The notes under the pieces were generated by a model that was given only the letters and a program-made list of their open reading frames with translations, did no database searches and was not told the DNA's origin. This document shows positions 1-55,215 of a stretch of 55,215 bases of DNA, piece by piece. Every line of letters begins with the position of its first letter. Position 1 is the stretch's first letter. The stretch spans positions 1 to 55,215 of IMG/VR virus record IMGVR_UViG_3300044699_000026, one strand, 5' to 3'. The DNA is from a virus. A program made the translations under genes and the position numbers.

Positions 1-297
1 ACATTCCGAGCTGTACGACCCTGGGATACGCCAGCCATAGGGCCGCGGCGGCGTGCTTGTTTGCTTGCGGCGGCGTGAAGTAGGCTTCTGCTTGGTGAGC
101 GCCGGCCGCGCGGAGGGTTCGCCTAGTGCCGGGTGGGGTCCGGCCAATAACAACCCCCACGAAGCCCCGGTTCGCCGGGGCTTCGGACGTTAGCGGCATG
201 TCTGGCGTGACAAAAGTTGAGTGGCCAACTATGTTGTGGATGATCGGCGAGGTTTCGGCCCCGTCGATTTTCGACTTTCCTGACATAGGAGCCCCTG
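1..297. other. left-end non-coding segment
   Basis: I see no convincing gene here. The segment holds an 11-bp direct repeat, GCGGCGGCGTG, at 45-55 and 67-77, and a strong hairpin at 161-184. The ~110 bp after the hairpin form a leader to the small terminase gene, ending in the ribosome site AGGAG at 287-291. This may be a genome end, but no cohesive-end or headful signal can be proven. Confidence 0.5.
161..184 (+). terminator. GC-rich hairpin with TTCG loop
   Basis: A perfect 10-bp stem, GAAGCCCCGG paired with CCGGGGCTTC, closes on a TTCG tetraloop, a very stable RNA hairpin. It has no U-tract, which is common for actinobacterial terminators. Its place before the first structural gene suggests it stops transcription entering from the genome end, or shields a leader RNA. 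Confidence 0.6.
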
Positions 298-744
298 ATG
301 GCCTCACCAATTCCGAAGGACCCGTCCGTGCGCGCCAGGCGCAATAAGGACACGGTCATTCCCACTAAGATCAAGTTCGTTCGCGGCCGGCAGCCCCGGT
401 TGCCGAGTGGTTACGACTGGCATCCGCAGACCAGGATTTGGTGGAGGACGTGGGCTACCTCGCCGTTGGCTGAGCACCTCATGGCTGTCGATTGGCAGGT
501 TCTCCTGAGCGCGGCCCTGCTGCACTCTCAGGTCTGGTCGAGTCAGGACTTCCGGCTGATTCCGATCGTCAACAAGATGGAGAAGGACTTCGGCGCCACG
601 TTCAGTGCGCGTCTCCAGCTCCGGATCCAGGCGCAGGAAGCCGATAAGGCCGAGACCCAGGGCGAGCGTCGTCGGGCTACTAGCGGGATGGTCCAGCCGA
701 AGGCAGAGAACGATCCTCGTGCCGTGCTCAGCATTGTGAGCTGA
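298..744 (+). CDS. terS: terminase small subunit (probable)
   Basis: A 148-residue protein immediately before the large terminase, where the small subunit normally lies. It would bind DNA and help start packaging. The N-terminus is basic (residues 11-35). A Trp-rich segment at 41-52 and the SPLAEHL motif at 55-61 resemble small terminases of actinophages. The middle is predicted helical and the tail is charged. Start ATG at 298 has AGGAG 6 bp upstream. Only 7 bp separate it from the next gene, so the two are probably co-translated. Assignment rests mainly on position and general resemblance. Confidence 0.7.
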   Translation: MASPIPKDPSVRARRNKDTVIPTKIKFVRGRQPRLPSGYDWHPQTRIWWRTWATSPLAEHLMAVDWQVLLSAALLHSQVWSSQDFRLIPIVNKMEKDFGATFSARLQLRIQAQEADKAETQGERRRATSGMVQPKAENDPRAVLSIVS

Positions 745-751
745 GGTCTCG

Positions 752-2386
752 ATGGGGACGCTCATCGTCCCCCAGATGCAGCCAGGGGAGCTGTGGCCCA
801 CACTCGGGCCGCATATCTGCGACCTGATCGAAGAGCGGGCCGTGTTCGGCCCAGGCTCGCTGCGGGGGCTACCGGCCAAGCTTGACGACGAGAAGCGCGC
901 CATCATCTACCGGGCCTACGAGGTCTATCCGAAAGGCCACGAGCTCGCAGGGCGGCGCCGTTTCCAGAGGGTCGGCATCTCGGTACGGAAAGGCACGGCC
1001 AAGACCGAGCTTCTCGGTTGGATCACCTTCGTGGAGCTCCATCCCGAAGGTCCGGTGCGTTGCGACGGCTTCGACAGGCGTGGGAATCCAATCGGCCGGC
1101 CGGTTCGCGACCCTTACATTCCGATGCTGGCCTATTCCGAGGAACAGGTCACCGAGCTGGCCTATCAGGTTCTCTACACGGTGGTTACCGAGGGGCCGGA
1201 CGCCCAGCTTTTCGATGCCCAGAAGGAAAAGATCCACCGGCTTTCGCCGACCGGCAAGAGCGCCGGGGTAGCCCTTCCGTTGTCCAACTCGCCGAATGCA
1301 CGTGATGGCGCGCGGACCACGTTCCAATGCTTTGACGAGCCGCACCGGATGTACCTTCCCAAACAACGGGCAGCGCACGAGACGATGCTCGCGAACATGC
1401 CCAAGCGGCCCCTCGAAGATCCGTGGGCCATGTATGCATCGACCGCGGGTGAGCCTGGCCAGAACTCGATCCAGGAAGATCTCCACAAGGAGGCCGAGAA
1501 GATCAAGTCCGGGGAGATCACCGATCCTCAGTTGTTCTTCTTCCACCGCGAGGCCGCCGCTGGTCACGACATGACCACGCTCGAAGGCCGGGTCGCGGCC
1601 ATCGCCGAGGCCACGGGTCCGGTCGGTGAATATGCCCCAGGTCAGTTCCGCTCCATCGCGTTGCAATGGGACCGACCCGGCGCCGACGCCGAATACCTGG
1701 AGCGGGTCTGGACCAATCGCTGGATTCGCAGCCAGCGTCAAGCCTTTGACATCAAGCTCTGGCAGGGTCTTGCCGTCCAGGATGAGATTCCGGCCGGAGC
1801 CTTCGTCGCGGCCGGTTTCGACGGCGCACGGTTCCAGGACTCGACGGCCATCGTCATCACCGACATCAAGACCGGCTGCCAGCAGCTCTATGCACTGTGG
1901 GAACGTCCCCTTGACGTCGAGGACTGGGAAGTCCCCGAGACCGAGGTCACCGCGGCCGTCCACATGCTGGCCGCGCGGTACAAGCTCCACAAGCTCTACG
2001 CCGACCCGCCGCACTGGACGGAAACCGTTGGGTCATGGGAGGCCAGCCTTCCGGGTCAGGTCGAGGAATGGTGGACCAATCGGCCTGCCTACATGGCCAA
2101 GGCGATCCGCGCCTACCGTGAGGCGATGTCATCCGGTGCCGTCACGCACGTGAACCGAGGCATCGAGCTCGACAAGAGCTTCGACGACCATATCGCCGCC
2201 GCTGGCCGGCACAACATCAACATGTGGCTCGACGGCGAGCAGCTGTTCCTGCTCAACAAGATCCACCTGGACCGCAAATACGACGCCGCAGTGGCAGGGA
2301 TACTGTCTTGGGCGGCCTACCTTGATGCGGTGAAGACCGGAGCCGAAGCCCCGGAGGATTCATACATTCCTGTCCGCATCAGGTAA
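752..2386 (+). CDS. terL: terminase large subunit, ATPase-nuclease
   Basis: A 544-residue packaging motor that would translocate DNA into proheads and cut the concatemer. The ATPase half has a degenerate Walker A, VRKGTAKT, near residues 78-85 and a Walker B-like FDE at 194-196. The C-terminal RNase H-like nuclease shows GFDGAR at 355-360, YADPP near 416-420 and DAAVAG near 511-516, the expected acidic positions. Length fits the family. ATG 752 follows the small subunit closely. The frame is intact with no oddities. Confidence 0.93.
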   Translation: MGTLIVPQMQPGELWPTLGPHICDLIEERAVFGPGSLRGLPAKLDDEKRAIIYRAYEVYPKGHELAGRRRFQRVGISVRKGTAKTELLGWITFVELHPEGPVRCDGFDRRGNPIGRPVRDPYIPMLAYSEEQVTELAYQVLYTVVTEGPDAQLFDAQKEKIHRLSPTGKSAGVALPLSNSPNARDGARTTFQCFDEPHRMYLPKQRAAHETMLANMPKRPLEDPWAMYASTAGEPGQNSIQEDLHKEAEKIKSGEITDPQLFFFHREAAAGHDMTTLEGRVAAIAEATGPVGEYAPGQFRSIALQWDRPGADAEYLERVWTNRWIRSQRQAFDIKLWQGLAVQDEIPAGAFVAAGFDGARFQDSTAIVITDIKTGCQQLYALWERPLDVEDWEVPETEVTAAVHMLAARYKLHKLYADPPHWTETVGSWEASLPGQVEEWWTNRPAYMAKAIRAYREAMSSGAVTHVNRGIELDKSFDDHIAAAGRHNINMWLDGEQLFLLNKIHLDRKYDAAVAGILSWAAYLDAVKTGAEAPEDSYIPVRIR

Positions 2387-2401
2387 GGCCATGGAGGCTC
2401 A

Positions 2402-4012
2402 GTGCCCATCGAAGTCGATGTTCCCCTGAGCGACGGCTGGTGGGTTCAGCGACTGGCGCTGAGGCTTGAAGCGCAGCGCAAGCGCGCCGAGGCCCTCCAC
2501 GAGCGGTACGTGGGCAAGCCGCCCCTGCCGATCGTGAACGACAACATGCGTAGGGCCGTCGAGCTCTTCCTTCGCAAGGCGGGCACGAACTGGGAGCGGT
2601 TGATCATCGGGGCACGCCTTCCGCGTCTTCAGATCACCGGTCTGCGCACTCCGCAGGAGCCCGACAGTGAAGGCGACCAGGCCGCTTTCGCGCGATGGGT
2701 CCAGGCCGGCATGAAGCTGGTCGTTTACGACACGCACAAGAACTCGTTCACCATGGGCTCGGGCTACGTCATCTCGGGCAAGGACCCAGACACGGGCAAG
2801 CTCCTAGTGACGGCCGAGGACCCGCGCAACACCATCGTGGAGCTCGATCCGGCGACCAAGAAGGTTGTCGCCGGGCTGAAGATGATCCGCGACAGCGTGA
2901 AAAGCGAAGACGTGGCCTATCTCTACATGCCGGGTCGCGTGCGTGTCGCGGTGATCGAGAACCCGCAGCTGACACAGCCGGTTCCCGCCGTCAACACGCC
3001 GCCGTTCTACAAGCTCCAGGGGTCGTTCAACGGCCAGGCTTGGGACTGGGATGAAGCTCGCTCGGGCAGCATCCCCGGTCTCGACGGTCGGGTCTGCGTG
3101 ACGCCGTTCGAGAACGAAGACGGCATGGCTGAGTTCGAGCCGCACATTCCGCTCATGGACCGGATCATCCAGCAGATCCTTCAGCGGATGACCGTCATCA
3201 CGTTCCAGGCGTTCAAGCAGCGCGCCGTCAAGGGCCTGCCCAAGGTAGACCCGCAGACCGGCATGGACATCGACTACAGCGACGTATTCTCGGCCGAGCC
3301 GAATGCGATCTGGCAGGTGCCAGCCAGTGCTGACTTCTGGGAGTCGGCCAATGTCGACATCCAGCCGATCCTCATGTCCATCCGAGACGACGTTCGAGAC
3401 CTGGCCGCAGTCTCGGCCACTCCGCTCTACTCGATCACGCCGGACGCGACGAATGGTTCGGCCGAGGGTGCTTCTCTTCAGCGGGAGATGCTCACGTTCT
3501 CCTGCGAAGGGCACCGTGACCGGTTCACGCCGCGGTGGGCCGAGGTCGCCGAGCACATCGCATTGCTGTCCGACGACGACAATCCGGCCACTCAGCCGAT
3601 CTGGGCTCCGGTGGAACGGCTCAGCCTTGCCGAACGAGGATCAGCCGCTTCGCAGCTTCGGAACATCGTTCCGGTGGAGACGATCTGGACCGAGATCATG
3701 GACTTCCCGCCGTCGATGGTTCCCGCGCTCAAGACCCAGCGGGCCGATGACATGGTTCTTCAGGTCCAGTTGGCCGCAGCCCAGGCCCAGGCCACGACGG
3801 CAGCCACCATCGCCGGTTCCCAGCCGCCGCCCGGCACTCCGCAGGACAACCAGGGCGGCAGTGCTACGGTCAAGGACCCGATAACAGGGAAGGCTCTTCC
3901 TATCGCTCCACCTAAGGCCAACAACGCCACCGATGGTGACCAGACCACGACCTTCGTTCCGGGCTACTATCGTGCGCCGAAGAAGTCGTCCGCTGTAGCA
4001 GCCACGAAGTAA
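2402..4012 (+). CDS. portal protein
   Basis: A 536-residue protein directly after the terminase. It would form the dodecameric ring at the capsid vertex through which DNA passes and to which the terminase docks. Size, position and the region around residues 25-120 (NDNMRRAVELFL followed by a helical stem) fit SPP1 gp6-type portals of actinophages. The C-terminus is Pro/Gln/Ala-rich and probably disordered. GTG start at 2402 preceded by GGAGG. The MuF-like gene downstream supports the call. Confidence 0.9.
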   Translation: MPIEVDVPLSDGWWVQRLALRLEAQRKRAEALHERYVGKPPLPIVNDNMRRAVELFLRKAGTNWERLIIGARLPRLQITGLRTPQEPDSEGDQAAFARWVQAGMKLVVYDTHKNSFTMGSGYVISGKDPDTGKLLVTAEDPRNTIVELDPATKKVVAGLKMIRDSVKSEDVAYLYMPGRVRVAVIENPQLTQPVPAVNTPPFYKLQGSFNGQAWDWDEARSGSIPGLDGRVCVTPFENEDGMAEFEPHIPLMDRIIQQILQRMTVITFQAFKQRAVKGLPKVDPQTGMDIDYSDVFSAEPNAIWQVPASADFWESANVDIQPILMSIRDDVRDLAAVSATPLYSITPDATNGSAEGASLQREMLTFSCEGHRDRFTPRWAEVAEHIALLSDDDNPATQPIWAPVERLSLAERGSAASQLRNIVPVETIWTEIMDFPPSMVPALKTQRADDMVLQVQLAAAQAQATTAATIAGSQPPPGTPQDNQGGSATVKDPITGKALPIAPPKANNATDGDQTTTFVPGYYRAPKKSSAVAATK

Positions 4013-4023
4013 AGGGAGAGCTT

Positions 4024-4533
4024 GTGGACGTAGAAGTCCGAGAATCCGCCCTTGATCACGCTGAAGACTGGTTGGGGACCCAGACTCCGCGGCCTTCGAT
4101 CAGCGAGCTTCTGAATGCGGCCGACGAGGTCTCGATCTACCTGGCGGGCAGTTCGCTCAGGGTGATCCAGATTCGCGTCGGTCTTGTTCGCGAACAGGCA
4201 GACGGCACCCCCTCAACAGATCAACCGGAAGGAAGCACCATGCAGCTCCGAGACACCCAGCAGGTCACCTACACTCTCGCCGGCAAGGACGCCAAGGGCT
4301 TCGACGTGGATGGCGAGCAGTTCTCTGCCGCGTCCTCGGACGAGACCGTTGTGACCGTCACTCAGGACGGCGACACATTCACCGCGGTAGCCGGTAACCC
4401 CGGTTCGGCGGTCATCACCTTCTCCGAGGCCGTGTCCGGTCTCAACGCCACCGAGGCCATCGATGTGGTGCCGGGAAACCTCGCCACGATCGACGTGGTG
4501 GCCGGCGACGTCACCGAGCAGCCCACTCCGTAG
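4024..4533 (+). CDS. Ig-like (BIG2-type) domain protein, possible internal start
   Basis: 169 residues in two parts. Residues 1-72 have no recognised fold. Residues 73-169 are Thr/Val/Asp-rich beta-strand sequence (QVTYTLAGKDAKG, ETVVTVTQDGDTF, AVITFSE) like bacterial Ig-like domains that decorate phage heads and tails. The second part begins with ATG at 4240, which has a strong ribosome site GGAAGGAAG just upstream, so a short Ig-only product may be made from inside the gene. GTG 4024 follows the portal by 11 bp. Likely a head-surface accessory protein; function inferred only. Confidence 0.6.
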   Translation: MDVEVRESALDHAEDWLGTQTPRPSISELLNAADEVSIYLAGSSLRVIQIRVGLVREQADGTPSTDQPEGSTMQLRDTQQVTYTLAGKDAKGFDVDGEQFSAASSDETVVTVTQDGDTFTAVAGNPGSAVITFSEAVSGLNATEAIDVVPGNLATIDVVAGDVTEQPTP

Positions 4534-4538
4534 CCCTG

Positions 4539-4610
4539 ATGGTTCTCGGCGTTCTCGTCGTCGTGATCATCATGGCCCTGCTCGTCTATGTCGATCGGAA
4601 GGTGCCGTGA
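4539..4610 (+). CDS. 23-residue membrane peptide
   Basis: A tiny gene encoding an almost wholly hydrophobic segment (MVLGVLVVVIIMALLVYV) followed by DRKVP, that is, one membrane helix with a positive end. Its stop overlaps the GTG start of the next small membrane gene. Membrane peptides in the head operon are not otherwise explained; a role in lysis timing or membrane tethering is speculation. Confidence 0.55.
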   Translation: MVLGVLVVVIIMALLVYVDRKVP

Positions 4611-4729
4611 CCATCAACGGATACCACTGGTTGGCTCCGCTCGGCGTCGGCATGGTGCTTGCCATGTTCTGCGTCTACTGCGCTCTAGTTGCGCTGACCG
4701 AGCGGTACAACCGTCGAGGAGAGGGCTAG
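4607..4729 (+). CDS. 40-residue single-span membrane protein
   Basis: Starts with GTG 4607, overlapping the previous gene by 4 bp. One hydrophobic helix (roughly residues 9-30, APLGVGMVLAMFCVYCALVAL) is followed by the charged tail TERYNRRGEG, so the C-terminus is probably cytoplasmic. No family recognised. It belongs to a run of three small membrane genes between the portal-adjacent Ig protein and the MuF gene. Confidence 0.6.
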   Translation: MTINGYHWLAPLGVGMVLAMFCVYCALVALTERYNRRGEG

Positions 4730-4732
4730 ATC

Positions 4733-4915
4733 ATGTGGCGGTTCGTCTGCTTGGTGATCGCTGCGATCTGCATGGTCTTCGCGGCGTGTTCCGGCGTCGT
4801 CTGGCACCTTGGTGACTCCGACGTCAACCTGTACTACTTGTCGCTGTTCTTCGTGATCCTGGCCTTCATCCCGCCGTGGCCATTCCCGAAGATCGCGCAG
4901 CGCAACTCGCGGTAA
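4733..4915 (+). CDS. 60-residue membrane protein
   Basis: Two hydrophobic segments: residues 4-24, ending in a lipobox-like AACS, and residues 34-50 (YYLSLFFVILAFIPPWPF). The first could be a lipoprotein signal or a plain membrane anchor. ATG 4733 lies 3 bp after the previous stop. Its last 40 bp are also the start of the MuF-like gene in another frame, an unusually long overlap. Function unknown. Confidence 0.55.
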   Translation: MWRFVCLVIAAICMVFAACSGVVWHLGDSDVNLYYLSLFFVILAFIPPWPFPKIAQRNSR

Positions 4916-5955
4916 TCCTGGAAGGTCAAGGCGCTGCCATGCGGCGCCTGACCAACCAGGCAGAGCTCATCGCCCTGGCGGACACCAGGAACTTCACCCA
5001 GTGGAACAATCCGACTGCTCGGGCTCGATGGGCGGACGGATTGGCCAAGGGCATTCAGGCCGTCCAGCGACAAGCCGCGGCAGTGACCAACGCTTACCTC
5101 CAGCGGGCCTCCACGCTCAGTTTGGGCAGGGCGCCGGCAGTCGTGGCGATCGTGGACATCACGGCGCTCCGACTTGGCATCGACCTGGCCGACGTCTACC
5201 AGCGCGTCGGTGCCGCGTTCCGGTTCGGGACGTGGCGGCTGGAAGGGTTCGACGCTCGGGCAGCCATGCGGGCGGATCAAGAGGTTTCCCAGCTTCTTGC
5301 TCCTGTCGAAAGCGCATTGTTCGACGGGGTGACTACTCGCCGGCCGATCAGCGCCACAGATGCCGCACTCGATCGAGCCGCATCCCTTGCGCGGACAGAC
5401 GTCGCACTGGCTGCCCGAGCCCAGGCTCACCAGTTCATGACCAAGGTGAAGCCGTCGCCGACAGGTTGGCGCCGCATGATTCATCCGGAGCTTTCGGCCG
5501 GAGGAACGTGCGGGCTGTGCGTCGCCGTGGCCGATCGGGTTTACCAGAAGTCGGACCTCATGCCGCTTCACGACCGTTGCCATTGCCTTCCGGTGCCGGT
5601 CTACGAGGGTGACGATCATGTCGACACCATCACTCGGGCCGACCTTCAGCGGATCTACAGCGATGCCGGCGGCAATACCGGAGCCCTGCTGAAGGGGGTC
5701 CGGTATGAGATCAACCAGCATGGCGAGCTCGGCCCGGTGCTCACCAAGCGTAAGGACAAGTTCCGCAATAAGCGTGACGTGCGCAACGATCAGGCCGTCG
5801 ACAAGACGGCCACTCGCCAAGCCCTCGCGCTGATGGAGAAGACGCTGCCCGATCTTCAGCAGCGTGCCCAAAGTGATCCCGGCCTGGCTGGTCTGCTCAC
5901 GTGGACCGAGGACCGGATCACCTCACTGCGTTCCGACCTGGAACGTGTCGCTTAG
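4876..5955 (+). CDS. MuF-like minor capsid / capsid maturation protein
   Basis: A 359-residue protein between portal and scaffold, the usual place of MuF-type minor head proteins, which act inside the prohead and are often annotated as maturation proteins in actinophages. Near residues 212-245 it carries CGLC and then HDRCHC with conserved GWRRMIHPE, the Cys/His pattern typical of the MuF C-terminal region and probably metal-binding. GTG 4876 is chosen because it precedes the first conserved helices and gives family-like length. No separate protease gene is visible. Confidence 0.75.
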   Translation: MAIPEDRAAQLAVILEGQGAAMRRLTNQAELIALADTRNFTQWNNPTARARWADGLAKGIQAVQRQAAAVTNAYLQRASTLSLGRAPAVVAIVDITALRLGIDLADVYQRVGAAFRFGTWRLEGFDARAAMRADQEVSQLLAPVESALFDGVTTRRPISATDAALDRAASLARTDVALAARAQAHQFMTKVKPSPTGWRRMIHPELSAGGTCGLCVAVADRVYQKSDLMPLHDRCHCLPVPVYEGDDHVDTITRADLQRIYSDAGGNTGALLKGVRYEINQHGELGPVLTKRKDKFRNKRDVRNDQAVDKTATRQALALMEKTLPDLQQRAQSDPGLAGLLTWTEDRITSLRSDLERVA

Positions 5956-5999
5956 TCAGCACCCGCCATGGGTGAACCATCCTGCCAAGGGAGAAATGC

Positions 6000-6707
6000 A
6001 TGTCTATGCCCGTAGGCGTTCCCGCGCCCGTCGTGACCACGCCCGATCCGACCGTGACCGTTACGACTTCGACGCCAATGGCTCCAGCCGCGCCGACCGG
6101 AACGCCGGCTGCGCCGCAGCAGAACGGCCAGACCCCGCCGAAGACTGAAGACAAGGGGTTCCCCGACAACACCAAGGTCGAGGACATGACCGTCGAGCAG
6201 CAGGCGGCGTACTGGAAGTACCACTCTCGTAAGCACGAGAGCCGCGTGTCGGCCCTCGGGAACCTCACCCCCGAGGACGTCCAGGCCCTTCGTGACAAGG
6301 CCGCGCAGTTCGACGCCGCCGAAGCCGAGAAGGGCACCGACATGGAGAAGGCCGTTCGCTCGGCTTACGAGCAGGCGGAAAAAGCTGTACTGGCCAAGAT
6401 TCAGCCGCAGCTGGTCACGGCAGAGTTCCGTGCCGCCGCGGTCGGACGCATCGACAACGATCGACTGGCGTCCATCCTCGAACCGTTGGATCTCGCAAAG
6501 TTCCTTGCCGCCGATGGTTCGGTCGACACCGCCAAGGTGTCCTCGTACGTCAACGGAATTGCGCCCGCCATGGGAAGTTCCACCGCGCAACCCCCGTTCC
6601 CGTCCTTGGGTCAGGGGCAGCACACTGCACCGCCGACCGTGCCTGGCGCCGCCGGAGCCGCGGCGGCAGCGAAGCGGTTCGGCAAGCCCGCTTCACCCAC
6701 CACCTGA
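6000..6707 (+). CDS. scaffolding protein
   Basis: 235 residues. A Pro/Thr/Ala-rich N-terminus (to about residue 50) leads into a highly charged helical middle (residues 60-150, for example VEQQAAYWKYHSRKHESR) and a Gly/Ala/Pro-rich tail. This composition, placed directly before decoration and capsid genes, is typical of scaffold proteins that template prohead assembly and then leave. The motif YWKYHSRKHE recurs in actinophage scaffolds. ATG 6000 has AAGGGAGA upstream. Confidence 0.8.
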   Translation: MSMPVGVPAPVVTTPDPTVTVTTSTPMAPAAPTGTPAAPQQNGQTPPKTEDKGFPDNTKVEDMTVEQQAAYWKYHSRKHESRVSALGNLTPEDVQALRDKAAQFDAAEAEKGTDMEKAVRSAYEQAEKAVLAKIQPQLVTAEFRAAAVGRIDNDRLASILEPLDLAKFLAADGSVDTAKVSSYVNGIAPAMGSSTAQPPFPSLGQGQHTAPPTVPGAAGAAAAAKRFGKPASPTT

Positions 6708-6729
6708 CCCACAGAAAGGAAACCCGTCG

Positions 6730-7170
6730 ATGACCACGTTCGGTCTTCAGACTGTCTCCTACTCGACCTCCAGCCGGACGTGGCTCGCCAGCGATCACGG
6801 CACGGAGATCATGCCAGGAGTCCCGCTCGACCTGACCGGGTTCAACTCGGCGCAGATGTACCCCAACGGCTACATCGCGTCCGGTGTCGTGCTCGGCAAG
6901 GTCACGTCCTCGGGCAAGTACGTTCCGTACCTGGACTCGCTCACCAACGGCACTCAGACCGCGGTGGGCATCATGTTCAACGACGTGCAGGTGTACGTGC
7001 CGGGAACCACGACCCTCCAGACGAACGTCACCGTGCCGATCCTTCTGCACGGCTTCGTTTACTCCGGCAACCTTCCCTACACGTCCAGCAATGCCGCGTT
7101 GGGTGGCTATCTCGATGCCAATGCCCAGACGGACCTGAAGAACATCGTCTTCTGGTCCACTGCTCCGTAA
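6730..7170 (+). CDS. head decoration protein
   Basis: 146 residues, beta-rich, between scaffold and major capsid protein, where lambda gpD-like decoration proteins lie. Features include PGVPLDLTGF near residues 29-38 and a Gly/Thr-rich C-terminal half. It would trimerise on the mature capsid and stabilise it. The frame is open far upstream, but ATG 6730 is chosen because AGAAAGGA sits 8 bp before it and it follows the scaffold stop. Confidence 0.75.
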   Translation: MTTFGLQTVSYSTSSRTWLASDHGTEIMPGVPLDLTGFNSAQMYPNGYIASGVVLGKVTSSGKYVPYLDSLTNGTQTAVGIMFNDVQVYVPGTTTLQTNVTVPILLHGFVYSGNLPYTSSNAALGGYLDANAQTDLKNIVFWSTAP

Positions 7171-7203
7171 CCGACCGGCCAACTCAGAAAGGATCAACTT
7201 CCC

Positions 7204-8244
7204 ATGGCAATCATCTTCGATGGGCCGGTCACGCCTCAGGACGCCACCACGTTCGTGCGTCAGGTCCCCACCCCTGCCGATCAGGTGCTCAACCAGATTC
7301 TTCCGGATCGGGTCACCGAGTCGCCCGAGGTGGACTTCAACGTCGTCACGAAGACCGGGAACACCGGTCGGTTCCGTGCGGCCGACGCCCCGGCGCACAT
7401 CAGTCCTCGCGACTCGATGGCCGTCAACCGCGTGCCGCTGCTCAACATGTCGGTGGCCAAGCCGGTCGTCGGCGAGCTGGAGCTCCAGCGGCTCTACAGC
7501 CTCACCTACGGCCAGTCTCCGGCCGCCGCCGCGGCCGAGTCCATCTACGACGACCTCGCGAATGGTGCGCTCGACGCTCGTCGGCGTGCGGAACAGGCTC
7601 GTGGTTCGGTGCTCTCGACCGGAACCCTGGTCATCGCCGAAGGTGGCCTGAACGGCACCATCGACTACGGCGTCCCCGGCGGCAACAAAGTCACCGCCGG
7701 CACCCTGTGGTCGGTCACGGCGACGGTCGACGTCATCACCCAGCTGAACACGTGGCGGGCGACCTATCTCGCACTCAACGGCTACGCGCCGGGCGGGATG
7801 ATCATCTCCACCACGGTGCTGAACTACCTTCAGCAGAACGTGAAGCTCCAGTCGATGGCCGTCCAGACCATCGGCCCGAACCTTCAGGGATTCGCCGGCC
7901 TGATCCCGCGCAACACGATCAACGCCATCCTGGCGACGTACGATCTGCCTCCGATCACCATGGTTTACGACACCAAGGTGAACGTCGACGGGTCGAACAC
8001 CCTGGTGCTCCCGGTGAACCTGGCGATCTTCACCCCGCCGAGCAACATCGAACTGGGCTACACCGCGTGGGGGCCGACCGTCACCGCGCAGAAGCTCCAG
8101 GGCACGCAGGGTCTCGGTGCCGGGCTCGTCGGGTTCGTGGACCGCGGGGATGACTTCCCGTACAAGGAGCAGACCTACGTCGACTCGCTGATGCTCCCGG
8201 TCATCACCAACCCGAACGGCCTGTTCATTGCGACGGTCGCCTGA
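7204..8244 (+). CDS. major capsid protein, HK97 fold
   Basis: 346 residues, the expected length for an actinophage HK97-type capsid subunit without a long N-terminal delta domain. The N-terminal QDATTFVRQV region and the middle EQARGSVLSTGTL helix with surrounding beta sequence match this class. AGAAAGGA precedes ATG 7204. The stop overlaps the next ATG by one base. The intact frame and strong codon bias fit the most expressed gene of the phage. Confidence 0.88.
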   Translation: MAIIFDGPVTPQDATTFVRQVPTPADQVLNQILPDRVTESPEVDFNVVTKTGNTGRFRAADAPAHISPRDSMAVNRVPLLNMSVAKPVVGELELQRLYSLTYGQSPAAAAAESIYDDLANGALDARRRAEQARGSVLSTGTLVIAEGGLNGTIDYGVPGGNKVTAGTLWSVTATVDVITQLNTWRATYLALNGYAPGGMIISTTVLNYLQQNVKLQSMAVQTIGPNLQGFAGLIPRNTINAILATYDLPPITMVYDTKVNVDGSNTLVLPVNLAIFTPPSNIELGYTAWGPTVTAQKLQGTQGLGAGLVGFVDRGDDFPYKEQTYVDSLMLPVITNPNGLFIATVA

Positions 8245-8450
8245 TGGCCGGCCGCAAGGTCACGGTGCATGTGGTCGAATCGGCCGCAGGGCACCTTGAC
8301 GAGTACCCGGACGGGCGCGTCGAGCTGTTCCCGGGCGATGTCGCCCCGGACTGGCTTGAGCTCGGTGAGCATGTCTTCGCCAAGCAGGACGACGACAGTT
8401 CGGCCGAGCCAGCTAAGGCTGCGCCGGCTAAGGCTGCCGCCCAGAAGTAA
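8244..8450 (+). CDS. small acidic head protein
   Basis: 68 residues: a compact N-terminal part (VTVHVVESAAGHLDEYPDG) and an Ala/Lys/Pro tail with the repeat PAKAA. It overlaps the capsid stop by one base and precedes the connector genes. Similar short genes follow capsid genes in many actinophages, but I know no assigned role. Confidence 0.65.
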   Translation: MAGRKVTVHVVESAAGHLDEYPDGRVELFPGDVAPDWLELGEHVFAKQDDDSSAEPAKAAPAKAAAQK

Positions 8451-8480
8451 CCACACCTACATCAGACGGGGGCCGCCATC

Positions 8481-8996
8481 ATGGACCCACTCGCGGAGAT
8501 GACTCCGGACGACCTGGCTGGATTCTGGCGTCCCCTGTCTGATGCAGAGACAACTGTCGCAACCAACCTCATCGATGTGCTGTCCTCGATCATTCGAGGT
8601 CGGCTGCCTTCCATCGACCTGTGGATCACCGAGGGTCTGGTCGACCCGAAGGTGGTCCAGTTCGTGATGAGCACGGTCATCGCGCAGATCATCCAGGTCA
8701 CCAACCGTGCGTCGGCTGCCAAGATGGAGTCCAGGACTCTGGGCAGCTCCACCTACACGGTGTCCTACTACGACACGACCGCAGTCCAGAATCAGGCCAC
8801 AGCTCTTCTCACCCCCGACCTGATCACGCTGCTTGTGCCGCCGTCGTTCATCGTCGACAACAAGCCCGTCTCTTCGATCTACCAGCAGATGCCAATGGCC
8901 GGCAACGAGCTTCGTGGCTGGTATGGCAACCCGGTTCCCACCACTGTTCCTGACGGCATCGGTACCCCCCGGCGTCGCGGGCTGGACCGTCCGTGA
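8481..8996 (+). CDS. head-to-tail adaptor (connector)
   Basis: 171 residues, mostly helical, the first of four connector genes after the capsid. Residues 1-100 fit the Gp19/Gp15-like adaptors that bind under the portal: a DLAGFWRPLSDAE start, a helix with IIRGRLPSID, and VDPKVVQFVMSTVIAQI. The tail is Pro/Arg-rich. It overlaps the next gene by 4 bp. The call is from position and family pattern. Confidence 0.75.
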   Translation: MDPLAEMTPDDLAGFWRPLSDAETTVATNLIDVLSSIIRGRLPSIDLWITEGLVDPKVVQFVMSTVIAQIIQVTNRASAAKMESRTLGSSTYTVSYYDTTAVQNQATALLTPDLITLLVPPSFIVDNKPVSSIYQQMPMAGNELRGWYGNPVPTTVPDGIGTPRRRGLDRP

Positions 8997-9316
8997 CCGA
9001 TCCGATCGGGGTCATGATGGTCCACACCGCGTCGGTGCAGACCTACCTTGGGCAAGGTAAGACCAGCAGCGACTTCGCCTCACCGGTCACGGTGGCCTGC
9101 TACGACGAGGACGAGGTCCACCAGACCACGGCATCGACAGGTGAGATCGTGGCGTCCAAGCACCGCCTCTTCGTCAGGCTCGCGGACGGCGCGAAGTTCC
9201 CACCCAAATCGCTGGTCACCGTGAACGGCTACACCGGCCCTGTGATCAGTCAGTCGAGGCGTACCGCCGGCCCGGTCTTCACCATTCTGGAGCACTGCGA
9301 AGTTCACTTGGCCTAG
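8993..9316 (+). CDS. head-to-tail stopper (connector)
   Basis: 107 residues, beta-rich, starting with GTG 8993 inside the stop of the adaptor. Size, order and the pattern SKHRLFVRLADGAKFPPKSLVTVNG resemble the small barrel stoppers that plug the head after packaging. The neighbours (adaptor before, gp10-like and terminator after) support this. Confidence 0.7.
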   Translation: MTDPIGVMMVHTASVQTYLGQGKTSSDFASPVTVACYDEDEVHQTTASTGEIVASKHRLFVRLADGAKFPPKSLVTVNGYTGPVISQSRRTAGPVFTILEHCEVHLA

Positions 9317-9328
9317 AGAGGTGGCGCC

Positions 9329-9706
9329 GTGCCTTCGTCTTTCACCGTGGTCGGCCACTTCGACATCGAGAAGCTGTTTGCCGTGTCGTCGGAAGAGGCG
9401 ATCGCGAAGGCCGGCGAGGACGGTGCACAGGTCATCGGCGACAGCTCCCAGAAGCTCGTCCCGCGTCAGCCCTTCGAGGACTACCGCGGCCAGCCTCACC
9501 TGGCCGACTCCATGCACGTCCGCTACGTCGGCGGTGGTATTGCCGAGGTTCGCTACGCCTCCGTCTACGCCCACTGGGTGCATGAAGGCGTGGAGTTCAA
9601 CCACCCTTACGGTGGTTCCGCCAAGTTCCTGGAGATCCCCACCATTGCCGACAAACGTCGTGTCATCGATGCCTGCGCCGCCGCCTTCAGGCTGTTCCTG
9701 CCATGA
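9329..9706 (+). CDS. HK97 gp10-like connector protein
   Basis: 125 residues with the typical run of this family: an amphipathic helix (EEAIAKAGEDGAQVIGD), then KLVPRQPFEDYRG, LADSMHVRYV and YASVYAHWVHEGVEFNHPYGG. These proteins sit at the neck between head and tail. The GTG start follows a GGTGGC site. It overlaps the next gene by 4 bp. Confidence 0.75.
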   Translation: MPSSFTVVGHFDIEKLFAVSSEEAIAKAGEDGAQVIGDSSQKLVPRQPFEDYRGQPHLADSMHVRYVGGGIAEVRYASVYAHWVHEGVEFNHPYGGSAKFLEIPTIADKRRVIDACAAAFRLFLP

Positions 9707-10137
9707 CCTGGACCCCTGACCTTCTCGACGGCATGGCCCAGTCCCTGGCCACCGCCGGTATCGGCACCTACGCTTCCGGTCACTACACGTCGGCTACGGC
9801 CTGCGGGATCACTCTCGGCACCACGGCAGACGAGCCGATCAAGGCCATCGCCCTGTTCGCCTACAGTCCGCTTGACGACTTCGTTCTTGCCGACGTCATG
9901 CAGCCGGTGCAGGTTCGCATCCGGGGCACTCTTGACGCGACCTCGGTCGACACCATCGGAGACGCGATCTTCGACCTGTGGCACGGCGTCACCGGGTTGA
10001 TCTTCAACTCCGTCCATACCGTTTCCATCGCACGCAATTCGGTGCTCCCTCTGGGGCGTGACGATCGCGAGCGGTGGATGGCCTCACACAACTACTACGT
10101 TCACGCAAACCGTCCGACCACTTCTCGGCCGGACTAG
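9703..10137 (+). CDS. tail terminator
   Basis: 144 residues immediately before the major tail protein. Residues 55-85 (AIALFAYSPLDDFVLADVMQ) and 95-115 (TIGDAIFDLWHGV) follow the pattern of the minor capsid protein 3 / tail terminator family, which caps the tail tube and joins it to the neck. ATG 9703 overlaps the upstream stop. Confidence 0.75.
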   Translation: MTWTPDLLDGMAQSLATAGIGTYASGHYTSATACGITLGTTADEPIKAIALFAYSPLDDFVLADVMQPVQVRIRGTLDATSVDTIGDAIFDLWHGVTGLIFNSVHTVSIARNSVLPLGRDDRERWMASHNYYVHANRPTTSRPD

Positions 10138-10185
10138 CAATACCGCCCTGCAATACCCCGCTGCCATGCCCTGAAAGGACCGCTC

Positions 10186-10926
10186 ATGGCAATCACCATC
10201 ACCTCCGTCTCGGTGACCACTGGTTACACCGTTGGCGGCACGATCTCCAATGTCGTGGGCACCAACCTGGACACGTGCGTCGGGGTCTACCTCGGAGCCT
10301 TTCCGGCTGTCATCGTCAGCAAGACCAGCACCACGCTGCGCTTCCAGTCCGGTCCCGGCACGGGTTCGGCACTGCCGATCCGCTTCCTGGACGGCACCAC
10401 CGAGGTCACGGCGACTCCGACCTGGACCTACACCGCCCTGTCCTCGCCGGAGCACCAGACGTCGACCTCGACGAAGAAGTGGCGGCTCGATGCCACCACG
10501 GACGGCGGCACCACATGGGTCAAGATCCGTGGTATCACCAACCTTCAGCCCACGGTCAACACGACCACCCAGGACGATTCGGACTACGACTCCGGCGTCT
10601 GGGGTTCGGACGCCAAGACTCAGCTCAAGTGGGAGCTGACCGGAACCGTCAAGCGGGGTAAGGGCGACTCCACCGGGCTGTACGACGCCGGCCAGGAGAT
10701 CCTCCGTGCGGCCCACGATCAGGTCGGCTCGGCTGGATCAGTGGTGGTTCGCTGGTATGACCGCACAGGCGGTCCTGAGGCGTTCACGGGCACCGCGTTC
10801 GTGCAGTGGTCGGAGGCCGGCGGGGCTCCCGATGCGCTCTCGACCGCTTCGTTCACGCTCGGCGGCCAGGGTGCCCGTACCCTGATCACCAACCCGGTGC
10901 TTGCTGACGCATCGCTCGCGTCCTGA
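10186..10926 (+). CDS. major tail protein with N-terminal IPT-like domain
   Basis: 246 residues. The tube domain is about residues 95-246, with KKWRLDATTDGGTTWVKIRGITN and a central DDSDYDSGVWGSDAKTQ, typical of actinophage tail tube subunits. Ahead of it, residues 1-85 look like an IPT/TIG immunoglobulin-like domain (ITSVSVTTGYTVGGT, LGAFPAVIVSKTSTTLRF). N-terminal Ig-like domains on tube proteins are less common than C-terminal ones. ATG 10186 has GAAAGGA 7 bp upstream. Confidence 0.8.
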   Translation: MAITITSVSVTTGYTVGGTISNVVGTNLDTCVGVYLGAFPAVIVSKTSTTLRFQSGPGTGSALPIRFLDGTTEVTATPTWTYTALSSPEHQTSTSTKKWRLDATTDGGTTWVKIRGITNLQPTVNTTTQDDSDYDSGVWGSDAKTQLKWELTGTVKRGKGDSTGLYDAGQEILRAAHDQVGSAGSVVVRWYDRTGGPEAFTGTAFVQWSEAGGAPDALSTASFTLGGQGARTLITNPVLADASLAS

Positions 10927-10944
10927 TACTCGGAGGTATAGCGG

Positions 10945-11666
10945 ATGCCTTTCGAGGATTACAGCGAGCTTGTCGGAGCCCCGATCACGCTGCCTATTGC
11001 GGGCAAGAAGTATGTGCTTCCCCCGGTCTCAGCAGAGGCCGGGGTGGAGCTGCTCGACGTCCTGCGCAATCCGGACGGAGAGGCGGCCAAGGCTCGGGAT
11101 GAAACCGGGCTGCGTTCGATCAAGATGCTGCTCGGCGACGAGCTTGTCGAGAAGATGCTGAAGGACGGCGTCCCCTACGAGGCCATACTCCGTGCTTCCG
11201 TCGTGCAGATGGCGGACTTCCTGTACGGGCGTCAAGAGGCCGAGGACGTCTGGAAGCAGTCCGCCATGCACGTTCAGGTGCAGCGGGCTTCAGACCCGGA
11301 AGCGACAGCCCCCGCCAGGGGGCGTTCTCGCTCAGCGACGGCCAGGACCCGGACTTCATCTACGGGCGCGGTTCGTACGACCCGCTCACGGGCCTCTGGG
11401 ACGAATACGACCTCCCGTCCGAGGGGCCGGTAGCCGGCGAACAGATTCCCTGGGCACGGCTTTTCGAGCTGTGGCCGATCCTGGTCCGTGACTTCGGAGC
11501 GATCTATCACGTCGATCTTGAGGATCGCTGGAAGCGGACCAGCTGGCGCTGGTTCCGGGTCCGCGTGATCGGGATCATCTCTGATCCCAAGTCGCTCATC
11601 TACCAGTTCCTCCACGACAAGGGGCAGGCCCTGCCGGACGAGCTCGACTATGACGAGATGGGGTGA
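10945..11666 (+). CDS. tail assembly chaperones G and G-T (-1 frameshift)
   Basis: The zero-frame product runs 10945-11433. Its first ~125 residues are a normal helical chaperone, but the last ~38 (Arg/Thr/Ser-rich) are read out of frame. The -1 frame continues from about 11316 to the TGA at 11664-11666 as convincing protein (DGQDPDFIYGRG, WDEYDLPSEGP, RWKRTSWRWFRVRVIG). This is the classic G/GT arrangement before a tape measure gene, where a minority of ribosomes slip back one base. Both products guide tail-tube assembly and are absent from the virion. The span given is the fusion product. Confidence 0.8.
11309..11322 (+). promoter_or_regulatory. candidate -1 slippery region
   Basis: Two homopolymer runs lie where the G and T frames overlap: five C at 11309-11313 (zero-frame codons GCC CCC) and five G at 11318-11322 (AGG GGG C). 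In both, the A-site tRNA can re-pair one base back. Neither is a perfect XXXYYYZ heptamer, so which one is used is open. Confidence 0.5.
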
Positions 11667-11669
11667 GCT

Positions 11670-14383
11670 GTGACTGTTCCCGGTGGCGGAAGCACTGTCG
11701 GCAACGTCACGGCCTACCTCCGCATGGAGGCCGACCAGTACATCCGCAAGGCGCGTGAGGTCTCGCGTGCCACGCTGGAGATGGAAACGGCCCAGCGTAA
11801 GCAGCAGATCGCGATTGACAAGGTCGCGGCTGCGGAGAAGAAGCTCAACGACGCCCGGAAGACCGGCGACACCAAGAAGATCACCCAGGCGACCCGCGAT
11901 CTGGAGGCCGCTCGGGAGCGGTTGGCGTCGGCCAACGAGCGGGTGGCTCGCGGTGAGAAGAACCTCGGGGCAGAGGCCGAGCGTGCCGCTTCCAGGGCTG
12001 CTCGTGCTGCCCGTGAGATGGAAGCGGCGACCCTCCGTGAAGAGCGCGCCATGCAGCGCGCCGGCCGGTCGGCGTTCGACTTCGGTAACCGCCTGAACGC
12101 GATCATCGCTGCGGCGGTCATCCTTGGACCCGCGTTGATCCCACTCGGGGCGGTCGGTGCGGCCGGCCTGGGTGCGCTGGCCGAAGGTGCCGGCGTGGCC
12201 CTGCTGGCGATCCGTGGTGTCAAGAAGGAAATGAAGGACGGCACCGTCGTCGGTGTCCAGTACCAGTCCTTGTTCGTCGGTCTCAAGAACAACATCGACC
12301 AGCTGAGCGTCACCGCTGCCGACACCGCGTTGCCTTTCGTGGGCAAGGCGATCGGCAACATCAACGACGTCATGCCGGAGCTCAACTCCGAGACCAAGCA
12401 GTACACCGCGCTTCTCGGCGAGATGGGCGACGTGCTCATCCACGGGGCGCTCGCCGGCTTGATCCAGCTGCACCCGCTCATGCTTCAGATCTTCAAGGAT
12501 TCGCTGAACCTGTCGAAAGGCTTCGATCGGTTCGCCTCGGGTAACGGTATCCAGAAGTTCGGGGACTGGGCGCTGGAGGTCTTGCCGGTCGTTGAGCAGG
12601 ATATCGGTGATATCACCGAGGCTCTCGGCAAGCTGATCGTTGCCGGTGCTTCCAGCGGCGTCACGGTCCTCGATCTCCTCAGTGGCATCGCTCAGGCTCT
12701 GAACGCGATCCCGTTACCGGTGCTCAAGGTCCTGGTTCCCACCTTGTTGGCGCTCTACACGGCGTCCAAGCTGGCCGCCCTCGGTACCGCGATCAACACC
12801 AAGATCACGGGTGCCTACACGGGGGCTCTGCTTCGTCAGGCTGCCGCGGCCGAAGCCGCCGCGGCCGCGGAGCGCGATCTTGCGGTGGCCACTGCTGAGG
12901 CCGGTGCCGCCGGTGAGGCCGGTGCCGTTGGAGCCATCCCCATCGGTGGTCGCGGAGCAACGCGCACCAGCACTGTTGCGACGGCTGAGCGCAATATCGG
13001 TCGCGTCGGTGCGGCTGGGGCTACCCTCTTCCCGCCGACCGCGATCCTCCTCATCGCCGCGGCCTTGGGTCACCAGCTCGCCAACAACCCGATCATCAAG
13101 GCGCAGGACGCCTCCCGCCTTGCTGGAGGCGGTGTCCGTAACCCGGTCAACCAGGGTCCGGGTGGCAACTTCCTGTTCAACCGGATCAACCAGTCACTCT
13201 TCGGTCCGGCCAAGTTCGTGATCCCGAAGGAAGTCAAGCAGCAGCAGACTTCTTCGCGAAGCAGTCGGCCAACTTCAAGGCCCAGCAGGATGCCGCTGCC
13301 GCCACTGATGCCGCCTTCGACAAGATCGCCAAGTCTGCTCTGGCCGCACGTGACTCCCAGCAGCAGGAGATGGCCGTCGCGCAGCTCTCAGGGAACGTCC
13401 ATGACGTCCTGGCGCTCTCGCTGGACGCCGTCAACAAGAAGTTCCTCGACACCGCCGAAGCCTCCACCGCGGAGTGGCAGGCGATCAACAACGTGACCAA
13501 GACCCTGAAGGACAACAAGGGCGCGATCAAGGGCCACTCGGACGCTGCTCTGGAGGATCAGTCCGCCATCCAGCAGGCGACCCGTGCGATCCAGGCTCGG
13601 GCGTTGGCGCTGTCTGACGGCGGCAAGAATGAAGCGAAGTCCATCGCCGCCTTGGTCTCAGGGCGCGATGCCATGTTCCGGAGCCTGAAGGCCCAGGGAC
13701 TGTTGACCAAGTCCGTGCGCGACTACATCAATTCGATCTTGCACATTCCCAAGTGGGTTGCGACGCTGCCCAAGTTCAACTCCGAGACCGCTCAGGCCCG
13801 GATGATCGACTACATCAAGCGCATGGGCGGCATTCCGGCGCTGAAAAACACCACGTTCAACCTGAAGACCGGCACGGCGGTCACGCGGCTGAACCACATA
13901 CTCACGGTCTACAACGCATTGACTGACAAGACGGTCACGCTCAGCACCAACATCATCACGAATCGCATCGGACGTGCTGATCTGGAGCGGGCTGGTGGTG
14001 GCCTGATTCAAGGTCCGGGGTCGGGCACCAGTGACTCGATCCCGATCAGGGCGTCCAACGGCGAGTTCGTGGTCAATGCTGCGCAGACCGCGAAGCACTT
14101 GGATCTCCTGGAGAACATCAACAAGGGTGTCGCGGGGTTCGCCGCTGGCGGCACGGTAGGTCGCCAGGGTGCGCGTCCGGTGTATGCCAGCACGATGGCG
14201 CGCACGAGGCAGACCGCGTCCTTCCGGTCCACGGGGAGCACGCGCGGCTTGATCCATGCTCCCATGGGCGAGGGTCCCTACGAGCTGTCCGGAACGGTTC
14301 GCCTCGACGACAACGGCATGCTGGACGTGTCCGGAGCCTTCCTGGCGTACAAGAACCATCACACCTACGGTCGGAGTGACTAA
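11670..14383 (+). CDS. tape measure protein, frame broken near 13240
   Basis: Sets tail length. Residues 1-110 are coiled coil rich in Lys/Glu/Ala (AAEKKLNDARKTGDTKK, ATRDLEAARERL). A hydrophobic stretch follows near residues 140-185, then alternating helical and membrane-like parts, the usual tape measure plan. The GTG-started frame reads to 13496, but from about 13240 its sequence becomes nonsense (Ser/Arg/Pro) while the -1 frame resumes with DFFAKQSANFKAQQDAAA and runs to 14383. One missing base in the CAG repeat at 13239-13247 would join them into about 904 residues. Confidence 0.85.
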
Positions 14384-14746
14384 ATGGCTATCCGCAACCT
14401 TGCTCAGCGGCAGTCGCTGGCTGCTCAGTTCGCTACCGACAATCCGTACGGCGCGGTGTTCACTGCCGACCCCGGTGCCACCGGTACGCCGTCTAACGAG
14501 GTCACAGGCGGCTCGCCGGCCTATGCGCGCTGCACGATCACGTGGGGCTCCCCGGACGGCACGGCGACCGTCACCGGCACGGGTACGGTGAACCTGCCAT
14601 CGGGCATCACTCCGACGCATCAGTCACCGTGCACCACGTCTGGAACGGGCGCCAGGGTGTCGGACGCACAGCCGATCACCCCGGCGCCGGGAGCCACTGC
14701 TTCGCAGACGACGGCAACCCTCACATTCAAGTACCAGCAGCTCTGA
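14384..14746 (+). CDS. small tail-associated protein
   Basis: 120 residues starting with MAIRNLAQRQSLAAQFATD, a beginning common to small actinophage tail or fibre-associated proteins. The frame is open throughout, but around 14618-14655 the sequence (QSPCTTSGTG) is less likely than another frame there (SVTVHHVWNG), so two compensating indels may be present. ATG 14384 follows the tape measure stop directly. Role unknown. Confidence 0.6.
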   Translation: MAIRNLAQRQSLAAQFATDNPYGAVFTADPGATGTPSNEVTGGSPAYARCTITWGSPDGTATVTGTGTVNLPSGITPTHQSPCTTSGTGARVSDAQPITPAPGATASQTTATLTFKYQQL

Positions 14747-14784
14747 CCCGCCCTCCGGTCCGCGACTAGGGAAGGGGGCTCGGT

Positions 14785-15843
14785 ATGGCCACGTTCACGA
14801 CTTACCCGGGATCGGGCACATTCCCTGGGCCGAACACCTTCCCCGGTCAATCCACGCTCGTCGCAGGGGCATACGAGACCGATAACACCGGCACCGGCAC
14901 GGGTACCTATTCGCTCGGGCTGCCGAAGGCGTACGAGACGGACAACACCGGCACCGGAATCGGCAGCTACCTGCTGGCCTATGCCGGTGCGTTCTCCTAC
15001 GTCACGTCAACGATCGGGGTCGGCACCGGCACCTATCTGCTCACCCTGGCTGTCTACACCGGGCCGACGCTCACCGCCTCGGTTGACCCGTTGGCGCTTC
15101 CGCCCAGGGTGCTCGTGCAGGCGTTCAACATCGGTGGGCCGTCCGGAAACATCACCAGGCTTGATCCGGACGGTGCTTCACGTCCCGTCCGCGAGGGCGA
15201 TCCCGTGAGCCTGTCCGGTGGCGGTGCGGCTGTCTTCGATTACGAGATGCCGTACAACCAGCCGATCACCTACACGATCACTCCGACTTCTTCACCGACC
15301 ACTCCGACGAGCTCGATGACTGTCACCTTGCTTGTCAGCCGGCCGTGGCTCGTGCACCCAGGAGTGCCTTTCCTGTCGCAGCCGTTGACTATTCAGCTGT
15401 TCGCCGACGAGACGATACCGGCGAACGTCGGTATCCATGACGTCCTTCAGCGTGAGACTCCGATAACCATCTCCGATGGCCGGCGGAAGTCGCCGCGGTC
15501 GATGCTTCAGGTCAAGACCATGACGAGGAGCCAGGCGGACGGGCTCGACCAGCTCCTGCTCGATGAGTCGCCGCTCTTGCTTCAGGCCACCTATCCGTTC
15601 ACGACCGAGCAGATGTATGCATGGATCTCGATTCTCGACGTGAACCGGGCTCGTCGCACCGCGATGTTCGGTGACCCGTCTCGGGTGTGGCAGCTCCCCT
15701 ACGTCGTTGTTGATCGTCCGACCGGTGCGATCCAGTCGGTGCGCACCTGGCAGGACGTCGTCAACCAGTACGACACTTGGCAGGACGTCATGAACGACTT
15801 CCAAACGTGGCGTGGTGTCCTCACCGGCCTGCGCGGAACGTAG
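14785..15843 (+). CDS. minor tail protein with N-terminal triple repeat
   Basis: 352 residues. Residues 28-90 hold three copies of a ~20-residue Thr/Gly repeat (AYETDNTGTGTGTYSLG, AYETDNTGTGIGSYLLA and a divergent third, STIGVGTGTYLLT). The rest is a beta-rich minor tail protein, with a C-terminus containing TWQDVVNQYDTWQDVMNDF, a duplicated TW-D-V motif known from actinophage minor tail proteins near the tape measure. Probably part of the distal tail or baseplate. ATG 14785 is preceded by GAAGGGGGC. Confidence 0.75.
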   Translation: MATFTTYPGSGTFPGPNTFPGQSTLVAGAYETDNTGTGTGTYSLGLPKAYETDNTGTGIGSYLLAYAGAFSYVTSTIGVGTGTYLLTLAVYTGPTLTASVDPLALPPRVLVQAFNIGGPSGNITRLDPDGASRPVREGDPVSLSGGGAAVFDYEMPYNQPITYTITPTSSPTTPTSSMTVTLLVSRPWLVHPGVPFLSQPLTIQLFADETIPANVGIHDVLQRETPITISDGRRKSPRSMLQVKTMTRSQADGLDQLLLDESPLLLQATYPFTTEQMYAWISILDVNRARRTAMFGDPSRVWQLPYVVVDRPTGAIQSVRTWQDVVNQYDTWQDVMNDFQTWRGVLTGLRGT

Positions 15844-16981
15844 ATGTATCAGGTTACGCAGCGGTGGTTGGACTCCGATCGGACCGCACACGTTCGGTAT
15901 TCGGAGGCTTCGCATCTTGATCCATTCACGGGCAGGGTGACCCCGCCGAGTGACATGCCGATCGAGGACGGGTCGATCATCGACGACTCGAACTCGAACG
16001 TCCGTCGCGTACTGAACATCACTCTTCCGGCTATCCAGGGCCTCTATGACGCCCTGGCCGCGCCGGGTGGGGAGATCACCATCTCCACCACGAAGAGATA
16101 CGTCGACGGCCAAACTGAGACAATTCCCGCCGGGGTGTTCGTTGTCGATGCCGACCAGATGGGTTACAACCCGTCTGGCCAGATCACGCTGACATGTCCT
16201 GACCGCTGGCTACGGGTTCAGCGGAACCGTTTCGGGATCACCGGCCGGACCTCGGTCGCCTCGAACACGATCCACGCCGAGATCCAGCGGCTGGTCGAGG
16301 GCGCCTGGTCTTCTGGGTTCCCAGGTTGGGCACAGCTCGACACGTCGGTCACGGCCAAGGTCGGACACCTCGTCTGGGACGACGGCGACCGTGAGGCCGC
16401 GATCCTCGACATGGCCCGTGCGCACAGTCTCGAAGTTTTCTTCAACCGCCAGGGCCTCGCGGTGCTACGGCCCGTGCCGTTGCTGTCCACGACCAGTCCG
16501 TTCGTGTGGCAGGTTGACGCTGGGGACACCGGAGTGCTGATCGATGCGAACCGGTCGCGTGACCGTTCCCCGTCTCCGGAACGCCGTGATTGCGTCCTGC
16601 TCGGCGACAGGGATCACGGTGGCTCCACAGGAGAAGAAGAACACCACCGCGGGTGATCCACTTCGCACTGCGGGGCCGCTCGGTTATGTTCCGTATTACT
16701 TCTCCTCGCCGGTCATGAAGACCACGGGACAGTTGCAAGCGGCGGCCTTGACCGAGCTGAAGAGACAGCTAGGCGTGGCGTCGTGGATGTCGCTGGAGGC
16801 ATCCCCCAACGCGGCTCTGGACAGCGGCGACGTCGTCAAGGTCATCTTGCCGAATGTCGACCGGTTCACGCCACGGCCGACCGAGCTGCACATCCTGGAC
16901 ATGATCACGACTCCGTTGCTGCCGACCGGTACGCAGCCCATGCAGACCCGCTCGACCCGACCGGATACGGACGGCACATGA
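15844..16981 (+). CDS. minor tail protein, frame broken near 16555
   Basis: About 378 residues when rejoined. The first frame (15844-16656) gives a good minor tail protein (HLDPFTGRVTPPSDMPIEDG, ITLTCPDRWLRVQRNRFG, TIHAEIQRLVEG) up to DANRSRDR near 16562. The true continuation, RLRNAVIASCSATGITVAPQ to PTELHILDMITTP, is in the next frame and ends at 16981. One extra base in the GACCGTTCCCC stretch would explain this. Such proteins form the tail tip hub in actinophages. It overlaps the next gene by 4 bp. Confidence 0.78.
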
Positions 16982-17283
16982 ACCGGAAGCTGGCCGATGC
17001 GGTCCGTCAGGCTGCCGATGCGACCATCAAGCCATCGTCGCTGGCCATGCCGATGTCGGTCATCACGGGAACGGTCACCACGGTGGCTGCCGGCGCCGCG
17101 ATGGACGGCAATGCTCAGGTCACGGTGACCCTCGTCAACGGCGACACCACCGACTGCTGGTATCCCGACAGCTACACCCCGACCGTGAGCGACGTGGTGC
17201 TGGTGGGCCTTCCGGGTGCCATCGGCAAGGGGAAGTCACCTGTGATCTTGCTGCACCTCATTGGCCAACCGACCGTTCCCTAG
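16978..17283 (+). CDS. small minor tail protein
   Basis: 101 residues. A helical start (MNRKLADAVRQAADATIKPS) leads into a beta segment (GTVTTVAAGAAMDGNAQVTV, VLVGLPGAIGKGKSPVIL) resembling an OB-like spike or hub domain. ATG 16978 overlaps the upstream stop. Likely a distal tail component; no firm family. Confidence 0.65.
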   Translation: MNRKLADAVRQAADATIKPSSLAMPMSVITGTVTTVAAGAAMDGNAQVTVTLVNGDTTDCWYPDSYTPTVSDVVLVGLPGAIGKGKSPVILLHLIGQPTVP

Positions 17284-17292
17284 GGGGACCTC

Positions 17293-17810
17293 GTGACGAC
17301 TCTGCCCTATCCGACCCTGAGCGATGCCCCGAATGCCCCGGCGCAGTTCCAAGCCCTGGCGTCGGCTACGACCGCCGACCTCGGCTTGAATCTGCCCCGC
17401 ATCAGTCGGCAGGTGGCCCGCACCACCACCCTCGGCCTGACGGGCGGAAGCTGGACCGGCGTCGCCACGTTCGGTATCGGCACGATTTACAACTTCGGCG
17501 ATATCACCTACGGGTCCGCGTCTACACCGTCCACACTGTCGGCCACTACGAGTGGGAGATGACGACCCTCTATCCGTCCACCACCGCTGCCCATTCGCGC
17601 GGTATGAAGGTGCTCGTTAACGCCGCGGACCTGGCCTACAACCAGGGCGAGACGTGGTGGACGTACCCGGCGCAGTCGGTCGGCACTTTGACGCTGACCA
17701 CGCAGGGAAAGGTGCCGATGGTGGTCGGCGACACCATCACGCCGGAGTTCTACAGCAGCGTCAACATGACGATAACGCCGTTGGCCTTCTCGCTCACCCT
17801 CGTCGGCTGA
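17293..17810 (+). CDS. minor tail protein, frame broken near 17518
   Basis: The first frame runs 17293-17562 (MTTLPYPTLSDAPNAPAQF onward) and turns to Ser/Thr-rich nonsense after GDITYG. The next frame carries VRVYTVHTVGHYEWEMTTLYP and continues to 17810. Joined, about 172 residues. The N-terminus PNAPAQFQALA is typical of actinophage proteins that attach fibre-like parts to the tail. GTG 17293 has GGGGGACCTC upstream. Confidence 0.65.
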
Positions 17811-18157
17811 GTGACCTCATGTTGGGCAACGTGGGGGCACTGTTGCTCGATTCTGCTCCTGCTGGTACCGTCGAACTGGCTGGACTGGGTCGCCACCTGG
17901 GGGCCTGGCGGTGTTCTGGTCGTCCTGATCCTCACGGGCGTCCTTGAACCTAAGAGGGTGCGTACCTCGCTGGAAGCGGAACGGAACGCTTGGAAGGCAG
18001 CGTTCGAGAAGGAACAGGATGCGCACGTTGTGACGCGGGAAGCTCTGGCTGCGCCGAAGCGCGCGGTGTCGCTGCGATCGAGTCGGCGAAGACGTTGACC
18101 CAGCTTCTTGAGGCTATCGGACATGAGAGCGTGCGCAGGGATGGCGGCGCTCGATGA
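17811..18157 (+). CDS. holin-like membrane protein, frame broken near 18055
   Basis: Starts GTG 17811 at the end of the tail genes and heads the lysis module. A hydrophobic region spans residues 13-45 (SILLLLVPSNWLDWVATW, GGVLVVLILTGVLEP). A coiled coil follows (AERNAWKAAFEKEQDAH), as in one-span actinophage holin or anti-holin candidates. After ALAAP the frame shifts by one, and EARGVAAIESAKTLTQLLEA leads to the stop at 18155-18157. The final A of its last sense codon starts the next gene. Confidence 0.6.
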
Positions 18158-18359
18158 GACTACGGCGGAAAAAGGCTCTACCCTTAGGAGCACAGATCGC
18201 TCTGCAAGCAGCGGAGGACTCCCGCATGCAGGCCAACGAGGACCTGCGGTACCAGCAGGAAGCGTTGAGGAGGCCAACGAGGTGGCGGATAAGATCAGAC
18301 GGCACAACATCGCGAACCACTTCGACGATTTTCTGCTGCGAATACTCAGTAAGGGATAG
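18154..18359 (+). CDS. small conserved lysis-module protein, frame broken near 18270
   Basis: About 68 residues: MRLRRKKALPLGAQIALQAA in the first frame, then VEEANEVADKIRRHNIANHF ending DDFLLRILSKG in the next. The pattern of coiled coil followed by RHN-NHF is a recurrent small protein beside lysis genes in actinophages (DUF7620-like, from memory). Function unknown. The 4-bp overlap with the preceding gene suggests coupling. Confidence 0.55.
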
Positions 18360-18361
18360 CA

Positions 18362-18710
18362 GTGCTCCTCTACATATTCATAATGTCCTGGCTGGGCCTG
18401 ATCGGCGCGGCCTGGTTCATGACAGTTCACCGGCCCGTCTCCTACTGGTCGTGGCGGAACCTGAACGCATCCTCTTACGTGGTCGTGATCGGTCTGCTCA
18501 ACGCACGGACCATCCTCGGGTTGTGGTTCAGCCCTTACTCGCAGGGCATCTCGTGGACCCCTGGGTTGCGACTGGTATACGTGGACCGCGGTCGTCCTGT
18601 ATGCGCTGATCGTGGCGCTCATCTATCAGCGGCTGATGTTCTTCCTGTGGTTCCGCAAGCGCTACAAGCCGCTTGTCCGAGAGGGCGAATGGGCAGACGT
18701 AGGCGACTGA
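18362..18710 (+). CDS. three-span membrane protein, frame broken near 18570
   Basis: About 115 residues. The first frame gives two hydrophobic helices (IFIMSWLGLIGAAWFM, SYVVVIGLLNARTILGLWF). After SPYSQGISWTPG the protein resumes in another frame as YTWTAVVLYALIVALIYQRL, a third helix, then the basic tail FRKRYKPLVREGEWADVGD. Membrane topology and position before the endolysin suggest a role in lysis, but similar proteins are also found among tail genes. GTG 18362 follows AAGGGATAGC. Confidence 0.58.
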
Positions 18711-18724
18711 GGAAGGGCAACTGA

Positions 18725-19939
18725 ATGACGGAGCCGGAGCCCATCATCTGGGCGGACATCTCTGAATATCAGAAGACGCTCTACACCTCCGATTACGCAG
18801 TGGACCGGGATGTACTCGCGATTCGCGCGGCCCATGGCAACGAGACGGATGCGAACGTCGCCGAGAACTGGCGGCGCATCCAACCCGACCTTGACTCGGG
18901 CGCGCTCGCGCTCCTGATCGTTTACGTCGTTTACATCCCTGGCACGAACGACGCTGTCATGGCTCGGCTCGGCTCCGTGTTCGGCGCCGATCCTGATCCA
19001 CGGCTCGTGTGGATGGTCGATGTTGAATCCGGGGCGAACTACGCCGGCCCCGGCGACCATTCGGTCGGTGCCAACGAGCTGTGCGAGAAGCTCGTCGCCT
19101 GGTGCGGTTCTCCGTGGCGGGTCATCGGCTACGCCAACGGTGGCGACTGGGAGAACAGTTGGCCGACCCCGCCGCCGTGGATGGACAGGGCGACGCAACA
19201 GATCATCGCCGACTATCGTGGGGTCCAGCCAATCGGTGACTGGATGGGCTGGCAGTACACCAACGGACAGTGGCCCAACCAGTACGGTTACCCGTCGAGC
19301 TCGCCGCCGTTCGGTGCCTGCGACCACAACGTCTATACGGGTGCCGGCGGGCTCGCCGGGATGCTCGCCGGATTCGGGATCGGAGAAACCCCTGTGACCA
19401 CAACGTGGCTACCAGGCGCAAAGGTCGTTGACCTTCGCCAGACCAGAGGCAACGGTCCGTTCCGGAACTTCCTGGGTGTCGTCCTCCACGTCAACGTCGA
19501 CGAGAACGGCACCACCGACTCGTTCTACGCGGCCGGCACCAGCGTCAACCCGTCCAGCGTCACCCCAACTTCCAGGTCTACAAGTCCGCCACCCGCAAAC
19601 CGATTCGCAGCGGACCAGAGGCCAGTTCGGGGTGCATCAATATCTGCCGTTCGACTATCAGCCGTGGTGCCAGGCAGACGGCAACGACACCTACGCGGCG
19701 ATCGAAACGGCGGGTCTCCCACCGAGCCGCTCACCGACTATCAGTTGGAGCAATCGCGCGCATCCTCACCGTCTACCACGACCAGTATGGGGATGCCGTA
19801 CCGTCTCGCCAACTCGGACGGTGCGCCGCGGCTTCGCAACCCATGCGATGGCGGCATCTCGTGGGTGGGCATCCTTGCCCCAGGCACCATCCGCACCGCG
19901 CAACGCCAAACCATCCTCGACATAGCCCAGGAGGGACCT
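18725..19939 (+). CDS. endolysin: GH25-like muramidase plus amidase_2, 3' part frame-broken
   Basis: Degrades host peptidoglycan. Residues 1-225 look like a GH25 lysozyme: WADISEYQ at the start, MVDVES near residue 98 (the Asp-x-Glu pair), VIGYANGGDW and GWQYTNGQWPNQYG at the barrel end. A linker leads to LPGAKVVDLR and an amidase_2 region with VLHVNVDENGTT (likely zinc His). Beyond residue 280 the frame breaks about five times, yet pieces are readable: FQVYKS, YLPFDYQPWCQADGNDTYAA, EPLTDYQLEQ, IARILTVYHDQYG, GFATHAM. The 3' end is uncertain because the frame stays open into the next gene. Confidence 0.78.
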
Positions 19940-20185
19940 ATGCCCACAGCACAGGAGATCGCGACCGAAGTTTGGGATCACCACAAGTTCAGGCCCCCTG
20001 GGCAAATGAGAATCGGTAGCGAACGACTTCCCGCAGCACACTCTGCGCAGTCGACGAGCTCGCCAAGAAGGTCGACGCGAACCAGAAGTACTGCTCGACG
20101 CGATCGCAATAGATTTCCGTGGCGGTAGCGGATTGCCGGCCACCGTCCACATCAGCCGGCGATGTGGACGTTACGCTCCGCGTAG
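19940..20185 (+). CDS. small lysin-linked protein, frame-broken
   Basis: ATG 19940 has an excellent ribosome site, AGGAGGGACCT. The start MPTAQEIATEVWDHHKF is seen either as a separate gene or as the C-terminal arm of actinophage lysins. After two or more frame changes VDELAKKVDANQK, LLDAIAIDFRGGSG and DVDVTLR are readable. Because the upstream lysin frame has no stop before it, fusion to the endolysin is possible. Function unknown. Confidence 0.5.
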
Positions 20186-20196
20186 GAAGGACATTC

Positions 20197-20484
20197 ATGG
20201 CACACGAGTGGAAACGAAGGTGGTGGCGGCGACTGTCGGCTCGCGTGGCGGTGCCGCGATCGGCACCTTCGGGCTGTGGCTGCTCGGCGTCACGTCTGGC
20301 ATGAATCCAACGCGGCTGACAACGCCTCGAATGCGATCGCGGCTGTACCCGCTCCGGTGTCGGGCTGCTGCTGCTGGTCGTGGCCGGTGTCGGTGCCTAC
20401 GTGTCCGGATGGCTGGCGCCGCACACATCACGGACCGATGCCGCCGGTTCTGCCCGCCCGGTTGTCGAACAGGAGCAGGAGTGA
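20197..20484 (+). CDS. holin-like two-span membrane protein, frame-broken
   Basis: ATG 20197 follows GGAAGGACATTC. Pieces in successive frames read MAHEWK, then KVVAATVGSRGGAAIGTFGL (helix one), NAADNASNAIAAVPAPVSG, and GLLLLVVAGVGAYVSGWLAP (helix two), ending in the acidic tail ARPVVEQEQE at the TGA 20482-20484. At least three single-base changes are needed. Two helices and a charged end next to the endolysin fit a holin. Confidence 0.6.
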
Positions 20485-20723
20485 CTCGTCTACTTCGTGC
20501 CGAACGCCCTGACCAAGCCGACCTCATGAATTGGAATAGCACCGCCATCCAAATCACCGTGGATGAGATAGAGCCGGGCGAATTTCTTTGTCGCCTCAGT
20601 CTGGTCACCTGGCTGCTGGGGCAGCGGGACAACGGAAGACGAGCCATCCGCGACTACGTGGAGGCGCTGCCGGGTTGGGTCGCCGTTGGTGGGCGGATGT
20701 GGGTCCGTCGCGAGGATCTGTGA
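20481..20723 (+). CDS. 80-residue conserved small protein
   Basis: GTG 20481 overlaps the preceding stop. The product begins MTRLLRAERPDQADLMNWN and ends with PGWVAVGGRMWVRREDL, a compact beta-like finish. It lies between the holin-like gene and the papain-like hydrolase. I do not recognise a family. The middle (CRLSLVTWLLGQRDNG) could hide a compensated indel. Confidence 0.5.
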   Translation: MTRLLRAERPDQADLMNWNSTAIQITVDEIEPGEFLCRLSLVTWLLGQRDNGRRAIRDYVEALPGWVAVGGRMWVRREDL

Positions 20724-21259
20724 GCCCACTTCCCGCGACTTCGCCACCGTCGCCACCAACGGCTGGGCCGCGAAACTCATCCGATGGGCCACCCATCCGA
20801 TGTCAACCACGCCTCCTTCTCTTCGACATCGACGACGTCGGTCGGCAACGCAATCCTGGAGATGGGACCAGCCGGCTCCAACTGAACGACATGCCTACCC
20901 CGCCGACCGCACCCATTGGTCGACGTGGCCGATCACTCATGAGGAACGCACCCGCATGGTCGAATGCATGACGCGTGCCAGCAGACGGCGTTCTCCTACA
21001 ACTGGATCGCTGACCTGTATATCGGCTTGCGGGACCGGTTCGGGATCTCCGTTTCCCCGCTGGGCGTGGAGCTGCACTCCCGCCTGTCGCCGAAGCAGAT
21101 GGAGTGCTCCCAGCTAGTCGACTACAACTACCTGACAAGCGGGTGTGCATCTGTTCGATGGACGGGCGCGACCCCGGCCAAGTTGCTCCGTCTGACTTCG
21201 GAAACTCGACCTGTCTCCCTGAGCGAAAGGCTCCTCCGTTATGGCTCGTCGTCGCTTAG
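20720..21259 (+). CDS. permuted papain-like (NlpC/P60-type) hydrolase, frame-broken
   Basis: Pieces across frames assemble into one enzyme of about 178 residues: FATVATNGWAAKLIRWATHP, NHA then GNAILEMGPAGSN, YPADRTHWSTWPITHEE, FSYNWIADLYIGLRDRFG, KQMECSQLVDYNYL, and GRDPGQVAPSDFGN to PPLWLVVA with TAG at 21257-21259. The order His (NHA), Glu (LEMGP), later Cys (MECSQLVD) is that of circularly permuted papain-fold amidases or peptidases (YiiX/DUF830-like). It likely cuts cell-wall or lipid amide bonds during entry or lysis. At least four indels. Confidence 0.6.
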
Positions 21260-22878
21260 CGGTGGTCCTCGGTGTAGTTGCCGCGGCCATGGTGATGACC
21301 ACCGCGTCTGCTCGTTCATCGATTCCCGGCCCGACAGGCGTGATCAACGGCTGCTACAAGAACGCGCGGCACCAGTCACGCACTTGTGGTGGGTCGACTC
21401 CACCGGGCAGTGCCCCGCCGGCTACACCGTCCTGAACTGGAACCAGACCGGTCCCAAGGGCGACAAGGGTGACCCCGGCACCAACGGAACCAACGGAACC
21501 AACGGAACCAACGGAACCGATGGACTCAACGGAACTGACGGTGCTGACGGGCGTGGAGTCCTCTCCGCGACGGTCGACTCCAACGGTGACCTGATTCTTA
21601 CCTACAGCGACAACACGACCGAGAACGCGGGTCACGTCGTCAGCGGCGGCAGCGGGATCGGGATCGCCTCGGCCACGATCGACGCCAATGGCGACCTCAT
21701 CATCACTTATACCGACAACTCCACCCAGAACGCGGGGCACGTCGTCGGTCCGACCGCCCCAAGGGTGACAAGGGCGATAAGGGCGACCCTGGGCCGTCAG
21801 GTGGCGCCGGCAGCGGTGCTGTCTATCAGATCGACTCCTTCGCAGGCTCAACCGACGACGACAAGCTGACCGCCTGCCTGGCCTTTGAGCAGAGCGAGAT
21901 GGCTGCCGGGCGGTATGGACCCTCCTGCCAGTTCGCCCGCCGTAGCTACTCACTGAGCCTCGCCAATCGGCAGTTCTTCACCGGAGAGAAGCTCATCGGT
22001 CCGGAGGGGTCAGGCCCGAAGGGGCTGGAGGTCAACTCCGGGCACCCGTCGAACTTCGGATCGTCCTCAACATCGGCGCCAACCCGTGGTTCACCGGCAA
22101 CGGGCTCGGCAACCTCTACTACATCTACATGTCGGACCTCGCGATCCAGTGCGGCGGTGCGTCCACGTCGCGGGTGTTCCAGATGTCGTCGGGCGGCACC
22201 GTCTACGCCGCCCAGTTCAACGCCTTCGGCGTGCTCGGCTGCTCCGGAATCTTCGGCAACAGCACCGAGAAGTTCCTCGCCACCCAGGTCGTCCCACCGG
22301 GCACTGGTCGGTGCAGGGCTTCCTTGACACCCCGTTCCACTTCGGCGGCTCCGACAACTCGTTCTGGACCCACGGATACGCCAACGTCGGCAGCGGCCAG
22401 ACCCCGGCCGGCCCCAAGTACGAGCTCATCCTGGACTACAAACAGCAAGACGACCATCGGCGATGTCTACCTGACGGCCGAGAACTCCAGCTGGCGCGGC
22501 CTGGACATCAAAGGCAACATCAACACCACCAACGTCTTCTACGGGCTGCGCGCTGAGGGGTACAACGCCTCCACTCCGTGCGCCGGCAGCGTCGTCAAGA
22601 TCGAGGGTGGCCTCAACACCTTCTACGAGCCGTGGGTGGCGTTCTCGATGAACGCACCATTGGCCGGCGAGAACGGCGTCATCGAGGTCACCGGAGGCGA
22701 CACGCTCATCGACCGCCGGTCTACGACCGCGGCAACACCGCAGCGACGGTGCCCTGGTCGCCGCTGACGGCGGCAAGGTCTACATCCGCGCGGCTGGGTC
22801 CGCCACAGCGATACCGTGCATGTGCGCTCGGGCGGCGGAACGCTCGGCCAGAACGACGGCTCATGGGTTACCCCGTAG
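21241..22878 (+). CDS. secreted-type collagen-like tail fibre with beta-helix, frame-broken
   Basis: Starts with a textbook signal peptide: RRR, then LAVVLGVVAAAMVM and TASA. Next comes GVINGCYKNARH with, one frame over, LWWVDSTGQCPAGYTVLNWN, a two-Cys module typical of exported actinobacterial proteins. A collagen-like tract follows near 21450-21560 (GPKGDKGDPG, then GTN four times), then two similar repeats (SATVDSNGDLILTYSDNTTE and SATIDANGDLIITYTDNSTQ), a second KGDKGDPG tract, and a pectate-lyase-like beta-helix (RVFQMSSGGTVYAAQF, GGSDNSFWTHGYANVG). It ends NDGSWVTP at 22878. At least seven frame changes. Likely a receptor-binding or glycan-cutting fibre. Confidence 0.65.
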
Positions 22879-22904
22879 GACTTCAAACAACAGGACGGTG
22901 ACTG

Positions 22905-24269
22905 GTGGCCATCTCTTACACGCGCCGCGATTGGCAGAATGATCCGGCCGGCGCCACGCCCATCGACGAGGCGAACCTCGACCGCATGGAGCAGGGCATC
23001 GTCGATGCCGTCACGGCCATCAATGGGACGAACCCGGCTGTCGTCATCCCCTCGGGCGGTTCCACAGCGGGCATCCCTGACGGCACGCTCATCTACGAGC
23101 TGGTGCCGACCACGGGCGGTCAGTACGTCTTTCCGAAGGGTGATACCGGCCCGGCGGGTCCGGCGGGTACCGGGACGACCTCGGTTCCATTCAGCACCGT
23201 GCTCCTGTCGTCATTCACGGGACGACTGACAAGCTGAAGCTCGACGCCGCCCTGTCCTACGCGGCAGCGCAGACGCATATTCCGCTCGTGTGGATCGACT
23301 ACGACATCACACTGTCCACCCCGACGACGACGTTCTCCGGCATGAAGATCAGCGGGGCGCCGAATCCGGGCTATCAGGTCTACGAGCAGAATCCGAAGCT
23401 CGTCCGGACGCGGGTGACGCTCGCTTGCGGGCAGGACAACAGCTCCGCATTCGTGGGCACCGCCACCACCTACGGCATCTACATCGGCAACCTGACGCTC
23501 ACGTCCAGCAACCAGGCATCCCAGTTCTACCACCACCCGCTCTCGGCGGGGACGTCGTTCGCGACCACTATCGAGAACATGGAGTTCTTCGGGCTGAAGT
23601 ACGGCATCGGAAACCCGACGAATCGCTACGCAGCGACGTTGAACAAGTTCATCGGTGCCTGGCAGATCCAGGTTCCCTACGCTGAGCAGATTTGCATGGG
23701 CGGCTCGGACAACGACTTCTGGGTGGAAGGCTCCTGCAATATCGGCGACTCTTCCAGCGTCGCGGGTGCCGGCAAGTACTTGATCATCCTGAACGGGATG
23801 GACAAGACGACGGTCGGACCGATCTACGTCACCGCCAAGGGAGCTGGCGAGCTCTGCTCGTGCAGGGCTCGGCGTCCTCCACCGCGCACCTGAAGTTCTG
23901 GGGCTGCCGCTTCGAGGGGATGAACCCGGCCACGCCCAGCTTCGGAACGCTGGTCCGTGTCGAAGGCGGCAACGTCGTCTTCCGTGACTGCTGGTTCGCT
24001 TTCGCGATGTCCGACCCGGCTGCCTACAGCGGCACCCCCGACGTCGGGTACATCACGCAGACCGGCGGCACCGTCATTCTCCGTGAGCCGAGCATCGACC
24101 GCGCTACCGGGGTTGCCGAGACCGTGCCGCTGCTGGAGATCCGCGCCGGGGAAGTGGATGTGTCCGGCGCTCAGCGTGGCACCCTCGGCGGCTCCTGGTC
24201 GGGACGTCCCGCGTGAAGGTGACGGGCGGCACCGTCCTCGCATCCGACTACTCAGTCACTTTGATCTAG
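22905..24269 (+). CDS. tail spike/fibre with beta-helix, paralogous to preceding fibre, frame-broken
   Basis: GTG 22905 starts MAISYTRRDWQNDPAGATPI, then NLDRMEQGIVDAVTAI, the N-terminal anchor seen on many phage fibres. A short PKGDTGPAGPAG collagen-like piece precedes a right-handed beta-helix (FSGMKISGAPNPGYQ, TYGIYIGNLTLTSSNQ, GGSDNDFWVEGSCNIG, GPIYVTAKGAGE). Frame breaks lie near 23205, 23850 and 24210; the last joins to VTGGTVLASDYSVTLI with TAG at 24267-24269. About 450 residues. The helix shares GGSDN-FW and several other blocks with the preceding fibre, so the two arose by duplication. Confidence 0.68.
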
Positions 24270-24282
24270 GAGAGCGGACCAC

Positions 24283-25619
24283 ATGGCGACAGTTACGAAC
24301 ACTGCCGAAACCGGGCTCTCGTCCGGCACTGCCGTCACTACGGCCAACTCCGCGGCTCCGGATGCCTGGACGCTGGTCAGCGCCGGAACGGGTGGCTCGA
24401 TCACCTTCTCCAGCGTGCACGTGTTCGACGGCAGCCTCGCTACCGCATACCTTCCCGCCAACGGCGTTTCCTGCTACACGCAGTGGGACAACATCTCGGG
24501 CGGCAACAACCTGTGCGCGTTCCGTGGCTACCTCTACGTCACCGCCCTGCCGGCGACCGAGGCGAACATCATCTCGTTCCGGTCGTCATCGGCGGCGACT
24601 GCCGTGGTCGGTGTTTCGCTAGTGTCTGACGGCACCTTCCATATCTTGAACAACATCGCGGCCAACGACATCGCGACCACCACGGGCGCGATATCGATCA
24701 ACACGTGGTACCGCATCGAAGCCCAGATCAACAACACGGGCGGCACGTTCAGCTTCCAGGTCTACGCGGGCAACAGCGGATCGGTCCTGACCGGGCTGAA
24801 TGTGGCCGCGACCGGACTGTCGCTCGGTACGAACACCCTCGGCGCCATCCGTGTCGGCCGCACCAGCACGACCGGCAACATTTCCAGCGCCATGTACTGG
24901 GACGATGTCTCGTTCAAGACGGCGTCCAACTCGGCTATCGGCGTCTATGTGCCGCCGTCGCCACCGACCGCTGCGTTCACCTACACCCCGCAGGCCCTGA
25001 CCGTGGCCGTGGACGGCACCACGTCGACCGCTGCGGCGGGGCGACGATCACCGGCTACGCCTGGAACTTCGGGGACGGCAACACCAGCACCGGATCAACC
25101 GCGAGCCACACCTATGGGACTGCCGGCACGTACACGATCAGTCTTACGGTCACCGACTCCAACGGGTTGACTTCCAGCGTCAACCAGTCCTACAGGGCGA
25201 AGGCGACCGCTTCGTCGGCGCTTCTATTCGCTGGTGACGACCTCGGCATGGACGAACGTGGCGGCGCGGATCTGCTCACATCGGTGACCGATACCGATGG
25301 CCCACATACGCCCTGTCCGGCAACTCGCCTACGTCGGCGGTGTTCTCCGGCATGCTCGATCCGCTGTTCACCCCGGCGGCGGGAACGGACGTGACCGTCC
25401 GGCTCACCACGGACCGCACAGGAGCGTCATCCGGATCATGGGTGGCGAAGCTGTACGAGGGTGCGACGCTACGTGCCACTTCCGCATCGGTGAGCGTCGC
25501 GGCCGGACGGGTACCGTCACCAACACCGTCGACGCAACGATCCTCGCCGTCGATGTGGCCACCGTCACCGCGTGGGCGTCTGGGACTTTGAAGCTCCAGC
25601 TGGAAGGCACGGCGCCTAA
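24283..25619 (+). CDS. minor tail protein: jelly-roll-like domain plus PKD domain, frame-broken
   Basis: The first ~220 residues (24283-24950) are intact and look like a concanavalin/laminin-G-type sandwich (AWTLVSAGTGGSITFSSVHV, AMYWDDVSFK), likely sugar-binding. A Pro linker leads into a PKD domain (PPTAAFTYTP, then one frame over ATITGYAWNFGDGNTSTG, TYGTAGTYTISLTVTD). A further module follows in shifting frames (SAVFSGMLDPLFTPAAG, GSWVAKLYEGATLRATSAS). Breaks near 25035, 25305 and 25500. The end is set at TAA 25617-25619, just before the next ATG. Confidence 0.62.
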
Positions 25620-25621
25620 CC

Positions 25622-26250
25622 ATGGCCGCGCAGCTTCGGCTGGCCGGCGTCGAGGTACTGGAGAACGGCGCCACCGGACAGCGACACAAACTGTCACAGC
25701 CGCCACCTCGGCTGCCGGCGCCTTGACGGGCGCACAGCTGCGGTTGGCTCGTGTTCAGGTGCTCATCTCATCCACAAGCGCGCAGCTGCGGCTGGCGCGG
25801 GTGCAGGTGCTGGTCTCCGCGTTCGGTGCGCAACTGCGGCTGTCCGATGTGGACGTGATCGTCCTCGCCGCCCGGTGGCCGCATTGTCGGTCAGCGTGGG
25901 CTTCGACGGGACCTCGCTCGTCGCCGACACGACTGGTTCGTTCGACCCGGCGGGTCGTCCGGTCACCATCGACATCGACTGGGGCGACAGTCATACGATT
26001 CCTACCCCGCACCGGGCGTGTTCACGCACGGCTATGCGGCAGGCGGCACCTACACCGTGGTGCCACGGCGACCAACGACATCGGCTACACCGACACGGCC
26101 ACAGACTTCGGCACCCTTGCTGCCGGGTCACGGCGGCGCATCTTCGCACTCATTCAGCTCGGTCAACCGAAGCCCGTCATCTGGGCGTGGGTCGCTGACG
26201 GGGCCGGTGGGTATCGAGGCAGGTTCGACGGCTACAAGAACGCAGGGTAG
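25622..26250 (+). CDS. repeat-containing PKD-domain tail protein, frame-broken
   Basis: Begins MAAQLRLAGVEVLE and contains three further copies of the same unit (GAQLRLARVQVLIS, SAQLRLARVQVLVS, GAQLRLSDVDVIVL) between 25730 and 25865. It then has a PKD-like domain (AALSVSVGFDGTSLVADTTG, PVTIDIDWGDS, later FTHGYAAGGTYTV) and ends IQLGQPKPVIWAWVADGAGG and FDGYKNAG at TAG 26248-26250. Frame changes near 25685, 25870 and 26000. Probably an extended fibre or collar component; the repeat family is not known to me. Confidence 0.58.
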
Positions 26251-26290
26251 TCGAGGACCGAATGCAACCATCACCAGCTGAGGAGAGCGC

Positions 26291-26438
26291 GTGACAATCG
26301 AGACCGAAGACCGAGCGGAAGCCGGCACGCTTGTTGCCCAGCTACACCGCCTATGCCGATGGCGTGGTAACGCCAGGCCCCGACCAGACCTGGGATGACG
26401 TTCCTGAGCAGCCCACCGACACAAAGGAAGACGACTGA
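26291..26438 (+). CDS. small acidic tail-region protein, frame-broken
   Basis: GTG 26291 follows AGGAGAGCGC. It reads MTIETEDRAEA, then changes frame into PSYTAYADGVVTPGPDQTWD and ends DVPEQPTDTKEDD at TGA 26436-26438. About 48 residues. A short linker-like product between two fibre-region genes; function unknown. Confidence 0.45.
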
Positions 26439-26439
26439 C

Positions 26440-26826
26440 ATGGCCCTCGGAATCTCCTCCGCGAACCTCGCCACCCCGTGCTGAACGTGCTTCGCAACAC
26501 CTCGGCTTCGGCGATCGCGACGGTGTTCGTGAAGCTGCACACCGGAGACCCGGCTCGCCGGCGCCTCCAACCTGCCGCCGGTTCGACCACCCGGCAGTCG
26601 TTCACGTTCGCCGCACCTTCAAGCAATGCGCTCGCGCTGTCTTCGGCGCCGGCTGCCTGGACGAACGGCGGCACCACGGAGACCCTGTCCCACGTCTCGG
26701 TGTGGGATGCGTCGACGTCGGGCAACTTCCTCTTCTCGGCGGCTCTGGCCAGTTCACAGGCGTGGGGCTCGGTAACCAGTTCACCCTGTCGGCGCTCGGG
26801 TTGACGCTCAGCGCATCGCCGCCTGA
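26440..26826 (+). CDS. Gp80-like structural protein, frame-broken
   Basis: Starts MALGISSANLA, then one frame over VLNVLRNTSASAIATVFVKL and HTGDP. It continues TTRQSFTFAAPSSNALALSS, TLSHVSVWDASTSGNFLFSA and QFTLSALGLTLSA, ending near TGA 26824-26826. The VKLHTGDPG pattern and the final FTLSALGLTLS are the signature of a small putative fibre or appendage family common in actinophage tail regions. At least three single-base breaks. About 128 residues. Confidence 0.6.
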
Positions 26827-26852
26827 TCACGGCGTAGGCCCGGAGGGCACGC

Positions 26853-28117
26853 ATGGCGTTCACCGTCCGGAACTCGATCATCGACTCTCGCGGCTCGTGA
26901 CGACTGCCGCGACGACATGGACTCTGCCGACCACCGGAACCGGAACCACCAGCAACGCCTTGGTGGCGGCGATCCGCTGTTCTTCTGGCTGACCACAGGC
27001 GGCTCGGGAACACGTTCAGCAGCGTTACGTCCGGTGGACGAAGGTCATCGACGTGACCTCGAACAACTCGCAGGGCATCATCTGGTCCGTGACGGCGGCT
27101 TCATGCCGGCGACACGACTTTCGGCTGGACGGCCAACCAGAACCAGGACGGTCGCGGCGGGTTCTTCGCACTCAGCGGGTCGCAGACCAGCGGGTTCGTG
27201 TGGGAAGCACAAACAGCCGCGGCAGCTCGTCGACAACGCTGGTGGTACCAGACAGTGGTGCCGCCACAAACATGGACTGCTGGCGATCGCCTTCGAGAAG
27301 ACGACCAACCAGACCACGTGCACGACTCGTCGGCGGCCACGCTGACGTTGCAGCAGCAGGCTTTCCGCTCAGCGGAAGTCCGGTCGTTCACGATGGTGTC
27401 GTTCACGGCCACCTCAAGTGCTGACGACGTCACGTTCTCCTATGGGCTGACGGGCAACCTCAACGCGGGTGGCCTGATGGTCATCCTCAACCCGATCGGT
27501 ACCGCCAGTCAGACGATCACGGTTTCCAGTTCGGCCACGGGCGGTGGATCTGGTTCCGCCGATCAAACGGTCACCGCTTCGAGCAGCGCCTCGGGTTCGG
27601 CTACCGGCACGGCGGCCCAAACGGTCACCGCTACCGGCTCGGCCAGCGGTGGAACCTCGGGCACGGCGGATCAGACCGTAACCGCGGACACCTCGGCCGC
27701 GGGGGAACTCGGCTCGCCGCGGAAACGGTCACGACCAGCACTTCAGCTGACGGTGGAACGGTCGGTACGGCAGACCAGACGGTCACGGCCAGTACGTCGG
27801 CTTTCGGGGTCGTCATTTTCCGGGTTCGCCGGTACCGCCAGTGCCACCGTGACGGCCTCCACGACGGCTGACGGCGGAACTGCTGGCATCGCTGATCTCG
27901 TGGCCACGGTGGATACGTCCGCGGACGGATTCGCGAGCTCGTCCGGTGCCGCCGATCTCGTGGTTCCGGTCGACACGCTGGCCGATGGTTTCGTCGCCTG
28001 TTCGCCACGGCCGGTCTCCTGGTCACCGTTGGCACTTCTGCGGACGGTCGTCTTCGTTCCGACCCCGCCGCGCGATCTGACGTTCACGGAAAGCTTCGGC
28101 GTAGCAGGGTTCGATGA
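26853..28117 (+). CDS. stalk-like protein with ten 18-residue repeats, frame-broken
   Basis: Start MAFTVRNSI; after a frame break VTTAATTWTLPTTGTGTTS, FFWLTTGGSG, VIDVTSNNSQGIIWSVTAA, SGFVWEAQTAAA and LAIAFEKTTNQTTC are readable, forming a globular beta head of about 215 residues. From 27498 the protein is a regular array of about ten 18-residue units with consensus GTADQTVTASTSADGGTV, lasting to about 28055. The tail RSDPAARSDVHGKLRRSRVR ends at TGA 28115-28117. At least eight frame changes. An extended fibre shaft or adhesin is likely. Confidence 0.6.
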
Positions 28118-28160
28118 CCTCATCGGCGTGGCGGATACACCGACATCATCGGGAGGGTTA

Positions 28161-28458
28161 ATGCCCACGCAGAAGATCCAGATCTCGGCCGGCGCCGTTC
28201 TCTACACGTTGCCGTGGACCGCGACCGAAAGCACGGCAAGGACATCTCTGCCGCCACCGTGCAGCTTTCCCTCGGTCATACTCCGAACCGGGTGACTGGC
28301 TGGACCCGGACGTTGAGGACAGACCTCCGTGTCGTCGGTCACGGCCAAGATCCTCATCGACGACTCCTATACACCGGGCACCTACTGGCTGTGGCGAAGC
28401 ATCAGTGACGAGCCTGAAATCGATCCGAAGAAGACGAGCTGCGGTCATCATCAGCTAG
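28161..28458 (+). CDS. last rightward late gene, small, frame-broken
   Basis: ATG 28161 follows GGGAGGGTTA. Readable parts are MPTQKIQISAGAVLYTLPW, GKDISAATVQLSLGHTPNRV, and VSSVTAKILIDDSYTPGTYW with LWRSISDEPEIDPKK. About 98 residues. The end is taken at TAG 28456-28458 (frame ending VIIS), though another frame ends LDC a few bases later. Probably a small structural or neck-passage-like protein; no firm family. Confidence 0.45.
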
Positions 28459-28587
28459 ACTGCTGAGGCGTTTTCCGCGCCCCAATCCCCAGAGCGATAC
28501 TGGGAAGGCCCCGGCCGGGCTGCCGACGTGATCCCTTCCATCGGCCCCTGGCTGGGCCGTCATCTTTTCCTTCCTGAAAGCCAAGAC

Positions 28588-28635
28588 AGCCCCACCCAGG
28601 GGTAATCGCTTAACCCCCTGGGTGGGGCTCTTTTC
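28588..28635 (+). terminator. strong terminator ending the late operon
   Basis: A 15-bp perfect stem, AGCCCCACCCAGGGG (28588-28602) with CCCCTGGGTGGGGCT (28615-28629), 12-nt loop, followed by CTTTT. It separates the rightward late genes from the convergent leftward early genes. The 129 bp before it (28459-28587) hold no gene that I can see. Confidence 0.9.
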
Positions 28636-28640
28636 CGTGC

Positions 28641-28918
28641 CTAGTCGAAGGCGGTGGTTCGACCGGACAGGTGGTGCGGCGCGTGGGCTGGGTGGCACGA
28701 AGGTGTCGAACTCCATGACGCGGTCCAGTTCGGCCGCAGGCACGATGATTCGATCGTTCATTCGACTGTCGCCAAACCGGCGACCTCGACGGCAATTGGC
28801 GGCAATGTTCTCGCCTCTTGCAATCGTGTATATTCACCTCGGCGCGCCGCTTGCTCTGCACCACGTAGATAAAGCCCAGCGCGAGCAGTACCGCCTCTGC
28901 GATCGCGATTACCAACAT
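28641..28918 (-). CDS. small N-terminally anchored protein, frame-broken
   Basis: ATG at 28918 gives MLVIAIAEAVLLALGFIYVV, a membrane helix, then QSKRRAEVNIHDCKRRE. After a frame change MNDRIIVPAAELDRVMEFDT follows, which could also be an independent start. The frame ending HLSGRTTAFD stops at 28641-28643, just short of the terminator. Last gene of the leftward operon. Function unknown. Confidence 0.42.
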
Positions 28919-29110
28919 GCTTCCTCCTCAGCTGACGCTAATCGCCTACCGCCGAGGACATCCCCGGCGAGCGCGGCCACGTCTTGTAGACGGTCGTGTG
29001 CGGCGGTCGCCGCTGATGCCATATCGAGGTCGGCGCGGGTGGCATAGTAAGGTGCCCCGACGGCTGCTCATCAATAGCCGCCGAGCCAGACGCCCAGTCG
29101 GGGCGGGCAC
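28909..29110 (-). CDS. small Ala-rich helical protein, frame-broken
   Basis: From GTG 29110 the frame reads PAPTGRLARRLLMSSRRGTL, then one frame over YATRADLDMASAATAAHDRL and QDVAALAGDVLGGRRLASAE, ending EEACW at TAA 28909-28911. It overlaps the next start by 10 bp. The start is uncertain (ATG 29071 is an alternative). No family recognised. Confidence 0.4.
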
Positions 29111-29133
29111 CAGCGACAGTATCAGCGAGGTCG

Positions 29134-29489
29134 TCAGTTTCCCTCGTCCAGGTTCCGGTCGAAGTAGATCGGCTCGGAAGCCTTGCGAAAGCTCCCGTAC
29201 TGGTAGCTGTCGTACGTGGCGGCAGCGGTAGGTCAAACTCGCACCACTGTCCGGCGTGCGCTTGCGCGAGCATCCGGTCGGGTCCGTCGCCGTGGAGGAC
29301 CACCTCGCCGGTCGGGCGGACGGTTACGGTCCTAACCTGTGAGCCGTCAGCCAGGACCCGCGCGATAGTCAGGTCGTCGTCAGGTAGCTGATGCAGCAGG
29401 AATGCGAGCGGTGCTTGGCGCGCGCTGTGCTTGCGGGATACGAAACGTAGGCCGCGTTCGCTGCCCCCACTTGAACGTGCAGCCGTCAT
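29134..29489 (-). CDS. hypothetical early protein, frame broken near 29220
   Basis: ATG 29489 is preceded by the shared leader GGGACGGAGAC. About 117 residues: FLLHQLPDDDLTIARVLADG, VRTVTVRPTGEVVLHGDGPD and AHAGQWCEFDLPLPP in the first frame, then ATYDSYQYGSFRKASEPIYF with DRNLDEGN in the second, ending at 29134. The composition looks like a real folded protein. Family unknown. Confidence 0.55.
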
Positions 29490-29525
29490 GTGTCGTCTCC
29501 GTCCCCGATAACACACGGAGTTCTC

Positions 29526-29748
29526 CTACGAGGCATTTACAGTCGGCCTCGTGCCGGCGCAGCCCGCGCAGAATCCTTCGCCAGCACAGCCCTTAGCGCA
29601 GCACCAGTCTTCGTGTGGTAGGTGCCGGATGGCATCGAGTGCCTTCTGCTGTTCCTCGTATCGGTCCAGCAGCCACAGCCCGTCTGTGTATCGCATGTTC
29701 TCGAAGTCCTCGCGGAATGCGTCTATGTCTGGGTTCGAGGACGCTCAT
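29526..29748 (-). CDS. Cys-rich small protein, frame broken near the start
   Basis: ATG 29748 starts MSVLEP. After a one-base shift it reads DIDAFREDFENMRYTDGLWL, LDRYEEQQKALDAIRHLPHE and DWCCAKGCAGEGFCAGCAG, ending VNAS at TAG 29526-29528. The five Cys in CC-C-C-C spacing suggest a zinc site. About 73 residues. RBS AGGGAACCG. Function unknown. Confidence 0.52.
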
Positions 29749-30170
29749 ACGGTTCCCTGCCTTTCGGATGTGATTCCGGCGGCATCGGCGACAGCCAGTA
29801 GCTCGCTGGTGTCGGCACAGTAGGGCAGTGGCAGCCGTCTATGAGATCTTTGCCGCGCCATGCCGCCGCGAGTTTGTAGCGTTGGCTGCGCCTTCGACGT
29901 GCTCAGCCAGGGCGAACAGCATTGACGCTCTCCGCCGAGCGGTGTTACCTCGGCTAGCCGCCGGTAGTAGTCGGCGAGGTCGTGGAGTGTGGCGGCCGGG
30001 TCGGTGCTCACGGTGACCACCCGCGGCGGCTGCTCGGCGAAGTCCAGTGCGTCGCCGAACCCTTCCGCGTAGCCCGTGTAGTCCGGCGCGCCGCATTTTG
30101 CTGCCAGCGGTGGGATGGTGTCGGCTATCTGGTTGGCGACGTAGGCAGCGCCCACGAGCAGCGGCACCAT
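29745..30170 (-). CDS. hypothetical early protein, frame-broken
   Basis: ATG 30170 starts MVPLLVGAAYVANQIADTIP, then CGAPDYTGYAEGFGDALDFA, VVTVSTDPAATLHDLADYYR and RLAEVTPLGG. In another frame AEHVEGAA and YKLAAAWRGKDLIDGCHCP are readable, and the first frame resumes with YCADTSELLAVADAAGITSE. About 142 residues. The VANQIADTI and GDAL-FA motifs resemble the protein encoded at 40472-40768, so a distant paralogue is possible. Confidence 0.5.
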   Translation of the reverse strand: MVPLLVGAAYVANQIADTIPPLAAKCGAPDYTGYAEGFGDALDFAEQPPRVVTVSTDPAATLHDLADYYRRLAEVTPLGGERQCCSPWLSTSKAQPTLQTRGGMARQRSHRRLPLPYCADTSELLAVADAAGITSERQGTV

Positions 30171-30308
30171 CGGGCCACGGCGTGGAAGGAGCACACCGGA
30201 TAGTCGCCTTCCGGGTCAGCCTTCAGCGCCACGGCCTGGTTATCGCACGGCTTGTAGCTCGCCTTTGCGTGAGACTTCCTCGTGGCATTCGGCGGCGAGG
30301 TAAGTCAT
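30171..30308 (-). CDS. small C/H-motif protein, frame-broken, 3' end unclear
   Basis: ATG 30308 overlaps the previous stop and reads MTYLAAECHEEVSRK. A shifted frame continues SYKPCDNQAVALKADPEGDY and PVCSFHAVARW. The Cys-Asn and later Cys-x-x-His pattern around ALKADPEGD is a recurring tiny zinc-like motif in actinophage early regions. Where it stops is unclear because it runs into the next start. About 45 residues. Confidence 0.42.
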
Positions 30309-30697
30309 GTGTTGTCTCCGTCCCCGATAGCAGCGAGCCGCGACATGGGGGCGAGCGCATCCTCAATCCACGCCATGACTTCACGGTGCGGCATGTCGTA
30401 ACCGGCCTTTTGGATAGCGCGAACGCGATCAACACGTCCGTTAGGCTTGCACCTTGGCACGCTCAGCGCGCAGTTCACGCGGAATGCCTCATAGTGGCTG
30501 CTCAGGTTGTGGTTCTCGGCGGCGAGCGCGTCCGCTCCGCCTTGGCGATGGTCTCTAGCTCGCGTGACGAAGCCGCGTTTGTGCTAGCTCGGCGGTCAAC
30601 CGGGCAACTCAGCGAATAGGCGCTCAGTTTCCTTCCCGCACCGGTGCATGTGACAGCCAAGTCGCGAGGTCGCCTGGGTAATCCGTCCACTGGTCAT
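30305..30697 (-). CDS. coiled-coil early protein, frame-broken
   Basis: ATG 30697 gives MTSGRITQATSRLGCHMHRC and GKETERLFAEL, then in other frames VARLTAELAQTRLRH, LETIAKAER, AENHNLSSHYEAFR, AERAKVQ and KAGYDMPHREVMAWIEDALA with the ending LAAIGDGDNT. About 130 residues with heptad-like VARLTAE. It shares VARLTAE, AERAKVQ and the AIGDGD ending with the gene at 31100-31615. Frame breaks at least four. Confidence 0.48.
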
Positions 30698-30920
30698 AGT
30701 TGGTCTCCGTCCAGTCCCGAAGTCGGCAAGATGACCCACAAGGCGTCTCCGCGCCGATCCTCCCGACGACTTCTTTCCAGGTGAACACGCGGTCGAGGCC
30801 AGCGGGTACCAGCCGCCTCCGAGTGCTCTGCGGTATGTGCCGCCACGCTCTCACAGACACGGTCGAGCACCACATCGGTTCGGCGTCGAGTGCTGCGAGC
30901 GCCATCGGTCCGTGGATCAT
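30694..30920 (-). CDS. hypothetical early protein, probably frame-broken
   Basis: From ATG 30920 the frame reads MIHGPMALAALDAEPMWCST with high third-position GC, then AGLDRVFTWKEVVGRIGAET, and another frame supplies CESVAAHTAEHSEAAG and the end GLDGDQL at TGA 30694-30696. A continuous frame from GTG 30942 to the same stop also exists (82 residues), but its first part has poor codon composition. The ending resembles the GDGD endings of its neighbours. Confidence 0.4.
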
Positions 30921-31103
30921 TGTTGTCTCTGTCCAGTGTCACGGGTGCTCCTTGGCGTTATGGATGGTGGCGCCGTTTGTGCCTGCTCTTGGAGGTCGTC
31001 CACCTGCCTACTCGCCGTCGATCGTGGTCCCTACACACCCAACGGAACTCATGCAACGCGGTGGCGCCGGCGGCTGCGAGGGGCGAACAACGACGGCGGT
31101 CAT
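30917..31103 (-). CDS. small early protein, frame-broken
   Basis: ATG 31103 reads MTAVVVRPS, then in a second frame AAAGATALHEFRWVCRDHDR, and in a third RQVDDLQEQAQTAPPSITPR with a stop overlapping the next ATG. About 61 residues. The CRDHD segment is the only hint of a motif. Function unknown. Confidence 0.35.
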
Positions 31104-31615
31104 GTTTCGTCCCCGTCCCCGATAGCAGCGAGCACATCCTCGACGTATAGGCAGGCGTTCCCATGCCGTCGAGCCATACGGGGAGGTTCGGCGGACGTTG
31201 CACCTTGGCACGCTCAGACTCGTATCTCTGGCTAACGTCGTCGTATTCGCCTTCCCAGTACGCCGTTCAGCTTGTAGTGCTCGTTCGGCGCGTAGTTGTC
31301 GTTTTCGGCGGTCAACCGGGCAACCTCGGCGTTGCGTTCGTCAACGATGCGGCGCCCGTGATGATCGCGCCCTCGGTCAGCGTCAGGTCAGCGTCGCGAG
31401 CGAGCAGGTCAGGGCGGTTGTTGATGATCTCAATGAGCGCCTGAAATCGCGGACTGCCGCATCGCGCTGGGCGGTCAACCGGCAACCTCGGCTGCAGGCA
31501 TCCTGCTGTACGTAGTTGATGCCGCGCCAGTTGAGTACCGTCACGCGACGCAGCGAAGCATCCGGACCGATAACGACGGTTTCCGGTGCGCGTCCTGCTC
31601 TTTCGTCTCGGTCAT
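31100..31615 (-). CDS. coiled-coil early protein with internal VARLTA repeat, frame-broken
   Basis: ATG 31615 reads MTETKEQDAHR. Later frames supply VVIGPDASLRRVTVLNWRGI, NYVQQDACSR, LTAQRDAAVRDF, ALIEIINNRPDLLARDADLT, AEVARLTAENDNYAPNEHYK and RYESERAKVQRPPNLPVWLD, ending VEDVLAAIGDGDET at TGA. About 170 residues. The AEVARLTA block occurs twice; one copy lacks a C in the CCC run, which directly shows an indel. Confidence 0.5.
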
Positions 31616-31755
31616 TGTTCGTCTCCGTCCCGTGTGAGGCTGGTGAGGTCGCGTGTGTTGCCGGCCCACCGCCATAGGAGGGCGCGAGGGTGAGGGCTGC
31701 GGCGGCGGCGGTGAGGGTGGCGGCAAGGGTAGCCAACGTAGAGGCGGTCGGTCAT
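31612..31755 (-). CDS. small single-span membrane protein, frame-broken
   Basis: ATG 31755 starts MTDRLYV. The zero frame then gives Arg/His-rich nonsense, while the shifted frame gives ATLAATLTAAAAALTLA, a membrane helix. The zero frame resumes as LLWRWAGNTRDLTSLTRDGD with EQ and TGA 31612-31614. Two compensating indels give about 46 residues. Function unknown. Confidence 0.42.
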   Translation of the reverse strand: MTDRLYVGYPCRHPHRRRRSPHPRALLWRWAGNTRDLTSLTRDGDEQ

Positions 31756-31987
31756 AGTCGGTGCTCCGGTATCCGTCGACCCATTCGGCCATCGCGGTCT
31801 AGCAGGATGCGCGCGTATCCGTAGGCTGCCGGGTCGGCCGTCGAGAGCAGTGAGCGCACGGCGGCGCGACGAATTCGACCGGATGGTTCGCGACCCACCA
31901 TTTGGTCGAGGTCGAGGCACGGTCAATACCGCCTGCGTTGTCGAACATGGCGCGGGCTAGTTTCTCGATGCGTTCGTCGTCGGTCAT
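31752..31987 (-). CDS. DDER-family paralogue C, frame broken near 31840
   Basis: ATG 31987 overlaps the previous gene. It reads MTDDERIEKLARAMFDNAGG, then IDRASTSTKWWVANHPVEFV, then in another frame LLSTADPAAYGYARILLDRD and GRMGRRIPEHRL with TGA 31752-31754. About 78 residues. The N-terminus is almost identical to its two upstream neighbours and AAYGY matches their ETYGY. Family function unknown. Confidence 0.5.
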
Positions 31988-32209
31988 TGGCAGACCTGGC
32001 CCGGCACATCGAACGGCACGGGCATCCGCTGGTAGCCGTAGGTTTCGGGGTCGGTGTCGATAGCAGCGAGGTCCGCGCAGCCAGTTTCTGCGCGGCCTCT
32101 TGGTGTACCGATTCCAAGATGCCTGCATACTCACGGTTCCAGCCCTCTTGAATGCGGATAACGCCCGCCAGGCGCCGGTTCGTTTCACGATGCGTTCGTC
32201 GTCGGTCAT
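31984..32209 (-). CDS. DDER-family paralogue B, frame-broken
   Basis: ATG 32209 reads MTDDERIVKR, changes frame to RLAGVIRIQEGWNREYAGIL, ESVHQEAAQKLAA, and again to DLAAIDTDPETYGYQRMPVP with FDVPGQVCQ. TGA at 31984-31986 overlaps the next start. About 75 residues. It shares the DDER start and the AAID-DPETYGY ending with paralogue A. Confidence 0.5.
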
Positions 32210-32280
32210 GTTCGCACGCCTTTTTCTCGTGCGCTGGATCGGTAAGACGGCGGTATCGCCTCTGCCGCGCAACGGTTGGA

Positions 32281-32384
32281 TCAGATGCGATTGACGTACT
32301 CGTCGACCGCACGTCGTACAGGTGAAGACTTCACCGAACGACCAGGGGACGTAACGCCCCTCGGTGCTAAGCACTGGCGGTCAT
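32281..32384 (-). CDS. tiny CxxC protein, frame-broken
   Basis: From ATG 32384 (MTAS) or GTG 32374 the frame reads LSTEGRYVPWSFGEVFTCTT with C, then one frame over VDEYVNRI and TGA 32281-32283. About 34 residues with one CTTC pair. It sits between two DDER-family paralogues. Low certainty. Confidence 0.35.
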
Positions 32385-32408
32385 GTCGGGCGCCAGGTTG
32401 TGATTCGG

Positions 32409-32598
32409 CTACGGAGACGATCCGCTGGCATCTGCTGGAATGGTTTGGGTCTTGTGGTAGCCGTAGGTTTCCGGTCGCGTCGATAGCAGCGAGAGCGAAC
32501 TCTGCGTAAGAGTGGTCTACGTTGTCGGTCCCTCGGCCGTCGTCCCATGCTTGAGCCATGGCGCGGGCTAGTTTCTCGGTGCGTTCGTCGTCAGCCAC
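32409..32598 (-). CDS. DDER-family paralogue A, frame broken near 32455
   Basis: GTG 32598 reads MADDERTEKLARAMAQAWDD, GRGTDNVDHSYAEFALAAID, then in the next frame PETYGYHKTQTIPADASGSS with P and TAG 32409-32411. About 63 residues. First of three tandem copies of an unrecognised small protein family. The unassigned 150 bp upstream (32599-32748) show fragments only, such as HPIYLKNAGERG. Confidence 0.5.
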
Positions 32599-32748
32599 CG
32601 TCTTCAGCCTCTCTCTCCAGCATTTTTCAGGTAGATCGGGTGGGTTCGGCTTCCCTGGTCCTCAGCAGGCCCTGATAGCACGCCAGGGCATCTTGGCGTT
32701 CTCCGAGCCCTTTGCGCCAACCGCTGTACGGGAGCACCCACGTGCAGC

Positions 32749-33048
32749 TCAGGGTCGCCAGGCCGGCACAGCGTAGCTTCCGTTCTGGAAGATCACCATC
32801 CGTTCGCACTGGGGGCAGGACACCCCCGTGTCCTCGGCGCGCCCGGTGAACGTCACCCTCGTGCGCCTCTGCGGTCGGTTGGCCAGCCAGTGCTTGATCT
32901 GGCGCCGCGAGTACATTCCGACCCGGACCGGCCGGGGGCGTAGGGACCACGACCTCCCGCGTCGGAGCTGTAGCGGCGAAGCGTTGCGGCGTGATGCCCG
33001 CGATCTTGCGGCCTCTGCGGTGGAAATCTCGTCGGTCTTCGTGTTCAT
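32749..33048 (-). CDS. HTH-type DNA-binding protein with Zn-ribbon tail, frame-broken
   Basis: ATG 33048 reads MNTKTDEISTAEAAR, then one frame over KIAGITPQRFAATAPTREVV with VPTP, then back to YSRRQIKHWLANRPQRRTRV, and VSCPQCERMVIFQNGSYAVP. ISTAEAA-IAGITPQR with a later R-x-I-x-x-WL is the winged-helix/MerR-like pattern of phage DNA-binding proteins, here followed by a CPQC half zinc knuckle. Probably an early regulator. About 100 residues; breaks near 33010 and 32930. Confidence 0.55.
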   Translation of the reverse strand: MNTKTDEISTAEAARSRASRRNASPLQLRRGRSWSLRPRPVRVGMYSRRQIKHWLANRPQRRTRVTFTGRAEDTGVSCPQCERMVIFQNGSYAVPAWRP

Positions 33049-33287
33049 CGGATCTTCCTTTCGCTGACCACCTCGCGGTGGACGGTCTTGACCCTGTCGG
33101 GCCGGATCGAGCGCGCACGCTCGTCGGCGGTGATGATGTCCCACCAGACCTTGCCGTCCGGCGTGGTGACCTCGCACAGGAAGCGAGCCCGACCACGGAT
33201 TCCCGTCACGCTCAACTCTGCCCCGCGCAGCACTCTCCGGCCGTGCAGTGTCGTCTCCTGGGTGTAGCTCATCAGGCTGACGGTCAT
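33045..33287 (-). CDS. 80-residue early protein
   Basis: Intact. Begins MTVSLMSYTQETTLHGRRVL and includes GIRGRARFLCEVTTPDGKVW. ATG 33287 has AGAAGGGGAACC upstream and lies 34 bp downstream of the TAAGCT box of the promoter-like motif at 33322-33341. The frame also extends to a GTG at 33359 with its own GAGGGGAA site, so a 104-residue form started from the second upstream motif is possible. Function unknown. Confidence 0.65.
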   Translation of the reverse strand: MTVSLMSYTQETTLHGRRVLRGAELSVTGIRGRARFLCEVTTPDGKVWWDIITADERARSIRPDRVKTVHREVVSERKIR

Positions 33288-33318
33288 GTCCTGGTTCCCC
33301 TTCTGTCCGTCCTTGCTG

Positions 33319-33341
33319 TCCAGCTTACCACACGTTACCAC
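33319..33341 (-). promoter_or_regulatory. leftward promoter/operator motif, copy 1
   Basis: Read leftward, GTGGTAACGTGTGGTAAGCT. Two GTGGTAA units lie 10 bp apart, the second forming a TAAGCT -10-like box. TTGACA lies 19 bp upstream of that box, at 33347-33352. The downstream ATG 33287 is 34 bp away. Confidence 0.65.
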
Positions 33342-33389
33342 ATCGATGTCAAGTAACACGGCGTTCCCCTCACCCCGCCTGCAGTGACT

Positions 33390-33409
33390 CACTTACCACA
33401 CTTTGCCAC
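33390..33409 (-). promoter_or_regulatory. leftward promoter/operator motif, copy 2
   Basis: Read leftward, GTGGCAAAGTGTGGTAAGTG. It has the same spacing as copy 1, 68 bp further upstream, and ends 10 bp before the rightward gene at 33419. It could drive the longer form of the 33045 gene from GTG 33359, or repress the rightward gene by covering its ribosome site. Confidence 0.55.
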
Positions 33410-33418
33410 GGAGGTGCC

Positions 33419-33691
33419 ATGGTCCAGACCGGCGGTAAGGCTCGGCATCCCATTGATACCGAGCGTTTACATCTCTACTGGACTGCCGGCCCCGGCCTGG
33501 CCAAGTGGGCAGGCTCACCGCACCCCTGGACCACGCTGCACCGGCTTCTGTCCAAGTACCTCAGCGGACATGAGCTCGACGCCACCACGAGCAAATGGCA
33601 CTTCGAGGTCTTCCACCAGCACACCGGATCGGATCTCTACCGTCTACAGCACGGCGGCAAGATCAGAGGCAAGAGGATCGGACCGGGATAG
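33419..33691 (+). CDS. conserved actinophage small protein
   Basis: 90 residues, intact, the only rightward gene between 28.6 and 44.5 kb. Contains HLYWTAGPGLAKWAGSPHPW and ends GGKIRGKRIGPG. The block KWA-SPHPW-LHR is one I associate with a widespread small actinophage protein of unknown role. ATG 33419 has GGAGG 6 bp upstream, directly beside motif copy 2. It converges with the gene at 33709. Confidence 0.7.
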   Translation: MVQTGGKARHPIDTERLHLYWTAGPGLAKWAGSPHPWTTLHRLLSKYLSGHELDATTSKWHFEVFHQHTGSDLYRLQHGGKIRGKRIGPG

Positions 33692-33708
33692 GTAGGCGGA
33701 CGGCAGGT

Positions 33709-33972
33709 TCACGGGTTCACCACTTCACGATGGGTCACCTGTACGAACTGTCGCTCGCCGGCAGCGAGGTCGGCATAGGTGGTCACCTCGATCATCTCTC
33801 CGGTCGTTGCCGGACCATTCATGTAGAGCTCGACACGAAGATGACGCGGCTTGCCGAGCGCGGCCCAGTAGGTCGTGTCCATCTGCACGGCGTAGATCAC
33901 CTGACCGTGGCTGTCCTTGACGACGAACTGGACACCGGGCGCGACTGCCTCTTCCGACATCGTTGCGATCAT
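33709..33972 (-). CDS. 87-residue hypothetical protein
   Basis: Intact. MIATMSEEAVAPGVQFVVKD is followed by GQVIYAVQMDTTYWAALGKP and RHLRVELYMNGPATTGEMIE. It looks like a small beta-sheet protein. ATG 33972 has GGAAGGGG 7 bp before it. A second Met at residue 5 could also serve. It is the last gene of the oxygenase-glycosyltransferase operon. No family recognised. Confidence 0.65.
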   Translation of the reverse strand: MIATMSEEAVAPGVQFVVKDSHGQVIYAVQMDTTYWAALGKPRHLRVELYMNGPATTGEMIEVTTYADLAAGERQFVQVTHREVVNP

Positions 33973-33986
33973 CCTGGTTCCCCTTC

Positions 33987-34611
33987 CTACTGATGCCAGA
34001 CGGTGGACTGGTCGGCGGAATATCCGGCCGGCGGGTCCTCGGTGTAGAAGTAGGCGGCGATCGAGCGACGGGCTCGATGCGTCGCATGCGGATGTCCGTG
34101 CCAAGAGTGGTCGGAGGTCTCGAACACGACGGTCCGGTTGAACTCCGGCGCTACGTCGACCACCTTGCCGGCGCCGTTCCACAGCTCAAGATGACCGCCG
34201 TCGTCCTGCCAGTCCTGGTTCAGGTAGATGAGCAGGTTCAGCCGGCGGTACCGCTGGGTGTCCGGCGAGCGGGAGAAGTCGGTGTGGATGTTCAGGTAGC
34301 CGCCCGGCTCGATTAGGTGGTACCCACCGCCGACCGTCTCCATCGACAGGTTGCCGATACCGAAGACCTCTTCCAGGATCGGCCCGCGGGACTTGATCTC
34401 ATCGAACAGCACATGGGTGCCCGGACCCCACAGTGCGCGCGGTCCCTCCAGTTTGCGCTCGTTTCCGTCCGCGTAGGACCGCCACCCCGGAAGGGCGGGG
34501 TCGGGGAACTCGTCACGCACGACACGTAGGAGGTGCGGATTCCACCAGTCGTCCACTACGAAGTGCGGGAAACGGCTCGGGTGCTACCGCCGGTACCGTC
34601 AGCGCGGTCAT
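33987..34611 (-). CDS. 2OG-Fe(II) oxygenase, frame broken near 34572
   Basis: About 208 residues. From ATG 34611: MTALTVPAVAPEPFP, then one base skipped and HFVVDDWWNPHLLRVVRDEF. PFPHFVVDDW is the classic N-terminus of phage prolyl-4-hydroxylase-like oxygenases. The catalytic set is visible: His and Asp in NIHTDFSRS, the distal His in HSWHGHPHA, and Arg in RRSIAAYFYTE for 2-oxoglutarate. The enzyme would hydroxylate a protein, nucleotide or sugar. It is adjacent to a glycosyltransferase, which suggests joint modification of one substrate. Confidence 0.8.
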
Positions 34612-34730
34612 GCTGCCCGTCCGTTGTCCCACTCGGTTCCGCATCGTTCACATCTGCCGCGTTGCGCGCGGTGTATGAAGGCGCCGCAGATAGGACACTG
34701 CGGTGTTGACGGATGCTGCCGTGCGGTCAC
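34608..34730 (-). CDS. 40-residue zinc-ribbon protein
   Basis: GTG 34730 overlaps the glycosyltransferase stop, and its own stop overlaps the oxygenase start. CPICGAFIHRAQRGRCERCG gives two CxxC pairs 12 residues apart, a minimal zinc ribbon. Being coupled to both enzymes on either side, it may assist their complex, or bind nucleic acid. Confidence 0.65.
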   Translation of the reverse strand: MTARQHPSTPQCPICGAFIHRAQRGRCERCGTEWDNGRAA

Positions 34731-35401
34731 GAGTACTTCTCGCGTCGCTCGTTCCACAACTTCGCGTCGGCGTCGACACGTGACTCTCCGAGTCGGTAGA
34801 CGGCGTCGTCCTTGGCGAGGCTCCATGCCGGATGGAGATGCTCCACCAGCGAGACCCTCACCGATATGAACGTGCGCCGCTGCTTGGCCACAGTCACGAT
34901 CTCGTCGTCCACGTACCAGTGCCCGTACCCCTCGTGGGCGACGACACCGGGACCGTCCCAGGACGCGCCCCGCTCGTCCACGTAGGAGCGACGGACCAGC
35001 ATGTGGGTGGCGTGCTCGCCGGTCACCACACGGGAGTTGTGCATGTCGTTGGTGCCGATGACGTCGTAGCCGGCGCGTGTCGCGGCCTGTGCGTAGTCGA
35101 GCCAATCCCGATAGAACTTCACGTCGTCACCGGTAAGGAACAGCCAGGGCTCCTCGGTGTTCTCGTAGCCGAAGTTGACCTTCTCGGCGAATGTGCCCGC
35201 CCCGCCTCGATGTTGCGACGGGAAATTGAGGACCTCGGCGCCTGCGTCGGACCAGGCGTTGGCGGTGGCGTCGTCCTCCTCGTCGGCCACGGCGTAGACG
35301 GTGGCCGTCTCAGCCGCACCGGAGGAATCGAAGCTGTCCATGAACGGAGCCGCGTTATCCGGCCGGCCCAGGACCGGAACAATGACCGCTGTATTCTCCA
35401 T
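34727..35401 (-). CDS. glycosyltransferase, GT-A fold (family 2-like)
   Basis: 224 residues, intact. MENTAVIVPVLGRPDNAAPF is the nucleotide-sugar binding start of GT-A enzymes, and WLFLTGDDVKFYRDWLDYA carries the DxD-like metal motif (GDD). VVAHEGYGHWYVDDEIVTVA matches the acceptor-side acid region. It would transfer a sugar to DNA, protein or cell wall. Start RBS AGAAGGGGAGCGC. Operon order: this, a zinc ribbon, then a 2OG oxygenase. Confidence 0.85.
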   Translation of the reverse strand: MENTAVIVPVLGRPDNAAPFMDSFDSSGAAETATVYAVADEEDDATANAWSDAGAEVLNFPSQHRGGAGTFAEKVNFGYENTEEPWLFLTGDDVKFYRDWLDYAQAATRAGYDVIGTNDMHNSRVVTGEHATHMLVRRSYVDERGASWDGPGVVAHEGYGHWYVDDEIVTVAKQRRTFISVRVSLVEHLHPAWSLAKDDAVYRLGESRVDADAKLWNERREKYS

Positions 35402-35426
35402 GCGCTCCCCTTCTGAATGAGGTTCA

Positions 35427-35491
35427 GGTGGTCCGGGCTGTCACTGGTAGTTGACTTTGCCACCAGCGATCCTCCGTTGACCCGGACCACC
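35427..35491 (-). other. long inverted repeat between operons
   Basis: GGTGGTCCGGG at 35427-35437 pairs perfectly with CCCGGACCACC at 35481-35491 across a 43-nt loop. It lies between the primase-helicase and the glycosyltransferase. It could be an attenuator or a weak terminator; there is no U-tract. Confidence 0.5.
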
Positions 35492-35509
35492 CGGTGTACC
35501 ACGTTATCG

Positions 35510-37450
35510 TCAGTTTCCCTTCCAGACGTCCGGGTTGTGTTCCGCGCACCGAGCCCCGTTCACGGCGTCCACGGTCAACGCCGTCCGGCCGCAGATCGCG
35601 CACTCGGTGCTCGTCGTATCGATTTGCTGTGCCACCTTACCACGAGGTTCGCCTTCCTCACCGGCGCGGTCGGGGAACTTGATGACGTTGTCGGCCACAT
35701 CTCCGAAGACGTAGTGTCCCTGCCCTTGCGGATGCAGGCCCCACATGGTGTCCCTGGCGCCGCTGCCGCCAGGAGGGTTGATCTTGTAGAGGAAGCCGTC
35801 GCGGGCATTGCGCAGCGTGTGCTCCTTGAACCCCGCCTCGTTGCCCAGCTTTACGATCTCGGCCCAGCGCAGCAGCTTCGATGAGCTCGCCTCGATGATC
35901 TCGCGCAGGAAGGCACGCTCCTGCGAGCGGGCCATCGGGTCGTGCTTGAGCAAGCTGTCCGCGCTGTGCGGCACGGGAAGGGTCTCGAACTCGATGTGCG
36001 GAACGGCAGTGGGCGAGGCGGCGACCATCTTGTAGCCCAGCGTCGTCGCACGCGCCGTGAGGTTGTTCTTCGCCACCGCCAGGCAGTAGCGGTCCTCCAT
36101 CTCCTCGGCCTCGGGATGGCGGCCGGTCTGGAGCACTGACCGGGCCTGGCCTATGAAGCCGATCGAGCCACCGCCCTTGTGGATGGCTCGGCCACTGTCG
36201 GATTTCGTGAAGTGACGAACCGCGATCACCGTCAGGTCGTCCTCCTCGGCCATCGAGGACATCGGCCCGAGAATCATCCGGACGTGATGGTCGGAGTAGG
36301 AATTGACGTCCGTGCCGCCGAGATAGGCCATGATCGGATCGATCACCAGCACCGACGCTCCGTGTACTTGAAGGTCATTGCGCAACGTGGGCAGCTCCGA
36401 CAACGAGTAAGGCACCAGGCCATCCTTGGTCGGCACACCCTGCATGCGGATCACCCGACCGAGATCCGCGCCCGCCGCAATCAGACGTGGCACCACGACC
36501 GCGGGCCAATGGTCCTCCTCGGACAGCATCGCCACCGTCACCGGTTCGCCGCCGATCTCGTGACCCGGCAGCGGGCGGCCCGTGGTGAGGCGCCCGATCA
36601 GGTCGATGATCAAGGTCGATTTCCCGGTCCCCGGATCACCCTCCAGGAGGGTGAGCATCCCGACCGGAATCCTCCGGTCCCACAACCACTGGACCTTCTC
36701 CGGTCGGTAGTCCTTCGCCATCGTCGTCAGCCCCAACACTTCGCTCATCGGCTTCAGGTCACGCAGCGACCCACCGGCCTCGTACAGGTCCGTGACGTCC
36801 TTGCAGCCGGCCCTGCCCGGCTCCATCAAGGTGACCTTGTTCGCCGCACCCTCCAAGGCGTCACGGACCCGCTTGGCCAGCTTGCGGCCGGCCTTGTCGG
36901 CATCGGCGACGATGACCACGTCGAGGTCACGGAGCGCCTCGCCGTACTGCGGCAGCCACTCCTTCGCGGCACCCCCTTGTGCGGTGGTGGCCACAATGCC
37001 GTTGGCACGGAGGGTCTCCACGTCCCTCTCGCCCTCGACCAGGACGACCGGCCATCCGTTCTCGCGTGCCACAGCGATACCGGCCAGGTTGTAGAGCACC
37101 ATGGCCTCGGTCGGTGGCGCCTGGCGCCGACCGTCCGGCTGGCGGATGCGGAAGTCCTTCGGCTCCCATCGCTCGACCACGTAGCGCACGTCGCCGTCCG
37201 GGCCGTGGTAGGCGTATTCGGCCACGACGTGCGGCTCGCCGAACAGGGTCGACATCGGGATTTCCAGCGCGGCCAGGATGTCGTGGACAGAGCACCCGGC
37301 ATGGCAGTGCAGAAGCACCCTGCCGTCGCGGCCCTCACTGATACTGAGCGAGGGGCGGCTGTCGTCATGCGCGGGGCACAGCGCCATCCATCCGGTGCGT
37401 GAACGCTTGACTACCTGAACGCGCTCGGCGAACTCTTCCGCACGGCTCAC
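35510..37450 (-). CDS. bifunctional primase-helicase (RepA/DnaB-type)
   Basis: 646 residues, intact, the central replication protein. N-terminal zinc module: CPAHDDSRPSLSI (25-37) and HCHAGC (48-53). TOPRIM-like centre: VLVEGERD (136-143) and VADAD (181-185). C-terminal RecA-type ATPase: Walker A GDPGTGKS (271-278) and Walker B VLVIDP (367-372), followed by VRHFTKS. The far C-terminus holds a further CAICG with CAEH zinc pair. It would prime and unwind at the fork, with host or other polymerase supplying synthesis. Starts at GTG 37450. Confidence 0.9.
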   Translation of the reverse strand: MSRAEEFAERVQVVKRSRTGWMALCPAHDDSRPSLSISEGRDGRVLLHCHAGCSVHDILAALEIPMSTLFGEPHVVAEYAYHGPDGDVRYVVERWEPKDFRIRQPDGRRQAPPTEAMVLYNLAGIAVARENGWPVVLVEGERDVETLRANGIVATTAQGGAAKEWLPQYGEALRDLDVVIVADADKAGRKLAKRVRDALEGAANKVTLMEPGRAGCKDVTDLYEAGGSLRDLKPMSEVLGLTTMAKDYRPEKVQWLWDRRIPVGMLTLLEGDPGTGKSTLIIDLIGRLTTGRPLPGHEIGGEPVTVAMLSEEDHWPAVVVPRLIAAGADLGRVIRMQGVPTKDGLVPYSLSELPTLRNDLQVHGASVLVIDPIMAYLGGTDVNSYSDHHVRMILGPMSSMAEEDDLTVIAVRHFTKSDSGRAIHKGGGSIGFIGQARSVLQTGRHPEAEEMEDRYCLAVAKNNLTARATTLGYKMVAASPTAVPHIEFETLPVPHSADSLLKHDPMARSQERAFLREIIEASSSKLLRWAEIVKLGNEAGFKEHTLRNARDGFLYKINPPGGSGARDTMWGLHPQGQGHYVFGDVADNVIKFPDRAGEEGEPRGKVAQQIDTTSTECAICGRTALTVDAVNGARCAEHNPDVWKGN

Positions 37451-37498
37451 CCACCGACCCCTTCCCCGTAGCAGGGTTGACTTCGCTTACTGACGAGA

Positions 37499-37537
37499 GC
37501 GGGGCCGGAGGACCACGCACTAATCCTCCGGCCCCGC
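37499..37537 (-). terminator. strong hairpin between SSB-like and primase genes
   Basis: A 14-bp perfect stem, GCGGGGCCGGAGGA with TCCTCCGGCCCCGC, 11-nt loop. It probably stops most leftward transcription from the SSB-like gene, so the primase would need its own promoter or read-through. Confidence 0.75.
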
Positions 37538-37621
37538 TGTCCTTACGTCCGGGCGGTCCCCTATGCCTCCGAGAGTGGATACACGACGGCAAGCCGCCCG
37601 GGCGTCAGGACGATTCCGGAC

Positions 37622-38167
37622 CTAGAACGGCGGTGCGTCGTTCAGCGGCGGTGCCGCGTAGCCCCCGGTCGGCGGAATAGCCGCCTGCTGGCCCTGAGCG
37701 GGCTGCTGGGTCAACGGATCGACCGGAGCGGCAGCAGGAGGCGGGGTAGTGGCCTGAGGGGCCACTCCGGGCCGCAGGGAGAACGTCCCGGCGCTACCCA
37801 GGAACGGGTCCGCGGCGATGGCGGCCTTGAACAGGTCGATCACGGACTGGTCGCCCGGCTGAGGCTCACCCAGGATGTAGCTGATGCCGTTGCCGCTGGG
37901 CTCCGGAGTGACCCGGCCGTAGTAGATCTGACCGTTGCCGGCGACCTGACCGAACTGACGGCCGAGCCGTGACGTGTTCACCGACTCGCCGAAGAACTTG
38001 CCCGCCTCGGGGCCGCTGAGCACCCACACGTCGAGCCAGACGGCGAAGGCCGGAGCCTCACCTTGGCGAGCGAACTCGCCGGTACGGAGAGCACGGAGTG
38101 CGATCAGCTCCTTGGTGTTGGCCGTAGGCCGGAAGCTGGCCATGCTCGGAGGTGCTGGGAGGGTCAT
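37622..38167 (-). CDS. single-stranded-DNA-binding-like protein
   Basis: 181 residues. A structured N-terminal part (FAVWLDVWVLSGPEAGKFFG, GQIYYGRVTPEPSGNGISYI) is followed by a Pro/Gln/Ala-rich linker from about residue 130 and ends NDAPPF. A flexible linker with a short acidic-aromatic tip like DDIPF is the hallmark of SSB proteins, which use it to recruit partners. Placement beside the primase-helicase agrees. The OB fold itself is inferred, not shown. Confidence 0.6.
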   Translation of the reverse strand: MTLPAPPSMASFRPTANTKELIALRALRTGEFARQGEAPAFAVWLDVWVLSGPEAGKFFGESVNTSRLGRQFGQVAGNGQIYYGRVTPEPSGNGISYILGEPQPGDQSVIDLFKAAIAADPFLGSAGTFSLRPGVAPQATTPPPAAAPVDPLTQQPAQGQQAAIPPTGGYAAPPLNDAPPF

Positions 38168-38436
38168 GCGTCTTCCCTTCTGTCGGTCTTTCCTTCTTGC
38201 TCGGCCGGGAGGAAGTCTCCCGTTATGGCGATCACGTCGCCACGCTTGAGTCGAGGGTTGCAGCCCTCGAAGTCGAAGATCAAGGTCGCCCCGATCAGTC
38301 CGTCCGGCAGATCAGGCATGCCGAAGGTGCCCCCATCGGCACCGAGCTGGACGACGTACCGGTCCGGACCCGATTCCTGGAAATGCGGATGCGACTCCTC
38401 GACGGCGAGGAAGACGGTGGCACTCCTACGGTTCAT
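38164..38436 (-). CDS. 90-residue protein coupled to the SSB-like gene
   Basis: MNRRSATVFLAVEESHPHFQ, then DRYVVQLGADGGTFGMPDLP and GDVIAITGDFLPAEQEGKTD. Beta-rich with a charged tail. ATG 38436 has GAAGGGGAGC 5 bp before it and the stop overlaps the SSB-like start by 4 bp, so the two are probably made together. Function unknown. Confidence 0.65.
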   Translation of the reverse strand: MNRRSATVFLAVEESHPHFQESGPDRYVVQLGADGGTFGMPDLPDGLIGATLIFDFEGCNPRLKRGDVIAITGDFLPAEQEGKTDRREDA

Positions 38437-38458
38437 GCAGCTCCCCTTCATTACTGCG

Positions 38459-38501
38459 CCCCCCAGCCGAACAGCAGGCGAATGGTGAAACGGCTGGGGG
38501 G
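38459..38501 (-). terminator. hairpin between leftward genes
   Basis: An 11-bp stem, CCCCCCAGCCG with CGGCTGGGGGG, 21-nt loop. It lies between the promoter-like motif at 38547 and the gene starting at 38436, so it may act as an attenuator on that leader rather than as a simple terminator. Confidence 0.6.
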
Positions 38502-38546
38502 CCTGGTCAGCCTAGCCCTCCGTGAGCACGGTGGCCAGCGCTCCAG

Positions 38547-38566
38547 AGCTTGCCACACGTTGCCAC
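38547..38566 (-). promoter_or_regulatory. leftward promoter/operator motif, copy 3
   Basis: Read leftward, GTGGCAACGTGTGGCAAGCT, the same as copy 1 except for C in place of T in each unit. The -10-like box is CAAGCT, and TTGCCA lies 18 bp upstream. The downstream gene starts 110 bp away, beyond a hairpin. Confidence 0.55.
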
Positions 38567-38576
38567 TGATGGCAAC

Positions 38577-38807
38577 CTAAACGTTCGGCCCGACCGCGCT
38601 TCTCGACGGCTCCCACGTCTCGACCTCGGACGTGGTGCCGAGATCGGCGCGAAGGCCGTAGGACTTCGGGTTGGCGTAGATGCACGCCAGCGCCAGCTCG
38701 GCCTTACTGGTGTAGATAGACGGGCACTTGGCGTAGATGCCCTCGCCAGCCGGAGCGTCTGCCTTGGCCATGGCTTCGGCCAGCTTCAGTGCACGCGCGT
38801 CACCCAC
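38577..38807 (-). CDS. 76-residue hypothetical protein
   Basis: GTG 38807 is chosen because it lies 3 bp after the preceding stop and starts the conserved-looking GDARALKLAEAMAKADAPAG. The middle has SKAELALACIYANPKSYGL. A small helical protein. It ends just before motif copy 3. No family known. Confidence 0.6.
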   Translation of the reverse strand: MGDARALKLAEAMAKADAPAGEGIYAKCPSIYTSKAELALACIYANPKSYGLRADLGTTSEVETWEPSRSAVGPNV

Positions 38808-38809
38808 TA

Positions 38810-38992
38810 TCAGACCTTCCCTTCCAGGACCCTGGTTATGGTTTCTACCTCTTGGCGCCAGACGTCCACTCGGCGCTGCCACTTGTCAACCTCGCCTTGA
38901 TCCACAGGCCGCTTTTCCCTAGCCCGAGCGAGCCAATACTCGGCATTACCAAGCCGTTGGTTAGCGCCGTTATATGAACGCGGGTCATCCAT
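38810..38992 (-). CDS. 60-residue helical protein
   Basis: MDDPRSYNGANQRLGNAEYW, then LARAREKRPVDQGEVDKWQR and VETITRVLEGKV: charged helices of coiled-coil type. It overlaps the upstream gene by 8 bp. RBS is weak (AGAAGAAGC). Function unknown. Confidence 0.6.
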   Translation of the reverse strand: MDDPRSYNGANQRLGNAEYWLARAREKRPVDQGEVDKWQRRVDVWRQEVETITRVLEGKV

Positions 38993-39164
38993 AGTGCTTC
39001 TTCTCCATGTGCCGGTCGAGCGCCTCTTCGGCATGGGTCGTGTCCAGGAACGGCAGCGTCCGGTACCGGCAGACCTTGCACCGGCCGACCCAGCGCGGCC
39101 AGTTAGCCCACCAGCGCGTCCCATGTCGGTGCGACCACTCGATTCCGTCCTGCTCGACGGTCAT
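38985..39164 (-). CDS. 59-residue C2H2-like zinc protein
   Basis: ATG 39164 overlaps the nuclease stop. CKVCRYRTLP, then THAEEALDRHMEKKH gives a Cys-x-x-Cys ... His-x4-His pattern like a single zinc finger. The N-terminus is Trp/Arg-rich (HRHGTRWWANWPRWVGR). It may bind DNA beside the RecB-like nuclease. Confidence 0.6.
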   Translation of the reverse strand: MTVEQDGIEWSHRHGTRWWANWPRWVGRCKVCRYRTLPFLDTTHAEEALDRHMEKKHYG

Positions 39165-39916
39165 CGTCCTTGCACCTTCCCGGCGGCGCAGCCGCTCTCG
39201 GTCGTGGGGAAGCCCGGTCGGTACCACGGGCAGTACGGGCAGAGATGCCCGACGTCGTCGTGGATGGCGGCGGCCTCGGCCTCACCGCGGGCCACCAGTG
39301 ACAGGTTCTCGTAGCGGTCCAGCGCGGTGTTGGCCCGCTCGGAATCAGGCTGCACGACGAAGGCGCTCACGTCGGCCATGTCCTTCGCGCCCCTCGGGAT
39401 GAAGACCAGAGCGCAATCCTGGACATCCTCACCGGCCGCACGCAGACCCTCGACGTAGATCGAGATCTGAGTCAGGTAACCCTGTGGCAGCCCTTCCCGG
39501 CGATAGCGGCGCACTAGGTCGGAACGCTGGGTGGACTTCCAGTCGATGATCCTCTTCTTGTAGCGGTCGAACAGGTCGATCGAGCCGCGCACACCGCGGT
39601 AGGTCACCGGGAATTCGACCAGATAACGGCCACCGGGAAGCGTCCGGAAGTATTCGGCCATGTAGTAGTGGATGCCGTGGCCCTCGGTCGTCTTCATCGG
39701 GTCGGGCAGGTTCACCGGAGGCGTCCCGCGTAGCGCGTAGACCAGCTTGCGGTCACACGGATGACCGAGGTCGGACGGGCCGAGTTCACGCTGCACCGAG
39801 CGGGCATGGGACAGGCTCGCGGCCACCATGTGCTCACGCACCCACTCGGCCAGCACGATGTCGGCCATGCCGACCTCAGGGGGAGGCTGAGGCGGCGGCG
39901 GTGGTGGAAGAGTCAC
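39161..39916 (-). CDS. RecB/Cas4-like PD-(D/E)XK exonuclease
   Basis: 251 residues. GSIDLFDRYKKRIIDWKST (about residues 111-129) has the Asp ... Asp-x-Lys nuclease core, with an upstream His/Glu-containing EGHGIHYYMAEYF. The C-terminal CPYCPWY with a later Cys, plus an earlier Cys in HPCDRK, suggests the four-Cys iron-sulphur cluster of Cas4/AddB-type nucleases. It probably trims DNA ends in recombination or replication. The Pro-rich start PPPPPPQPPPE is unusual and could mean the true start is ATG at residue 17. Confidence 0.78.
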   Translation of the reverse strand: MTLPPPPPPQPPPEVGMADIVLAEWVREHMVAASLSHARSVQRELGPSDLGHPCDRKLVYALRGTPPVNLPDPMKTTEGHGIHYYMAEYFRTLPGGRYLVEFPVTYRGVRGSIDLFDRYKKRIIDWKSTQRSDLVRRYRREGLPQGYLTQISIYVEGLRAAGEDVQDCALVFIPRGAKDMADVSAFVVQPDSERANTALDRYENLSLVARGEAEAAAIHDDVGHLCPYCPWYRPGFPTTESGCAAGKVQGR

Positions 39917-40221
39917 AAGCCGACCCTTTCACAGACGTAGTCCAGCTTCTCTTCCAGTGAGGCAACCGGATCGAACCCGAGCGAGGCGAGTGCGACCAGC
40001 GTGGTCACCGCAATATCGGCCAGCTCGTGCCCGACATCCGAGAGCTCGGCAGTAACTCCTTTACGCGGGTTCTGGCCGACGTAGCCGATCCACGCGGCGG
40101 CAGCCTCACCGAACTCCTCACCGATCTTCAGAATGCGCAAGCCCTGTTCGGTCTCGTCGCAGCCGTTGTGCTCATCGAGATGCTGGACGATCTTCTTGAT
40201 CGCCAGCTCCATTGCGTTCAC
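39913..40221 (-). CDS. mazG: MazG-like nucleotide pyrophosphohydrolase
   Basis: 102 residues from GTG 40221 (coupled to the upstream stop), or 99 from ATG 40212. All-helical, with ILKIGEEFGEAAAAWIG giving the EExxE-type metal site and ELSDVGHELADIAVTTLVAL the second acidic helix (ExxD). This fits the all-alpha NTP pyrophosphatase fold that hydrolyses (d)NTPs or alarmones. Family assignment is good; substrate unknown. Confidence 0.78.
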   Translation of the reverse strand: MNAMELAIKKIVQHLDEHNGCDETEQGLRILKIGEEFGEAAAAWIGYVGQNPRKGVTAELSDVGHELADIAVTTLVALASLGFDPVASLEEKLDYVCERVGL

Positions 40222-40484
40222 GGGCTCACTGCCAGGAGCGCCTTGTCGAACTTGTCGAGCACCATGTCCAGCGTCGTCTTTGTGAAGACCGGCCAACCAC
40301 CGAGATCGGCCGGGGCGAAGATGGCCTGGTTGAAGTCCTTGCGGCGGGCATCCCGCGTGAGGCTGTCCACCGTCAGTCGTCGCTCGAACTCGGCGCGCAA
40401 TGCTTCGTAGAACTCGTCGCGTTGCTGTTCCTCGCTGGCCGTGACCGCTGGTGTCTTGAGGTAGTTGATGATCACGGTGACCAT
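40218..40484 (-). CDS. 88-residue protein with QQRDEF motif
   Basis: MVTVIINYLKTPAVTASEEQ, then QRDEFYEALRAEFERRLTVD. The block LKT-AVT-S-EQQRDEF is shared with the protein at 42294-42539, and the DNA of that block is similar, so the two genes arose by partial duplication. The rest of each protein differs. Helical. Function unknown. Confidence 0.65.
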   Translation of the reverse strand: MVTVIINYLKTPAVTASEEQQRDEFYEALRAEFERRLTVDSLTRDARRKDFNQAIFAPADLGGWPVFTKTTLDMVLDKFDKALLAVSP

Positions 40485-40768
40485 CCACGAATGAAATCAG
40501 CCGCGTGCAGGATAGCGTCGCCGTACACACCGTTTGCCTGTTCGCCGACGCGCTGGCGATACTCAACTTGCCGTAGCGGTGCATTGGCCAGTGCGTCGGC
40601 TATCTGGTTCTTGACGTAGTCAGCGACCAGCGGGGCAACCTTCTCCACGGCAACCTTGGTCTCCTCGTACACCGTCGTGTAGTCGGGGTCGATGTAGAGA
40701 AGTGTCTGCACGGCCTTCCAGGCGATGGCCACCCATTCGTCAACCACCCGGTAGGGAATGTCGGTCAT
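40472..40768 (-). CDS. 98-residue helical protein
   Basis: MTDIPYRVVDEWVAIAWKAV, DYTTVYEETKVAVEKVAPLV, then NQIADALANAPLRQVEYRQR and GDAILHAADFIRGW. NQIADAL and GDAI recall the broken gene at 29745-30170. It overlaps both neighbours (13 and 4 bp). Function unknown. Confidence 0.65.
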   Translation of the reverse strand: MTDIPYRVVDEWVAIAWKAVQTLLYIDPDYTTVYEETKVAVEKVAPLVADYVKNQIADALANAPLRQVEYRQRVGEQANGVYGDAILHAADFIRGWSP

Positions 40769-41076
40769 GGCTTTGCCACAACCACGCTCACCCGGTGCCC
40801 GCCGGCCGTGAGCTGGAGCGAGGCGGCGTAGATGTCCGGCCAGGTCTTACGCAGCCACTGGCTGTTCACACGTTCCGAGCCGTTGCTCCAGGAGTGGCGC
40901 AGCAACGGCTGACCGCCGACCGTGATCACGTCGCCGTCCTTGATCAAGGGGATGAGCTGCTCGCGAAGTTCCTCCTTGCGTGCGTTCAGCTCATCAAGGT
41001 CGGCGCACACCTGGACGTAGTCGTAAACCAGCTGTGCGTGGTCATCGAGCGGAAGCTCGACAGGGTCCCTGGTCAT
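40765..41076 (-). CDS. 103-residue protein, coiled-coil N-terminus
   Basis: LVYDYVQVCADLDELNARKE with ELREQLIPLIKDGD forms a coiled coil, followed by a beta end (VITVGGQPLLRHSWSNGSER, GGHRVSVVVAKP). A layout of a helix pair then a small sheet is seen in some phage recombination accessory proteins, but I cannot assign it. ATG 41076 overlaps the upstream stop. Confidence 0.62.
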   Translation of the reverse strand: MTRDPVELPLDDHAQLVYDYVQVCADLDELNARKEELREQLIPLIKDGDVITVGGQPLLRHSWSNGSERVNSQWLRKTWPDIYAASLQLTAGGHRVSVVVAKP

Positions 41077-41285
41077 GTCCCCTCCTGCTCGGTGACGTCC
41101 TGTACGTGGAGTTGGTGGACGGAGTCACGGGCTGTCTGATGCGGCATAACTCGTGACCCCGCCACGTCTTGTAGGTTCCGCCAGAAGTCGACGAACTGGT
41201 CCTCCCTCAGCCCGCCGTACTGTTCACCCCAGCCCGGCTCCCATGGCGGCGCGAGGTGCTTCGGCGGGTATCGGTCGGCGGTCAC
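41073..41285 (-). CDS. 70-residue Trp/Pro-rich protein
   Basis: MTADRYPPKHLAPPWEPGWG, then REDQFVDFWRNLQDVAGSRV. No recognised domain. GTG 41285 overlaps the stop of the zinc protein upstream; the stop overlaps the next gene start. Function unknown. Confidence 0.58.
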   Translation of the reverse strand: MTADRYPPKHLAPPWEPGWGEQYGGLREDQFVDFWRNLQDVAGSRVMPHQTARDSVHQLHVQDVTEQEGT

Positions 41286-41467
41286 TGTTCCCCTGCGGAC
41301 ATGATCCGGACCGGCTCGAACGGAGTGCCCACATAGAGTGACCCATCGTTGCCGACAATGCGGCTGCCGTCATCACACGCCTGGCAGAGCGTCCGCGTGC
41401 GGCGGGTTGCCCACCGCTTGCCGCAGCCACGACAGATCGACTCGACGTGCCGTCTCTTAGTCTTCAT
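41282..41467 (-). CDS. 61-residue zinc-ribbon protein
   Basis: CRGCGKRWATRRTRTLCQAC has two CxxC pairs, a small zinc ribbon, in a basic context (MKTKRRHVE). The C-terminal half, GSRIVGNDGSLYVGTPFEPV, is beta-like. Possible nucleic-acid binder. Confidence 0.62.
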   Translation of the reverse strand: MKTKRRHVESICRGCGKRWATRRTRTLCQACDDGSRIVGNDGSLYVGTPFEPVRIMSAGEQ

Positions 41468-41781
41468 TTGACCGACCGAAGGATCGGTCGCACGGTCGCG
41501 GTGAGCTCGGCCATACGGCGGGCGTGTTGACGCTCAGCCAGGGCTTCGGCCTGCAACTCCCATTCCTTCGCCAACTGGTACCGGGCACGCAGATGTTCGA
41601 CATGCGCCCAGTAAGGGCGCTCACCCGATGACAAATGCCTGCGCCAGTGGGGGGATTCGACCAACAGATCGGCGATGTCGCGGGCGAACTTGTCGACAAC
41701 CTTCTCGGCCGCCTTCATCGGGGGAAAGCCGATGTGGCGGAACATGCGGTACCAGCCCGTCAGATCCGTTTCCGGGGTCAC
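41464..41781 (-). CDS. 105-residue basic helical protein
   Basis: MTPETDLTGWYRMFRHIGFP, then a long charged helix region (VVDKFARDIADLLVESPHWR, ALAERQHARRMAELTATVRP). GTG 41781 overlaps the upstream stop. Family unknown; charge suggests nucleic-acid contact. Confidence 0.6.
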   Translation of the reverse strand: MTPETDLTGWYRMFRHIGFPPMKAAEKVVDKFARDIADLLVESPHWRRHLSSGERPYWAHVEHLRARYQLAKEWELQAEALAERQHARRMAELTATVRPILRSVK

Positions 41782-41948
41782 TGGTTGCTCCGTAACAGGT
41801 CCTCAAGCGCGGTGTCATCCTCTTCGGTCCACCGATGCCGATTCGGAATGTGGTCGAGGTTGGCGATGCCCCGGATCTCGTAGGCGAGCCACACGAAGCC
41901 GACAGTGCCCATCGCGACGAGGATGACGACGACCTCGACCGGAGTCAC
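41778..41948 (-). CDS. 56-residue membrane-anchored protein
   Basis: GTG 41948 gives MTPVEVVVILVAMGTVGFVW, a clear N-terminal membrane helix, then a charged cytoplasmic-type tail (RHRWTEEDDTALEDLLRSNQ) that resembles the first helix of an SANT/HTH domain. It overlaps both neighbours by 4 bp. Function unknown. Confidence 0.58.
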   Translation of the reverse strand: MTPVEVVVILVAMGTVGFVWLAYEIRGIANLDHIPNRHRWTEEDDTALEDLLRSNQ

Positions 41949-42118
41949 GACGCGGCCTCATCCGCGGTGACGTCAATCTTGACGTAGGTGCGGGTGAGGA
42001 CCTCACGGGGGAACCGCCACCCGGCTACGTGCTTGCCCGGGTGTCCCTTGGGCCGGACGCAGACGTCGACACTGTCGGGGTGTTCGGCGGTGACGTGACC
42101 GCACAGCTTGACCCTCAT
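41945..42118 (-). CDS. 57-residue Cys/His protein
   Basis: MRVKLCGHVTAEHPDSVDVC, then RPKGHPGKHVAGW. Cys-x-His and Cys ... HPGKH form a likely zinc site; C-x-x-x-x-GHPGKH also recurs in actinophage small proteins and near 54900 (CLRPVGHDGWH). ATG 42118 overlaps the preceding stop. Confidence 0.6.
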   Translation of the reverse strand: MRVKLCGHVTAEHPDSVDVCVRPKGHPGKHVAGWRFPREVLTRTYVKIDVTADEAAS

Positions 42119-42297
42119 GACGACTGCTCCTTGAGCCACGCCTGATAGCCGCAGCCCTTGGAGTGCGACCGCGTCTGGACATTGGGGCCGACCAGCTTCC
42201 ACTCCTCGCCACAGCCAGGGCAGGCGCCCTTATCGCCACTGGCCTTGTGAGCGGCGAACCGCGCCAGGTCCTTGGCAGGAGTGTTCATCTCGGTCAC
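42115..42297 (-). CDS. 60-residue zinc-ribbon protein
   Basis: CPGCGEEWKLVGPNV, then SHSKGCGYQAWL gives a CxxC plus His/Cys zinc site. The N-terminal helix is basic (PAKDLARFAAHKASGDKGA). GTG/ATG coupling on both sides. Function unknown. Confidence 0.6.
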   Translation of the reverse strand: MTEMNTPAKDLARFAAHKASGDKGACPGCGEEWKLVGPNVQTRSHSKGCGYQAWLKEQSS

Positions 42298-42539
42298 GAC
42301 TCGCCGGCTTCGATGCGGGCGGGGCCGGCGGTGAGCAGCGGCGGCATGTCCCGCACCGCCTCCACCGCCTCAAACCAGCAGGACAGTTGGTGGTCCATCA
42401 CCGGGAATGTGCCCGGCGTGGTCTCCGGTAGAGCCATGGCCGCCTTGCGGGCGAGGTCCCAGAATTCGTCGCGCTGCTGTTCGTCGCTGACCGTGACGGC
42501 CGACGTTTTCAGCGTGGTTCGGCGTGTGCGGGCAGTCAC
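42294..42539 (-). CDS. 81-residue QQRDEF-family paralogue
   Basis: MTARTRRTTLKTSAVTVSDE, then QQRDEFWDLARKAAMALPET. Shares LKT-AVT-S-EQQRDEF with the gene at 40218-40484. The C-terminal half (HQLSCWFEAVEAVRDMPPLL) is different. GTG 42539 overlaps the upstream stop. Function unknown. Confidence 0.62.
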   Translation of the reverse strand: MTARTRRTTLKTSAVTVSDEQQRDEFWDLARKAAMALPETTPGTFPVMDHQLSCWFEAVEAVRDMPPLLTAGPARIEAGES

Positions 42540-42700
42540 GACTTCAACACCGCGTCATAGGCGGCCAGTGCGGCCTTTACAGCCACCGGGTACGTCTCGC
42601 GTGCCGGATCGGTGCGGGGCAGTCGCGCGGTCTGTATGCGCTGTTCGTATGCCGCTTCAGCGGCCAGGATCTGCTTCTCGCGCTTGGTAAGCTCTTTCAT
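42536..42700 (-). CDS. 54-residue helical protein
   Basis: MKELTKREKQILAAEAAYEQ, then PVAVKAALAAYDAVLKS. Two amphipathic helices. ATG 42700 overlaps the upstream stop and GTG-coupled downstream. Too short for family assignment. Confidence 0.58.
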   Translation of the reverse strand: MKELTKREKQILAAEAAYEQRIQTARLPRTDPARETYPVAVKAALAAYDAVLKS

Positions 42701-42843
42701 TGGATGCCGCCTCCTGACGGTCGGTGTCCTGGGTCGGGACCCGGTGAGGTGCGGGTTCGGCGGGTTCGGGTCCGGGCAGTCACAGTGACGGCCTTTCCGT
42801 TGGTCGTCAGGTTCGTGTCGGTGCGTTCGGTGGTCTTGGTCAT
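42697..42843 (-). CDS. 48-residue Thr/Arg-rich protein
   Basis: MTKTTERTDTNLTTNGKAVT, then TARTRTRRTRTSPGPDPGHR. Very low complexity (Thr-Arg repeats), basic. Coupled to both neighbours by 4-bp overlaps, which is the main evidence that it is translated. Confidence 0.48.
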   Translation of the reverse strand: MTKTTERTDTNLTTNGKAVTVTARTRTRRTRTSPGPDPGHRPSGGGIQ

Positions 42844-43022
42844 CGGAGCGCCTTCCGTCCGGTCAGGCACGTCGTCTCGATCAGGTCGTTGAGCTTGTCC
42901 AGTGCCGTTTTCGGTCCGGCTGGTGGGTTGACGTGCATGATCATTCCCCCTGAGCCGTAGTCGGGGAACGTCGTGATGTTGGCCGTTGTCATGATGGTTC
43001 CGGTCGTGGTCGCCCAGGTCAT
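42840..43022 (-). CDS. 60-residue hypothetical protein
   Basis: MTWATTTGTIMTTANITTFP, then GPKTALDKLNDLIETTCLTG. A Thr-rich start is followed by one helix. Its start resembles the Thr-rich gene downstream. ATG 43022 lies 3 bp after the DUF7352-like stop. Function unknown. Confidence 0.5.
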   Translation of the reverse strand: MTWATTTGTIMTTANITTFPDYGSGGMIMHVNPPAGPKTALDKLNDLIETTCLTGRKALR

Positions 43023-43024
43023 GG

Positions 43025-50263: not shown

Positions 50264-50698
50264 GCCGTCATCCCCTCGGTGTCCTCCCAGACCTTCACGT
50301 AGCACACGGTGTAGTCGTCCCAGGCCGGATGGCCGCTCTCGCCGTGGTACAGAAACACGTCGGAGTCGCGCACGTCCCCGGTGTCCCTGCTCCCCGCTCG
50401 GATTGAGGTACACGTACCGTGGCGGTAGGTTCGGTGCGGTCACCTTGAAGCCCACCGCCCAGCCGTTAGTCCAAGGCTCGAACACGGCACCCTCGTAGGA
50501 CGTGACCGTGTTGACCTCTAGCGCGCTAATTGCCGACACCCCTTCCGCGTCGTCGGTCGCGACCTCTGGCCAGCGTTCCAACGCCATGCGTAGCGCGGTT
50601 TCTAGTGCGTATATGCGGAACTCATCCAGACTTCCGTCCGTTGCGCTGTCTCGCGCGATGTTCGCGTACATCTGCATTTCGTCGGTAGTTGAGCTCAT
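50260..50698 (-). CDS. hypothetical protein, frame broken near 50385
   Basis: From ATG 50698: MSSTTDEMQMYANIARDSAT, ALETALRMALERWPEVATDD, FEPWTNGWAVGFKVTAPNLP and RYVYLNPSGE. One base later the other frame continues DVRDSDVFLYHGESGHPAWD and DYTVCYVKVWEDTEGMTA with TGA 50260-50262, exactly overlapping the next ATG. About 146 residues. One extra G in the GCGGGGAGCAGGG area would explain it. Family unknown. Confidence 0.6.
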
Positions 50699-50701
50699 GT
50701 C

Positions 50702-50887
50702 TCAGTCCTCTTCCTCTGGAAACTCGGGGACGCCTGCCCACTCCAGTAGCTCAACGTCGCCGGGGTCGATGTGGTCGGCCAGCGATTGCAGTTCGTATAG
50801 CTCGTCCCAGCTGATTCGTTCGGCGCGAATCTCGCTGCGTAGGTATTCCAGTCGTGCCTTGACGAGTTCTTGCTCCCATGTGCTCAT
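50702..50887 (-). CDS. 61-residue acidic helical protein
   Basis: MSTWEQELVKARLEYLRSEI and SWDELYELQSLADHIDPGDV, ending VPEFPEEED. ATG 50887 has CGAAGGGAACCGAAC in front, the shared leader of this region. Small anti-repressor-like or inhibitor-like acidic protein; no family evidence. Confidence 0.62.
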   Translation of the reverse strand: MSTWEQELVKARLEYLRSEIRAERISWDELYELQSLADHIDPGDVELLEWAGVPEFPEEED

Positions 50888-50919
50888 GTTCGGTTCCCTT
50901 CGATTGAGTAGCTGCGTAG

Positions 50920-51141
50920 CTACTCTGCTAGGACGTAATAGGCCACCGCGCCGAGCAGTGCGTCAAGATCCTCGCGTCGGCCATCTGCGGCATCGGCTGC
51001 GTATTGGTCGGCGGTGTACCAATCGCCGTTCTCGTTGGCCAGGTCGTAAAGCTCGGCTAGCTTCTCGGCGCGCGCCTGCTCGTCATCCTTGACGCGGTGG
51101 TATGTCTCGATCAGATCGTCCAGCGGCTTAGCTTCGCTCAT
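50920..51141 (-). CDS. 73-residue helical protein
   Basis: MSEAKPLDDLIETYHRVKDD, EQARAEKLAELYDLANENGD, then YTADQYAADAADG. ATG 51141 has the shared leader CGAAGGGGAACCGAAC and lies 30 bp downstream of the TAACAT box of motif copy 4. Function unknown. Confidence 0.65.
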   Translation of the reverse strand: MSEAKPLDDLIETYHRVKDDEQARAEKLAELYDLANENGDWYTADQYAADAADGRREDLDALLGAVAYYVLAE

Positions 51142-51171
51142 GTTCGGTTCCCCTTCGGTGTCGTATAGCTA

Positions 51172-51191
51172 ATGTTACCACACCTTACCAC
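51172..51191 (-). promoter_or_regulatory. leftward promoter/operator motif, copy 4
   Basis: Read leftward, GTGGTAAGGTGTGGTAACAT, with two GTGGTAA units 10 bp apart and TAACAT as a -10-like box 30 bp before ATG 51141. The TAA of that box is also the stop codon of the upstream gene. Confidence 0.65.
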
Positions 51192-51354
51192 GCACGGTAA
51201 GCTGCGGAGCTGGGTCAATAGCGGTAAGCGTGTCATCCGCCACCGGTCGGTCGAGGTAGCTGTCAAGCTCTTCGGTCAACGACGGTGGGCAGTCCAGCGC
51301 ATACCACAGTTTGCGGACGAGCTTGTCGATCTTCTGGTTGCGGGTCTGGGTCAT
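51175..51354 (-). CDS. 59-residue hypothetical protein
   Basis: ATG 51354 reads MTQTRNQKIDKLVRKLWYAL, DCPPSLTEELDSYLDRPVAD and ends QLTVRGKVW at TAA 51175-51177. RBS GAAAGGGAACCGAAC. Its last eight codons contain motif copy 4, so coding and regulatory sequence overlap. Family unknown. Confidence 0.6.
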   Translation of the reverse strand: MTQTRNQKIDKLVRKLWYALDCPPSLTEELDSYLDRPVADDTLTAIDPAPQLTVRGKVW

Positions 51355-51397
51355 GTTCGGTTCCCTTTCAGTGTTGTGTGGCTGCGTAGCTACTTAG

Positions 51398-51547
51398 CTA
51401 GCGCTGGTCTCGGATGCCTGAGCCGTTCCATAGCTCTCCATGACCTTCCGGTGGTGTGATCACCACTCGCTCGATCTCGTCCCGCGTTACGAGCGTCCGG
51501 CGCGATTCGCGCAACGTCGCTCCGGTTGCTTTCGCTCTAGTTGGCAT
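51398..51547 (-). CDS. 49-residue basic protein
   Basis: ATG 51547 reads MPTRAKATGATLRESRRTLV, TRDEIERVVITPPEGHGELW and ends GIRDQR at TAG 51398-51400. It overlaps the upstream stop by one base. The N-terminal half is Arg-rich. No family. Confidence 0.55.
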   Translation of the reverse strand: MPTRAKATGATLRESRRTLVTRDEIERVVITPPEGHGELWNGSGIRDQR

Positions 51548-52126
51548 CAGGCCAGCCGTCCGTCTGCCAGGAACTCGCGCCCGTTGGCCTCGATGTCCTC
51601 ACGTAGGGCGTCCTCTGAGTACATGTATTCGTACTCGGCTACGCCCGCGTGGATAGCGTCACGTAGAGCCTCATCAAGTGCGCCGAAGATTCTGCGATCT
51701 AGTGCCCACTCGCTTTCGTCGTCGTAAACGGTGAACGTACTCGATTCCGTTTCGACTGCGAGTGAGCGTCCGTGAGTGTTGGGGTTGCGTAAGTTCATGC
51801 GGACCACGTTGGGTGGCCAGGGTAAAGCTGGCGCGGTCTCCGGCGTGAGGTATCCGGCTACTTCGATTGTGTGGCGGTCAACATCCCATTCCGTGACCTC
51901 CAGCCCGTCGATGCCAGGGAAGTCACCTTCGCCGAAGGTGTCCCAACCGGGCGCGGCGAGCCTTTCCGCGAGTGTGTAGATTAATTGTCTCTTGGATTCG
52001 GTCAGTGTCGAAGCTGTCCCACCATTGCGCGCGTAGCTCGCGGTAATTGTCGATTGCCTCGGCTTGTGTCTCGTCATCTAGCTCATCGAGTCGGTACAGG
52101 TCGCGTGTCGTGGTTTCGACTCTCAT
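51547..52126 (-). CDS. conserved phage early protein, frame broken near 52010
   Basis: ATG 52126 gives LYRLDELDDETQAEAIDNYR, ELRAQWWDSFDT. The next frame continues ESKRQLIYTLAERLAAPGWD, then TEWDVDRHTIEVAGYLTPET, down to 51547. About 192 residues. The beginning ELDDETQAEAIDNYRE-WW resembles a widespread phage family (EL-EEAKEKAI-WYRE) of unknown function, which supports joining the two frames. Confidence 0.62.
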
Positions 52127-52596
52127 GCCTTGACCTCTTCCAATTCAGCTGAGTAGCTGTTAGCAGCCTTGTCCATGGCGCGCGCAGCTGCACGAGCCGA
52201 ACTGTGCTCGCCGAAGTCTCCGATGGTGTCGATGCTGTCGCTGTCGGCGTCCCATACGCGCACGGAATAGGTGCGTGTGTAGTCGTCCCAGTCGCTACGC
52301 TCGCTCGTCGTGAAGTAGAGCCGATGGCCAACGATGCGCCAGTGCGACAGGATGCGAGACGTAAAGAACCGTATGGAGTCGGCGTCAAAGAAGTGCGTGT
52401 CCGACACCTTCGGAATGTCGCTCGGCTCGTACACGTCATCGGTGCGCACGTAGGCGAACCCGTCCGACGCGCGGAGTCGCCACAGCTGGCGGTACTCGTC
52501 GGCCGCCTCTTCGGAATCAACTACCGTGCGGATACGCACGCGCATCCGATTGCTGTCGGTGTAGTGTCCCGTTGCTACCGTGATCTTGTTTCGCAT
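52123..52596 (-). CDS. 157-residue hypothetical protein
   Basis: MRNKITVATGHYTDSNRMRV, then LWRLRASDGFAYVRTDDVYE and HWRIVGHRLYFTTSERSDWD. Intact, mixed alpha/beta, acidic. It ends with a helix (ARAAARAMDKAANSYSAELE). The stop overlaps the next start by 4 bp. RBS GGAAGGGGA. Family unknown. Confidence 0.66.
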   Translation of the reverse strand: MRNKITVATGHYTDSNRMRVRIRTVVDSEEAADEYRQLWRLRASDGFAYVRTDDVYEPSDIPKVSDTHFFDADSIRFFTSRILSHWRIVGHRLYFTTSERSDWDDYTRTYSVRVWDADSDSIDTIGDFGEHSSARAAARAMDKAANSYSAELEEVKA

Positions 52597-52598
52597 AG

Positions 52599-52923
52599 CT
52601 AGTCCCCTTCCTTTGGGTCCCAGTAAGTCAAGGCTTCGCGCGAGCCCCCGAGCGTGCTACCGCAACCCTCGCAGCGCTGCCAGCTGAATGTCAGCCGTTC
52701 GCACTCGCAATCGGCTTCACCCGTCCATTGCCCGTTAGTGATGTTCGGGCACTCGGAGTCGTGCTCATTGGCCATGAGACCAGCTGTCAGTTCCCCTGGC
52801 CCGTCGATGAGACTCAAACGGTTCGCGGTCTGGTGGGTCTTCGGTCTCTTCGCGCACGCCATGGTGCGTTAGGTAGCAGTCGATGCACACCCAAAGGGTT
52901 TGGTAGTCGCGCGTAGTCGTCAT
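52599..52923 (-). CDS. zinc-ribbon early protein, frame broken near 52808
   Basis: ATG 52923 reads MTTTRDYQTLWVCIDCYLTH with HG, then EDPPDREP. The next frame continues LSLIDGPGELTAGLMANEHD, SECPNITNGQWTGEADCECE and FSWQRCEGCGSTLGGSREAL. About 107 residues. The joined pattern CIDCYLTHHG ... REPL-LI ... CEGCGS-L-G is a known actinobacterial and actinophage zinc protein, so the break is almost certainly an indel. Role unknown. Confidence 0.65.
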
Positions 52924-52925
52924 AG

Positions 52926-53297
52926 CTAGCTGTCCTCCGCTTCCCATACGTAAAGCCGCGAGTGCTCTGCTACGTCCAGCGGAAAAGTCTCCGACACGAG
53001 CGTGCGGAGAGTGTTTTCCCATAGATCAGGCTTGCCGCTGTGCAGCGGTGCCGACGCCCGTTCGGGATCGAAGTTCCGTGCGAGGTTAAGCAGGTCCTCG
53101 GAGAGAACGTGCGCCTTCCACGCGGCCTTGTAGTCCTCCGACTCCGCGTAGAGTCGTGCCGACTCTTCGGCCTGCTCGGAGTCCTCCAGTAGCTCGTTGT
53201 GGATCACCACAGCAGCGTCCGTGTAGGTCTCGAAACCCTCATCCGTCTCGTCTAGGTCCGGTCCGTATCCGGCGAGTCCATGTGCTACGTAGATCAT
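52926..53297 (-). CDS. 123-residue acidic protein
   Basis: MIYVAHGLAGYGPDLDETDE, then EDSEQAEESARLYAESEDYK and LRTLVSETFPLDVAEHSRLY. Very acidic and helical, intact. ATG 53297 follows CGAAGGGGACACAAGC. Could mimic DNA or inhibit a host protein, but that rests only on charge. Confidence 0.62.
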   Translation of the reverse strand: MIYVAHGLAGYGPDLDETDEGFETYTDAAVVIHNELLEDSEQAEESARLYAESEDYKAAWKAHVLSEDLLNLARNFDPERASAPLHSGKPDLWENTLRTLVSETFPLDVAEHSRLYVWEAEDS

Positions 53298-53317
53298 GCT
53301 TGTGTCCCCTTCGGTGT

Positions 53318-53349
53318 TGTGTAGCTGTGTAGCTGTGTAGCTGTGTAGC
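53318..53349 (-). repeat. octanucleotide tandem repeat
   Basis: Four perfect copies of TGTGTAGC in the spacer between two leftward genes, followed by a short GT run. The unit resembles the TAGCTACGCAGCTAC element in other spacers of this region. Confidence 0.85.
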
Positions 53350-53360
53350 GTGTGTGTGAG

Positions 53361-54037
53361 CTAGCTGACGGCCACTCCGGTTAACAGTTCCTTGCGAAGC
53401 AGTTTGCGCAGCGAGCGGGTAAGCAATGTGTCCACCTTGCCGCGTTGCGCTGCGCTTAGGATCATGGCCATGATGACGTCAGGGAAGCGGTAGCCAGCGG
53501 CCTTGATTGCGCGATAGGCCAGGCTGGCATGGAAGTAGTCTTCCCCTACGTGGCCGGCTAGGCAGTCCGTTCCCATGCCGAACTTGCAGCCCGGCAATCT
53601 CCGCCGCTGTTCTCCCATGCGGACACGATGCGCTCGGGCGTGATCCCCTTGACGAATCTGTCGATGGCCTTGCGCGTGGCAGCATTGCGCTGGTCCTCAG
53701 CCGCAACCGCGTCGACGTCCACGCCAGCTATGACGAGACCGTCGCGGACCGTCATGCCGTCCATGTATGGCGTCGTGCCGGCATACCATCGACCGCGCTC
53801 GGAATGGATGCGCAGCGGCCCGTAGCTGTTCATACGATCCTTTGTGGTCACAGTGAACCATCCGCCCGTCTCATAGCTGACTGACCCGTCCGGGTGAAAG
53901 GTGAGTATGTCGGTGTCGTGCAACCGGACCGCGATAGCTTCACCACGCCGTTCCGCATAGGTGTTGTGCGTGAGCTTGCGCCGATCTTTGTTCCGGCCCG
54001 TCAGCTTCGCGTTTAGGCTTTCGTAAGTCTCGCTCAT
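53361..54037 (-). CDS. conserved phage protein, frame broken near 53592
   Basis: ATG 54037 gives SETYESLNAKLTGRNKDRRK, LTHNTYAERRGEAIAVRLHD, TDILTFHPDGSVSYETGGWF and RIVSAWENSGGD. The next frame continues CKFGMGTDCLAGHVGEDYFH, ASLAYRAIKAAGYRFPDVIM to 53361. About 225 residues. The layout of an N-terminal YERRGDAIAVRLH-TD region and a C-terminal Cys/His part with EDY-VPSL-like sequence is one I associate with an actinobacteriophage early family; function unknown. Confidence 0.65.
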
Positions 54038-54162
54038 GTTGTTTGGTTCCCCTTCGGTGTGCGCTTGCGTTCGGTCACGATGTTGAATGCGAGAATCCGC
54101 AGTCCGGCTAGTGCCAGGCTTGCGCCAGCGATTGCCAGCGCGTCCGCGATTAGTGCGATCAT
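54034..54162 (-). CDS. 42-residue membrane protein
   Basis: ATG 54162 gives MIALIADALAIAGASLALAG and LRILAFNIVTERKRTPKGNQ. One membrane helix with a basic cytoplasmic tail. Overlaps both neighbours by 4 bp; its last codons encode the ribosome site of the next gene. Confidence 0.58.
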   Translation of the reverse strand: MIALIADALAIAGASLALAGLRILAFNIVTERKRTPKGNQTT

Positions 54163-54251
54163 CGTGCGTACTCCACGAACGTCGACGACTTGACCTCATC
54201 GACAAGCTCGGATACGGGCCAGAATGCTTCGAAACCAGAATCCAGCGTCAC
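54159..54251 (-). CDS. 30-residue peptide
   Basis: GTG 54251 gives MTLDSGFEAFWPVSELVDEV and KSSTFVEYAR. It overlaps the stop of the gene before and the start of the gene after by 4 bp each. The double overlap is the main evidence. It looks like a short strand-and-helix peptide. Confidence 0.5.
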   Translation of the reverse strand: MTLDSGFEAFWPVSELVDEVKSSTFVEYAR

Positions 54252-54433
54252 CCGTAGAGTTGGTCACGGATATCGTCATCGGGCCCGGCAAAGTTTCCGT
54301 TGCGGTCCCCGATGCTGCGTGCCGTTCCTTGCACAACGTCATCGTTCACCAATCGTGCGACATGCTGGCCTTTGTGTGCCATCGTTACGATGGTTGCGAG
54401 TGCCGTGACCTCGCTTGCCGAGAGCGTGCGCAT
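54248..54433 (-). CDS. 61-residue hypothetical protein
   Basis: ATG 54433 gives MRTLSASEVTALATIVTMAH and KGQHVARLVNDDVVQGTARS. RBS GGAAGGGGAAGC. The frame is open upstream but without a plausible start. Helical. Function unknown. Confidence 0.6.
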   Translation of the reverse strand: MRTLSASEVTALATIVTMAHKGQHVARLVNDDVVQGTARSIGDRNGNFAGPDDDIRDQLYG

Positions 54434-54516
54434 AGTGCTTCCCCTTCCGTGGTGGCCTGTCCTGGCCATGGCGTGCCATCCTGCGAGAGAATGGCCACCA
54501 GGGTTAGGCAGTGTCA

Positions 54517-54606
54517 CTACTGGCGCCAGAAATAGAACCCAACGAGCCAACGGGTGACCCAATATGCCAGCGTCGGATCCGTGCTCCACTGGACTAGAGC
54601 GCTCAT
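54517..54606 (-). CDS. 29-residue Trp-rich membrane-type peptide
   Basis: ATG 54606 gives MSALVQWSTDPTLAYWVTRW and LVGFYFWRQ. Five Trp/Tyr plus a hydrophobic end suggest a membrane-associated peptide. GGAAGGGGACCGAC lies directly before the start, which is the main support. Confidence 0.48.
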   Translation of the reverse strand: MSALVQWSTDPTLAYWVTRWLVGFYFWRQ

Positions 54607-54634
54607 GTCGGTCCCCTTCCGTGCGCTTGGCCTG

Positions 54635-54991
54635 TCAGTCCTTGCGGATGGAGTAGGACACGAGTCGCGAACCGTTGACCGTTAGTGTGCTGTGATCATG
54701 GACAGCGCGGGACAAGGTCCTGGCAACGGTCGCCGCTCCATCGGGTCCGGACAGCAGACTGGTGAAGCGTCGGCCATCCGAGTAGACCGTGTAGAGCACC
54801 AGCGTGCGGTCCGTGGTGTCCGTGGTGTCCACTGTGACGGCCCGGAAGTCGTGGCCGTTAGCGTCATGGTGCCAGCCGTCGTGCCCCACTGGGCGAAGGC
54901 ATAGACCGTAGGCGGCAATGTCTGCCTTGCATGGTGAGCCTTGGCCGTAGTCAGCCGGCGCTGGTGCCTTGCGGTGTTCGCCTAGTGACAT
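54635..54991 (-). CDS. 118-residue hypothetical protein, first gene of the right leftward operon
   Basis: MSLGEHRKAPAPADYGQGSP, then CKADIAAYGLCLRPVGHDGW with HHD, followed by beta sequence (TLVLYTVYSDGRRFTSLLSG). The CLRPVGHDGWHH block resembles the Cys/His motif at 42015. ATG 54991 has GGAAGGGGATCG upstream and is 37 bp from the TAACGT box of motif copy 5. Intact. Function unknown. Confidence 0.66.
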   Translation of the reverse strand: MSLGEHRKAPAPADYGQGSPCKADIAAYGLCLRPVGHDGWHHDANGHDFRAVTVDTTDTTDRTLVLYTVYSDGRRFTSLLSGPDGAATVARTLSRAVHDHSTLTVNGSRLVSYSIRKD

Positions 54992-55028
54992 GGTGTCGAT
55001 CCCCTTCCGTGGTGGCCTGATGAGTGCA

Positions 55029-55048
55029 ACGTTACCACACATTGCCAC
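55029..55048 (-). promoter_or_regulatory. leftward promoter/operator motif, copy 5
   Basis: Read leftward, GTGGCAATGTGTGGTAACGT, at the head of the right leftward operon. TTGACA lies at 55065-55060. The motif overlaps a 13-bp inverted repeat, CACATTGCCACGC (55038-55050) with GCGTGGCAATGTG (55066-55078), which would place a second, oppositely oriented binding site over the -35 region. Confidence 0.65.
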
Positions 55049-55112
55049 GCTGCGGTGCCTGTCAAGCGTGGCAATGTGAATCGTTACCGTTCCGTGACCT
55101 AGCCGGCGGGCT

Positions 55113-55155
55113 CGCCTCCAAGATCATCAGCGCACGCCTCCAAGATCATCAGCGC
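55113..55155 (+). repeat. 22-bp-period tandem repeat near the right end
   Basis: CGCCTCCAAGATCATCAGCG occurs at 55113 and again at 55135, separated so that the period is 22 bp; 21 bases match perfectly. Non-coding. It may relate to end processing or terminase recognition. Confidence 0.85.
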
Positions 55156-55179
55156 CAGGGTGGGTGATCATGAAAGACC

Positions 55180-55201
55180 GGCGGGGCACCCTACCCCCGC
55201 C
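55180..55201. other. terminal GC hairpin
   Basis: GGCGGGG (55180-55186) pairs with CCCCGCC (55195-55201), 14 bp before the end of the window. It could be a terminator, or part of a cohesive-end region. Confidence 0.45.
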
Positions 55202-55215
55202 CTAAGGGTGGACGG

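Follow-up and report, generated by a model that had tools for sequence, protein, structure and literature searches.

The motif and the genes around it

The analysed DNA, a stretch of 55,215 nt from an uncultured virus of actinobacteria (the window), carries in its right arm a set of leftward genes behind five copies of a 20-bp motif (Table 1). The first two copies lie in a divergent gap, between a leftward gene of the DUF7246 family and a rightward gene. Site 2 precedes the rightward ORF, whose start is at 33419, by 10 bp. The GTG that follows this site is in frame with the ATG of the DUF7246 gene, so that site 1 would fall inside its ORF if the GTG were the true start. The short ORF behind site 3 is followed downstream by an ORF at 37622-38167 and then by a primase-helicase gene (35510-37450). 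In the ORF set that we have chosen, four sites are intergenic and one is located at the 3' end of a gene; as had been proposed, site 4 overlaps the last codons of the gene at 51175-51354.

The consensus 20-mer, GTGGYAANGTGTGGYAANNT, was recovered at all five of the positions originally predicted, every copy on the minus strand, with a single mismatch in site 2 and none in the others. Each copy consists of two GTGGYAA units arranged head to tail, and the spacing between units is 10 bp (one helical turn) in 5/5 copies. G4 and A7 are invariant in all ten units. Measured from centre to centre, successive sites are separated by 68 bp, 5.2 kb, 12.6 kb and 3.9 kb.

Allowing up to three mismatches to the 20-mer, the window contains these five matches, against 0.22 expected from dinucleotide shuffles. 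A leave-one-out matrix is the fairer test, because the consensus derives from the same five copies. Trained on the other four, it gives each held-out copy 21.4-29.5 bits and the best non-member 10.3-12.2 bits. The number of members is a different matter. When any word was allowed, a dispersed family of at least five 10-bp tandems appeared in 20 of 150 shuffles, and in the same window other words form a family of 6 members at a spacing of 8 bp and one of 10 members at 9 bp. Any-word tandem statistics do not discriminate the motif family. Five members are thus by themselves little proof, and it is the specificity and the place of the copies that count.

Lone GTGGYAANGT units beyond the five copies number four, against 0.61 expected from base composition. 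The half motif expected at 43956 is present, and two others, which may be chance, are found within the primase-helicase gene near its 3' end and just downstream of the gene.

Table 1. Coordinates of the motif copies, associated elements and neighbouring genes.
Feature	Position	Strand	Remarks
Site 1	33322..33341	-	GTGGTAACGT GTGGTAAGCT; ATG 33287 lies 35 bp on
Site 2	33390..33409	-	GTGGCAAAGT GTGGTAAGTG; GTG 33359 lies 31 bp on
Site 3	38547..38566	-	GTGGCAACGT GTGGCAAGCT; ATG 38436 lies 111 bp on
Site 4	51172..51191	-	GTGGTAAGGT GTGGTAACAT; ATG 51141 lies 31 bp on; overlaps 3' end of 51175-51354
Site 5	55029..55048	-	GTGGCAATGT GTGGTAACGT; ATG 54991 lies 38 bp on; close to the right end of the record
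Half site	43956..43965	-	GTGGTAAGGT; upstream of gene that starts at 43806
Half site	35454..35463	-	GTGGCAAAGT; flanked by 35510-37450 and 34727-35401; possibly a chance match
Half site	35634..35643	-	GTGGTAAGGT; within 3' end of primase-helicase gene; possibly a chance match
TTGACA upstream of site 1	33347..33352	-	19 bp to TAAGCT
TTGACC upstream of site 4	51213..51218	-	35 bp to TAACAT
TTGACA upstream of site 5	55060..55065	-	25 bp to TAACGT
Inverted copy of first unit of site 5	55068..55077	+	10/10 match; TTGACA between the two
DUF7246 gene behind site 1	33045..33287	-	PF23904, E 3.3e-14
Rightward gene at sites 1-2	33419..33691	+	phrog_6439, E 5.2e-12; makes the locus a divergent gap
90-aa ORF behind site 3	38164..38436	-	no family match
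73-aa ORF behind site 4	50920..51141	-	
118-aa ORF behind site 5	54635..54991	-	
Zinc-ribbon-like DNA-binding protein	44582..45208	+	second candidate binder; phrog_1568 'DNA binding protein', E 5.8e-17; weak zinc-ribbon Pfam matches
HTH_17 / MerR-like, excisionase-like winged-helix protein, 66 aa	45201..45401	+	first candidate binder

Position relative to start codons and upstream elements

A start codon preceded by a Shine-Dalgarno sequence lies 31-38 bp past four of the five copies, whereas the base rate for such a start at 30-38 bp is 1.2% of right-arm positions, with distance windows that were picked after the data were seen. The exception is site 3, whose next start of this kind is 111 bp away. 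The hexamers TAAGCT, TAACAT and TAACGT that had been read in the second units of sites 1, 4 and 5 are indeed there, with starts 35, 31 and 38 bp on.

Upstream of the motif, the TTGACA or TTGCCA boxes reported for three copies were found as well (TTGACA at sites 1 and 5, TTGCCA at site 3), and a fourth copy, site 4, has TTGACC. TTGAC[AC] occurs within 40 bp upstream of 3/5 copies against a base rate of 2.4%, and the inverted half-site TTRCC upstream of 4/5 against 5.6%. No enrichment was detected for the direct half GGYAA upstream (one copy of five; base rate 7.0%), and downstream both TTRCC and TTGAC[AC] are found at 0/5 copies, as chance gives.

Candidate DNA-binding proteins

Two DNA-binding proteins had been proposed as partners of the motif. 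The helix-turn-helix (HTH) protein at 45201 is real and encoded on the plus strand: it matches PF12728 (E 1.1e-6, 25.4 bits, slightly below the curated cut-off of 27) and the MerR-like phrog_2474 (E 2e-6), with weaker PHROGs matches to phrog_57 (terminase small subunit) and to phrog_66 and phrog_2907 (excisionase). The sequences of known structure closest to it are those of terminase small subunits, and a single-sequence structure model was poor (pLDDT 67). Relatives of HTH_17 also serve in packaging or excision, and this counts against a regulatory role of the protein. The other proposed protein, at 32749, resembled HTH_17 on visual inspection once two frames were joined, but Pfam, tblastn, NCBIfam and PHROGs gave no meaningful match and it was dropped.

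The HTH_17 gene belongs to a small rightward operon whose first gene (44582-45208) encodes a second candidate. A minus-strand ORF (44765-45202) antisense to this first gene was discarded, the plus-strand gene being taken as real. Upstream of the operon the best match to the motif is an 11-bit half match at 44557-44566. As things stand, the MerR/excisionase-like HTH_17 protein is the most likely binder of the two-unit sites, an assignment that we regard as possible but tentative. We infer this link from the head-to-tail layout of the units, which is that of the sites of recombination directionality factor (RDF)/MerR-like winged-helix proteins.

Probable operators over leftward promoters

Taken together, these observations make it probable that the five copies are operators overlapping promoters from which early units of an actinobacterial siphovirus are transcribed leftward. 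Host RNA polymerase would start transcription near the motif, where the second unit (TGGTAANNT) may act as an extended -10 in sites 1, 4 and 5. A phage protein would sit on both GTGGYAA units, head to tail and one turn apart, and once bound it would block or tune initiation at several transcription units together. Repression seems likelier than activation because a protein on the units would occupy the expected -10/start region. The original prediction of a combined promoter and operator is thus upheld in part: the motif is specific, keeps one orientation, lies at a similar distance from starts and has enriched elements upstream, but a core promoter alone fits poorly (see below).

A more specific version of the operator reading, which we put forward only as a tentative possibility, is that an excisionase/BldC-like winged-helix protein globally controls the early region through head-to-tail, two-unit operators placed over several right-arm promoters. 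Stoperators and the clustered Apl/Cox switches would then be joined by a third type, a dispersed system of direct-repeat operators. The layout resembles that of known phage switches. In phage 186, Apl acts as a repressor of promoters; its operators are direct repeats with a spacing of about one turn, of which seven lie between pR and pL and another five at attP (PMC7498355). Like Apl, P2 Cox and lambda Xis, the system considered here would pair direct repeats, spaced by roughly one helical turn, with a small phage-coded excisionase/MerR winged-helix protein; it differs in that the units stand in pairs, one pair at each of five places across 22 kb, and a search for an integrase gave no match in the phage. 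The MerR-like BldC of Streptomyces binds head-to-tail direct repeats at promoters, the repeat being AATTXXXX(C) (PMC5859096). Head-to-tail repeats at promoters (here probable ones), a small MerR-like protein (here a candidate binder) and the actinobacterial setting are shared, whereas the unit of the candidate sites here is GTGGYAANNT. If the reading were true, it would offer a compact, testable model of how an RDF-like protein could come to regulate many promoters. A two-unit site of such high specificity, with a MerR/Xis-like partner candidate in the same genome, might also provide a short operator for actinobacterial genetics.

Alternative explanations

Phages of actinobacteria have several kinds of dispersed regulatory repeats, among them stoperators and start-associated sequences (SAS). 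One alternative is a stoperator-like system as in Cluster A phages, with a monomeric repressor whose two DNA-binding domains recognize the asymmetric 20-mer and which blocks initiation at site 5 (Pleft-like, at the right end) and elongation at the other sites. This is in our view unlikely, even though the original comparison with L5 holds as regards layout. The five sites are asymmetric repeats tied to the direction of transcription, in one orientation and mostly intergenic, and one lies near the right end by a TTGACA, much as in L5 and MabJ. Against this stand the length and sequence of the repeat, a direct repeat and not the L5 13-mer GGTGGMTGTCAAG, and the number of copies: more than 20 stoperators are given for L5 (PMC9283540) and 14 sites for the MabJ prophage prophiT49-3 (PMC9934374). 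In the latter, the operator over Pleft is reversed relative to the others, while all five sites here point one way. The similar distance to starts at 4/5 copies also suits control of initiation better. A Cluster A-type repressor was not found among the ~45 ORFs of the window scanned with Pfam and/or PHROGs, and HTH_3 had no match in six frames; the negative integrase search likewise counts against this alternative. The L5 13-mer itself has three one-mismatch matches, against 0.11 expected (0/100 shuffles reach three), and five two-mismatch matches against 2.83. We have rejected the three as stoperators: one (55054-55066) is beside site 5 and overlaps its TTGACA, a point in favour of the stoperator reading, but another is inside the coding gene 51175-51354 and the third (42575-42587) has the opposite orientation.

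Cluster K SAS and ESAS are likewise repeated sequences that accompany gene starts and for the most part share a single orientation. They are typically located 3-7 bp before the start, as opposed to 31-38 bp for the motif here, and are thought to act in translation. The SAS sequence GGGATAGGAGCCC has one two-mismatch match in the window (282-294), against 1.4 expected by chance.

We consider it somewhat less probable still that the motif is read by the host RNA polymerase as a duplicated extended -10 (TGNTANNNT), or by a phage-modified polymerase, without the help of any further binding protein. The extended -10 consensus TGN[TC]ANNNT fits 5/5 first units and 4/5 second units, and starts 31-38 bp past four copies would suit a promoter element. 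Nevertheless, the core promoter is only partly supported because the -35/-10 spacing is inconsistent, the distance from TTGAC[AC] to the hexamer of the second unit being 19 bp in site 1, 35 bp in site 4 and 25 bp in site 5. TTGACA is combined with TANNNT at 15-20 bp in site 1 only (19 bp), and a weak -35-like hexamer is seen at 17 bp only for sites 3 (TTGCCA) and 4 (TTACCG). The full TANNNT is absent from two copies (TAAGTG, CAAGCT), and a sigma-70 scan with 16-18 bp spacing listed none of the five sites. The invariance of G4 and A7 in ten of ten units exceeds what an extended -10 requires, we know of no role for a 10-bp tandem in it, and the inverted half-sites upstream suggest a separate binder. 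Sigma70_r4_2 had no match.

It is very unlikely that the units are replication iterons bound by the primase-helicase or an initiator, their nearness to starts being secondary. The phage does encode a CHC2-toprim-AAA_25 primase-helicase, flanked together with its neighbours by sites 1-2 and site 3, and GTGGYAA tandems of 10 bp are present near the 3' ends of primase-helicase genes in five lineages of other viral contigs. Here, however, the 3' end of the primase gene has lone half units and no array, and the double units extend over 22 kb without clustering and are tied to orientation and start codons. Least probable of all is a role at the level of RNA, with the direct repeat acting in the leader as the target of an RNA-binding protein or a regulator of translation: the motif is on the same strand as the genes with a similar start distance at 4/5 copies, but if TTGAC[AC] are -35 boxes it reaches across the -10/start region, and no more than part of it would be transcribed.

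Occurrence in other genomes

Megablast of positions 1-12000 and 31000-55215 against phage records, from which very near records may be left out, gave no relatives. Queries of viral contigs with the primase, exonuclease and HTH_17 proteins confirmed none that cover the early region; the relatives L062 and L063 share ~80-88% DNA identity with the phage but cover the late region only. An exact copy of the 20-mer was found in 0/396 genomes of one actinobacterial order and 0/394 of a class (overlapping samples). It was also absent at one mismatch from nine genomes and at up to three mismatches from 11 terminase-related viral records. Literature searches for TGTGGCAAAG and for GTGGTAA with promoter and phage had nothing relevant among the matches listed.

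The two-heptad pattern at up to two mismatches is absent from Gordonia phage BBQValindra and from part of Microbacterium phage Pepe25, and L116 has one two-mismatch match. Across 39 terminase loci of genomes (flanks of up to 10 kb) there are five two-mismatch matches in four loci and none closer, against 12 for the reversed control pattern. Blastn with site 1 retrieved weak matches in phages of other bacteria only. The 17-mer core occurs in 56 viral stretches with one exact match each; we judged many of these to be chance, and several lie in runs common to related contigs.

The tandem repeat and its specificity

The 20-mer, made up of two head-to-tail GTGGYAA units 10 bp apart, appeared five times in the window and only on the minus strand (sites 1-5, table). 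Six positions of the unit (G1, T2, G3, G4, A6 and A7) never vary among all 10 units, and position 5 is either C or T; the first unit also always has G9 and T10, and T10 is kept in four of the five second units. With leave-one-out matrices every held-out copy was recovered, scoring far above any other place. The five same-orientation copies of the original prediction were borne out. Besides these copies there are four solitary GTGGYAANGT units (0.61 expected). When any word was allowed, 20 of 150 shuffles produced a dispersed 10-bp-tandem family of at least five members, and other words form larger families in the window itself at spacings of 8 and 9 bp. Since this control yields comparable families, the case depends on sequence specificity and position. 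We conclude that the sites are a real tandem-repeat set. The exact 20-mer was absent from 396 genomes of one order and 394 of a class (overlapping samples), and its one-mismatch version from 9 genomes; so far, among the material searched for several copies, the set is known only from this phage.

Genomic context of the sites

Long ORFs run rightward in the left half of the record (55,215 bases, G+C ~64%) and mostly leftward in its right half. Protein families matched include terminase, portal, capsid, tape measure and endolysin. The best identity of the terminase to phage records was 57%, prophages of Mycobacterium abscessus coming first. The right arm encodes a CHC2-toprim-AAA_25 primase-helicase, an exonuclease and a RusA-like resolvase; tyrosine and serine integrase families had no match in the phage. 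Going by these matches, the virus is an actinobacterial phage.

A start codon with a Shine-Dalgarno-like leader follows sites 1, 2, 4 and 5 at 35, 31, 31 and 38 bp, in agreement with the start foreseen some 30-37 bp past three copies (1, 4 and 5). Only 1.2% of right-arm positions fall 30-38 bp before such a start, the 33 starts coming from our own pattern list rather than curated annotation. At site 3 the next one is 111 bp on. Sites 1 and 2 sit between leftward 33045-33287 and rightward 33419-33691 (phrog_6439), so that this gap is divergent. Site 4 encodes the last residues of 51175-51354, confirming its predicted location within the 3' end of a gene. Site 5 is close to the right end of the record; in a MabJ prophage the putative Pleft is near the cos site (PMC9934374).

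TTGAC[AC] was found within 40 bp upstream of three of the five copies (base rate 2.4%), TTRCC of four (5.6%) and the direct half GGYAA of one (7.0%); downstream, the first two occurred at none of the five, the chance expectation at the same rates. At 55068-55077 there is a perfect 10-bp inverted copy of the first unit of site 5, with TTGACA in between. The distances from TTGAC[AC] to the second-unit hexamer (19, 35 and 25 bp) are inconsistent with a standard promoter using this hexamer as -10, and a sigma-70 scan listed none of the five sites. The predicted TTGACA or TTGCCA was present upstream of sites 1 and 5 (TTGACA) and of site 3 (TTGCCA). If the TTGAC[AC] elements were -35 boxes, the motif would in each of the three cases overlap part of the -10/start region, as would suit an operator.

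Coordinates of the repeats and associated features (L-numbers designate other viral loci compared)
Feature	Position	Direction	Remark
Site 1	33322	leftward
Site 2	33390	leftward
Site 3	38547	leftward
Site 4	51172	leftward
Site 5	55029	leftward
Zinc-ribbon-like DNA-binding gene	44582-45208	rightward	phrog_1568; precedes 45201-45401
Two short ORFs	after 45201-45401	rightward
GTAGCTACGCAGCTA-like repeat	46922-47186; 50832-50930; 51378-51401; 53322-53344
GTGGYAA tandem at primase-helicase 3' end	L014 3593; L050 1250; L036 3050, 3346; L017 3898; L082 2632
Further loci with such a tandem	L057, L060, L040, L086, L089, L091, L093, L098

Possible function of the sites

Most likely, the sites are operators that would overlap the promoters of leftward early units. 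Replication iterons are another reading of the units, with one outside support, the GTGGYAA tandems near primase-helicase 3' ends in other viral loci. Triples at 10-bp spacing were present in 41 viral stretches, versus 17 for the reversed pattern. The double or triple pattern was found in 91 loci, of which 15 encode a relative of five query primase-helicases, four of these queries having been chosen from the same loci. The tandem lies within ~230 bp of the primase-helicase 3' end in 13 of these 15, from five lineages, and in 0 of 17 control loci, the lineages having been spotted post hoc, the scanned proteins picked by size and the controls unmatched in length and origin; in L016 and L084 it is kilobases away. 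Its placement ranges from inside the gene to ~230 bp past the 3' end, with primase-helicases of the D5, VapE and AAA_25 kinds. The tandems at those genes are possibly origin iterons.

A motif acting only as a core promoter element, one of the readings originally proposed, would leave G4, A7 and the tandem arrangement without explanation. The suggested analogy with L5-type stoperators extends to the layout, but neither the sequence nor the copy number fits, and no repressor of that kind was seen among the roughly 45 ORFs scanned.

For the preferred operator reading, a candidate binder is the protein at 45201-45401, an HTH protein in the original prediction as well and the single match (plus strand) of a six-frame HTH_17 search. 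In PHROGs its match was to a MerR-like regulator family, with weaker ones to families of terminase small subunits and excisionases; among solved sequences, phage terminase small subunits come nearest (E 0.026-0.065). It was singled out because layout and protein type resemble those of Apl, Xis and Cox, which bind tandem repeats one turn apart, Apl being a promoter repressor (PMC7498355), and of BldC, which binds similarly at Streptomyces promoters (PMC5859096). A second predicted HTH protein, at 32749, had no database support; by eye, two frames of this minus-strand ORF (32749-33048) resemble one frame-changed winged-helix protein.

Other repeats

The leader CACCGAAGGGGAACC is a shared start-associated sequence with 13 matches (up to 3 mismatches, 2.2 expected), 11 of them minus-strand matches at 33-55 kb (e.g., 33293, 49481, 51146, 54045 and 54997). 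A second, GTAGCTACGCAGCTA-like repeat has 15 matches, many overlapping (up to 3 mismatches, 0.77 expected), one at 23622 and some directly upstream of GAAGGGGAAC leaders; it may be a further regulatory or start-associated element. Between site 3 and the start at 38436 (38437-38546), an inverted repeat, CCCCCCAGCCG ... CGGCTGGGGGG, was noticed by eye and is a possible leader hairpin. The top sigma-70-like match of the right arm (TTGACA, 18, TACGAT; 44335-44364, leftward) falls in the intergenic space that separates the rightward operon at 44582 from the leftward gene at 43806. Finally, GACATAGGAGCCC (282-294), directly before the first rightward gene, differs at two positions from the start-associated sequence of Cluster K; its single copy in the window is at chance level, and it also occurs in the late-region relative L063 (about 2195-2207).
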